From: an uncultured Oscillospiraceae bacterium
GTDB lineage: Bacteria; Bacillota; Clostridia; Oscillospirales; Oscillospiraceae
Direction: 5' to 3'
DNA: 40,542 nt
Assembly (NCBI GenBank): GCA_947625045.1
Contig: CANQMW010000026.1
Coordinates: 1 to 40,542 of the forward strand
The position numbers and the translations under genes were made by a program. This document shows positions 1 to 40,542 of this stretch, piece after piece (positions within the stretch are counted from its first letter, which is position 1; each line of letters begins with the position of its first letter). The notes below the pieces were generated by a model. The model did not search any database. It was given only the letters and a program-made list of their open reading frames with translations, and was not told the DNA's origin.

Positions 1-3
1 AGC

Positions 4-85
4 AGCCAGCAGTTTCCTGCTGGCTGGGATAAATCCTTATCCTTTTTCATTGTCCTCTTGACGGGTCGCAGTTCAATGACCCGTC
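4..85. terminator. cluster of three stem-loops at window edge
   Basis: Three inverted repeats lie in a row: AGCCAGCAG/CTGCTGGCT (4-12/17-25, loop TTTC), GGATAA/TTATCC (27-32/37-42) followed by five T, and GACGGGTC/GACCCGTC (60-67/78-85) followed on the plus strand by a T-rich run. They lie past the end of the lipid kinase gene and beside an unseen left neighbour. They probably stop transcription from one or both sides, best fit being plus-strand transcripts entering from the left. The left part is cut by the window edge. Confidence 0.5.
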
Positions 86-106
86 CGCTGTTCTTTTATT
101 ATTTCT

Positions 107-1042
107 TCACATCAGGTCCGGCTCCATGGGCATGGCCTGCAAAACCGCGCTGTCCCCCGCCGCCAGGCGCACCGCGTGGGGCAGGTTCTCGCACCGCACG
201 GAGGCGTGCACGCCGCCGTTCTCCCCGTCCAGCGTCCAGGCCACCGGCTCCCGGAAGGCGAAGTTCACGCTCCGGCTGCGCAGAAGCGTCACATACTCGC
301 TGTCGAACTTGTTGGCCAGGATGTCCGTCACGATGGTCCCCAGCTGCAAAACGCTCTCCGGCGTGCGGATGAGGATGACCTCAAAGAGCCCGTCGCTCAA
401 TGACACCCCCAGGCTGTCGCTCAGGTGGATGACCCCCGCCACGGAGCGGGAGTTGGTGACCGCGCCGAAGATGAAGTCGTCCTCCAGCACGCCCCCGTCG
501 TGCTCCACCCGCGTCCACTGGTGGGTGATGCGGGGCAGGCGGTTCAGCCCCTCCAATATGTAGGCCAGCCTTCCCAGGGCATTCTTCTGGTCCTGGGGCG
601 TCTCATAGGACACGTCCGTGAACGCGCCGAAGGCGGCCACGTAGGTGAAGTACCGTTCCCGGTTCATGAGCCCCACGTCGAAGGGGATGGTCTGCTCCCC
701 GGCGGCGGTGAGGGCCGCCTGGGCCGGGTCGTGGCTGATGCCCAATGTGGCGGCGCAGTCGTTGGTGGTGCCCATGGGGATATAGCCCAGCACCGGCCGG
801 CGCTCCACGGTCATGAGGCCGGATACCGTCTCAGCCAGGGTCCCGTCCCCGCCCACGCACACGATGCGGTCATACTTGTCCGCCGCCTCCGCGGCCAGCC
901 GGGGTGCGTCGCCCCGCTTGTCCGTGAAGGCCACGGTGGTCTCATACCCGGCGCTGTGGAAGCTCAGAAGCACCTTCCCCAGGCCGTTTTTGAACCCGCC
1001 CTTCCCGGCGTGGGGATTGATAAGCAAATAGAGTTTTTTCAT
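107..1042 (-). CDS. diacylglycerol kinase-type lipid kinase (YegS/BmrU family)
   Basis: A 311-residue soluble lipid kinase of the DagK/YegS/BmrU family, which phosphorylates diacylglycerol or a related lipid at the inner membrane face. The N-terminus has the INPHAGKG segment. The nucleotide-binding GGDGT motif sits near residue 80 (VGGDGTLAETVSG), followed by PMGTTNDCA (the GTxND motif), and the C-terminal beta-sandwich domain is complete. Length is normal for the family. The ATG at 1042 is preceded by a weak Shine-Dalgarno site but has an excellent promoter 20-48 bases upstream (TTGCAA-17-TATAAT). The gene stands alone, divergent from the SH3-protein gene. The lipid substrate cannot be read from sequence; roles in phospholipid recycling or in making an undecaprenyl- or sphingoid-type phosphate are alternatives. 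Confidence 0.88.
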   Translation of the reverse strand: MKKLYLLINPHAGKGGFKNGLGKVLLSFHSAGYETTVAFTDKRGDAPRLAAEAADKYDRIVCVGGDGTLAETVSGLMTVERRPVLGYIPMGTTNDCAATLGISHDPAQAALTAAGEQTIPFDVGLMNRERYFTYVAAFGAFTDVSYETPQDQKNALGRLAYILEGLNRLPRITHQWTRVEHDGGVLEDDFIFGAVTNSRSVAGVIHLSDSLGVSLSDGLFEVILIRTPESVLQLGTIVTDILANKFDSEYVTLLRSRSVNFAFREPVAWTLDGENGGVHASVRCENLPHAVRLAAGDSAVLQAMPMEPDLM

Positions 1043-1061
1043 CCTATATCACCCGCGGCAT

Positions 1062-1090
1062 ATTATAACGGTGTACACCGAAAATTGCAA
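1062..1090 (-). promoter_or_regulatory. promoter of the lipid kinase gene with palindrome in its spacer
   Basis: Read on the minus strand: -35 TTGCAA (1085-1090), 17-base spacer, -10 TATAAT (1062-1067). The spacer contains the perfect 12-bp palindrome CGGTGTACACCG (1069-1080), placed where a repressor would block RNA polymerase. The promoter call is strong. The operator role is inference. Confidence 0.75.
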
Positions 1091-1147
1091 CCGGTCCGCC
1101 CATCTCCCGGGATTTTTTAATTTTTCGCGGAAAAATTCATTTTTTTC

Positions 1148-1176
1148 TTGGAATTATGCAAAAACCGCGCTATAAT
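1148..1176 (+). promoter_or_regulatory. sigma-A-type promoter of the SH3 protein gene
   Basis: TTGGAA (1148-1153), 17-base spacer, TATAAT (1171-1176). The expected start near 1183 leaves a leader of about 68 bases that contains GC-rich inverted repeats (GGCC..GGCC, CCCGG..CCGGG) and a GGGGAGG ribosome site before the ATG at 1251. It diverges from the lipid kinase promoter across an A/T-rich spacer. Confidence 0.75.
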
Positions 1177-1250
1177 CATATTATGTAAATCGAAAATGGC
1201 CGACCAGCGGCCGTGTCCCGGCAGCGCCCGGGCGGGGAGGTACTGTAGAT

Positions 1251-2240
1251 ATGATAGACTGGACGGAGCAGCAGGAGCAGGAGATGATCGCCCGGGCCAA
1301 GGCCGGCGACCCTGAGGCCAACTATCAGCTGAGCCTGTGGGCCCTGGAGCGCGGCGAGGAGGAGCCGGACGAGATACGCTGGAACCGCCTGGCCGCCAAG
1401 TGCCTGGTGAAGGCCGCCCAGGCGGGCCACGGCCCCGCCCAGGAGCGGCTACAGGCCCTTTTGGAGCAGAACGCCCAGCCCGCAGCGCCCGCCAAGAGCA
1501 GCGCCCCGGCGAATCAGACGCCCCCCGCCGAGCCCGTCCCCATCAGCGGCGGCCGCCGGGCCCGCCGTGCTCAGCAGGAGCAAAAGCCCGCCCGGCGCGG
1601 ACCCCGCATCGTGCCCAAAGAAGAGGTATACGAGGACGGGGAGGAGCCGGAGGAAGACGAGGACGAAGAGGAAGAGGAGAACGAGCGGCCCGCCCGCCGG
1701 AGAAAAGCCAAATCCGGCGGCAAAAAGGCTCTGCCCTTCTCCAGCTGGGGCGAGGCCCAGTGGCGGCGGATGGAGCGCATCTGCATCGGGATATGCGCGC
1801 TGCTCATCGTGGCCATCGCCGTCATGTTCTTCACCGGCCGCCGCCGGAGCGGCACCGGCCAGACGTCGGACCCCACTATGCCCCAGGCCGGGCAGGTGAC
1901 CGAGGTCACACCGGAGCCGGAGGTGGAGCCCTATCCCGACGACACGGTAAAGGCGGCCATCCAGGCCTCGGATATCGAGGTGCAGCCGGCGGATCTGGAC
2001 TATGTGAAGGCGGCCACCACCGCCACCGTCACCGTGGGCACCGGCAACAAGACCCTGCGCCTGCGCTCCGGCCCCAACACCAACTACCGGCAGCTGGCGG
2101 AGATGCCCAACGGCACCGCCGTGGACGTGTTCGCCAAGAAGGACGACTGGGCCCTGGTCCTGTACCAGGCCGACGACGGCCCCCTCTACGGCTGGTGCAG
2201 CAGCTCGTATCTCATTACGACCTCGGGGTCGGTGGGTTAA
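1251..2240 (+). CDS. single-pass membrane protein with Sel1-like N-terminus and extracellular SH3 domain
   Basis: A 329-residue protein. Residues 1-75 are helical and resemble a Sel1/TPR-type repeat (AKAGDPEANYQLSLWAL and AAKCLVKAAQAGHGPAQERL). Residues 75-170 are low complexity: Pro/Ala-rich, then basic, then a Glu/Asp run, then basic. Residues 177-195 form one hydrophobic helix (ICIGICALLIVAIAVMFF). Residues 258-322 match a bacterial SH3 (SH3_3) domain with the LRLRSGPNTNYR segment. Basic residues flanking the helix suggest the N-terminus is inside and the SH3 domain outside, where such domains often bind peptidoglycan. GGGGAGG supports the ATG start. Partners are unknown. A cell-envelope sensing or scaffolding role is inference. 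Confidence 0.7.
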   Translation: MIDWTEQQEQEMIARAKAGDPEANYQLSLWALERGEEEPDEIRWNRLAAKCLVKAAQAGHGPAQERLQALLEQNAQPAAPAKSSAPANQTPPAEPVPISGGRRARRAQQEQKPARRGPRIVPKEEVYEDGEEPEEDEDEEEEENERPARRRKAKSGGKKALPFSSWGEAQWRRMERICIGICALLIVAIAVMFFTGRRRSGTGQTSDPTMPQAGQVTEVTPEPEVEPYPDDTVKAAIQASDIEVQPADLDYVKAATTATVTVGTGNKTLRLRSGPNTNYRQLAEMPNGTAVDVFAKKDDWALVLYQADDGPLYGWCSSSYLITTSGSVG

Positions 2241-2280
2241 AGTGAGCCTCGCAGAGTTCGCTGCCGAAGCGCCAACCTCC

Positions 2281-2397
2281 AAAGCCTCCCCTGTGCAAGG
2301 GGGAGGTGCCGAGCGAAGCGAGGCGGAGGGGTTGTAAAACAATCCCTCAGTCACCGCCTAACGGCGGCGACAGCCCCCTTTGCACAAGGGGGCCTTT
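2281..2397 (+). repeat. modular palindromic intergenic element R1
   Basis: In order: left end (AAAGCCTCCCCTGTGCAAGG, itself partly palindromic), a hairpin built on GAGCGAAGCGAGGC, the core GGGGTTGT-AAA-ACAATCCC, CAGT, a hairpin ACCGCC..GGCGGC, and the right end (CCCCCTTTGCACAAGGGGGC). The halves can fold into one long arm. It lies just past the SH3 gene stop, between two convergent genes. This copy has the shortest apex, AAA. R2-R5 share the ends and core. Confidence 0.9.
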
Positions 2398-2409
2398 ATC
2401 CCAAACGAA

Positions 2410-2444
2410 TAAAAAGGTGGCGGGCTGCATTCGTGCGGCCCGCC
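2410..2444 (-). terminator. Rho-independent terminator of the mutS-EFR1 transcript
   Basis: GGCGGGC (2419-2425) pairs with GCCCGCC (2438-2444), and the stem extends inward by four more pairs around a four-base loop. Read on the minus strand the stem is followed by CACC and then TTTTTATTCG. It is downstream of the EFR1 stop at 2584. Confidence 0.85.
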
Positions 2445-2583
2445 AAAGCATAGGGTTGTGGGATAAAGATATGAGCCGGGCCCTCCGGGACCCATTGGAT
2501 AAGCTGTACCTAGAGGATAACCCCTTTGCCCGGCTTTGTAAAGAGCGAGAAAGCACTACTTTTGTCGAGGGCACATTTTTCTC

Positions 2584-3402
2584 TCACAGGAAAAAGGCGC
2601 TCTCCGCCCGCCGGGCATAGTTCGCCATGAGCATCGCCCGGTGGGACAGAAAATCCCCGTCGTCAAAATATCTGGCCCCCGCCGGGCACAGCCTGATGCA
2701 GGCCTGGCACTTGATGCACACGCCCGTGGTCACCGCAGGGTCTTTGGGGGCTACGGACCCCATGGGGCACATCTTCGCGCAGGTGCCGCAGCGGGTGCAT
2801 TTTTCCATGTCCGTCCTGGGCACGGCCTTCAAAAACTTCGCGGGCGCCCCATCGGCCCGCAGGGGCGTATAATATCTCTCCGGCGGCATGACGCCCGGCA
2901 CGGTCTTGAGGGCCGGGCCGTTTTTTTGCGCCTTTTTCGCCAGGGCTTCCCCGAAGGCGGCCAGCGCCGCCAGGTCCGCCTCATCGGGCCGGCCCGTGCC
3001 CAGGGTGGGGGCAAAGCTGTGCTCCGTGGCCACCGCCGCCGCGCCCAGCACCGTGAAGCCGTTGTCCTTCGCCAGCATGTATAGCTCCGCCAGGGCGTCA
3101 TCAAAGGCCCGATTGCCGAAGCACACCGCCGCCCCGCACAGGGCGCCGTTTCCATAGATGTGGTCCCGGATATAGGGCATGAGCTTGTTGGGCACCCGCC
3201 CGGCGTACACCGGCGTGGCCAGGATGACCAGGTCCCCCGGCCCGAAGACCATCTCCACGGTCCGGGCCTGTGGCAGGGTGAAGTCTATGCTCTCAAAGGG
3301 CAGGCACATGGCCTTTGCCGCCGCATGGCCTATGGCCTCCGCCGCGGTCTTCACGTTGCCGCAGGGGCTGAAATAGGCAGCATATACCCGCTCCACGGTC
3401 AT
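2584..3402 (-). CDS. EFR1-type flavodoxin/ferredoxin protein
   Basis: A 272-residue predicted electron-transfer protein. The N-terminal half is flavodoxin-like (YFSPCGNVKTAAEAI phosphate loop, then VFGPGDLVILATPVYAGRVP). The C-terminal third has two complete [4Fe-4S] motifs: CTRCGTCAKMCP and CIKCQACIRLCP. It should bind FMN and two clusters and move low-potential electrons, as expected in an anaerobe. The ATG at 3402 overlaps the mutS stop in ATGA with GGAGG just before it, so translation is coupled to mutS. Reading further upstream only enters mutS in another frame. The partner is unknown; a functional tie to mismatch repair is not implied by the family. Confidence 0.85.
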   Translation of the reverse strand: MTVERVYAAYFSPCGNVKTAAEAIGHAAAKAMCLPFESIDFTLPQARTVEMVFGPGDLVILATPVYAGRVPNKLMPYIRDHIYGNGALCGAAVCFGNRAFDDALAELYMLAKDNGFTVLGAAAVATEHSFAPTLGTGRPDEADLAALAAFGEALAKKAQKNGPALKTVPGVMPPERYYTPLRADGAPAKFLKAVPRTDMEKCTRCGTCAKMCPMGSVAPKDPAVTTGVCIKCQACIRLCPAGARYFDDGDFLSHRAMLMANYARRAESAFFL

Positions 3403-5972
3403 CCCTCCGCCTTCTTCTTCAGCTGGTACAAAAGGTTCAGGGCCTCCAGAGGCGTGACGGTGTTGAGGTCCAGGTCCTGCAGCTCCCTGGCCAGCTCCCC
3501 GCCGGCCATGTCCAGCATGGACACCTGGTCCGGCGCGGGGCCCGACGCGGGCATGCTCCCCCCGGTCCCCTCCGATTCCAGCTCCGTAAGATACTGCTTC
3601 GCTTTTTTGATCACCGGGTCGGGCACGCCCGCCAGCTTCGCCACCTCGATGCCGTAGCTGTCGTCGGCGGCGCCGGGGACGATCTTCCGGAGGAAGATGA
3701 GGGTGCCCCCCTGCTTTTTGGCGGTGATATTGTAGTTCTTTACCCCGTCCAGGGTCCCCTCCAAAGCGGAGAGCTCGTGGTAGTGGGTGGCGAACATGGT
3801 CCGGGCCCCCAGCTTTCGCTTGTCGGCGCAGTATTCCAGCATGGCCCGGGCGATGGCCATGCCGTCGAAGGTGGAGGTGCCCCGGCCGATCTCGTCCAGG
3901 ATGAGAAGGCTCGCCCCCGTGGCGTGGCGGAGGATATCCGCCATCTCCGCCATCTCCACCATGAAGGTGGACTGGCCGCTGGCCAGGTCGTCGGAGGCGC
4001 CGATGCGGGTGAACACCCGGTCCACGATGCCCACGGAGGCGCTCTTCGCCGGGACGAAAGAGCCCATCTGGGCCATGAGCACGATGAGGGCCGTCTGGCG
4101 CATATAGGTGGATTTTCCCGCCATGTTGGGGCCGGTTATGATGGCGACCCGGTCGGTCGTGTCGTTCAGGAAGGTATCGTTGGGCACGAACAGGACGTTC
4201 TTCTGGGCCTGCTCCACCACCGGGTGGCGGCCCTCCGTGATGCGGATGGACCGGCCCACGTCCACCTCCGGGCAGACATAGCGGTTTTTGACCGCCACTT
4301 CCGCGAGAGAGCACAGCGCGTCCAGCTCCGCCGCCTTCGCCGCCGCGGCCTGGACCCGCTCCACCTGCCCGGCCACCCGGACCCGCAGGGCGGAGAAAAG
4401 CTCATACTCCCGCTCCGCCAGCTTGTCCTTCGCTCCCAGGAGGGTGTTTTCCAGGTCCTTGAGCTCCGGGGTGAAGTACCGCTCGTTGCTGACAAGCGTC
4501 TGCTTTCGTATGTAGTCCTCCGGCAGGGGCGCGTCCCCGGCAGACCGGGGCACGTCGATATAGTAGCCGAAGACCTTGTTGTAGCCCACCTTCAGTTTCT
4601 TGATGCCCGTGCGCTCCCGCTCCCGGGCCTCCAAAGCCACCACCATGCCGGCGCCATTGTCCCGCACGTCCCGGAGCCGGTCCACCTCCTCGTCCGCCCC
4701 GGGCCGGAGGATGCCACCCTCCCGGACGGAGAAGGGCGGCTCGTCGCCGATGATGGTCATAATGTCGTCCCGGAGGTCGTCCAGGGTGTCCAGGGCGGCG
4801 ATGTCCTTGAGGGCCCCGCTGCGGGCGCCGGAGAGCAGCTCCGCCAGGCGGGGCAGCTTTCCGAAATAGGTCCCCAGGGCCAGCAGGTCCCGGCCGTTGG
4901 CGGTGCCGTAGACGCACCGGCCTATGAGCCGCTGGATGTCCCCGATGTCCCGCAGGGTCAATATGAGCTCCGGCCGGAGGATGGCGTCGGAATATAGCTC
5001 CTCCACGGCGGAGAGCCGCCGCCTAATGGCCACCGGGTCCAGCAAGGGCCGCTCCACCCAGGAGCGCAAAAGCCGCCCGCCCATGGGGGTCTTGGTCCTG
5101 TCCAGCACCCAGAGAAGGCTCCCCCGCTTTTCCCCGGTGCGCAGGTTCTCCGTGAGCTCCAGGTTCCGGCGGGTGGTGTAGTCAAGCTCCATGTACCGCC
5201 CCGGGCCGAACCGGTCCAGCCGGCGGATATGGGAGATATCGAACTTCTGCGTCTCGATGATGTAGCTCAAAAGCGCCCCCGCCGCCAGTGTCTCCGCCGG
5301 GGTGATGACCTCGCCGAAGCGGTCGTAGACCAGCTTGCGGCAGGCATTGGGCTCGAAGCGGCCCGCCTCCTTTTCGGGAAGGCAGTCCAGCTTCTGCAAA
5401 AAGGCGGCGACGGTCTCATTTTTCTCCGCCCCGGCGGAGAGCACCGCCTCCCGGGGGGAGAACCGGCCCAGTTCGTTCACCATGTGCCCGGCGGCCTCGG
5501 CGGAAAAGCCCTGGACGCAGAACTCCCCCGTGGAGATGTCGCAGAAGGCTGCGGCCCCCTCGTCCCCCTCCAGCCACAGGGCGCAGAGGTAGTTGGATTT
5601 GCCCTCCTCCAGCATGGAGCTGTCCGTCACCGTGCCGGGGGTGATGATGCGGATGACGCCCCGGTCCACCAGCCCCGTGGCGGCGGCGGGGTCCTCCAGC
5701 TGCTCGCATATGGCAACTTTGTACCCCTTGGCGATGAGCCGGGCGATATAGGCCTCGCTGGAGTGGAAGGGCACGCCGCACATGGGGGTCTGCTCTTCCT
5801 CCGGCTTGCCCCTGTCCCGGGTGGTCAGGGCCAGGTCCAGCTCTTTGGAGACCAGCTTCGCGTCCTCGTCGAACATCTCATAAAAATCGCCCAGGCGGAA
5901 AAAGAGCAGGCAATCGGGGCACTGCTCTTTTATCTTGTAGTACTGCCGCTTCATGGGGGTCATCTCAGCCAT
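3399..5972 (-). CDS. mutS: DNA mismatch repair protein MutS
   Basis: An 857-residue MutS1, full length. It recognises mismatched or looped bases as a dimer and signals to MutL using ATP. The mismatch-wedge motif is F30-Y31-E32 (RLGDFYEMF). The Walker A GPNMAGKST and Walker B LLILDEIGRGTSTFDG lie in the C-terminal ATPase, followed by ATHYHEL. The protein ends with the helix-turn-helix and LYQLKKKAEG tail. I chose the ATG at 5972 (MAEMTPMKRQ) because it matches the usual N-terminus and has AGAGGAAA upstream. The frame stays open to 6167, but only through repeat R2. mutS follows the FAH gene on the same strand with R2 in between and is coupled to the EFR1 gene by ATGA. MutL is encoded divergently at 9867. 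Confidence 0.97.
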   Translation of the reverse strand: MAEMTPMKRQYYKIKEQCPDCLLFFRLGDFYEMFDEDAKLVSKELDLALTTRDRGKPEEEQTPMCGVPFHSSEAYIARLIAKGYKVAICEQLEDPAAATGLVDRGVIRIITPGTVTDSSMLEEGKSNYLCALWLEGDEGAAAFCDISTGEFCVQGFSAEAAGHMVNELGRFSPREAVLSAGAEKNETVAAFLQKLDCLPEKEAGRFEPNACRKLVYDRFGEVITPAETLAAGALLSYIIETQKFDISHIRRLDRFGPGRYMELDYTTRRNLELTENLRTGEKRGSLLWVLDRTKTPMGGRLLRSWVERPLLDPVAIRRRLSAVEELYSDAILRPELILTLRDIGDIQRLIGRCVYGTANGRDLLALGTYFGKLPRLAELLSGARSGALKDIAALDTLDDLRDDIMTIIGDEPPFSVREGGILRPGADEEVDRLRDVRDNGAGMVVALEARERERTGIKKLKVGYNKVFGYYIDVPRSAGDAPLPEDYIRKQTLVSNERYFTPELKDLENTLLGAKDKLAEREYELFSALRVRVAGQVERVQAAAAKAAELDALCSLAEVAVKNRYVCPEVDVGRSIRITEGRHPVVEQAQKNVLFVPNDTFLNDTTDRVAIITGPNMAGKSTYMRQTALIVLMAQMGSFVPAKSASVGIVDRVFTRIGASDDLASGQSTFMVEMAEMADILRHATGASLLILDEIGRGTSTFDGMAIARAMLEYCADKRKLGARTMFATHYHELSALEGTLDGVKNYNITAKKQGGTLIFLRKIVPGAADDSYGIEVAKLAGVPDPVIKKAKQYLTELESEGTGGSMPASGPAPDQVSMLDMAGGELARELQDLDLNTVTPLEALNLLYQLKKKAEG

Positions 5973-5997
5973 GATATGTTTCCTCTCTATCCATATA

Positions 5998-6141
5998 GGC
6001 TCCCTTGTGCAAAGGGAGCTGGCTCCGGCGTCAGCCGGAGACTGAGGGATTGTTACCAAGCCAGGTAGAATTCCAAGACTGGTAACAACCCCTCCGAGCG
6101 CCGCAGGCGGCGCCCACCTCCCCTTGCACAGGGGAGGCTTT
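5998..6141 (-). repeat. modular palindromic intergenic element R2
   Basis: Minus orientation. Same ends and core as R1, but the first hairpin is GCGCCGCC..GGCGC and the second is CTCCGGC..GCCGGAG. The apex carries a 31-base insert bounded by TTACCA and TGGTAA, which shares all but one base with R5. It lies between the FAH stop (6177) and the mutS start (5972), so it would be transcribed into RNA ahead of mutS. Confidence 0.9.
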
Positions 6142-6176
6142 AGGGCGGCGAGGCCGCCCTGGCACATGTCAGGTTT

Positions 6177-7025
6177 TTACTTCACCGTATTTCTCAGCAC
6201 GCCGATCTTCTCTATCTCGCACTCCACCGTGTCGCCGGGCTTTAAGAACCTGGGCGGGTCGAAGCCCATGCCCACCCCGGCGGGGGTGCCGGTGGCGATG
6301 ACGGTCCCCGGCAGCAGGGTCATGCCCGCGGAGAGCTCCGCGATGGTGTCAGCGACGCTGGTAATGAGCTGGTCCGTGACCGCGCTCTGGCGCGGTTCGC
6401 CGTTCACCCGGGCAGAGATGCGCAGCGCCGGGGGGAAGGCCACCTCGTCGGCGGTGAGGATGCAGGGGCCCATGGGGGTGAAGCCGTCCAGGCCCTTGCC
6501 GTAATACCACTGCTTGTGGGCAGTCTGCAGCGTCCGGGCGGACACGTCGTTCAGCACCGTGTAGCCGAACACATATTCCCCCGCCTTTTCCGCCGGCACC
6601 TGCTTTGCCGCGGGGCCGATGACGACCGCCAGCTCCGCCTCATAGTCCAGCTTCTCCACCAGACCCGGGTGGCTGTCGATATAGCCCTCCGGAGCCACCG
6701 CCTCCGGCACCCGCTTGGAGAAGTAGACGGCCACGGGCTTGTCCTTGGCGAAGGCCTCGCCATTGAACTTGGCGGCCTCTTTGGCGTGGTCTACGTAGTT
6801 CATGCCGAGGCATATCACGTCCTGCCGGGGCCGGGGGATGGGGGCCAGGAGCGTCACGCTCTCCAGCGGCACCTCCGCCCCCAGGGGCGCGGCATTCACC
6901 GCGTCCAGCCCCGCCTCGACGGCGGACACCATGTCGGCATAGGGCAGGGGCCGCACCGCCTTCTCATCCGCGGTGAGCGTGCCCACCTTTTCCTGTCCGT
7001 CTTCCAGGTATGTCACCAGCTTCAT
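6177..7025 (-). CDS. fumarylacetoacetate hydrolase (FAH) family protein
   Basis: 282 residues, the usual size for the FAHD1/5-carboxymethyl-2-hydroxymuconate isomerase/2-oxopent-4-enoate hydratase branch. Members are metal-dependent and act on acylpyruvate-like or oxaloacetate-like substrates. Visible landmarks are LGMNYVDHAKEA, the metal-binding DYEAELAVVIG segment, YTVLNDVSAR, KGLDGFTPMGP and the GTVIATGTPAGVGMG loop. The ATG at 7025 has AGGAGGAGACAT upstream. It sits 10 bases after the NUDIX gene in the miaB-GNAT-NUDIX-FAH run. The substrate is not determinable; oxaloacetate decarboxylase or acylpyruvase activity is a reasonable first guess, as for FAHD1-like enzymes. Confidence 0.88.
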   Translation of the reverse strand: MKLVTYLEDGQEKVGTLTADEKAVRPLPYADMVSAVEAGLDAVNAAPLGAEVPLESVTLLAPIPRPRQDVICLGMNYVDHAKEAAKFNGEAFAKDKPVAVYFSKRVPEAVAPEGYIDSHPGLVEKLDYEAELAVVIGPAAKQVPAEKAGEYVFGYTVLNDVSARTLQTAHKQWYYGKGLDGFTPMGPCILTADEVAFPPALRISARVNGEPRQSAVTDQLITSVADTIAELSAGMTLLPGTVIATGTPAGVGMGFDPPRFLKPGDTVECEIEKIGVLRNTVK

Positions 7026-7035
7026 ATGTCTCCTC

Positions 7036-7656
7036 CTAGTCGAAGCGCGTGGTCCAATGGGCCGCGTCGCGGGCCTCAAAGCACATCTTTATCTGCTCAT
7101 AGGTGTTCTTGTTCTCGGAAAGGGGCGGCAGGTCCGAAAGAGCAAAATAGCCGCTTTCCGTGGTCTCGGTGTTGGGCGCGAACTGCCCGCCCACAGCATG
7201 GCACAGCACGAACACCTTGCACACCTTGTGGGAATACTCCGGCCAGTTGTGCCTGTCCCGGTCCTGCACGGCGATGATGAGGTCGGCCACGGCGTCCAGC
7301 CCCGCCTCCTCCTTCACTTCCTTCACCGTGTTCTCTCCTACGGAGAGCCCCACATCCACCCAGCCGCCGGGCAGGGACCACCGGCCGTCCAGCTCCCGGA
7401 CCAGCAGGATCTTCCCGTCCTCAAAGATGGCCGCCCGGGTGTCCAGCTTGGGCGTCTGATAGCCCGTCTCATTGCAGAAGAGGTCCCGGACCTTCTCCGG
7501 GGAGATGTCCGTCTTATAGGCCACCATCTCCGCGGCGATGGCCCGGATGCGCTCATAGCGCTCCAGGTCGAACCGGTCGCGGCCATACTCCAATCCCGCC
7601 TGGGCCAGGGCCTGCAGCTCCACCGCCCAGTCGAGCCACGGTCTTCTGTCGTCCAT
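7036..7656 (-). CDS. NUDIX hydrolase with N-terminal substrate domain
   Basis: 206 residues. The first 60 or so (WLDWAVELQALAQAGLEYGRDRFDLERY) match the small helical domain of the 'hydrolase of X-linked nucleoside diphosphate' NUDIX type. The NUDIX fold starts at about residue 70 (RAAIFEDGKILLVRELDGRW). The NUDIX box reads GWVDVGL..KEVKEEAGL. Against G-x5-E-x7-REUxEExGU, the first Glu is Leu and the Arg is Lys, while the metal-binding KEVKEE glutamates remain. Likely substrates are nucleoside diphosphates linked to another group, such as ADP-ribose, CDP-choline or NDP-sugars. The start at 7656 has GGAGGAGTGAGC upstream and lies 2 bases after the GNAT stop. Confidence 0.85.
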   Translation of the reverse strand: MDDRRPWLDWAVELQALAQAGLEYGRDRFDLERYERIRAIAAEMVAYKTDISPEKVRDLFCNETGYQTPKLDTRAAIFEDGKILLVRELDGRWSLPGGWVDVGLSVGENTVKEVKEEAGLDAVADLIIAVQDRDRHNWPEYSHKVCKVFVLCHAVGGQFAPNTETTESGYFALSDLPPLSENKNTYEQIKMCFEARDAAHWTTRFD

Positions 7657-7658
7657 GC

Positions 7659-8183
7659 TCACTCCTCCAGCCGCTTTTCCAGCAGCATCAGCCGGATGCC
7701 CTCCAGGCCGTTGAAGGTACAGGGGGCCACGGATATCTCCCCGAAGCCCAGCTTGTGGTAGAGCCGACGGGCGGCGGTGTTGCGCTCGTTGGTGTCGATG
7801 CGAAGATAGGGGCACCCGTGGGCCCGGGCGTAGTCCTCATAATACTGCACAAAGGCCGTGGCGCAGCCCCGGCCCCGGGCGGCGGGGTGGATGGCCAGGG
7901 TGTGCAGCACCATGACCTCCTCATCCTTCGCGGGATACCGCCAGGGCGCCCCGGCGTACACATCCACCTGAAGCTGGTTGACGACGCCCATGCCCAGGAT
8001 GGCGCCGTCCTCTTCCAGGACGTACAGGTCGTCCCGGGAAAGAGCTTGCTCCGCCGTGGCCCGGGTGGGGTAGATAGCCCGCTTCCAGCCCGTGGTGGTG
8101 AGGCCCGCCTCCTCGGCGTCATGGACGGCGGAGAGGAGTTTTTCCACACCGCCTATATCGCTTTGTACCGCTTTTCGTATCAT
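7659..8183 (-). CDS. GNAT family N-acetyltransferase
   Basis: 174 residues, one GNAT domain. It opens MIRKAVQSDIGGVEKLL, typical of the fold's first strand and helix. The acetyl-CoA pyrophosphate loop is RGRGCATAFV (Q/R-x-x-G-x-G/A). The C-terminal NERNTAARRLYHKLGF segment is typical of small-molecule or protein-N-terminus acetylases. The ATG at 8183 overlaps the miaB stop (ATGA), so it is translationally coupled to miaB and then to the NUDIX gene. The target is unknown. Its position among tRNA-modification and repair genes does not define one. Confidence 0.87.
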   Translation of the reverse strand: MIRKAVQSDIGGVEKLLSAVHDAEEAGLTTTGWKRAIYPTRATAEQALSRDDLYVLEEDGAILGMGVVNQLQVDVYAGAPWRYPAKDEEVMVLHTLAIHPAARGRGCATAFVQYYEDYARAHGCPYLRIDTNERNTAARRLYHKLGFGEISVAPCTFNGLEGIRLMLLEKRLEE

Positions 8184-9601
8184 ACCGTCTCCCCGTACAG
8201 CGCCCAGGTGGTGCTGTCCGTTATTTTTACGTCGATGAACTGTCCGACCAGGGACTTGTCTCCGGCCAGGTGCACCAGCCGGCCGCCCTTGGTACGGGAG
8301 GAGAGGTTATAGGGGCTCTGCCCCGTCTCGCCGTCCACCAGCACCCGCACCGTTTGGCCCACATAGGCCGCGTGCTTTTCCCCGGATATGCGGTTCGATA
8401 GGTCCAGGAGCTTGTCGAACCACACCTGCTTCTCCGCCCTCGTCACCGGGTCGGGCATGGACGCCGCCGGGGTGCCGGCGCGGGGGGAGAAGATGAAGGT
8501 GAACATGGCGTCGTATTTGACTTCCTCCACCAGGGAGAGGGTGTCGTTGAAGTCTTCCTCCGTCTCCCCGGGGAAGCCCACGATGATGTCCGTGGTCAGC
8601 ACCAGGTCCGGCATGTATTTGCGCGCGGCGGCCACCTTTTCCAGGTATTTCGCCCGGTCGTAGTGCCGGTTCATCTCCTTGAGGATGCGGTCCGAGCCGG
8701 ACTGGAGGGGCAGGTGGATATGGTGGGCGCAGTGCTGGCTCTCCCCCATGACCTTGAAGAGCTTTTCTGTGGCGTCCTTGGGGTGGCTGGTCATGAACCG
8801 CAGCACATAGTCGCCGGGTATCTTATCAAGCTCCGCCAAGAGGTCCGGGAAGTCCACGCCCTCTTCCAAACCCTTGCCGTAGCTGTTCACGTTCTGGCCC
8901 AGGAGGGTGATGTCCTTATATCCAGCCTCTACCAAGGCTTTCGCCTCGGCTATGACGTCTCCGGGCCGGCGGCTCCGCTCCCGGCCCCGGACGTAGGGCA
9001 CGATGCAGTAGGAGCAGAAGTTGTCGCAGCCGTTCATGATGGAGAGCCACGCCTTCACGGCGCTGTCCCGCGCCCGGGGCAGGCCCTCCGCCACCACGCC
9101 CTCGCTGGGCTCCGCGGCGATGAGGCGGCGCTTTCCGCCCCGGCGGTGCCGACGCTCCATGGCGGATAAGAGCAGCTCCGGGAACTGCCACAGCTCATGG
9201 GGCCCGAAGGCCAGGTCCACCACCTGGTAGGAGTTTTTGATCTTCTCCCGCATCACGGGCTGCTGGGTCATGCACCCGCCCACGCACACGATGAGGTCGG
9301 GGTTCTTCGCCTTTTTGTGGTTCAGGGCGCCCACGTTCCCCAGCACCCGCTTTTCCGCGTGCTCCCGCACGGCGCAGGTGTTCACGGCGATGAGGTCGGC
9401 CCTGTCCTCGTCGTCAGTGAGCGCATAGCCGCACTGGGTGAGCCAGCCTCGGAGTATCTCGCTGTCGGACTCGTTCTGCTGGCAGCCGTAGGTGTCCACC
9501 AGGGCATAGTGGGGCCGGTGGGCGATGAGGGTGCGTATCTTCTGGCAGTACTGCTCCTGCTGGAGCCGTTCCTGGGTGGTGATCTCCCGGCGCTGGTACA
9601 T
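8180..9601 (-). CDS. miaB: tRNA-2-methylthio-N6-dimethylallyladenosine synthase MiaB
   Basis: 473 residues, a full-length radical-SAM methylthiotransferase that adds the 2-methylthio group to i6A37 of tRNAs reading UNN codons. Cys 40, 76 and 110 (DTYGCQQNESDSE, NTCAVREHAEKR, GGCMTQQ) hold the auxiliary [4Fe-4S] cluster. C192-x3-C196-x2-C199 holds the radical-SAM cluster. A TRAM domain ends the protein. The 30-residue N-terminal leader is usual for MiaB. The ATG at 9601 has GGAGAA upstream. The open frame continues through R3, but that extension is not protein-like. It heads the minus-strand run, and its substrate-making partner MiaA is encoded at 11696 on the other side of the shared promoter. 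Confidence 0.96.
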   Translation of the reverse strand: MYQRREITTQERLQQEQYCQKIRTLIAHRPHYALVDTYGCQQNESDSEILRGWLTQCGYALTDDEDRADLIAVNTCAVREHAEKRVLGNVGALNHKKAKNPDLIVCVGGCMTQQPVMREKIKNSYQVVDLAFGPHELWQFPELLLSAMERRHRRGGKRRLIAAEPSEGVVAEGLPRARDSAVKAWLSIMNGCDNFCSYCIVPYVRGRERSRRPGDVIAEAKALVEAGYKDITLLGQNVNSYGKGLEEGVDFPDLLAELDKIPGDYVLRFMTSHPKDATEKLFKVMGESQHCAHHIHLPLQSGSDRILKEMNRHYDRAKYLEKVAAARKYMPDLVLTTDIIVGFPGETEEDFNDTLSLVEEVKYDAMFTFIFSPRAGTPAASMPDPVTRAEKQVWFDKLLDLSNRISGEKHAAYVGQTVRVLVDGETGQSPYNLSSRTKGGRLVHLAGDKSLVGQFIDVKITDSTTWALYGETV

Positions 9602-9626
9602 AAAATTCTCCGATCTGTTCCTTATT

Positions 9627-9754
9627 GGCGCCCTTGTGCAAAGGGAGCTGTCGCCGCCGTCAGGCGGTGACTGAGGGATTGTCGCGTTACGGACGTTCAC
9701 AACCCCTCCGTCGCGGCTTCGCCGCGCCACCTCCCCTTGCACAGGGGAGGCTTT
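9627..9754 (-). repeat. modular palindromic intergenic element R3
   Basis: Minus orientation, 26 bases upstream of miaB. Ends and core are as in R1. The first hairpin is CGCGGC..GCCGCG, and the second (ACCGCCTGACGGCGGC) differs from R1 by one base. The apex insert is GAACGTCCGTAACGCG, almost the same as in R4. The outer right end is altered (GGCGCCC rather than GGCTCCC). Given the miaB promoter position, R3 would be transcribed in the miaB leader. Confidence 0.9.
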
Positions 9755-9800
9755 GGGGCGGCTCGTCCGCCCTTTGCCAGGGTGCTTCATCATATAGCAC

Positions 9801-9829
9801 TTTATATTAACATTTTTCTGTGGTATAAT
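9801..9829 (+). promoter_or_regulatory. promoter of mutL-miaA
   Basis: TTTATA (9801-9806), 17-base spacer, extended -10 TGG-TATAAT (TATAAT at 9824-9829). It is followed by AAGGAG ahead of the mutL ATG. It coincides with a minus-strand promoter for miaB. Confidence 0.75.
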
Positions 9830-9832
9830 CAA
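9804..9832 (-). promoter_or_regulatory. promoter of the miaB run, superimposed on the mutL promoter
   Basis: On the minus strand: TTGATT (9827-9832), 17-base spacer, TAATAT (9804-9809). Each hexamer overlaps a hexamer of the mutL promoter, so only one polymerase could occupy the site at a time. The miaB leader would be roughly 195 bases and include R3. Confidence 0.55.
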
Positions 9833-9866
9833 TGAAAAGTATCTCGCGGCAGAAGGAGAAACGGCT

Positions 9867-11690
9867 ATGGCAGTCATCAACGTCCTCTCCCCCCACGTGG
9901 CGGATATGATCGCCGCCGGCGAGGTGGTGGAGCGGCCCGGCAGCGTGGTCAAAGAGCTCATGGAAAACGCCCTGGACGCCGGGGCGAAGAACGTGACCGT
10001 GGAGCTCACCGGCGGCGGGGCCACCTATATCCGCGTCACCGACGACGGCTGCGGCATGGCCCCGGACGACGCGGGCAACTGCTTTCTGCGCCACGCCACC
10101 TCGAAGCTCCACGATGAGCGGGGCCTGGAGGCCATCGAGACCATGGGCTTCCGGGGCGAGGCGCTGGCGGCCATCTCCGCCGTGAGCCGGGTGGAGCTGC
10201 TGACCCGCCGGCCCCAGGACGGGGAGGGCACCTATGTGTCCGTGGCCGCCGGGGACATCCAGGACATGCACGCCGCGGGCTGCCCCCGGGGCACTGTGTT
10301 CACCGTCCGGGACATCTTCTACAACACCCCGGCCCGGCTCAAGTTCATGAAGTCCGACCGGGCCGAGGGGTCTTACTGCGTCCAGCAGGCCGCCCGGGTG
10401 GCCCTGGGCCGGCCCGACGTGTCCGTGCGGTGCGTGAAGGACGGCAAGGAGGAATTCTTCACCCCCGGGGACGGGAAGGCCGAGTCCGCCCTCTACGCCA
10501 TCCTGGGCCGGGACACGGCCCTTTCCATGCTCCCCGCGGAGGGGGAGAACGAGGGCGTGGCCGTGACCGGCTTCATAAGCTCCCCCGCCGCCGGCCGGGG
10601 CAACCGGGCCACGCAGTTTTTCTTCGTGAACGGCCGGTCCATCCGCTCCCAGAGTATGCAGGCTGCCCTGGAGCAGGCCTATAAAAACACGCTGATGGTG
10701 GGGAAGTTCCCCGCCTGCGTGCTATACATCACCCTGAGCCCCGGGGCGGTGGACGTGAACGTCCACCCCACGAAAAACGAGGTCAAATTCTCCGCGGAGA
10801 AGCGGGTGTTCGACGCGGTGCACTATAGCTGCGTCAGCGCCCTGCAGGGGGAGCGGGACACGCTTCAAATGCGCCTTTCCCCCGCCACGGAGAAGAAGCT
10901 CTCCCCCCAGGCGCCGCCCCGGCAGGAGACGCCCAAAAAGGAGCCGCCCCGGCAGATGACCATGGAGCTGCACAGCCCCCCGCCCGCCTACGGCACCGGC
11001 GCGTCGGTGGTCTATGCCCCCCGGCCCGCCCCGGCGCCCACCCGCCGGCCGGCATACCAGGCCCCTGTGCGCAAAGCGCCCACGCCCATGCCCCAGCCGG
11101 AGCCCACGCCCGCACCTAAGGCAGAAAACGATACCCCCGTCCGGGTGGCGGGGGAGGTGCTGCGCACCTACATTGTGGCGGAGCAGGGAGAGAAGATCTA
11201 TCTCATCGACAAGCACGCTGCCCACGAGCGGATGAATTTTGACGCCCTCAAGGCCCGGGGCCGGGAGATCATGAGCCAGACCCTTCTGGAGCCCCAGACC
11301 TGGCGGCCCGGCCCGGAGGACCGGGAGGCGCTGGCGGAAAACGGGGAACTTCTCAGGGAGATGGGCTTCGAGCTGGAGCCCTACGGGGACGAGGACGTGG
11401 TCATCCGGGCCGTGCCGGAGGGCATGGACCCGGGCCAGGTCGTGGCCGCCCTGGAGGAGATAGGCGAAAAGCTCCGTACCGGGGCGAGGGACCTTGCCCG
11501 GGACAGCATACTGCAGACCATCGCCTGCAAGGCCGCCGTGAAGGCGGGTTGGGATACGGACCCCATGGAGCTGCAGGTCCTGGCGGAGAAGGTGGCCTCC
11601 GGGGAGATCAAATACTGCCCCCACGGCCGGCCCGTGGCGGTGACGCTTACCAAGAAGGAGCTGGACCGGCAGTTCGGCCGCATCCAGTGA
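9867..11690 (+). CDS. mutL: DNA mismatch repair protein MutL
   Basis: 607 residues. The N-terminal GHKL ATPase is complete: E30 and N34 (KELMENALDAGA), DDGCGM, GFRGEALAAI. Then come the transducer domain, a Pro-rich linker at about residues 345-425, and the C-terminal dimerisation/endonuclease domain. The nuclease motif near residue 447 reads DKHAAHERMNFD against the usual DQHA-x2-E-x4-E, with Q to K and the last E to D. ACKAAVKAG and CPHGRP are present, so a metal-dependent nicking MutL, as in non-MutH bacteria, is likely. The ATG at 9867 has AAGGAG 8 bases upstream. It leads mutL-miaA(-hfq), diverging from miaB. Confidence 0.96.
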   Translation: MAVINVLSPHVADMIAAGEVVERPGSVVKELMENALDAGAKNVTVELTGGGATYIRVTDDGCGMAPDDAGNCFLRHATSKLHDERGLEAIETMGFRGEALAAISAVSRVELLTRRPQDGEGTYVSVAAGDIQDMHAAGCPRGTVFTVRDIFYNTPARLKFMKSDRAEGSYCVQQAARVALGRPDVSVRCVKDGKEEFFTPGDGKAESALYAILGRDTALSMLPAEGENEGVAVTGFISSPAAGRGNRATQFFFVNGRSIRSQSMQAALEQAYKNTLMVGKFPACVLYITLSPGAVDVNVHPTKNEVKFSAEKRVFDAVHYSCVSALQGERDTLQMRLSPATEKKLSPQAPPRQETPKKEPPRQMTMELHSPPPAYGTGASVVYAPRPAPAPTRRPAYQAPVRKAPTPMPQPEPTPAPKAENDTPVRVAGEVLRTYIVAEQGEKIYLIDKHAAHERMNFDALKARGREIMSQTLLEPQTWRPGPEDREALAENGELLREMGFELEPYGDEDVVIRAVPEGMDPGQVVAALEEIGEKLRTGARDLARDSILQTIACKAAVKAGWDTDPMELQVLAEKVASGEIKYCPHGRPVAVTLTKKELDRQFGRIQ

Positions 11691-11695
11691 CGGAT

Positions 11696-12649
11696 ATGGA
11701 CCGTCTTCTCGTGATAACCGGCCCCACCGCCACGGGGAAGACCGCCCTGGGGGTGAAGCTTGCCAAGCTCCTGGACGGGGAGGTCATCTCCGCCGACTCC
11801 ATGCAGATCTATCGCGGCATGGACGTGGGCACCGCCAAGCCGACGCCTGAGGAGATGGAGGGCGTGCCCCACCACATGCTGGACGCGGCGGACCCTTCTG
11901 AAGATTTTTCCGCCGCCAAATACGCCAAAATGGCCGCCGCCTGCGCTGACGACATCCTGGCCCGGGGCAAAACGCCCGTCGTTGTGGGCGGCACGGGCCT
12001 CTATATCGACGGCCTCATCCGGGGCACGGACTATGCCGCCGCCCCTTCGGACCCAGGCACCCGCCGGGCCATCGAGGCGGAATACGACGCCCTGGGCGGG
12101 GAGGCCTTCCGGGAGAAGCTGGCGGCCGTGGACCCTGAGCGGGCACAGCTCCTTCATCCCCGGGACAAAAAGCGCCTGGTCCGGGCCTGGGAGGTATACG
12201 CCCTCACGGGCAGGACCATCACCTGGCACGACGAGCGGTCCAGAGCCGTCCCGCCCCGGTTTGAAGCCTATACGGTCGCCCTGGACTTCGCCGACCGGCA
12301 GATCCTCTATGACCGCATCGACCGCCGGGCCCGGGCCATGTTCGACCGGGGACTGGTGGAAGAGGTGGAGCATCTTCTGGCCGCCGGGCTGAGTCCTGAC
12401 TGCACTGCCATGCAGGCCATCGGCTACAAGGAGGTGGCCCAGTATCTTTCCGGCGAGTGCGCCCTGGACGAGGCCATCGACGCGGTGTGCCGGGCCTCCC
12501 GCCGGTACGCAAAGCGCCAGCTCACGTGGCTGCGAAGCCGCCCGGATATCCGGTGGCTGCGCTGGGAGCGGGAACCGGACCGGGCCGCGCTGGACGCTGC
12601 CGCCCGGACCCTGGCGGAGGAATACGCCGGCCGGCCTTTTAATTCGTAG
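11696..12649 (+). CDS. miaA: tRNA dimethylallyltransferase MiaA
   Basis: 317 residues, normal length. It transfers a dimethylallyl group from DMAPP to A37 of tRNAs; MiaB then adds the methylthio group. Motifs: P-loop GPTATGKT near residue 9, SADSMQIYRGMDVGTAKP, HHMLD, VVVGGTGLYI, the RDKKRLVRAWEVYALTG segment and the C-terminal RRYAKRQLTWLR. The ATG at 11696 lies 5 bases after mutL. A GTG at 11687 in the same frame overlaps the mutL stop and is an alternative start (adding V-T-D). No clear ribosome site precedes either, so expression probably depends on coupling to mutL. Confidence 0.96.
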   Translation: MDRLLVITGPTATGKTALGVKLAKLLDGEVISADSMQIYRGMDVGTAKPTPEEMEGVPHHMLDAADPSEDFSAAKYAKMAAACADDILARGKTPVVVGGTGLYIDGLIRGTDYAAAPSDPGTRRAIEAEYDALGGEAFREKLAAVDPERAQLLHPRDKKRLVRAWEVYALTGRTITWHDERSRAVPPRFEAYTVALDFADRQILYDRIDRRARAMFDRGLVEEVEHLLAAGLSPDCTAMQAIGYKEVAQYLSGECALDEAIDAVCRASRRYAKRQLTWLRSRPDIRWLRWEREPDRAALDAAARTLAEEYAGRPFNS

Positions 12650-12701
12650 TCTCGACGCCTTTCGCCCCCATCCGCCCCGCCGAAAGCCGTAATATAGGCG
12701 A

Positions 12702-12721
12702 TGTACAACGGAATTTGTACA
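12702..12721. promoter_or_regulatory. inverted repeat upstream of the hfq promoter (candidate operator)
   Basis: TGTACAA, 6 bases, TTGTACA: a perfect 7-bp inverted repeat about 33 bases ahead of the -10 element. It shares the TGTACA core with the palindrome inside the lipid kinase promoter. Regulator unknown. Confidence 0.4.
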
Positions 12722-12730
12722 AAATCACTA

Positions 12731-12759
12731 TTTTACGGGGCGGCGGAATATGATACAAT
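12731..12759 (+). promoter_or_regulatory. extended -10 promoter of hfq
   Basis: TGA-TACAAT (-10 TACAAT at 12754-12759, preceded by TG). The -35 (TTTTAC at 12731-12736, 17-base spacing) is weak. It lies in the 151-base gap between miaA and hfq, so hfq can be transcribed apart from mutL-miaA. Confidence 0.5.
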
Positions 12760-12800
12760 TATCGTCAACCAAAATATCCGCCCCGGAAGGGACGGAAAAG

Positions 12801-13037
12801 ATGCAGAAAACACAGAACCTTCAGGACGCTTTTTTGAACCAGGCGCGCCGGGAACGGATCATGGTGACCGTGTTCCTCGTCAACGGCTTCCAGCTGCGGG
12901 GCACGGTGCGGGGCTTCGACTCCTTCGTGGTGTTCGTGGACTCCGACGGCAGGCAGCAGATGATCTATAAGCACGCCATATCCACCATCGCCCCGGCCCG
13001 CGCCATATCCATGACGGAGGACATGACGGCCCTTTGA
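12801..13037 (+). CDS. hfq: RNA chaperone Hfq
   Basis: 78 residues, a compact Hfq without the long C-terminal tail. It forms a hexameric Sm-like ring that binds small RNAs and mRNAs. Sm1 is visible (Q8 in NLQDAFLNQ, then [24 protein letters not shown]), and Sm2 carries the signature Y56-K57-H58 (MIYKHAIST). The ATG at 12801 fits the family start (MQKTQNLQD) with GGAAGGGACGG upstream; the frame is open from 12750 but that stretch is promoter DNA. Its place after miaA matches the mutL-miaA-hfq order seen in many bacteria. Its stop overlaps the start of the next gene. Confidence 0.95.
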
Positions 13038-14551
13038 AGAAAACGGACGCGCTCATAAAGGTCACCTCTCTGCTGGTGTTCATCGCGCTGGCGGCCTATC
13101 TGACCGTATATATCGTCCACCGGGCCGCTGACCCGGTGCAGACCGCCCTGACCGTGACGGCCTCCATGAGCGAGGCCGCCCCCATGAGCGGGCTGGTGAT
13201 CCGCAATGAGCTGCTCATCAACAGCAAGGAACAGTACATAGACGTGACCGCCGCCGACGGGGCCAAGGTGGCCGCCGGCCAGGAGGTGGCGGTGGCCTAC
13301 AGCTCCGAGGAGGCCCTGGAACGGGCCTCCCGGCTGCGGCTATTGGACCGGGAGATCGCGGACGTGACCGCGGACCTGAACGGAACCAGCGCCATCCAGG
13401 CCGCCGGGAACCGGGAAAACACCGTATTCAGCGCCCTCACGAGCCTGTCCGCCTGTCTGCGGGGCGGTGACCTGTCCGAGGCGGACAGCCGGGCCGGTGT
13501 GCTGGCCGGGCTCATCTTCCCCTCCGACAGCGGCTCCGATTCCTCCGAGGAATACCTCCAGCAGCTGCAGGAGGAATATAACGAGCTTCGGCGCACCAGC
13601 GCCGGGGACACCAAGCCCATCACCGTCAGCCAGAGCGGGACTTTCTCCGCCGTAGTGGACGGCTACGAGGGCGTGGACCCCAGCTATGTGGAAGACCTCT
13701 CCCCCAGCGAGCTGCGGGAGCTCATCGCCGCCGAGCGGCGGGTGGACAACAGCTCCCTTGGCAAGCTCATCACCTCCTACCAGTGGTACTATGTGGGCAT
13801 CATCCCCCTGGAATACGGCCGGGACATGCTCCCCGGCATGAAGGGCAGGCTGTCCTTCGGCCGGTACTATAACGGCACCCTGGACGCGGAGGTGGTGTAC
13901 GTGGGCCGCTCCGAGGGGGACGAGCAGGTAGTGCTGTTCCGCATCGACAAGGGCATGAGCGACATGCTGGCCGTCCGGGCCGTGCACGCCGAGCTCATCT
14001 ACGAGGAATACACCGGCCTGCGGGTGCCCCTCAAGGGCCTGTACCGCTACTATGCCGGGTATCTCTCTGACGCCGACGGCGCCTCCCTCTCTGAGGGCCA
14101 ATCCGTCACGCTGGACTTGAACGGCGTCACCCACGACGCCTTTGTCTCCGAGGTGGGCTCCGCCAGCCGCTACGGCGACCTGCCCCTGGGGGTGGAGTCG
14201 GGCAGCGAGGAGGACACCCGGCCCAAGCGGCGGCTGGTTGTGTTCTGCTGGCCCTGGGACGCCGGGGAGGACCCCGCCGACACCTCCGCCGGCGGCGGCA
14301 CCGTGACGGCGGACGGCCGGGAGCTGCCCGTGGCCAACTACTACGACTATGACCCCGAAGACCCCGATGCGCAGGACAGGCTCTGCGTGTTCACCATGAC
14401 CGGCATCCAGGCCGAGCGGAAGCTGGTGGACCTGGTGTACGCCGGGGAGGAATACTGCCTCTTGTCCAGCGAGGGCAACGACGCCCTCCGGGAGGGCAAC
14501 GAGGTCATCATCCGGGCCCGGGACCTCTATGACGGCCGGGTCTTTTCCTGA
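13034..14551 (+). CDS. HlyD-like single-pass membrane protein of the division-cluster neighbourhood
   Basis: 505 residues with one N-terminal membrane helix (about residues 8-28), then an extracytoplasmic part. Residues about 55-90 ([38 protein letters not shown], split here) resemble the biotinyl-lipoyl hairpin of HlyD/membrane fusion proteins. A predicted helical stretch follows (about 90-180), then beta-rich segments to the end. The start is TTG at 13034, overlapping the hfq TGA; GGAGG lies 13 bases upstream, a long spacing. No transporter or outer-membrane partner is nearby. I know such genes beside yggS/sepF in clostridia only as 'HlyD-like'; a role in division-site envelope work is inference from position. 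Confidence 0.65.
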
Positions 14552-14561
14552 GAGGCGCATC

Positions 14562-15236
14562 ATGGACATGACGGTAGCACAGCGCCTGGAGGCCATCCGG
14601 GAGAACATCGAAAAAGCGGCGGGCGGCCGGGCCGTTACCCTGGTGGGCGCGGCCAAGACGAAGCCCGCGGAGCTCATCCGCGCCGCCGTGGCGGCGGGGC
14701 TCAAGGCCGTGGGCGAGAACTACGTCCAGGAGTTCCGGGACAAGAGCGCCCAGGGGGCCTATGAGGGCGCCCAGGTGCATATCATCGGCGGCCTGCAGGT
14801 CAATAAAGTCAAATACGTGGCCGGGAAGGTGGACCTGATCCAGTCCGTGGACCGGGCGCCTCTCCTGGACGCCATCGGCCGCCGGGCCGCGTCCCTGGGC
14901 ACCGTCCAGGACGTGCTCATCGAGGTCAACATCGGCCGGGAGCCGGGCAAGTCCGGGTGCCTGCCGGAAGAGCTGGATCCCCTCCTGGAGGCCGCCGCTC
15001 TCACCCCGGGCGTGCGGGTCCGGGGGCTCATGGCCATCCCCCCGGCAGAATGTTCCAGGGCCTATTTTGATCCAATGGTACACCTTTATATTGACAATGG
15101 ACAAAAAAAATACGATAATGTATCCATGGATTTTTTGTCCATGGGCATGTCGGAGGACTATGCCGACGCCATACGGGCCGGCGCCAATATGGTCCGCGTG
15201 GGCACCCTTCTTTTCGGCGCCAGGAACTACCAATAA
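14562..15236 (+). CDS. yggS: pyridoxal phosphate homeostasis protein YggS/YlmE
   Basis: 224 residues, normal length. A single-domain PLP-binding TIM barrel that buffers PLP and affects amino-acid pools. The PLP lysine is K32 in LVGAAKTKP. Other family landmarks are AVGENYVQE, IIGGLQVNKVKYV, LIEVNIGREPGKSG, GLMAIPP and LSMGMSEDYADAIRAGANMVRVGTLLFG (split). GAGAGG precedes the ATG at 14562. It opens the yggS-sepF-divIVA division cluster. The stretch encoding YIDNGQKKYDN is markedly A/T-rich compared with the rest of the gene and contains a promoter sequence. Confidence 0.94.
   Translation: MDMTVAQRLEAIRENIEKAAGGRAVTLVGAAKTKPAELIRAAVAAGLKAVGENYVQEFRDKSAQGAYEGAQVHIIGGLQVNKVKYVAGKVDLIQSVDRAPLLDAIGRRAASLGTVQDVLIEVNIGREPGKSGCLPEELDPLLEAAALTPGVRVRGLMAIPPAECSRAYFDPMVHLYIDNGQKKYDNVSMDFLSMGMSEDYADAIRAGANMVRVGTLLFGARNYQ
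15091..15119 (+). promoter_or_regulatory. near-consensus promoter inside yggS, ahead of sepF
   Basis: TTGACA (15091-15096), 17-base spacer, GATAAT (15114-15119): 11 of 12 consensus bases. It lies within the yggS reading frame, about 160 bases before the sepF ATG, in a locally A/T-rich patch. Confidence 0.7.
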
Positions 15237-15278
15237 AAGATACGGCGAATAAAGAACGAAAGACGCAGGAGGCACACC

Positions 15279-15797
15279 ATGGGATTTTTGGACGAACTGA
15301 AAAAGCTGACGAAGCCCTACGACGATGACGACGACTTCTTCAGCGGCGAAGGCGTTCAGGAGGAGGACGACGATCCTACCATCGTCGTGCCCCGCACAGA
15401 CCGTCAGGAGCGGGCCGAGCGCCAGGAGCGCCGCAGCCCCTTCGACGACGAGGAGGTGCCTGTATTCGAGGAGCGGGCCACCGCCAAGAAGGACAACAAG
15501 GTGGTGAACATCCACACCACCACCGCCGTGCAGGTGGTACTCTCCAAGCCCGACCGCTTTGAGCAGGCCGCGGAGATCGCCGACCATCTGCGGGAAAAGC
15601 GCACCGTGGTCATGAACCTGGAGACCACCAACAAGGACGTGGCCCGCAGGCTGGTTGACTTCCTCTCCGGCGTGGCCTACGCCAACGACGGCAAGATCAA
15701 AAAGGTCGCCATCAATACATACATCATCACCCCCTTCAACGTGGATATCATGGGCGACCTCATCGACGAGCTGGAGAACAACGGCGTCTATATCTGA
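15279..15797 (+). CDS. sepF: cell division protein SepF
   Basis: 172 residues. SepF binds FtsZ and, through an N-terminal amphipathic helix (MGFLDELKKLTKPY), the membrane, and bundles Z-ring filaments in Gram-positive bacteria. A very acidic linker (DDDDD and EEDDD runs, residues 16-70) joins it to the C-terminal globular domain (VVNIHTTTAVQVVLSKP..MNLETTNKDVARRLVDFLSG..ITPFNVDI). GCAGGAGGCAC precedes the ATG. It follows yggS by 42 bases and precedes divIVA; ylmG and ylmH, often between sepF and divIVA, are absent here. Confidence 0.95.
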   Translation: MGFLDELKKLTKPYDDDDDFFSGEGVQEEDDDPTIVVPRTDRQERAERQERRSPFDDEEVPVFEERATAKKDNKVVNIHTTTAVQVVLSKPDRFEQAAEIADHLREKRTVVMNLETTNKDVARRLVDFLSGVAYANDGKIKKVAINTYIITPFNVDIMGDLIDELENNGVYI

Positions 15798-15852
15798 GCA
15801 TATTCGCGCATGAGCGCTTCCCCATCATAGAGAAAGGAACGGGTCAAGGGAT

Positions 15853-16581
15853 ATGATCACAGCACAGGATATACAGGAAAAAGCATTCGACCGGGCCGGC
15901 AAGGGCTATAATATGGAGCAGGTGGACGAGTTCCTGGACGAGATGGCCGAGGACTTCGCCGCCATGAGCAAGGAAAACGCCGCCCTGAAGAGCAAGATGA
16001 AGATGCTGGTGCAGAAGGTGGACGAATACCGCCAGACCGAGGACTCCATGCGCCTGGCCCTCCTCTCCGCCCAGAAGCTGTCCGCCCAGATCGAGGAGGA
16101 CGCCAAGGTCAAGGCCGAGGCCACCATGGCGGAGGCCCAGGACTATGCCAACCGGATGACCCGGGAGATATCCGACGGCATGGCCAACGAGGAGGCGAAG
16201 CTGGAGGAGGCCAAGAAGGCCACCAACCGCTTCTTCGACCATATGCGCACCGTCTGCCAGAAACAGATCGAGTTCTACGACAAGCTGAGCCAGATGCAGC
16301 TCATCGGCGGCGAGCAGCCCAAGGCCGAGGAGGCTGAGCCCGCCCCCGAAGCGCCGGAAGAGCCCGGGCCCGCAAAGCCCGTGGACGTGGCCGAGACCGT
16401 CCGCTCCATCGCCGCCTCCGCCGCGGAGGCCGCCCTGGACGAGCCGGAGCCGGAGGAGCCGGAAGAAGCGCCCGCCGCGCCTGAAGAGCCGGAGGAGCCC
16501 GAAGAGCCCACCCGCCTGTTCGGCCGGAACAGGAAGAAAAAGCGCAGCTTTGACGATCTTGGGTTCGACGACGACATCTGA
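15853..16581 (+). CDS. divIVA: DivIVA-family cell division/polarity protein
   Basis: 242 residues. The N-terminal lipid-binding DivIVA domain is clear (DIQEKAFDRAGKGYNMEQVDEFLDEM, split). It is followed by coiled coil to about residue 155 (MSKENAALKSKMKMLVQKVDEY.., EEAKLEEAKKATNRFF) and an unusual Pro/Glu/Ala-rich acidic tail (about 157-230) ending in a basic RKKKRS segment. It is expected at curved membrane and septa, recruiting division or envelope proteins. It lies between sepF and ileS, as in many Firmicutes. AAGG-type bases precede the ATG at 15853, although spacing is irregular. Confidence 0.92.
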   Translation: MITAQDIQEKAFDRAGKGYNMEQVDEFLDEMAEDFAAMSKENAALKSKMKMLVQKVDEYRQTEDSMRLALLSAQKLSAQIEEDAKVKAEATMAEAQDYANRMTREISDGMANEEAKLEEAKKATNRFFDHMRTVCQKQIEFYDKLSQMQLIGGEQPKAEEAEPAPEAPEEPGPAKPVDVAETVRSIAASAAEAALDEPEPEEPEEAPAAPEEPEEPEEPTRLFGRNRKKKRSFDDLGFDDDI

Positions 16582-16594
16582 CGAGCCAACTTTC

Positions 16595-16619
16595 AGGGCG
16601 GAGCAAAAAGCTCCGCCCT
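16595..16619 (+). terminator. stem-loop between divIVA and ileS
   Basis: AGGGCGGAGC and GCTCCGCCCT form a perfect 10-bp stem with an AAAAA loop. The following bases (TCCAAACTATATTTCG) lack a tight U-run, so it may attenuate or process the transcript rather than fully stop it. Confidence 0.5.
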
Positions 16620-16652
16620 TCCAAACTATATTTCGCCTTGGAGAGTAGAGAC

Positions 16653-19475
16653 ATGCCCACCGATTTTAACGCCACACTGAACCTGCCGAAGACCGATTTT
16701 CCCATGCGCGCGGCCCTGCCCAAGCGGGAGCCGGACATGCTGAAGGACTGGGAGAAGCTGGACCTGTACCATGAGATGCTGAAAAAGAACGAGGGCCGGC
16801 CCCTGTTCATCCTCCACGACGGCCCCCCGTTTTCCAACGGCAACCTCCACATGGGCACCGCCCTCAATAAGTGCCTGAAAGATTTCATCAACCGCTACAA
16901 GTCCATGGCGGGCTTCCAGGTGCCCTATACCCCCGGCTGGGACAACCACGGCATGCCCATCGAGTCGGCCATCATCAAGGAGCAGAAGCTCAACCACAAG
17001 GCCATGAGCGTGTCGGAGTTCCGCACCGCCTGTCACGCCTATGCCGAGCACTATCTGGACGTGCAGAGAAACGGCTTCAAGCGCCTGGGCGTGCTGGGCG
17101 ACTGGGAGCACCCTTACCGCACCATGGACCCCAAGTTCGAGGCCCGGGAGGTAAAGGTCTTCGGGCAGATGTATGAGAAGGGCTACATCTACAAGGGCAA
17201 AAAGCCCGTCTACTGGTGCCCCAAGGACGAGACGGCCCTGGCCGAGGCGGAGATCGAGTACGCCGATGACCCTGTCACCACCATCTTCGTGAAGTTCCGG
17301 GTGAAGGACGATCTGGGAAAGCTCTCTTCCATCGAGCCGCTGGACAACGTCTACTTCGTCATCTGGACCACCACCACTTGGACCATCCCGGGGAACCTGG
17401 CCATCTGCCTGAACCCCGCCTATGACTACACCATGACCCGCGCTTCCAACGGCGAGGTCTATATCATGGCAAAGGACCTGGCCGAGGCCGTGCTCCAAAA
17501 GGCCGGCCTGGAAGTGGAGGAGGTCCTGGCCACCTTCAAGGGCGCGGAGCTGGAGCTCATGACCGCCCAGCATCCCCTCTTCGACCAGACCAGCCTGGTC
17601 ATCCTGGGCGACCACGTGACCCTGGACGCCGGCACCGGCTGCGTGCACACCGCCCCGGCCTACGGCGCCGACGACTTCTTCGTCTGCCAGAAGTACCCCC
17701 AGATCCCCTCCGGGAAGGACCTGGTCGTGAACGTGGACGATTCCGGCCGGTTCACCGCGGACGCCGGGAAATATGAGGGCCTCAGCGTTCTGAAGGCCCA
17801 CGAGCCCATCTTCGCGGACCTGGTGGCCTGCGGGGCCATCCTGGCCTCCGAAGACATCACCCACTCCTACCCCCACTGCTGGCGGTGCAAGAACCCCATC
17901 ATCTTCCGGGCCACGGACCAGTGGTTCTGCTCCGTGGATGCGTTCAAGGAGGACGCGGTCCGGGCCGCCCGCAAGGTCACCTGGAACCCCGAGTGGGGCG
18001 CGGATAGGATGGAGAGCATGATCCGGGAGCGGGCGGACTGGTGCATCAGCCGCCAGCGCCGCTGGGGTCTGCCCATCCCCGTATTCTACTGCGCCGGCTG
18101 CGGCAAGCCCGTGTGCACCCCCGAGACCATCGAGAACGTCTCTAAGATATTCGGCGAGAAGGGCTCCAACGCCTGGTTCGACATGAGCGCCGAGGAGCTG
18201 CTGCCCCAGGGCTTCACCTGCCCCCACTGCGGCGGGAAGGTCACAGAAAAGGAGACCGACACCCTGGACGGCTGGTTCGACTCCGGCTCCACCCATTTCG
18301 CCTCCATGGAGCTGGACGCCCCCGGCATCTGGCCCGCGGACCTGTATCTCGAAGGCGGCGACCAGTTCCGGGGCTGGTTCCAGTCCAGCCTGCTGACCGC
18401 CGTGGCCACCAAGGGCGAGGCCCCCTACCGCTCTGTCCTCTGCCACGGCTGGACCGTGGACGGGGAGGGCCGGGCCATGCACAAGAGCCTTGGAAACGGC
18501 GTGGCCCCCGACGAGCTGACGGAGAAATATGGCGCGGACCTGTGCCGCCTCTGGGCCGCCAGCGCCGACTTCCGGCTGGATATGCGCTGCTCCGACGCCA
18601 TCTTCAAGCAGCTGTCGGATAAGTATCTCAAGATCCGCAACACCGCCCGGTTCCTGCTGGGCAACCTGGACGGCTTCGACCCGGACAGGGACCTGCTGAG
18701 CCTTAACAAGCTCCAGGGCATCGACCGCTGGGCCCTGGACCGCACCGCCGCCCTCATCGAGAAGTGCCTGACGAGCTACGACAAATACGAGTTCTGGTCC
18801 GTCACCTACGCCATCCATAACTTCTGCGTGGTGGACATGTCCAACGTCTACATGAACATCGTGAAGGACCGGCTCTACTGCGAGGCCAGGGACAGCGAGG
18901 CCCGTCTCGCCGCCCAGACCGCCATGTGGTACGTCCTGGACGCCATGGTCCGGCTCCTGGCCCCCATCCTGGCCTTCACCGCCAACGAGATATGGCTCTC
19001 CATGCCCCATAAGACGACAGACGACGCCCGGCACGTGATGCTCAACGACATGCCCGCCGTGGGCGAGGGCTGGAAGCTCACCGAGGACGAGGAGGCCTTC
19101 TGGGCCGACAGCCTCAAGCTCCGGGACGACGTGAACAAGGCCCTGGAGCTGGCCCGGGCGGACAAGATCATCGGCAAGCCCCTGGAGGCCAAGGTCACCA
19201 TCCACGTGGGCCCGGAGGCCAAGAAGGCCATGGATAGGGTGGCGGCAAAGCCCCTGGAGAGCCTGTTCATCGTGTCCGAGGCGGACCTGACCGACGGGGA
19301 GGGCCCCGGCTGGGCCGGCACGGAGATGCCCGGCGTGACCATCGAGGTCGCCCCCTCCGCATTGCCCAAGTGCCCCCGCTGCTGGACCCACAGCGCCAGC
19401 GTGGGCTCCAACAAGGAATATCCCGAGCTGTGCGCCCGGTGCGCCGGCGCCATGCGCCATACTGCCGGGGAGTAA
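16653..19475 (+). CDS. ileS: isoleucyl-tRNA synthetase
   Basis: 940 residues, a class Ia synthetase charging tRNA-Ile with isoleucine, with an editing domain. HDGPPFSNGNLHMGTALNK holds the HIGH-type motif, here HMGT. The KMSKS-type loop reads AMHKSLGN. The insert editing region (WTTTTWTIPGNLA, CVHTAPAYGADDF) is complete. The C-terminal zinc site is CPRCWTHSASV..CARC. The ATG at 16653 (MPTDFNATLNLPKTDF) is chosen over an in-frame TTG at 16638 because GGAGAG lies 7 bases before it. No T-box leader is visible in the 71-base gap after divIVA. Both catalytic motifs deviate from the textbook forms; these may be lineage variants. Confidence 0.95.
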   Translation: MPTDFNATLNLPKTDFPMRAALPKREPDMLKDWEKLDLYHEMLKKNEGRPLFILHDGPPFSNGNLHMGTALNKCLKDFINRYKSMAGFQVPYTPGWDNHGMPIESAIIKEQKLNHKAMSVSEFRTACHAYAEHYLDVQRNGFKRLGVLGDWEHPYRTMDPKFEAREVKVFGQMYEKGYIYKGKKPVYWCPKDETALAEAEIEYADDPVTTIFVKFRVKDDLGKLSSIEPLDNVYFVIWTTTTWTIPGNLAICLNPAYDYTMTRASNGEVYIMAKDLAEAVLQKAGLEVEEVLATFKGAELELMTAQHPLFDQTSLVILGDHVTLDAGTGCVHTAPAYGADDFFVCQKYPQIPSGKDLVVNVDDSGRFTADAGKYEGLSVLKAHEPIFADLVACGAILASEDITHSYPHCWRCKNPIIFRATDQWFCSVDAFKEDAVRAARKVTWNPEWGADRMESMIRERADWCISRQRRWGLPIPVFYCAGCGKPVCTPETIENVSKIFGEKGSNAWFDMSAEELLPQGFTCPHCGGKVTEKETDTLDGWFDSGSTHFASMELDAPGIWPADLYLEGGDQFRGWFQSSLLTAVATKGEAPYRSVLCHGWTVDGEGRAMHKSLGNGVAPDELTEKYGADLCRLWAASADFRLDMRCSDAIFKQLSDKYLKIRNTARFLLGNLDGFDPDRDLLSLNKLQGIDRWALDRTAALIEKCLTSYDKYEFWSVTYAIHNFCVVDMSNVYMNIVKDRLYCEARDSEARLAAQTAMWYVLDAMVRLLAPILAFTANEIWLSMPHKTTDDARHVMLNDMPAVGEGWKLTEDEEAFWADSLKLRDDVNKALELARADKIIGKPLEAKVTIHVGPEAKKAMDRVAAKPLESLFIVSEADLTDGEGPGWAGTEMPGVTIEVAPSALPKCPRCWTHSASVGSNKEYPELCARCAGAMRHTAGE

Positions 19476-19511
19476 GATCCTTCTCCCCGGTATACACAGG
19501 AGGTATCCGCC

Positions 19512-20504
19512 GTGATCTATGCGATCGCTGCCGTGGTGGTCCTGATACTGGACCAGGCGGTGAAATACTGGACCATCAACCACATCCCCTTGAACGCCAT
19601 GGGCGAGCAGTGCGTGAGCCTGATCCCCGGGGTGCTGCACATGACCAACGTGCAGAACACCGGCGCGGCCTTCAGCATCCTGGCCAACGCCAGGTGGCTG
19701 CTCATCGGGGTGTCGGCCCTGTTCATCATCGCCATCATCGTGCTCATCAACACGGAGATCATCCGCACCAAATTCGGCCGCTGGACGGCCGTGCTGGTGG
19801 CCGCCGGCGCCCTGGGCAACTGCATCGACAGGGTGCTGTTCGGCTACGTGGTGGACATGTTCGAGTTCGAGATCTTCTCTTTCTTCGTGTTCAACGTGGC
19901 GGACATCTTCATCACCGTATGCGGGCTGCTGTTCTGCATCCACGTCATCGTCTACCGGGACCCCATGGAGCTGCCCAAGGAGAAAAAGCGCCGGCCTGCC
20001 AAGGCAAAACCGGCCCGCCGCCGTCAGCCCCGCCGGTCCGAGCTGGACATGGAGGAGGCCGCTTACTACAAGGACGAGGAACCTGCGGCTGAGCCTGCGC
20101 CTGAGCAGCCCCAGAGCCGCCGGGCCGCCCGTCAGGCCGCGCGGCAGGCCAAAGAGGACATGTACGCCGCCATCCCCCACCGGGACCGGGGCGAGCACAA
20201 GTCCCTGGCCGACGAGCTGCGGCCCGCCGATCCGGACGACCCCTTCGCCGAGTGGACCTTCGGCGGCGGGAAGGAAAAGGAAACGCCCGCCCCCAAGGCG
20301 GAAACGCCCGCGCCCGCGGCGCCTGAAAAGCCCGTGAAGGCTGCACCCGCGGAGAAGGCCCCGGAGGCCAAGCCTGCGCCCGTCCAGGCGGAGACGCCCA
20401 AACAGGAGGCCCCCAAGGCTGCCCCGGCCAAAAAGCCGGACCTGGACCAGGGCTTTGACGCCTATTCCCTGGACGACATTCTGGCTGAGTTCCGGGACAG
20501 CTGA
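19512..20504 (+). CDS. lspA: lipoprotein signal peptidase LspA with long C-terminal extension
   Basis: 330 residues, about twice the usual 150-170. Residues 1-150 are a normal four-helix LspA that cuts the signal peptide from diacylglyceryl-modified prolipoproteins. They include VQNTGAAFSI and the two catalytic aspartates in GNCIDRVLFGYVVDMF and NVADIFI. Residues 155-330 form a cytoplasmic-looking tail: basic (KKRRPAKAKPARRRQPRR), then acidic, then a Pro/Ala/Lys repeat, ending FDAYSLDDILAEFRDS. The start is GTG with CAGGAGGTATCC upstream. It overlaps rluD by one base. Tail function is unknown. Lgt at 25121 acts just before LspA in the pathway. Confidence 0.93.
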   Translation: MIYAIAAVVVLILDQAVKYWTINHIPLNAMGEQCVSLIPGVLHMTNVQNTGAAFSILANARWLLIGVSALFIIAIIVLINTEIIRTKFGRWTAVLVAAGALGNCIDRVLFGYVVDMFEFEIFSFFVFNVADIFITVCGLLFCIHVIVYRDPMELPKEKKRRPAKAKPARRRQPRRSELDMEEAAYYKDEEPAAEPAPEQPQSRRAARQAARQAKEDMYAAIPHRDRGEHKSLADELRPADPDDPFAEWTFGGGKEKETPAPKAETPAPAAPEKPVKAAPAEKAPEAKPAPVQAETPKQEAPKAAPAKKPDLDQGFDAYSLDDILAEFRDS

Positions 20505-21418
20505 TGGAAACGAGAATAACGGTAAAGACAGAGGAGAGCGGGGAGAGGATCGACGCTCTCCTCGCCTGTCAGGAGGCCATCCGCAGCCGCTCCGCCGCGG
20601 CGAAGCTTTTGGAAGCGGGTCTCGTGACCCTTCACGGCGCGCCTGTGCGGAAGAATCACCGTGCCGCCGCCGGGGACATATTCGAGGTAGTATTGCCCGA
20701 GGCCGCCCCGGCCAAGGCCGCGGCCCAGGACATCCCTCTGGACGTGGTCTATGAGGACGGAGACGTGATCGTGGTGAACAAGCCCCGGGGCCTGGTGGTC
20801 CATCCCGCCCCCGGCCACCCGGACGGCACGCTGGTGAACGCCCTCTTGGCCCACTGCGGGAATTCTCTCTCCGGGGTGGGAGGCGAGCTGCGGCCCGGCA
20901 TCGTCCACCGCATCGACAAGGACACCAGCGGCCTCATCATCGCCGCGAAGAATGACGCCGCCCATGAGGCCCTGTCCGCCCAATTGAAGGACCGGACCCT
21001 CTCCCGGGTCTACGACGCGGTGTGCCACGGCACGTTCCATGACGACGCGGGCACCGTGGACGCCCCCATCGGCCGGGACCCCCGGAACCGCCAGCGCATG
21101 GCCGTGACGGAGAAGAACTCCCGCCCCGCCGTGACCCACTGGCAGGTGCTGGCCCGGTACGCCCGCCACACCTATATCCGCTGCCGCCTGGAGACGGGCC
21201 GGACCCACCAGATACGGGTCCACATGGCCCACACAGGCCACCCCCTGCTGGGGGACACGGTCTACGGCGGCCGCCGGGACAAGGGGCTGGAGAGCCAGTG
21301 CCTCCACGCCCGGGGGCTCAAATTCATCCACCCCGCCACCGGCCAGCCCATCGAGCTCTGGACCGACCTGCCCGGCTGGTTCCAGGAGGTCTTGAGCAAA
21401 CTGGGGCCGGAGATATAA
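20504..21418 (+). CDS. rluD: RluA/RluD-family 23S rRNA pseudouridine synthase
   Basis: 304 residues. An N-terminal S4 RNA-binding domain (about residues 13-60, RIDALLACQEAIRSRSAAAKLLEAGLV split) precedes the catalytic domain with the nucleophile D138 in HRIDKDTSGL. VNKPRGLVVHPAPGH and RLETGRTHQIRVHMAH are present. Length and order fit RluD-type enzymes that modify large-subunit rRNA. The exact target (RluD versus another RluA paralogue) is inferred from the lspA-adjacent position. The ATG overlaps the lspA stop (TGATG). Confidence 0.92.
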   Translation: METRITVKTEESGERIDALLACQEAIRSRSAAAKLLEAGLVTLHGAPVRKNHRAAAGDIFEVVLPEAAPAKAAAQDIPLDVVYEDGDVIVVNKPRGLVVHPAPGHPDGTLVNALLAHCGNSLSGVGGELRPGIVHRIDKDTSGLIIAAKNDAAHEALSAQLKDRTLSRVYDAVCHGTFHDDAGTVDAPIGRDPRNRQRMAVTEKNSRPAVTHWQVLARYARHTYIRCRLETGRTHQIRVHMAHTGHPLLGDTVYGGRRDKGLESQCLHARGLKFIHPATGQPIELWTDLPGWFQEVLSKLGPEI

Positions 21419-21420
21419 AA

Positions 21421-21457
21421 TGCCTCCCCTGTGCAAGGGGAGGTGCCGAGCGAAACT
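21421..21457 (+). repeat. left-end fragment of the R element (outer R4 remnant)
   Basis: TGCCTCCCCTGTGCAAGGGG followed by AGGTGCCGAGCGAA, which is the left end and the start of the R1-type hairpin, then breaks off into unrelated C-rich sequence. It lies 3 bases after the rluD stop. Confidence 0.8.
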
Positions 21458-21467
21458 CCCACCCCAA

Positions 21468-21587
21468 TGCCTCCCCTGTGCAAGGGGAGGGGGACCGCGC
21501 GAAGCGCGGTGGAGGGGTTGTAAACGTCCGTAACGCGACAATCCCTCAGTCAGCTTCGCTGACAGCTCCCTTTGCACAAGGGAGCCT
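21468..21587 (+). repeat. modular palindromic intergenic element R4
   Basis: A full plus-orientation copy: left end, hairpin ACCGCGC..GCGCGGT, core with apex insert AAACGTCCGTAACGCG (nearly the same as R3), CAGT, a short hairpin CAGC-TTCG-CTGACAG, and the right end CTCCCTTTGCACAAGGGAGC. It is flanked on both sides by fragments of another copy. Confidence 0.9.
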
Positions 21588-21597
21588 CCAAAAGGTA

Positions 21598-21621
21598 AGC
21601 CTCCTTTGCACAAGGGGGCCT
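21598..21621 (+). repeat. right-end fragment of the R element (outer R4 remnant)
   Basis: AGCCTCCTTTGCACAAGGGG followed by GCCT, a right-end module without a core. The ribosome site of the next gene (AAGAGGAG) starts directly after it. Confidence 0.8.
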
Positions 21622-21638
21622 AAGAGGAGCCATTTTTT

Positions 21639-23558
21639 ATGCCCGCACTTGTCGTATATATGCTCTTTGGCCTGGCCCTGGCCTGGCGCCTGCTGCCCTC
21701 TTACCGGGGGGCGGTGAAGTGCTGGCTGGGGCTGGTGTTCGGCTGTGCGGCACTGATGTGGCTGCCCTGCCTCATCGCCTTCTTCGCGGGCTTCACCATG
21801 ACGGCGCAGCTGATCGCCCTGTGCCTCGCCACCGTGGGCACGGTGTGCCTGCTGCTCATTGGGAAGGACTATAACCTGCCCCAACCGGCGGAGGGCGGGC
21901 ATCTTCCCTCTCTGCCGGCCATGCCCGCCCCGCCCCTGGAGGATGCGGCGGGTGCGCTGGCGAGCCTTCTGCTCACCGCCTTTTGCGGGTATCTTCTCTA
22001 CACCCATGTACTGCTGCCCCACACCGACGGCTCCCTCTGGGTGGGCCAGAGCACCTACGGGGACTTAGGCATGCACCTGGGCTTTGCCGAGAGCCTCTAC
22101 CGCCAGGGGGACTTCCCCCCGGACTACAGCATCTTCCCCGGTCAGAAGATAGACTATCCCTTCCTGGTGGACGCCGCCACGGCCAGCCTGCGGTTTTTCG
22201 GGCTGGGCCTGCGCATGGCGGTGATACTGCCCAGCCTCGTCATGCTCTTCGCGGTATTTTACGGCTTCTGGCTTTTGGCGGCGGAGCTTACGAAAAAGCT
22301 CGCCCCCACCCTTCTGGCCTGGCTCCTCTTCGTCTTCAACGGCGGGTTCGGCTTCGCCCTTTTCTTCAACGGCCGGTACACCTTCACCGACCTGCTCACG
22401 GGCTTTTACGTCACCCCCACCAACCTGGTTGACGAGGACCTTCGGTGGGTGAACGTGATCTGCGACATGCTCATCCCCCAGCGCACCACCATGGCCGGCT
22501 GGTGCATGGTCCTGGCGGCCATATACCTGCTGCTCCAGGGCATCCGAAAGACCCTGGACGGGGCGGGCTGCCGCCGGGAGATACTGGTCCTCGCGGGGCT
22601 GGCGGGGCTCATGCCCATGATACATACCCACAGCTTCCTGGCGTTGGGCATGCTCTCGGCGGGATGGTTCTTCGCCTTCCTGCCGAAAGCCAAAAAGGCG
22701 GGGCGCTTAAAGGCGCTGGTCATGAATTACGTGCTCTACGGGTGCGTGTGCTTTGCCCTCGCCCTGCCCCAGCTCATCGTCTGGACCTTCGACGCGGCCA
22801 GCACGGGCAATCTCCTCTGGCTCAACCCCGGCTGGGTCCACGGTGAGATGAACTGGCTGTGGTTCTGGATGGTGAACTGCGGGGTGGTGTTCTGCGCCAT
22901 GCTGGTGGCCATGTTCTTCCTGCGGGGGGACGATGCCCGCATATTCTGGGGCGCGGCGCCGCTCTTCATCCTGGCGAACCTCGTGGCCTTCCAGCCCAAC
23001 CCCTACGACGACAACAAACTTCTTTATATATGGTACATGGTGACGGACATCGCCGTGTGCGGATGGCTGTGGGAGCAGATGGAGAAGATAAGGCCCCGGG
23101 CCCTCGCCAAGGGCGCGGCAGCGGTGCTGGTCATCTGCGGCACCCTCTCCGGGTGCATGAGCCTTCTGCGGGAGGCGGTGAGCGAGTACCAGCTCCTTTC
23201 CGGCGAGCAGGTCGCCGCCGCGGACTACATCATCGAAAACACCCCGGCGGACAGCCTCTTCCTCACCACCTCGCACCACACCAACCCCGTCTCCGTCCTC
23301 ACCGGGCGGAACATCCTGTGCGGAGCGGGGATGTATCTTTACTACCACGGCATCGACTACGGCGAGCGGGAGGCCCTGCTGCCGCTGATGTACGCCGGCG
23401 GGGCGGATTTTGAGCGGTACGCCCAGGAATACGGCGTGGACTATGTATACATCGGCGGCTCGGAATACGCCGAATACCCGGTGAACTACGACTATTTCGC
23501 AGAAAACTATCCCCTGGTCTACGACCAGGGCGGCGTCAGCATCTTCCAAATCCCGTGA
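21639..23558 (+). CDS. large polytopic membrane protein, GT-C glycosyltransferase-like
   Basis: 639 residues with roughly 11-13 predicted hydrophobic helices and a soluble C-terminal portion (about residues 515-639). The segment GQSTYGDLGMHLGFAESLYRQG after the first helices has an acidic residue in the loop position used by GT-C enzymes, which take sugars from polyprenyl-phosphate donors. The C-terminus (AADYIIENTPADSLFLTTSHH..GVDYVYIGGSEY) resembles the small periplasmic domain of such proteins. The exact family is not recognised. AAGAGGAG supports the ATG at 21639. A lipoprotein and a GtrA-like gene follow on the same strand, which suits a cell-surface glycosylation cassette. Confidence 0.65.
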   Translation: MPALVVYMLFGLALAWRLLPSYRGAVKCWLGLVFGCAALMWLPCLIAFFAGFTMTAQLIALCLATVGTVCLLLIGKDYNLPQPAEGGHLPSLPAMPAPPLEDAAGALASLLLTAFCGYLLYTHVLLPHTDGSLWVGQSTYGDLGMHLGFAESLYRQGDFPPDYSIFPGQKIDYPFLVDAATASLRFFGLGLRMAVILPSLVMLFAVFYGFWLLAAELTKKLAPTLLAWLLFVFNGGFGFALFFNGRYTFTDLLTGFYVTPTNLVDEDLRWVNVICDMLIPQRTTMAGWCMVLAAIYLLLQGIRKTLDGAGCRREILVLAGLAGLMPMIHTHSFLALGMLSAGWFFAFLPKAKKAGRLKALVMNYVLYGCVCFALALPQLIVWTFDAASTGNLLWLNPGWVHGEMNWLWFWMVNCGVVFCAMLVAMFFLRGDDARIFWGAAPLFILANLVAFQPNPYDDNKLLYIWYMVTDIAVCGWLWEQMEKIRPRALAKGAAAVLVICGTLSGCMSLLREAVSEYQLLSGEQVAAADYIIENTPADSLFLTTSHHTNPVSVLTGRNILCGAGMYLYYHGIDYGEREALLPLMYAGGADFERYAQEYGVDYVYIGGSEYAEYPVNYDYFAENYPLVYDQGGVSIFQIP

Positions 23559-23572
23559 AAATATGGTATGAT
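23545..23572 (+). promoter_or_regulatory. promoter ahead of the lipoprotein gene
   Basis: Extended -10 TGG-TATGAT (23567-23572) with a weak TTCCAA (23545-23550) at 16 bases. It overlaps the end of the preceding gene. Confidence 0.45.
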
Positions 23573-23617
23573 AGCCCAAGTTTCATATTTCCACCGCATC
23601 CCCATGGAGGTATCCCG

Positions 23618-24034
23618 ATGAAAAAGACCCTTTCCCTGCTTTTGCTGTGCGCGCTGCTGATGGCCCTCGCGGCCTGCGGCGGCGATAAACCTGAGGAGCC
23701 CGAACCCACGGGCACCCCGGCGCCCCAGGAGATCCTGGCCGCCTCCGCCTCGGACGCTCAGGCCGCCAAACAGACCCATGTGCCCCCCGCGTCCAGCTCC
23801 GACGCGGTAGTGGACGACCAGTCCTATGCCATCGCCCAGAACTATGTGGGCCAGCCCGCCTCCGCCCTCATCAACGCCATCGGCCGGCCCTTCGACAGCG
23901 AGTATTCCGCCTCCTGCGAGCAGGAGGGCGCCGAGGACGGCATGCTCTACTATAACGGCTTCTCTGTCTGGACTATGCGCACCGCCACCGGCGAGATCGT
24001 CCGGGCCGTGTATCTGGACGGTGCGGAAGCATGA
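23618..24034 (+). CDS. small lipoprotein of unknown function
   Basis: 138 residues. A signal peptide ends in a lipobox (LLMALAAC, Cys20), so Lgt and LspA should process it. A Pro/Ala-rich linker follows (residues 25-65), then a small domain at about 68-138 (SYAIAQNYVGQPASALINAIGRP..EQEGAEDGMLYYNGFSVWTMRT..GEIVRAVYL), reminiscent of SmpA/BamE-like or other small beta domains but not assigned. The start at 23618 has ATGGAGGTATCCCG upstream; the frame is open from 23555 but without signal-peptide sense. The stop overlaps the next start (ATGA). Confidence 0.8.
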   Translation: MKKTLSLLLLCALLMALAACGGDKPEEPEPTGTPAPQEILAASASDAQAAKQTHVPPASSSDAVVDDQSYAIAQNYVGQPASALINAIGRPFDSEYSASCEQEGAEDGMLYYNGFSVWTMRTATGEIVRAVYLDGAEA

Positions 24035-24465
24035 AGAAGATAAAAGAGCTCTATTTTGCCCATCAGGAGATCATAAGCTATCTCTTCTTCGGCGGCGCCA
24101 CCACCGTCATCAACTGGGCGGCCTATGCCCTGTGCGTGGGTATGCTGGGCATGGCGGTCACCCCGGGCAACATGCTGAGCTGGCTCGTGGCGGTGCTCTT
24201 CGCCTTTGTCACCAACAAGCTGTGGGTGTTCAACTCCAAGAGCTGGGCCTGGCCCCTGTGGCTCAAGGAGGCCGGGGCCTTCTTCGGCAGCCGCATCTTC
24301 ACCGGGCTTGTGGAGTTCGCCGGCGTGCCGCTGCTCATAAAGCTGGGCCTGGACATGCCCCTGTTTGGCATAGAGGGCTTCGCCGCCAAGCTCATCGTCA
24401 GCGTAGTGGTCATCATCCTCAACTATATCCTCTCCAAATTCCTGGCCTTCCGCAGGAAGAGCTGA
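24031..24465 (+). CDS. GtrA-like family membrane protein
   Basis: 144 residues with four membrane helices, matching the GtrA/DPMS_TMD family (ISYLFFGGATTVINWAAYALCV at helix 1, VAVLFAFVTNKLWVFNSKSW after helix 2, ILNYILSKFLAFRRKS at the end). Family members move polyprenyl-phosphate-linked sugars across the membrane or support the glycosyltransferases that make them. ATGA coupling to the lipoprotein, and the GT-C-like gene just before that, support a shared surface glycosylation role, which is inferred. Confidence 0.88.
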   Translation: MKKIKELYFAHQEIISYLFFGGATTVINWAAYALCVGMLGMAVTPGNMLSWLVAVLFAFVTNKLWVFNSKSWAWPLWLKEAGAFFGSRIFTGLVEFAGVPLLIKLGLDMPLFGIEGFAAKLIVSVVVIILNYILSKFLAFRRKS

Positions 24466-24489
24466 CATCGTTATATATAATGGTATAAT
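24462..24489 (+). promoter_or_regulatory. near-consensus promoter directly before a perfect terminator hairpin
   Basis: CTGACA (24462-24467), 16-base spacer, extended -10 TGG-TATAAT (24484-24489). It overlaps the GtrA stop codon. The expected start near 24496 falls at the foot of the 24494-24533 hairpin. There is no gene on the plus strand downstream. Confidence 0.6.
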
Positions 24490-24493
24490 GGAC

Positions 24494-24534
24494 AAAGAAG
24501 TATCCCCCGCCTGCGGGCGGGGGATACTTCTTTT
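24494..24534. terminator. bidirectional terminator between convergent genes
   Basis: A perfect 18-bp inverted repeat (24494-24511/24516-24533) with loop TGCG. Its outer AAAGAAG/CTTCTTT arms provide U-runs in both directions. It serves the GtrA transcript (plus) and the lgt/coiled-coil transcript (minus). Confidence 0.92.
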
Positions 24535-24542
24535 ACGCTGTC

Positions 24543-25085
24543 TCAGTTCCAGTGAGGCGTGTCGTCCGGCTCCGCCGGGGTCTCGGGCACTTCGGGAGCC
24601 GCGGGTTCCGCAGGCGTCTCCGGCGCGGGAGGGGCCTCCGGCGCGGCGGGCCCGGCAGGGGCTTCGGGAGCCGCGGGCTCCTCCACCTCTATCTCCACCT
24701 CCACGCCGGCCTCGGACTCGGTGGCGTCCACCACATCCTCCAGGTCCGCGTCCATGGCCTCGGCCTCGGCGGCCATGGCCTCCTTGATCTGGGCGATCTC
24801 CGCCTCCATGGCGGCGACGGCGGCGGCCGCCTCGTCGATCTGGGCGCATAGGGGCGCGCATGTCTCGTCGGGGGCGTCATGATGGGCCTCATAGTAGATC
24901 CTGCCCAGCTCGGCGTATGCCTTTTTCATGTCGTCCTTCTTCGAGGAGATGTCCATATTCAGCTTGGCGATGCGGCTTACCTGCTTGGTCTTGACGGCGG
25001 CCACGCCCGCCAGGTCCTTGGCCTTGTCCGCGGCCTTGGAGGCCAGGGCGCCGGCCTTGGTGAGAAAGTCGTTGAATCCTGCCAT
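24543..25085 (-). CDS. coiled-coil protein with acidic Pro/Ala/Glu tail, unknown function
   Basis: 180 residues, no signal peptide. Residues 1-40 are Ala/Lys-rich amphipathic helix (FLTKAGALASKAADKAKDLAG). Residues 40-115 are predicted coiled coil (ISSKKDDMKKAYAELGRIYYEAH, IDEAAAAVAAMEAEIAQIKEAM split). Residues 130-175 are Pro/Ala/Glu repeats ending DDTPHWN. Such small proteins are common in clostridia without assigned function. CGTAAAAGGAGGAC supports the ATG at 25085. It lies 35 bases after lgt and ends before the strong terminator. Confidence 0.75.
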   Translation of the reverse strand: MAGFNDFLTKAGALASKAADKAKDLAGVAAVKTKQVSRIAKLNMDISSKKDDMKKAYAELGRIYYEAHHDAPDETCAPLCAQIDEAAAAVAAMEAEIAQIKEAMAAEAEAMDADLEDVVDATESEAGVEVEIEVEEPAAPEAPAGPAAPEAPPAPETPAEPAAPEVPETPAEPDDTPHWN

Positions 25086-25120
25086 TGTGTAAGTCCTCCT
25101 TTTACGTTTTTCTCTATAGT

Positions 25121-26026
25121 TTACTTGTTTTCGTCCTCATTATCGCCGGGAATTTCCGCCTCATCTTCCGCCTCGCCGGCGCTCCCCGCCTCCGCCATGG
25201 CGGCACGGTCCGCCCACAGGGGCATTTGCGTCTTCTTCGCCCGGCGGGCCAGCGCCGCGAGCAGCACCGCTGACACGCCCGCCGCCGCGGCGGCCAGCAG
25301 CTGACTCACCCGCAGGCCGGTATTCCCCAGGTACAGGGAGTCGGCCCGCAGCCCCTCTATCCAGGCCCGGCCCAGGCCGTACCAGAGCACATAGGCGAGA
25401 AAATACTCACCGTCAAACCGGCGTTTCGTCTTCTTCGACAGAACATGCAGCGCGATGAACCCTGTCAGGTTCCACAGGGATTCATACAAAAACGTGGGGT
25501 GGACATAGGTAGTGACCCCGTTCACCGTAAGACCCATGCGGCAGAAGACATCCGTCTCATAGCCGAAGGCCTCCCGGTTCATGAAGTTGCCCCACCGGCC
25601 CACGCACTGGCCGATGAGAAAGCCGAAGCTTGTCAGGTCCAGGAGCGCCGGCGCGGAGATACGCTTGACCTTACAGACCACCAGGATGGTGATCACCGCG
25701 GCGATCACCGCCCCGTAGATGGCCAGGCCCCCCTCCCATATCTTGCACATGTCCCAGAAGGAGTCATAGTGGCCGAAGAAGATCACGTAATAGGCCCGGG
25801 CGCCCACGATGCCCAGGGGCACGGCGAACAGCAGGCAGTCGATGACGTCATCCTGTTTTATGCCGAACTCCCGGCTCCGGTGCAGGCAGTAGGCCACCGC
25901 CAGCAGGAACCCGGCGGCGATGATGACCCCGTACCAATAAAACTCATGGCCGAACAGGGTGAAGCTGTTGGGCGGGCAGATGGACCAGTCCCCCAGCATG
26001 GGGAAGGAGATGGATGCGTTGCTCAT
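25121..26026 (-). CDS. lgt: prolipoprotein diacylglyceryl transferase
   Basis: 301 residues with about seven membrane helices. It transfers diacylglycerol from phosphatidylglycerol to the lipobox cysteine, the step before LspA. The signature GRWGNFMNREAFG is present, with EGGLAIYGA and the downstream HPTFLYESLWNL. A charged acidic tail (AEDEAEIPGDNEDENK) follows the last helix. The ATG at 26026 abuts the peptidase stop at 26027 with CCAAGGAGG upstream, so it is in the ymfF-ymfH-lgt unit. Confidence 0.95.
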   Translation of the reverse strand: MSNASISFPMLGDWSICPPNSFTLFGHEFYWYGVIIAAGFLLAVAYCLHRSREFGIKQDDVIDCLLFAVPLGIVGARAYYVIFFGHYDSFWDMCKIWEGGLAIYGAVIAAVITILVVCKVKRISAPALLDLTSFGFLIGQCVGRWGNFMNREAFGYETDVFCRMGLTVNGVTTYVHPTFLYESLWNLTGFIALHVLSKKTKRRFDGEYFLAYVLWYGLGRAWIEGLRADSLYLGNTGLRVSQLLAAAAAGVSAVLLAALARRAKKTQMPLWADRAAMAEAGSAGEAEDEAEIPGDNEDENK

Positions 26027-27289
26027 TTATGCCTCCTTGGGGCGGATGACGGCCATGGCGAACCGCGCGGGCGCGAAGTGTTCCCTTGCCCAGGCGGTCA
26101 CCTCCGCGCAGGTGAGCTCTTCCAGCACCTCCGGCGCTGTCAGCGGGTCGAACCCGGCAAAATGGCCCTCCGCCAGGGCGTCGGCCAGGTCGTAGAAGTC
26201 GTCCAGCATCCGGATGAAGCCGCCCTGCATGGCCTTTTTCTGCCGGGCGAAGAAGGCGGGGTCCATGTCCCGCTCCACCGCCCCCAGCAGCCCCGCCAGG
26301 GCCGCCTCCGGGTCGGGGGACTCCCCCTCCAAACACACATACCCCACCCCGGCGGCATAGGTGGGCTCATACCGGAACGCGTCGTTCAAAAGCCCCTTTT
26401 CATATAGCTCCAGATACGCCGGGGCATGGCCGCCCCAGAGGCACCGCATGGCAAGCTCCGCCGTGAGCCGCGCTTTCAATGCCTCCGGCTCCGCGGCCGC
26501 CGGGCCCAATTTGACCCCCGCGCAGAACTGGGGCGCGGACACATCCATGGCCCGCTCAGCGCGCGTCTCCAGCGGCATGAGGCCCGTATCCGGGCCATAG
26601 TCCCGCTCCGGCAGCGGCCCGCTCTCCCCCGGCAGGACCTCCCGGGCGATGCGCTCCACCTCGGCCGGGTCTATATCCCCCGCCGCGCAAAGGACCATGT
26701 TGGCCGGCGCGTAAAACGCCTTATGGCATATGGCAAGCGTCTCCGGCGTGATATCCCCGATGGACGCCGCCGTGCCCACGATGCTGTCCCCCAGGGGACC
26801 TTCCCCGAACAGCAGCTTCATGCAGCCCATATACGCGGCAAAAACGGGGTCGTCCTCGCTCTCGGCGATCTCCTGGCCGATGATGCCCCGCTCCTTGGCC
26901 ACCGTTTCCGGGGTGAAATACGGCGTGGACACGAACGCCAGCAGGTCCCGCAGGTTCTCCCCGAACCGATCCGTGCAGCGGGCATGGTAATTGGTCACCG
27001 CCTCGGAGGTATAGGCGTCGGCGTCCGCGCCCCGGCGGGCGAAGGCGTCGTCCACGCTGCCGGAGGGCATGTCGAACATCTTATGCTCCAGGAAGTGGGC
27101 CATCCCCGCGGGCGTGTCGTATACTGTCGTATTCAGGGAAAACCGCCGGTCCGCGCCGCCGTAATTCGTCACGAAAAAGGCCTGGGCCCGCCGCCATCCA
27201 GGCCGGGGCGCCGCGTATATGGCAAGGCCATTGGGCAGCACGGTCTTATAGACCGCGAGCCCTAAGGCGGGATAGTCAGTCCTCTCCAT
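26027..27289 (-). CDS. ymfH: M16-family peptidase, YmfH-like (active subunit)
   Basis: 420 residues. The zinc motif is H65-F-L-E68-H69 (AGMAHFLEHKMF), with the third ligand in GIIGQEIAESEDDP, so this is the catalytically competent M16 partner. The C-terminal half is the second M16 repeat. I chose the ATG at 27289 (MERTDYPALG) rather than 27295, because GGGAGG sits 6 bases before the former and directly against the latter. It overlaps ymfF by 14 bases. Substrate unknown; YmfF/YmfH pairs form M16 heterodimers in related bacteria. Confidence 0.88.
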   Translation of the reverse strand: MERTDYPALGLAVYKTVLPNGLAIYAAPRPGWRRAQAFFVTNYGGADRRFSLNTTVYDTPAGMAHFLEHKMFDMPSGSVDDAFARRGADADAYTSEAVTNYHARCTDRFGENLRDLLAFVSTPYFTPETVAKERGIIGQEIAESEDDPVFAAYMGCMKLLFGEGPLGDSIVGTAASIGDITPETLAICHKAFYAPANMVLCAAGDIDPAEVERIAREVLPGESGPLPERDYGPDTGLMPLETRAERAMDVSAPQFCAGVKLGPAAAEPEALKARLTAELAMRCLWGGHAPAYLELYEKGLLNDAFRYEPTYAAGVGYVCLEGESPDPEAALAGLLGAVERDMDPAFFARQKKAMQGGFIRMLDDFYDLADALAEGHFAGFDPLTAPEVLEELTCAEVTAWAREHFAPARFAMAVIRPKEA

Positions 27290-28559
27290 CTTCATCCTCC
27301 CGGCCCCGCAGGAAATAGACGGCGTCGCAGGCAAGGCCCGCCGCGGCCCGGATCACGTCCTCCCGGGTCACGTCCTCCGCCAGGGCGGCCAGCTCCTCCG
27401 GCCCATAGTCCAGGCCCAGCAGGTCCTGGCCCAGATAAAACCGCTCCAGCCGCTCGGGATAATCCAGCAGCGCCAGCGTGTCGGAGCTCACGGTCCGCTT
27501 CGCGGCGGTCAGCTCCCCGTCGGTGAACCCCCCGTCCTTGATCGCCTGCACCTGCCGGCCGATCTCCGCGGCGGCCCTGTCATAGTCCGCCGGGTCCACG
27601 CCGCTCTCCACCAGCAGCAGCCCTTTCATCAGGTCCAGCGAGGAATATATATAGTAGCACAGGCTCATCTTCTCCCGCACGCTTACGAACAGCTTCGACC
27701 CCGCGCTCCCGCCCAGCAGCGCGTTCAGCACCCGCAGCGCCGCCATGTCCGGGTCCTCCATGGCGTCCCCCAGGCGCCAGCCCATGGCCAGCTTCCCCTG
27801 GCCCACGTCCATCTCCTCGGTGAACACCCGCGCCTGCTCCTCCACGGTATTGAGGCGGATATCCGTGCCGATGTCGAGATCAAGCTCCCCCCGGGGCAGG
27901 GTGGCGAGGGCGTCCACCGTGGCCGCGGCCACCCTGTCCGGGTCCGCCGCGCCGCAGTAAAATACCTCCACCGGACTGGACGCCAGCAGCGCCCTATAGT
28001 GCCGTGTCAGGGCCACATAGCCTATCTCCGCCGCCGTCTCCTCATCCCCCAGGGCGTCCACGCCGTATGCCTCCCCGGGGCACATGAGCTCCAAAAGCCG
28101 GCCCCGGGCATAGTCCGTCCTGTCGTTCACCCGGGCGCGGATGTCCTCCAAGAGCTTCTCCCGCTCGCTCTCCACGTATTTCGGCAGCAGCAGCCCGCCC
28201 CTGGTGTTTGGGGCCAGCAGCACCTCCCCCAGCAGTTCCGCCATGTCCTCCAGGGCGGTATCGCTCCCCGTCTCCACGAAATCCGCGGCCAGGCCCACGG
28301 CCTGTATCTCCCCCAGCTTCCGCACGGCGGGCGCCAGCTCCGCCCCGCCCAGCTCATCCAGCCGGGCGCCCAGGGCCGCCATGTCCGGATGCCGCACCGA
28401 GCCCCGGCACAGCACGCTGGGGATGAGGGCGTTTTTCGCCGCGGTCTCCCTGTCCAGCGGGGCCAGCAGGCACACCCGCAGAAGGCCCGTCCTGAACTTG
28501 TCCGTCTGCAGGCTGGTCAGAAACACCCCGGGCATGATCTCCCGCCGCACGCTGCGCAT
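27276..28559 (-). CDS. ymfF: M16-family peptidase-like protein, YmfF-like (inactive partner)
   Basis: 427 residues. The M16 fold is visible (GSVRHPDMAALGARLDELGGAEL, ALRVLNALLGGSAGSKLFVSVREKMSLCYYIYSS split), but there is no HxxEH in the expected place, as is normal for the non-catalytic half of the pair. R/Y-rich LCYYIYS in the C-terminal repeat is conserved in active M16 dimers and may help bind substrate. The ATG at 28559 (MRSVRREIMPG) has AGAGGTGAGC upstream. First gene of the unit. Confidence 0.85.
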   Translation of the reverse strand: MRSVRREIMPGVFLTSLQTDKFRTGLLRVCLLAPLDRETAAKNALIPSVLCRGSVRHPDMAALGARLDELGGAELAPAVRKLGEIQAVGLAADFVETGSDTALEDMAELLGEVLLAPNTRGGLLLPKYVESEREKLLEDIRARVNDRTDYARGRLLELMCPGEAYGVDALGDEETAAEIGYVALTRHYRALLASSPVEVFYCGAADPDRVAAATVDALATLPRGELDLDIGTDIRLNTVEEQARVFTEEMDVGQGKLAMGWRLGDAMEDPDMAALRVLNALLGGSAGSKLFVSVREKMSLCYYIYSSLDLMKGLLLVESGVDPADYDRAAAEIGRQVQAIKDGGFTDGELTAAKRTVSSDTLALLDYPERLERFYLGQDLLGLDYGPEELAALAEDVTREDVIRAAAGLACDAVYFLRGREDEDGED

Positions 28560-28589
28560 CCCGCTCACCTCTTCATATATACTATTGTC

Positions 28590-28618
28590 ATTATAGCACA
28601 GGCCGGGGGCTTTGAAAA
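28590..28618 (-). promoter_or_regulatory. promoter of ymfF-ymfH-lgt
   Basis: On the minus strand: extended -10 TGC-TATAAT (TATAAT at 28590-28595) with a weak TTTTCA at 17 bases (28613-28618). It diverges from the sugar kinase gene. Confidence 0.6.
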
Positions 28619-28676
28619 TGACATTATTGTAAATTCCGGGCCCGGGCCGGTCATTTTTGCCAAAAAATACGGGCAA

Positions 28677-28777
28677 AAATCACGAAATATTCCCAAGGCC
28701 CTTGCAATTTATTGTGAGATATGCAAAAATGGGCATGATACCGGCCGCCCCGGCGGCCCTGATGCGTGAGGTGACAT
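28677..28777 (+). promoter_or_regulatory. upstream region of the sugar kinase gene
   Basis: An A/T-rich stretch with TTGCA (28703) and TGCAA (28723) as a spaced inverted repeat, and weak promoter-like hexamers (TTGTGA, 16 bases, CATGAT). No confident promoter or riboswitch. A GAGGTGACAT ribosome site leads to the ATG at 28778. Confidence 0.25.
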
Positions 28778-29863
28778 ATGGAACACCACAACCCCCTTCT
28801 GAGCGGCATCGATACCCCCCGGTTCATCACCTTCGGCGAGGTGATGCTTAGGCTTACCCCGCCCAACTACGAGAAGATACGCATGGCGTCCAGCTTTGAG
28901 GCCAGCTACGGCGGCAGCGAGGCCAACATCGCCCTGGCCCTGGCGAACCTGGGCATCGACAGCACCTTTTTCAGCGTGGTCCCCAACAACTCCCTGGGCA
29001 AGAGCGCGGTGCGCATGCTCCGGTCCAACGACGTGCACTGCACCCCCGTCATCCTCTCCACCCCCGAGGAGACCCCCTCCCACCGGCTGGGCACCTATTA
29101 TCTCGAGACCGGCTACGGCATCCGCCCCAGCAAGGTGACCTACGACCGGAAGCACTCCGCCATTACGGAGTATGACTTCTCCCAGGTGGACCTGGACGCC
29201 CTCCTGGACGGCTTCGACTGGCTGCACCTGAGCGGCATCACCCCCGCCCTCAGCCCCAGCTGCGCCGAGTTCATCCTCAAGTGCCTGGAAAAGGCCCGGG
29301 AGAAGGGGCTCACCATCAGCTTTGACGGCAACTTCCGGAGCCTTCTCTGGTCCTGGGAGGAGGCGCGGGACTTCTGCACCCGGTGCCTGCCCTATGTGGA
29401 CGTGCTCCTGGGCATCGAGCCCTACCACCTCTGGAAGGACGACGCGGACCATTCCAAGGGCGACTGGAAGGACGGGGTGCCCCTGCAGCCCAGCTACGAG
29501 CAGCAGGACGAGATCTTCCAGCGCTTCGTGGAGCGCTATCCCAACCTCAAGTGCCTGGCCCGCCACGTCCGCTATGCCCACACCGGCAGCGAGAACAGCC
29601 TCATGGCCTACATGTGGTACCAGGGCCACACCTTTGAGAGCCGCCTCTTCACCTTCAACATCCTGGACCGGGTGGGCGGCGGCGACGCCTTCGCCAGCGG
29701 CCTCATCTACGCCATGATGAACGATTATAAGCCCATGGACATGGTGAACTTCGCCGTGGCCAGCTCTGTCATCAAGCACACCATCCACGGCGACGCCAAC
29801 ATCACCGACGACGCCGAGAGCATACGCAGCATTATGAACATGAACTATGACATAAAACGGTGA
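28778..29863 (+). CDS. PfkB-family sugar kinase, probably 2-dehydro-3-deoxygluconokinase
   Basis: 361 residues. The N-terminal FITFGEVMLRLTPP and SYGGSEANIALALANLG are the substrate-binding start of KDG kinase/ribokinase proteins. The C-terminal DRVGGGDAFASGLIY holds the anion hole and catalytic Asp. It is slightly longer than usual, with an insertion around residues 215-260 (LWKDDADHSKGDWKDGVPLQPS). KDG kinase phosphorylates 2-keto-3-deoxygluconate in hexuronate breakdown. No uronate gene is nearby, so the sugar is uncertain. It is a single-gene unit ending in a strong terminator. Confidence 0.82.
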   Translation: MEHHNPLLSGIDTPRFITFGEVMLRLTPPNYEKIRMASSFEASYGGSEANIALALANLGIDSTFFSVVPNNSLGKSAVRMLRSNDVHCTPVILSTPEETPSHRLGTYYLETGYGIRPSKVTYDRKHSAITEYDFSQVDLDALLDGFDWLHLSGITPALSPSCAEFILKCLEKAREKGLTISFDGNFRSLLWSWEEARDFCTRCLPYVDVLLGIEPYHLWKDDADHSKGDWKDGVPLQPSYEQQDEIFQRFVERYPNLKCLARHVRYAHTGSENSLMAYMWYQGHTFESRLFTFNILDRVGGGDAFASGLIYAMMNDYKPMDMVNFAVASSVIKHTIHGDANITDDAESIRSIMNMNYDIKR

Positions 29864-29885
29864 CGAAAATATATAGGATGACCGC

Positions 29886-29914
29886 GGGAGTGGACATAAG
29901 TCCACTCCCTTTTT
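29886..29914 (+). terminator. Rho-independent terminator of the sugar kinase gene
   Basis: GGGAGTGGAC and GTCCACTCCC, a 10-bp stem with loop ATAA, followed directly by TTTTT. Confidence 0.92.
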
Positions 29915-29954
29915 ATGATTTAAAAGAGAAAAGGCGTTTTTTCTCAAAAAAGTA

Positions 29955-29983
29955 TTGATTTTTCGGGGGATAGGGTTTATAAT
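29955..29983 (+). promoter_or_regulatory. promoter of the secreted protein gene
   Basis: TTGATT (29955-29960), 17-base spacer, TATAAT (29978-29983). AGCAGGAGG lies just ahead of the ATG at 30043. Confidence 0.75.
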
Positions 29984-30042
29984 GACACGAGTTTCGGCTC
30001 ATAGGTTGTGTAAAATTATTTATTTTAGCAGGAGGAAAAAAC

Positions 30043-31383
30043 ATGAAAAAGCGTGCATTGAGCCTGTTCCTGGCTTTCATCATGACGCTGAGCCTGACAG
30101 TTCCCGCCCTCGCGGCGCCTGAAGCTCCGGCGGGCCTGGAGGAGCTGGAGGAGTTCGTAGACGTGCCCATGGCCGTAGCCGCGGCGAACGAACCGGACGG
30201 CTCGAAAGACAATCCTTACGTTGTCTCTAACAGTACTGCGCTGCAAGGCAAACTGGGTGTCGCTGTTGATGGTAAGGACATGTATATCAGGGTGGTTAAT
30301 AGAGCCCCGGCCGCGATGGCCATCGACAACACTACCACTGTTAATGTCTCGCGGGGCAATATCTTCATCAGCGTTGCGGCGAACAACACGCTGACTGCCG
30401 ACTTCAACGTGCAGGGTGGCACTGTGGTATTGTGGCTGGGCAGCAATAACGCAGATACCGGCACCTTCTCTTATACTACGGCGCTGGGTAAAGTCTCAAT
30501 CAACGACGGCGTGAAGTTCAGCAAGTCTCTGGCCGGCCAGAGCAATATAACAGGCTACCAGGCCGAGAGCAGCGGGACTTACACGTATTATAAGGAGGCT
30601 GAGAGCGCCCCCAAAGGCAGCACCCTCACGAACATCAGCAACTCCAAGACGGTCTATACGGTCACAGTGACGGATGAGGTGCATTTCAAGGTCGAGCCCA
30701 AGCAGGCCACCGAGGGCGAGACGATCACCGTCACTGCCGACAGCACCTATACGATCGAGTCTGTGACCGTGACGCCGAATGGCACGAAGGTGACTGTCAA
30801 CGCTGGTACTTACACCTTCAAAATGCCCGCCTACAACGTTACAGTCACCGTCACGGTAGTAGAGAAGAGCTCCGGCGGCGGCAGCGGCGGCGGCACCACT
30901 GAGCCCAGCCCCTCTCCCAGCCCGTCCCCGTCCCCGTCCCCGTCTCCCAGCCCCTCTCCCACGCCCGGCGGCGATAAGCCCACGGTCCCCGTGGATCCTC
31001 CCAAGACCAACGGCGGCACCGGCTGGGTCTATGACTACGACACCGGCGAGTGGTACTTCTTCAAGAAGGGCGAAGTCGTCGCCAACTACTGGGTCGGCAA
31101 GGTAGACGGCGCTTCCCAGTGGGACAACAACTGGTACTATGTCGGCTCCGAGGGCAAGATGCTCACCGGCATGCAGTACGTGGACGACCTGCACGGCGGC
31201 TATGGCTGGTACTTCCTGCAGCCCACCGATACCAAGGGTGAGAAGGGCAAGATGCTGACCGGCTGGCAGTGGGTCGGCGGCCAGTACGGCGAGTGCTGGT
31301 TCGAGAAGAAGTCCGGCTCCTCCGGTAAGTGCACTTGGTCCGAGCTCCTGGGCGACTGGAACGGCGCCACCTGGGTCAAGTAA
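30043..31383 (+). CDS. secreted protein with Ser-Pro linker and C-terminal cell-wall-binding-like repeats
   Basis: 446 residues. A signal peptide (about 1-24, cut near ALA-APEA) leads to a beta-rich N-terminal region (about 50-275) of Thr/Val/Asn-rich strands (VNVSRGNIFISVAANNTL, TVTVTDEVHFKVEP) with no recognised family. A (Ser-Pro) repeat and Gly/Ser stretch lie at about 280-315. The C-terminal 120 residues are aromatic/Gly repeats (GEWYFFKKGEVVANYWVG, NNWYYVGSEGKMLTGMQ, GWYFLQPTD..GKMLTGWQW) like choline- or glucan-binding cell-wall repeats. The first 800 bases use more A/T-ending codons than neighbours. It likely sits on the cell surface, and its ligand is unknown. Confidence 0.78.
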   Translation: MKKRALSLFLAFIMTLSLTVPALAAPEAPAGLEELEEFVDVPMAVAAANEPDGSKDNPYVVSNSTALQGKLGVAVDGKDMYIRVVNRAPAAMAIDNTTTVNVSRGNIFISVAANNTLTADFNVQGGTVVLWLGSNNADTGTFSYTTALGKVSINDGVKFSKSLAGQSNITGYQAESSGTYTYYKEAESAPKGSTLTNISNSKTVYTVTVTDEVHFKVEPKQATEGETITVTADSTYTIESVTVTPNGTKVTVNAGTYTFKMPAYNVTVTVTVVEKSSGGGSGGGTTEPSPSPSPSPSPSPSPSPSPTPGGDKPTVPVDPPKTNGGTGWVYDYDTGEWYFFKKGEVVANYWVGKVDGASQWDNNWYYVGSEGKMLTGMQYVDDLHGGYGWYFLQPTDTKGEKGKMLTGWQWVGGQYGECWFEKKSGSSGKCTWSELLGDWNGATWVK

Positions 31384-31411
31384 GATAGCCCCAAACAAGC
31401 AAATACCCCTC

Positions 31412-31441
31412 AGGGAGCAGAGCCTCGGCTCTGCTCCCTTT
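31412..31441 (+). terminator. terminator of the secreted protein gene
   Basis: AGGGAGCAGAGC and GCTCTGCTCCCT, a perfect 12-bp stem around CTCG, followed by TT. Confidence 0.85.
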
Positions 31442-31480
31442 CATATTGCCCTCCTAAGGGGGCTCCGCTTGGCGGCTCCC

Positions 31481-31602
31481 TTGTGCAAAGGGGCCTTTCG
31501 CCTCCTCTGCCAGCCCCCCCAAAGGCCCCCTTGTGCAAAGGGGCCTTTCGCCTCCTCTGCCAGCCCCCCCAAAGGCCCCCTTGTGCAAAGGGGCCTTTCG
31601 CC
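31481..31602. repeat. exact 50-bp tandem repeat joined to R5
   Basis: Units 31481-31530 and 31531-31580 are identical, and the first 22 bases of a third follow. Each unit has one R right-end module (TTGTGCAAAGGGGCCTTTCG) plus a 30-base spacer (CCTCCTCTGCCAGCCCCCCC and AAAGGCCCCC). It looks like duplication of the R5 right end. Confidence 0.95.
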
Positions 31603-31716
31603 GCCGTTAGGCGGTGACTGGGGGATTGTTACCAAGCCAGGTATAATTCCAAGACTGGTAACAACCCCTCCGCCTCGCTTCGCTCGGCACCTCCCCTTGC
31701 ACAGTGGAGGCTTTTT
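31571..31716 (-). repeat. modular palindromic intergenic element R5
   Basis: Minus orientation. The hairpin beside its left end is the GAGCGAAGCGAGGC type of R1, and the other hairpin is the ACCGCC..GGCGGC type of R1 and R3. The apex insert is the TTACCA..TGGTAA type of R2, with one base changed. It thus combines an R1-like body with an R2-like apex. It lies between convergent genes. Confidence 0.9.
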
Positions 31717-31879
31717 TGCTTCCCGCAGCATATGCGAATATCGTCGAATAACAGCGCATAACGCTGGATATATACGCGTTTTCGTCTTATCTTTCCGCGT
31801 ATATTCATCGTATTCAGCCGAATATTAGCTGATATCACAGAATATTTCAGAATATGCGAAAATGAATGCTCCGTCCCCG
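31717..31879. other. A/T-rich palindromic island between convergent genes
   Basis: No gene. A local A/T-rich block with a perfect 9-bp inverted repeat ATATACGCG/CGCGTATAT (31770-31778/31796-31804), CAGCG/CGCTG (31752-31766), TCAGC/GCTGA (31813-31831) and repeated GAATA/GAATAT words. The last repeats abut the stop of the glucan-synthase-like gene. Function unknown. Confidence 0.6.
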
Positions 31880-34800
31880 TCACGTGACCGTGACGCGCCC
31901 GTTCTCCACCTTGATCTTCCGCCCGCATATCTCCGCCTCGTACCCCTCCCAGCCATGGGGCAGGCGGGGCGCCACCGTGAGGCGGCCGTTCTCCAGCCGG
32001 ATGCCCAGAAGGTCCTCCAGCACTACCCGGAAAAACCACCCCGCCGAGCCGGTATACCAGCTCCACAGCGCCTCGCCGTAGTGGTCGGGATTGGCGGACA
32101 CGTCCGCCGCCAGCACCCAAGGTTCCGCCCCCCATCGGGCGGGGTCATGCTTGGCGGGCAGCAAGTCCAGCAGCAGCGCCGCCCCGGCGTCGGGGAAGCC
32201 CTGCTTCAGGAGCGCCGAGGCCAGCCACACCGCCCCGTGGGTGTACTGACCGCCGTTTTCCCGGAAGCCCGGCCCGCAGGCTCGGATATATCCCGGGTCC
32301 CGGCCCTCGTCGCCGAAGGGCGGGGCGAACAGCTTCACCACGCCGTGGGCCCGGTCGTAGAGGTGGTCCACCGCGGCCCGCAGGGCCGTGTTCACCCGCT
32401 CCCTATCCGCCTCGGGACAGAAGGCCGCCCAGCTCTGGGCGATGGAGTCGATGGCGCAGGCCGGGGCCCCCACGCCCCCCAATGGCGCGCCGTCGGCCCA
32501 CCAGCCCCGCAGGTACCAGCTGCCGTTCCAGCTCCGCTCCGCCGCGGCGGCGTATGCCTCCCCCGCCTGGGCGTACAGCGCCGCGTCCGGGGAGTTCGCC
32601 CGCCGCAAAAGGGCGGCGAACCGCCGGGAGACATGGACGAAGAACCAGGTGAGCCACTGGCTCTCGCCGCCCACCTTGTCCATCCCGTCGTTCCAGTCCC
32701 CGGACCCGGTGAGCAGCAACCCGTGGGGCCCCTGGCCCCTGGCCATCACCAGGTCCATGGCCCGCCGGGCATGGTCCAGCACGGTGCTCTGCCGCGCCGG
32801 GGCGTGCGGCTGGAAGTACCGGTCCCTCTCCTCCGGCCCCAGGGGCGGGGCTTCCAGCCAGGGGGCCATCTCCCCGCACAGGGCCATGTCCCCGGTCTTC
32901 TCCGCGTACTCGCACAGCGCCCAGGGCAGCCATAAGAGGTCGTCCGAGCACCGGGTGCGCACGCCCCGGGGCCCGCCCGGGCCCTCATGCCACCAGTGGA
33001 GCACGTCCCCCTCCCGGAACTGCCGGGCGCAGCAGGTCATGATCTGCTTTTTGGCCCGGCCGGGGGCGATCAGGATGAGATTCACCGCGTCCTGCAGCTG
33101 GTCCCGGAAGCCCCAGGCCCCGCCGGACTGGTACATGGAGGTGCGGCCCATGATGCGGCAGGCCAGGGTCTGATAGACCGCCCAGCCGTTCATCATCCGG
33201 TTCAGGTCCTCGTCCGGCGTGCGGACATGGACCCGGCTCACCATGGCCCGCCAGCCGTCCCGGACCTTATTGAGCTCCTTCGCCGCCCGCGCCGGGTCCG
33301 CCAGGGCCCTGAGCGTCTGGGCGCTCTCCGCCCCGCATACCAGCACGCTCACGCCCCCGGCCTTCCACAGCGCCCCGAAGCAGGGCGCGAGACCCGGGCC
33401 CGTCCTCCCGTCCATCCGGCCCGCCAGCCACGCGGCCTCGTCCCCGGTGAAGCCGGAGAAGGGGCGGCTGCACACCGCCCGGATGACCTCGCCGGGCCAT
33501 GGGCTCCGGGGATTCACGGCCGTGAGGCAGCCGTCCTCCCGGCCCGTGATGACGCAGGGCACATCCGCCCCGCTGGCCGTGAGGGTCAATGGCAGGTGCC
33601 ACTCGATATAGCCCTCGCCGGTCTCGATAATGAATACCCGTGCCTTATGCCCGCAGGGCACGAAGGCGGTGAGGCGGGTCCCCTCCCGCTCCCAGCTGGT
33701 CCAGCCGAAGCCGTTGGTGACCCGGCACTTTCCGTGCCCCGCGAAGAGGCTCATGCGCCCGCCCGCCGTCACCAGCGTCAGCGTCTCGCCGCCGGACGCG
33801 GCCGTGGGGTCGTTCATCCACGGGCTTATGGGGCATTCCCGGGCGTTTTCCAGCCACAGGAAGCCCGTGCCGCAGTCCGCCGCCAGATACCCGAACCGGC
33901 CGTTGGTCAGCACGTTGCACCAGGCCCGGGGCGGCAGGGGCGGGGTGTCGTATGCCACCGCCCCGCCGGGGAGATGCTCCACCTTGGGCGCGCCCCCGCC
34001 CCGGACCGGGGCGGGACCCAGGGCGGGCATGCCGGGGCTGGGCCGGGCGGGGGGCTCCGGCAGCGTCACCGCCGCCGCGGCGATGTCCGCGCCGCTCAAA
34101 AACCATACGCCGCCCCGGGCGTTCTCAAAGCCCGCCAGGCCGTATTTGTCCAGATACCGGCGCAGGGCGTCCTGCCGGGGGTGGAGGTACTGGCCCTCCT
34201 CCCCGGTGTCCAGCACCAGGTCCGCCTCCGCCCCGCAGGCGGTGACGAGGGCGTGGCGCTTGATCATCCGCAGGGCCCGGTCCATGTTCTGCCCGTCCAC
34301 ATATATAATGGGCAGGTCGCCGGACAGGCCCCGCCTCCACAGCGCCTCCCGGGTGGAGTCAGGCTGCGCCATGACCCGGGGCGAGCACACCGCGGCGCAC
34401 AGGCGGAAGGCCGCCTGGAGCCCTTGGGCGCTCATGCCGAGAAGCGTCCCCATGGCCCCGGCCATGTCCGCGGCGCCGCCGGTCAATATGCGCCGGGCGC
34501 CCGCCTCCGCCTCTTTGGCCGTGCCGCCAAAGCAGAGGCTCACGGTCGCGCACCCGCCCTCCGGCAGGGTGGTCTCGACCGTCATGGGCTCGTGCATCTG
34601 CCAGCCCGCCCCCCGGCGGATGGCGAGGTCCGCCGTGGCGGCGAGGCACAGCCAGCACTCGGGCAGATCGCCCCTGGCAAGCCGTCGGATGAGCACCGCG
34701 CCGTGGCGGACGCTCGCCTCCAGGCCCAGCCGCCAGAAGGCGGGATGGGCGTCATAGTCCCCCTCCGGGGCCAGCACCGGCTCGAAACGGATGGCGAGCT

Positions 34801-37800
34801 TCCCGCCGCTGGGGCCGGTGATACGCCTGAGCTCCCCTCGCTCCCCCGCGGCCACGGCCATGGACGCGCTCATCACGCCCCCGGCCCGCCGGGCCGTGAA
34901 GGTGAGGGACCCGGCCTCGTACCGCCAGGGGCGCACCGCCCCCTCCCGGCGGGAGGGGGTCAGCATGGCACCGTCTACGGCGAGGGCAAAGCCCTCCGGG
35001 CGGTACATCAATAGCCCCGCCGTCCGGGCCCGGCACCGCCCGTCGTCGCAGGCGAGAAGCGTATACACCCCGTTGGACAGGGGGAACCACGCCGGGTCCG
35101 CCGGGTCGTGGCCCGGCCCCTCCCACTGGAACACCGGCCGGTCCGGCCGGCTCTCCGGGGGCCGGGTCAGGGGGCTCCGGCTCCGGCGCAGCACCGCCCC
35201 GCCCAGGGGCACCCGCTCCGCCAAAAGGGGCCGGAACGCCCCCATGGCCGGGTCAGCCATGAAGTATTTCCGCAGTACGCCCCCCGCCAGGCAGTTGGCC
35301 GCGGCGCATAGGCTCATGCCTACGTGGTGGCTCATGAAGCAGGCCACCGGCTGCCCGCCCGGGCCGGTCCGGCCCGGGGTCAGGTCCAGGGCCTCGTAAA
35401 AGCCGTATTCGCCCCACATACCCATGGTTTTGAGGCGGCGCAGGTTCTTCACCGCCGCCTTGGGGTGGACCGCCAGGGCCAGGAAGCTGGCGTAGGGGGC
35501 CGTCACCAGCTCCCCGTCCACGTCCCGGCGCAGGGCCAGAGCGCCCACGCCGTGGGCCTTGTAGCGGTAGTCCATGCCCCCGTCCAGGGAGAAGAAGGCG
35601 CTCTCCGAACTGCCCCAGGGGGCCTTGGCCCGCTCCCCCCGCCGCCGCTGGGCGTACAGGCAGAACCGGGCCGTCTCCCACAGCATGGAGCCGTTCACAA
35701 AGGGCAGGAATAGCTCCGGCATCAGGTACTCGAACATGGACCCGGACCAGCTGGCCAGGCCCCGCCATCCGTCCAGAGAAAGCTGCGCCCGGCTCAGGCT
35801 CTGCCAGTGGCGCACGCTCACGTCCCCCCGGGCGCAGGCCACGTAGCTCAAAAGCCGGGCCTCTGAGGCCATCAGGTCGTAGTGGCCGGGGCTTGCCTCG
35901 TCCGTGGCCGGGTCCAGGCCGATGCGAAATAGCCGCTTCTTTTCGTCGTACAGCGCCCCCAGCTCCATGGCGTCCGCCAGCGCCCGGGCCCGGTCGGCCA
36001 GGTCCGGCCGCCCATGGGCCGCCATGCCCCCGGCCAGGCAGATGAGCGAAGCGCAGAGATTGCCGCTGTCCACCGCCGACACATAGGCCGGCTGCAGGGG
36101 CGTCAGCGTGCGGGTATCGTACCAGTTGTAGAGGTGGCCCCGCCACTTGTCCAGCTTCTCCACCGTGGCCAGCACCCGCTCTATAAGGGCTATGGCCTCG
36201 CTCTCCCGGGCCGCGCCCGTCTCCATGGCCCCCAGGGCCGAGGTGAGCGCCAGGCCGATGTTGGTGGGGCTGGTTCGGTGGGCTGGGCCCTTGGGGGGCT
36301 GGACCTGCACGTTGTCCGGGGGCAGGAAGTTCTCCTCCGCCGTGCACCGGTCGGCAAAGTACCGCCACATGGCCCCGGCGGCCTTCAGAAGAAACGCCTT
36401 GTCGGCCGCCGTCAGATCGTTTTTTGGCCGGATGGGCCGTCCCGAGGCCCAGGCGAAGGCGGGCGCCAGCGCCCATACCACTCCCGCGGCCTTCCCCGCC
36501 GGGCCGGGTGCCAGCCACACCAGTGCAAGGCCCAGGCCCACGGAGAACCACATAGCCGCGGGCATGGTCCGGCCCAGGTCTGTCTGGGCCGCCGTGACCC
36601 ATTGGAGCATGCGCCGGTGGCTCACGGTCATGCGCCACAGGGCCGTCACCGCCGCCGAGGCGCAGGTATGGCCCTCCCATGCAAGGAATATGAGCCGGGC
36701 GAAGAACCGGGTCAGGGACCCGCCCGCACCCCGGAGGACGCCGCTGCGAAGCCGCAGGCGGGCCTGGCTGGTCCGGATGAACAGCGCCCCGACGGCGTCG
36801 TGGATGGCGTCTGCCCCAAGACATGCCAGGGCTGCCCCCGCCGCCCAGCGGCCGGCCGGGGAGAGTACGCCCCATATAAGCGCCGCCAGGGCCGTGGGGG
36901 GCACCAGGCTCCGCCGCAGGCTGTCGAAGAGACGAAACCGCTCCAGGAGCGGCAGGTCCCGCCCGGCCTTGAACAGCCACGGCAGGTTCTGCCAGTCCCC
37001 CCTTGTCCAGCGGTGCAGCCGCCGGAACCAGGCCGCCGCGGTCACGGGGCAGGCGTCCGTCAGCTCCACGTCGCCCAGGTAGGCCCCCCGCAGGTAGGCC
37101 CCCTCCAGGGCGTCGTGGCTCAGGATATGGTCCTCCGGGAACCGGCCGTCCAGGCAGGCGAGATACGCCGCCGCGTCCACGACGCCCTTGCCCGCGAAGC
37201 CGCCCCGGTCATATAGGTCCGTGTAGAGCTCCCCCGTGGGAGCTCCGTAGGGGTCCGTGCCCCCCTGGCCCGCCCAGATGCGGGCAAAGTCCGTGGCCAT
37301 GGCCCGGTCCAGCTCCACCGCCATCCGGGGATGGAGCACCCCATGGCCCCGCACCACCGCGCCCTTTTCCACCAGGGGCGTGTTCAGCGGGTGCATGGCC
37401 GCGCCGATGAGCTGCCGGGCCGCCCCCGGCACCAGCCGGGTGTCCCCGTCCAGGCACAGCACGTACTTGGCGTGCAGGGCCTCGGGGTCCCCGGCCAGCA
37501 CCTTCAATCGATTGGGCCGGCCCCGGACCAGGCGCATCAGCTCCAGCACCGCGCCCCGCTTCCGCTCCCAGGGGACATAGACCCCCTCCTTCTTATCCAG
37601 CACCGGGTCCCGGCACAGGAGAAAGAACCCCCCGCCGTATGTCCCGTTGAGCCGGTCTATCTCCCTTGCCGCGGCGTTGAGGCGCGCCGCCTCTTTGGGC
37701 GGGAACTGGGCGCTGTCGGGCAGGTCCGCCAACAGGGCGAACAGCAGCTCCTCCCCGCAGTCCCGGCTGGCAAGCCGGTATTCCTCCAGCCGCCGGGCCA

Positions 37801-38764
37801 GGCGGGGCCCCGTCTCGTCGTCGGACAGCAGCGCCGACACGGCGCACACCGTCCTGCCTTCAGGGCCTACGCCGTCCTTCAATTCCAGCCGGGGCAGCCG
37901 CCGGGGCCGGACCAGGCGCAGCAAAATGGAATCCAGCCCCACCCGCACAAGCTCGGACAGGGGCCACACCGCCAGCAGGGCGGTGCCCACGCTCCCGGCC
38001 GCCGCCCCCGCCAGCACCGCCAAGGCCGCCGGGAGGAATACGCGCACGGCGATATAGCCCGCCCCGGTGCGGCCCACGGGCGGGAAGAGGTATTCGTGCA
38101 GGCCCTTTTCCAGGGCCTCCTGTGCCAGCTCCAGAGAGGAGATATGCCGGGCCCTGGCAAGCGTCTGGACCCGCCGGCGGTACTGGGCGCGGCTGGCCTC
38201 GTCCATGGCGGGGTAGACCTTATCCTGCCGGAGGAGCGCGTCCACCGGGTCCGAGGCCTCCAAAGCGTTGGTCAGGTCCATATCCGCCAGGGCCCGCAGG
38301 CCGGTGAACAGCTCCCCGGCCCTCTCATTATCCACCTCAGGCCCGGCCAGGGCCTGGATGAGCGCGGCCCGGAGAGCAGCCCCGAAGAGGGCCGCCTCGT
38401 TTTCCGGCACGGTCCGGCCCCGGCGGGCCCCGGTGAGGAAGGCCTCGATCCGCTCCTCGGTGACGGGCCCGGCGTCGGCGAGAGCCCGGCCCAGCATGAC
38501 GACGGCGGCGCCCTCCGGCCCCTTGGTGAGTCTTCCCGCGCCCCGCAGGGCGTCCAGGGCGATGTCCGCCTCCCGGCGGGCCAGGTATTCGTTGTCCGCA
38601 AACCACGCGGGCTCTTTTTCGTTTTGGCTCTTGGCCGTGACCGTGTCCATGGCCCGGCTCAGCCGCCGGGCGGCCCTGCGGCCGGAGACGGTTCCTTTGA
38701 CGGGGATGCTCCTGGCCGCGCTTTCGCCCCATCCGGCCAGGCGTTCGATGCTTATCTTTTCCAT
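31880..38764 (-). CDS. cyclic beta-1,2-glucan synthase-like giant membrane enzyme (GT84/GH94 architecture)
   Basis: 2294 residues. Domains: N-terminal region (1-230), a hydrophobic pair at about 235-275, a processive GT with LDGDTRL at about 438 and RRLHRWTRGDW at about 581-591, further membrane helices at about 620-660 and 735-775, a glucoamylase-like domain (about 800-1250, ENFLPPDNVQVQPPKGPAHRTSP split), and a C-terminal phosphorylase-type part with SGDWNDGMDKVGGES near 2020. This is the layout of Cgs/NdvB proteins, which make cyclic beta-1,2-glucan, but shorter than the proteobacterial enzymes (about 2800). The start at 38764 has a poor ribosome site; the frame is open upstream, but there it overlaps the XRE gene. 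It lies 44 bases after the XRE gene. The product could instead be a linear glucan or a phosphorylase product. Confidence 0.82.
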   Translation of the reverse strand: MEKISIERLAGWGESAARSIPVKGTVSGRRAARRLSRAMDTVTAKSQNEKEPAWFADNEYLARREADIALDALRGAGRLTKGPEGAAVVMLGRALADAGPVTEERIEAFLTGARRGRTVPENEAALFGAALRAALIQALAGPEVDNERAGELFTGLRALADMDLTNALEASDPVDALLRQDKVYPAMDEASRAQYRRRVQTLARARHISSLELAQEALEKGLHEYLFPPVGRTGAGYIAVRVFLPAALAVLAGAAAGSVGTALLAVWPLSELVRVGLDSILLRLVRPRRLPRLELKDGVGPEGRTVCAVSALLSDDETGPRLARRLEEYRLASRDCGEELLFALLADLPDSAQFPPKEAARLNAAAREIDRLNGTYGGGFFLLCRDPVLDKKEGVYVPWERKRGAVLELMRLVRGRPNRLKVLAGDPEALHAKYVLCLDGDTRLVPGAARQLIGAAMHPLNTPLVEKGAVVRGHGVLHPRMAVELDRAMATDFARIWAGQGGTDPYGAPTGELYTDLYDRGGFAGKGVVDAAAYLACLDGRFPEDHILSHDALEGAYLRGAYLGDVELTDACPVTAAAWFRRLHRWTRGDWQNLPWLFKAGRDLPLLERFRLFDSLRRSLVPPTALAALIWGVLSPAGRWAAGAALACLGADAIHDAVGALFIRTSQARLRLRSGVLRGAGGSLTRFFARLIFLAWEGHTCASAAVTALWRMTVSHRRMLQWVTAAQTDLGRTMPAAMWFSVGLGLALVWLAPGPAGKAAGVVWALAPAFAWASGRPIRPKNDLTAADKAFLLKAAGAMWRYFADRCTAEENFLPPDNVQVQPPKGPAHRTSPTNIGLALTSALGAMETGAARESEAIALIERVLATVEKLDKWRGHLYNWYDTRTLTPLQPAYVSAVDSGNLCASLICLAGGMAAHGRPDLADRARALADAMELGALYDEKKRLFRIGLDPATDEASPGHYDLMASEARLLSYVACARGDVSVRHWQSLSRAQLSLDGWRGLASWSGSMFEYLMPELFLPFVNGSMLWETARFCLYAQRRRGERAKAPWGSSESAFFSLDGGMDYRYKAHGVGALALRRDVDGELVTAPYASFLALAVHPKAAVKNLRRLKTMGMWGEYGFYEALDLTPGRTGPGGQPVACFMSHHVGMSLCAAANCLAGGVLRKYFMADPAMGAFRPLLAERVPLGGAVLRRSRSPLTRPPESRPDRPVFQWEGPGHDPADPAWFPLSNGVYTLLACDDGRCRARTAGLLMYRPEGFALAVDGAMLTPSRREGAVRPWRYEAGSLTFTARRAGGVMSASMAVAAGERGELRRITGPSGGKLAIRFEPVLAPEGDYDAHPAFWRLGLEASVRHGAVLIRRLARGDLPECWLCLAATADLAIRRGAGWQMHEPMTVETTLPEGGCATVSLCFGGTAKEAEAGARRILTGGAADMAGAMGTLLGMSAQGLQAAFRLCAAVCSPRVMAQPDSTREALWRRGLSGDLPIIYVDGQNMDRALRMIKRHALVTACGAEADLVLDTGEEGQYLHPRQDALRRYLDKYGLAGFENARGGVWFLSGADIAAAAVTLPEPPARPSPGMPALGPAPVRGGGAPKVEHLPGGAVAYDTPPLPPRAWCNVLTNGRFGYLAADCGTGFLWLENARECPISPWMNDPTAASGGETLTLVTAGGRMSLFAGHGKCRVTNGFGWTSWEREGTRLTAFVPCGHKARVFIIETGEGYIEWHLPLTLTASGADVPCVITGREDGCLTAVNPRSPWPGEVIRAVCSRPFSGFTGDEAAWLAGRMDGRTGPGLAPCFGALWKAGGVSVLVCGAESAQTLRALADPARAAKELNKVRDGWRAMVSRVHVRTPDEDLNRMMNGWAVYQTLACRIMGRTSMYQSGGAWGFRDQLQDAVNLILIAPGRAKKQIMTCCARQFREGDVLHWWHEGPGGPRGVRTRCSDDLLWLPWALCEYAEKTGDMALCGEMAPWLEAPPLGPEERDRYFQPHAPARQSTVLDHARRAMDLVMARGQGPHGLLLTGSGDWNDGMDKVGGESQWLTWFFVHVSRRFAALLRRANSPDAALYAQAGEAYAAAAERSWNGSWYLRGWWADGAPLGGVGAPACAIDSIAQSWAAFCPEADRERVNTALRAAVDHLYDRAHGVVKLFAPPFGDEGRDPGYIRACGPGFRENGGQYTHGAVWLASALLKQGFPDAGAALLLDLLPAKHDPARWGAEPWVLAADVSANPDHYGEALWSWYTGSAGWFFRVVLEDLLGIRLENGRLTVAPRLPHGWEGYEAEICGRKIKVENGRVTVT

Positions 38765-38808
38765 ACCTGGGATTTTTCCCGCGCCGCGGGGAGAATATAC
38801 TGTCCAGC

Positions 38809-39045
38809 TTATTCTCCCAGCCGCCGGGACAAAAGCGCGCACCGGTCCACGCAGAACTGTCTTTCCACCGCAAAGATCACCGAGGCGCTCAGCCGCGGCG
38901 GGACCTTGCCCCGCTCCATCAGGTCCAGCGTTTTCCCGCCGACCCCCAGCCGTTTCGCCATCTCCCGCTTGGAGATGCCCCTCGTCCGGCGCAGCCATGC
39001 GACGTTATACATAAAATTATCCAATTCCTCTCTTGATGACGACAT
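38809..39045 (-). CDS. small XRE-family HTH regulator upstream of the glucan synthase-like gene
   Basis: 78 residues. The helix-turn-helix covers about 14-60 (VAWLRRTRGISKREMAKRLGVGGKTLDLMERGK split). The rest (PPRLSASVIFAVERQFCVDRCALLSRRLGE) is a short C-terminal helix pair. GACGGGAGGGG precedes the ATG at 39045, with a TTGACT-17-TAAAGT promoter upstream (39111-39088, minus). It is co-directional with the glucan-synthase-like gene and probably controls itself, that gene and perhaps the divergent XRE gene. Confidence 0.85.
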   Translation of the reverse strand: MSSSREELDNFMYNVAWLRRTRGISKREMAKRLGVGGKTLDLMERGKVPPRLSASVIFAVERQFCVDRCALLSRRLGE

Positions 39046-39073
39046 ATCTGTCCCCTCCCGTCTTACACCGAAT

Positions 39074-39123
39074 AGTTGTATAAACACACTTTACATCTAA
39101 TAGGCGTAAAAGTCAATACAACT
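39074..39123. promoter_or_regulatory. divergent control region with nested palindromes
   Basis: The outer inverted repeat AGTTGTAT (39074-39081)/ATACAACT (39116-39123) encloses TTTAC (39090-39094)/GTAAA (39106-39110); the two centres are within 2 bases. The minus promoter of the 39045 gene (TTGACT, 17, TAAAGT) is inside. These are candidate operators for one or both XRE proteins. Confidence 0.55.
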
Positions 39124-39165
39124 TTCCGATGTGAGATAGAATGCTCCCAAAGGGGGACTGAGCGT

Positions 39166-39393
39166 ATGAGCAGAATACGTGAGCTGCGTGAGGACCGGGA
39201 CCTGAGCCAGGCCGCCATCGCGGAGATACTCAAGACGACCCAGCAGCAGTACAGCAAGATCGAGACCGGCAAATCAGACATAAGCGGAGAAAAACTCCGG
39301 CTCCTGGCCAAGTTTTATAACATATCCGCTGATTATATCTTAGAGCTGACAGATGACCCGCGGCCTTTGTCCGGGAAAAGCGGCTGTCAATGA
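39166..39393 (+). CDS. small XRE-family HTH regulator (divergent)
   Basis: 75 residues, a canonical XRE HTH: IRELREDRDLSQAAIAEILKTTQQQYSKIETGK (split), followed by the LLAKFYNISADYILELTD helix typical of Cro/C1-type repressors. AAAGGGGGACTGAGCGT precedes the ATG at 39166. Its -10 may be TAGAAT (39137-39142) with no good -35. It diverges from the other XRE gene across a palindromic region. It ends only 8 bases before the ylxM promoter. Confidence 0.9.
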   Translation: MSRIRELREDRDLSQAAIAEILKTTQQQYSKIETGKSDISGEKLRLLAKFYNISADYILELTDDPRPLSGKSGCQ

Positions 39394-39400
39394 AAAACCC

Positions 39401-39429
39401 TTGACACCCACCCGCATTTGGTGTATGAT
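39401..39429 (+). promoter_or_regulatory. promoter of ylxM-ffh
   Basis: TTGACA (39401-39406), 17-base spacer, TATGAT (39424-39429): 11 of 12 consensus bases. AAGGAGG precedes the ATG at 39474. Confidence 0.85.
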
Positions 39430-39473
39430 AAGCAAGCTGTAAAGCAAAAACCTTGACGCCAAGGAGGCGCGCC

Positions 39474-39806
39474 ATGGACGCTTCCCCGCTGGACCGGTCC
39501 CTGCTTTTGGACTTTTACGGCGAGCTTTTGACGGAAAAGCAGCGCCGGGTCTGCGAGCTGCACTGGAACGAGGACCTGTCTCTTGCCGAGATCGGCCAGC
39601 AGGACGGGCTGAGCCGTCAGGGAGTGTGGGACGTGCTGCGCCGGGCGGAGGCCGCTTTGCAGGAGTATGAGACAAAAACCGGCCTGGTGCGCCGGTTTTT
39701 GGAGCGGCGGGAGGCCATCGCCGCCATCCGTGAGGAGCTGGCGGGGATGCTGCCGGAGGACGAACATAGCCGGGACGTGCTGGCCCGGCTGGAGGATATA
39801 CTGTAA
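39474..39806 (+). CDS. ylxM: YlxM-family HTH protein of the SRP operon
   Basis: 110 residues, UPF0122/YlxM. A sigma-70-region-4-like HTH is clear (LTEKQRRVCELHWNEDLSLAEIGQQDGLSRQGVWDVLRRAE split), with a C-terminal helical tail. In Firmicutes it sits next to ffh and ftsY and is thought to help the signal recognition particle pathway. The ATG at 39474 is chosen for its AAGGAGGCGCGCC site. Its TAA overlaps the ffh ATG (TAATG). Cotranscription with ffh is likely. Confidence 0.9.
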   Translation: MDASPLDRSLLLDFYGELLTEKQRRVCELHWNEDLSLAEIGQQDGLSRQGVWDVLRRAEAALQEYETKTGLVRRFLERREAIAAIREELAGMLPEDEHSRDVLARLEDIL

Positions 39807-40542
39807 TGGCTTTTGAGAGCTTATCGGAAAAACTGAACGGCATCTTCAAAAAGCTGCGGGGCAAGGGCCGCCTGTCCGAGGCCGACGTGAAGGACGCCAT
39901 GCGCCAGGTGCGGATGGTGCTCCTGGAGGCGGACGTGAGCTACAAGGTCGTGAAGGACTTTGTGAAGAACGTCTCGGAAAAGGCCGCCGGCCAGGAGATA
40001 CTGGAGAGCCTGAACCCGGCCCAGATGGTCATCAAGATCGTCAACGAGGAGCTCACCGCCCTCATGGGGGGCCAGGCCGCGAAGCTCAATTATTCCTCGA
40101 AGGTCCCCAGCGTGGTGATGGTCGTGGGCCTGCAGGGCGCGGGCAAGACCACCAACACCGCAAAGCTGGCCGCCTTTGTGAAAAAGCAGCAGAACAAGCG
40201 ACCCTTGCTCGCCGCCTGCGACGTATACCGCCCCGCCGCCATCAAGCAGCTGGAGACCGTGGGCGCCCAGGTGGGCGTGCCCGTGTTCCAGATGGGCCAG
40301 GCGGACCCGGTGGATATCGCCAAGGCCGCCGTGGAGCACGCGAGAAAGCACGGAAACGACGTGGTGTTCCTGGATACCGCCGGGCGGCTCCATGTGGACG
40401 AGGCCCTCATGCAGGAGCTTCAGAACATCAAGGCCGCGGTCCAGCCCGCGGAGATCCTGCTCACGGTGGACGCCATGACCGGCCAGGACGCGGTGAACGC
40501 CGCCAGCGCCTTTGACGAGGCCCTGGACATCACCGGCGTCAT
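39806..40542 (+). CDS. ffh: signal recognition particle protein Ffh (5' part, cut by window end)
   Basis: The first 245 residues are present; the GTPase G4/G5 region and the RNA-binding M domain lie outside the window. The N domain helices (MAFESLSEKLNGIFKKLRGKG) lead into the G domain: G1 GLQGAGKTT, DVYRPAAIKQLE (G2), G3 DTAGRLHVDE, and LLTVDAMTGQDAV. Ffh binds 4.5S/SRP RNA and signal sequences and delivers ribosomes to FtsY. Starts in the ylxM stop (TAATG). Confidence 0.96.
   Translation, partial: MAFESLSEKLNGIFKKLRGKGRLSEADVKDAMRQVRMVLLEADVSYKVVKDFVKNVSEKAAGQEILESLNPAQMVIKIVNEELTALMGGQAAKLNYSSKVPSVVMVVGLQGAGKTTNTAKLAAFVKKQQNKRPLLAACDVYRPAAIKQLETVGAQVGVPVFQMGQADPVDIAKAAVEHARKHGNDVVFLDTAGRLHVDEALMQELQNIKAAVQPAEILLTVDAMTGQDAVNAASAFDEALDITGV

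Follow-up and report, generated by a model that had tools for sequence, protein, structure and literature searches.

MITEs such as Correia, RUP, and ERIC are intergenic repeats of about 100 to 150 bp with inverted ends, and the double-hairpin elements of fungal mitochondrial DNA are mobile-looking hairpin elements for which we know of no linked nuclease gene; the phrase "double-hairpin elements" returned no paper among the matches listed from the open-access literature. In a published account (PMC3733652), REPs are described as palindromic units that occur in inverted pairs, dimers, and clusters and that also flank the gene of a dedicated enzyme, with several families each having a gene of its own. 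Here, five repeat loci (R1 to R5) were analyzed in a window of 40,542 nucleotides (positions 1 to 40,542 of contig CANQMW010000026.1 from an uncultured Oscillospiraceae bacterium), together with further copies in the host genome and in other genomes. The repeats have the size, intergenic placement, and inverted ends of MITEs but differ in that neither a clear target duplication nor a transposase with the same ends was found, the transposase search being of the Y1 family. With the fungal elements they share the appearance of mobile hairpins, the difference being that those reside in an organelle.

The layout is closest to that of the REP/REPIN-RAYT systems (REPtrons) as set out in PMC3733652: here too, dispersed intergenic palindromes occur in inverted pairs, flank an enzyme gene, and fall into several gene-paired families. 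The parts are of known kinds, namely palindromic repeats with a dedicated enzyme and EDxHD-fold nucleases. The common layout of inverted pairs, dimers, clusters, and repeat-flanked genes would follow if the repeats were REPs or REPINs mobilized by RAYT (a Y1 tyrosine transposase), yet we find this hardly credible, as PF01797 had no match in the host genome (G000, 95% complete) and was detected in two of the six genus genomes with repeats and three of the seven without, and as the sequence beside the hairpins, read by eye, is GAGGGRTTGT or ACAAYCCCTC and not the GTAG or CGTC tag. A Y1/RAYT transposase was thus rejected as the partner, being absent from the host genome and uncorrelated with the repeats in the genus, and the REP/RAYT reading is largely refuted. 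Two further differences are that the enzyme encoded here is modeled as a Vsr/EDxHD-fold nuclease (DUF559) instead of a Y1 transposase and that its gene lies inside the pair, with coding ends that overlap the palindrome. No link between DUF559 and palindromic repeats was found in titles or abstracts among the matches listed from an open-access collection that covers few subscription journals or preprints.

Copies in the window and their spread

The original prediction of five related palindromic loci was borne out in that all five were detected at the predicted places, with scores of 94 to 118 bits, by a covariance model whose training set includes the R4 copy (21469-21586) (Table 1). The predicted bounds stood for the loci as such and needed revision in two cases, since R4 is a complete element nested between outer end fragments and R5 is joined by two extra end units. 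A linker nearly identical to that at 21587..21621 adjoins an element of another genome (L067).

Table 1. Repeat features of the window, with covariance model scores, apices, and neighboring genes
Feature	Position	Strand	Score (bits)	Apex	Neighboring genes and remarks
R1, complete short element	2284..2394	+	111.5		Convergent genes 1251-2240 (+) / 2584-3396 (-); C-end to A-end on +, as DUF559 is oriented in long copies
R1 core	2326-2348	+		AAA
R2, complete short element	5998..6138	-	106.3	31 nt, TACCAAGCC..ACTGGTA	3399-5972 (-) / 6177-7025 (-); 25 nt upstream of the 3399-5972 start codon
R3, complete short element	9627..9751	-	110.5	16 nt, CGCGTTACGGACGTTC	Divergent genes 8180-9601 (-) / 9867-11690 (+)
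Outer C-end fragment and part of H2 arm, left of inner R4	21419..21468	+
R4, complete inner element	21469..21586	+	117.8		20504-21418 (+) / 21639-23558 (+)
Linker and outer A-end fragment, right of inner R4	21587..21621	+
Two extra tandem 50-nt A-end units adjoining R5	31474..31573	-
R5, complete short element	31574..31711	-	94.3	31 nt	Convergent genes 30043-31383 (+) / 31880-38764 (-)

The core pattern GGGRTTGTN{0,30}ACAAYCCC was found at 38 places in the 2.93-Mb host genome (95% complete) and, when read backwards, at none. Many more copies were located by the covariance model, which was built from 38 copies of the host and other genomes and identified at least 68 distinct places (49 of these at ≥91 bits), a lower bound based on the scoring of 150 of 2,074 first-look candidates; all five window copies were among them, and the arms of two DUF559-bearing long copies account for four of the 68. 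The expectation that the family would have other members in the genome was therefore confirmed. Within the genus, the core was present in five of 12 relatives (G001, 21 places; G006, 2; G007, 34; G009, 13; and G012, 22), with no match to the pattern in the other seven.

Beyond the genus, a scan of named genomes placed the repeat mostly in gut Oscillospiraceae and other Clostridia among the matches listed; 12 of the 117 record titles listed belonged to other groups (Arthrobacter, Gemmataceae, Alphaproteobacteria, Bacteroidales, and others), and the remainder to Oscillospiraceae or other Clostridia. Core pattern matches were seen in three Arthrobacter records (L045, L063, and L083). The repeat search of plasmids gave nothing, and that of phages gave a partial DNA match in three records; a DUF559 relative was found in two phage records. 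Among viral contigs, seven had the core and two a DUF559 relative, one of which (L399) lies between palindromic arms; this gene with its arms (L399:3001-3351 and flanks) seems to be set within the loop of a terminator-like hairpin (GGGACAAAAA..TTTTTTGTCC). On a phage contig (L151:6363-6533), a foreign hairpin of about 45 nt splits the A-end hairpin of an element. The letters GAGGGATTGT occur in published papers, according to a text search of the open-access literature.

Anatomy and genomic setting of the element

Each copy consists of five hairpins: two conserved end hairpins, two inner hairpins of varying sequence (H1 and H2), and a core, GAGGGRTTGT..ACAAYCCCTC, that is conserved and encloses an apex that varies. 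Following the orientation of the gene in long copies, the order is C-end hairpin, H2, core GGAGGGGTTGT, apex, core ACAATCCCTC, H1, and A-end hairpin, with terminal inverted repeats at the ends (GGCYCCC..GGGAGGC) and AAA/TTT outside. The loci yielded 191 cores, of which 107 belonged to the A..C type (which reads G..T on the complementary strand), 52 to the A..T type, and 32 to the G..C type; the anatomy set comprised the 62 of the 107 A..C-type copies with both ends matching the pattern, with the other 45 and the 84 cores of other types set aside. The ends and core were nearly invariant across the aligned copies. The intervening hairpins and apex differed, as had been noted originally: H1 and H2 had 38 and 41 distinct sequences, respectively, among the 62 copies, with self-complementarity kept and each of the first eight positions of the stem showing three to five kinds of base pair, such that the paired changes anticipated for the family are indeed kept in the inner stems. 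Swapping halves of H1 and H2 between copies cost a mean of 6.1 and 3.8 kcal/mol, and H1 paired with the H2 of its own copy no better than with that of another; the stems were taken from each sequence's own fold, and the swap is the only one of these results that constitutes a test. Judging from this conservation pattern, the ends and core look to be recognized as sequence and the inner arms as structure.

The proposal that the element folds as one long arm was sustained as a possible fold, but separate end hairpins were supported at least as well. In the ends, just one double compensatory change was seen, at columns 123/139 (C-G in 20, U-A in 17, and other in 1; n = 38); it supports an A-end that folds on itself, and the long-arm pair using column 123 was unpaired in 21 of the 38. 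When modules were typed by simple patterns in 43 copies of the host genome, the A-end, H1, and apex types were linked (p ≤ 0.004), and H2 was independent of the A-end (p = 0.92) and had no significant link to H1 (p = 0.22) or the apex (p = 0.09). This linkage pattern fits an exchange of halves at the core.

Other modules were also seen at the loci. A second kind of long arm, with GGGGTCCCCAAAAGGCA..TGCCTTTTGGGG ends, replaces one arm on the same core (L013, L024, L030, L105, L139, and L194 around 8494); several copies have an additional module, identical or close to GCGCCGCAGGCGCACATTATNGAA, immediately beyond the A-end (L164, L172, L178, L184, and L198); and a repeated terminator-like hairpin with GGCAGGTCTTT adjoins several elements (L007, L008, L009, and L194).

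The description of the element as strictly intergenic was upheld, with all 35 copies for which both neighbors were called by our own simple gene model lying between genes (8 of the 43 were not placed); together with the at least 68 places in the genome, this makes the repeat a high-copy intergenic palindrome, as REPs/REPINs are. In gaps between tandem genes, 20 copies point with transcription and 4 against it (binomial 0.0015), and nine copies lie between convergent genes and two between divergent genes. This arrangement would suit repeats that, however they originated, function today chiefly as structured RNA at the ends of genes (in termination, in 3′-end protection, or as leaders of the gene that follows). 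Such a role is also favored by the sense strand being the more stable in 57 of 62 copies (−74.6 versus −69.5 kcal/mol), in a set chosen for sense-strand G.U cores and thus biased toward the sense strand, and by a T at positions +1, +2, and +3 after the C-end in 84, 87, and 77% of the 62 copies. The latter qualifies the earlier statement that the element has no tight U-run, which holds in that no conserved run extends past +3. However, about three T's are all that is present, the ends and core are kept as sequence and not as structure alone, Rfam gave no match above gathering score in the window, no copy is kept at a syntenic place in aligned relatives (see below), and a nuclease in the apex is left unexplained; we thus hold a mainly RNA-based role to be rather improbable.

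Comparison with relatives in which both flanks could be aligned revealed that R1 was absent in four of four (left flank 65 to 68% alike). Of the three relatives aligned at the R2 site, G003 had no copy, G001 another copy of the family, and G007 a different, longer sequence with a palindromic piece. At the R3 site, six of eight relatives were without any palindrome, and G001 and G012 had palindromes of other families. No copy was kept at the same place in the aligned relatives, the R2-site copy of G001 being a different one. These comparisons show gain or loss of copies, not the step itself. Base-exact empty sites were found neither in the genus nor in related phage contigs, the relatives being too distant, and the ends of the mobile unit are therefore putative. 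For a long copy (L243), the flanks were on separate stretches in relatives and gave no allele pair.

The DUF559 gene of the long copies

Both PF04480 (DUF559) genes of the host genome exactly occupy an element's apex (L243, contig C13; L238, contig C21), giving long copies of about 450 bp in total with a gene of 122 aa, and the covariance model independently placed half-matches on either side of both genes. One core precedes the start codon at Shine-Dalgarno distance, and the core on the other side, together with the inner hairpin, supplies the final codons (..KQSLSQLR). In a sheep gut sequence (L107), the 346 nt between the cores encode a DUF559 protein that shares 64% identity with that of the host genome. 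Among 22 genes of this arm type, as assigned from core motifs, the core serves as the Shine-Dalgarno sequence in 17, the gene ends in the core in 21, and both end hairpins are present by the strict pattern in 15. The median dN/dS was 0.08 across 17 pairs with the overlap codons left out, which shows purifying selection on the gene. At L031 and L244 (genome G015), a DUF559 gene is surrounded by tandem, like-oriented half-units of end hairpin, inner hairpin, and GAGGGGTTGT.

The DUF559 model folds like the homing endonuclease I-Bth0305I and like Vsr, so that DUF559 looks like a homing-type DNA-cutting enzyme of the Vsr/EDxHD fold. Residues E24, D51, E62, D64, H68, and D77 are invariant in 75 DUF559 proteins. 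It has the predicted catalytic fold of I-Bth0305I but differs from this enzyme and from free-standing homing genes in that no intron or intein was seen, and its presumed site, unlike that of a homing endonuclease, would be a palindrome present many times per genome. It differs from the Vsr mismatch endonuclease in that DUF559 genes lie in palindromes. A PADLOC defense search gave weak partial matches only, to DpdF and a type II methyl-directed enzyme.

An element that is MITE-like or REP-like had been proposed originally, and this stands with respect to dispersal, inverted ends, syntenic presence or absence, and the existence of a longer gene-bearing form; the gene with matching ends proved to be DUF559 and not the transposase that had been envisaged. 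The same inverted ends, dispersal, and presence or absence would be expected of ordinary MITEs moved by an unrelated transposase, with DUF559 a passenger or parasite gene settled in some apices. In keeping with this, the gene of L234, with its own core, lies as a cassette inside the apex of another palindrome, the repeats persist without DUF559 in G012 and G006, and the 23 short apices tested showed no sign of deriving from the gene (mean z −0.28), which indicates that the short copies are not simple deletions of a long copy. Nonetheless, we regard the passenger reading as unlikely, given that (i) target-site duplications, to which the original prediction had looked, were not clearly present in 62 copies (best excess 8 versus 3.6 expected, at 2 bp, in 648 settings); (ii) DUF559 is the only gene found between arms, in a search for half-elements that covered the fetched loci, two genomes by core pattern, and the host genome by covariance model, with Y1 as the transposase family searched; and (iii) several nuclease subfamilies each have their own arm type, as described next.

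Of 245 genomes across the order, 75 had a PF04480 match and 21, from 11 families, matched the strict core pattern. A DUF559 match was present in 20 of the 21 repeat genomes versus 55 of the 224 without the repeat (Fisher 1.2e-10, with kinship ignored); exceptions among the repeat genomes were G139, without DUF559, G099, with a fragment, and G179, whose gene has an internal stop. When only the cognate arm type was considered, in the fetched subset of loci, the core was found in 9 of 18 such genomes versus 12 of 227, and no cognate-type gene was found among the loci fetched for 12 of the 21 repeat genomes. Within the genus, G001 and G007 have a gene with this arm type and G009 one with another arm type, and DUF559 was found in none of the seven genomes without repeats. 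Of 101 DUF559 frames, 95 stand-alone genes were retained after three long and three edge frames were dropped. The flanking inverted repeat exceeded the 99th percentile of 45 control genes in 68 of these and did not in 27; only 11 of the 95 exceeded the 99th percentile of flank pairs taken from different DUF559 genes, in which shared arms are common.

Arm types clustered on a tree of 94 DUF559 proteins, with 27 changes versus 55.6 when shuffled, on an alignment that included the C-terminus overlapping the arm and with 28 of the 94 rows having no arm type; all 22 genes with the core described here fell in one supported group of 31. On this phylogenetic evidence, nuclease subfamily is shown to follow arm type. 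A second palindrome family was present in four of nine genomes with a nuclease of its clade versus two of 37 others, or in two of five if only arm-labeled genomes are counted. DUF559 genes were also seen between arms with differing cores, including GGGAGTGA (L242), GAGAGGG (L265), GATGAGG (L236), CACCCGCCG (L239), and GGGGTGG (L245), a variety that suggests there may be more palindrome families than the two examined.

A model for the short copies

Since the short elements share arms with the longer nuclease-bearing element, they are probably small copies of a selfish DNA system. Our favored explanation, which we consider probable, is that R1 to R5 are short noncoding copies of a selfish palindrome whose form of about 450 bp carries the DUF559 nuclease, with cutting and movement as its presumed activities. 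This explanation is supported by the shared arms, the fit of gene and apex, purifying selection, order-wide co-occurrence, the match of arm and subfamily, and syntenic presence or absence. The nuclease would recognize the conserved DNA of the ends and core, which may be extruded into hairpins, and would cut at the core or close to it; with another copy as the repair template, the gene could then be copied into a short palindrome (homing) or one half of the element swapped, and new copies may arise when repair occasionally takes place at new sites, chiefly past the ends of genes. The inner hairpins would need only to fold, so their sequence would drift. The cassette of L234 within the apex of another palindrome fits a homing-like spread. 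However, homing alone does not explain the arrival of short copies at new sites. Also weighing against the explanation are the repeat genomes in which DUF559 was not found (G012, G006, and G139), is broken (G099 and G179), or has arms of another type (G009), the 12 repeat genomes without a cognate-type gene among the loci fetched, the 27 DUF559 genes whose flanks stay within the control range, and the short apices that do not derive from the gene.

More tentatively, and at a strength short of an even chance, the system may represent an undescribed class of mobile element in which palindromes of several hairpins are spread among gut Clostridia by a single nuclease of about 120 aa with the Vsr/EDxHD fold, no transposase or recombinase being involved. 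There would be one palindrome family per nuclease subfamily, the short palindromes would serve as satellites and landing sites, and recutting at the core would reshuffle the halves. We can only guess that the G.T pair of the extruded core stem (in 107 of the 191 cores, the others pairing fully) is one feature read by the Vsr-like enzyme.

With these results, the abundant hairpin repeats of gut Clostridia gain a candidate enzyme, and DUF559, a Pfam family of unknown function, gains a candidate role that is testable because the borders of its own gene predict the DNA substrate. If the explanation is true, a homing-type nuclease spreads dispersed palindromes by a route unlike those of DDE and HUH enzymes and of tyrosine and serine recombinases, and the pairing of subfamily with palindrome would provide a panel of small nucleases for which distinct sites are predicted.
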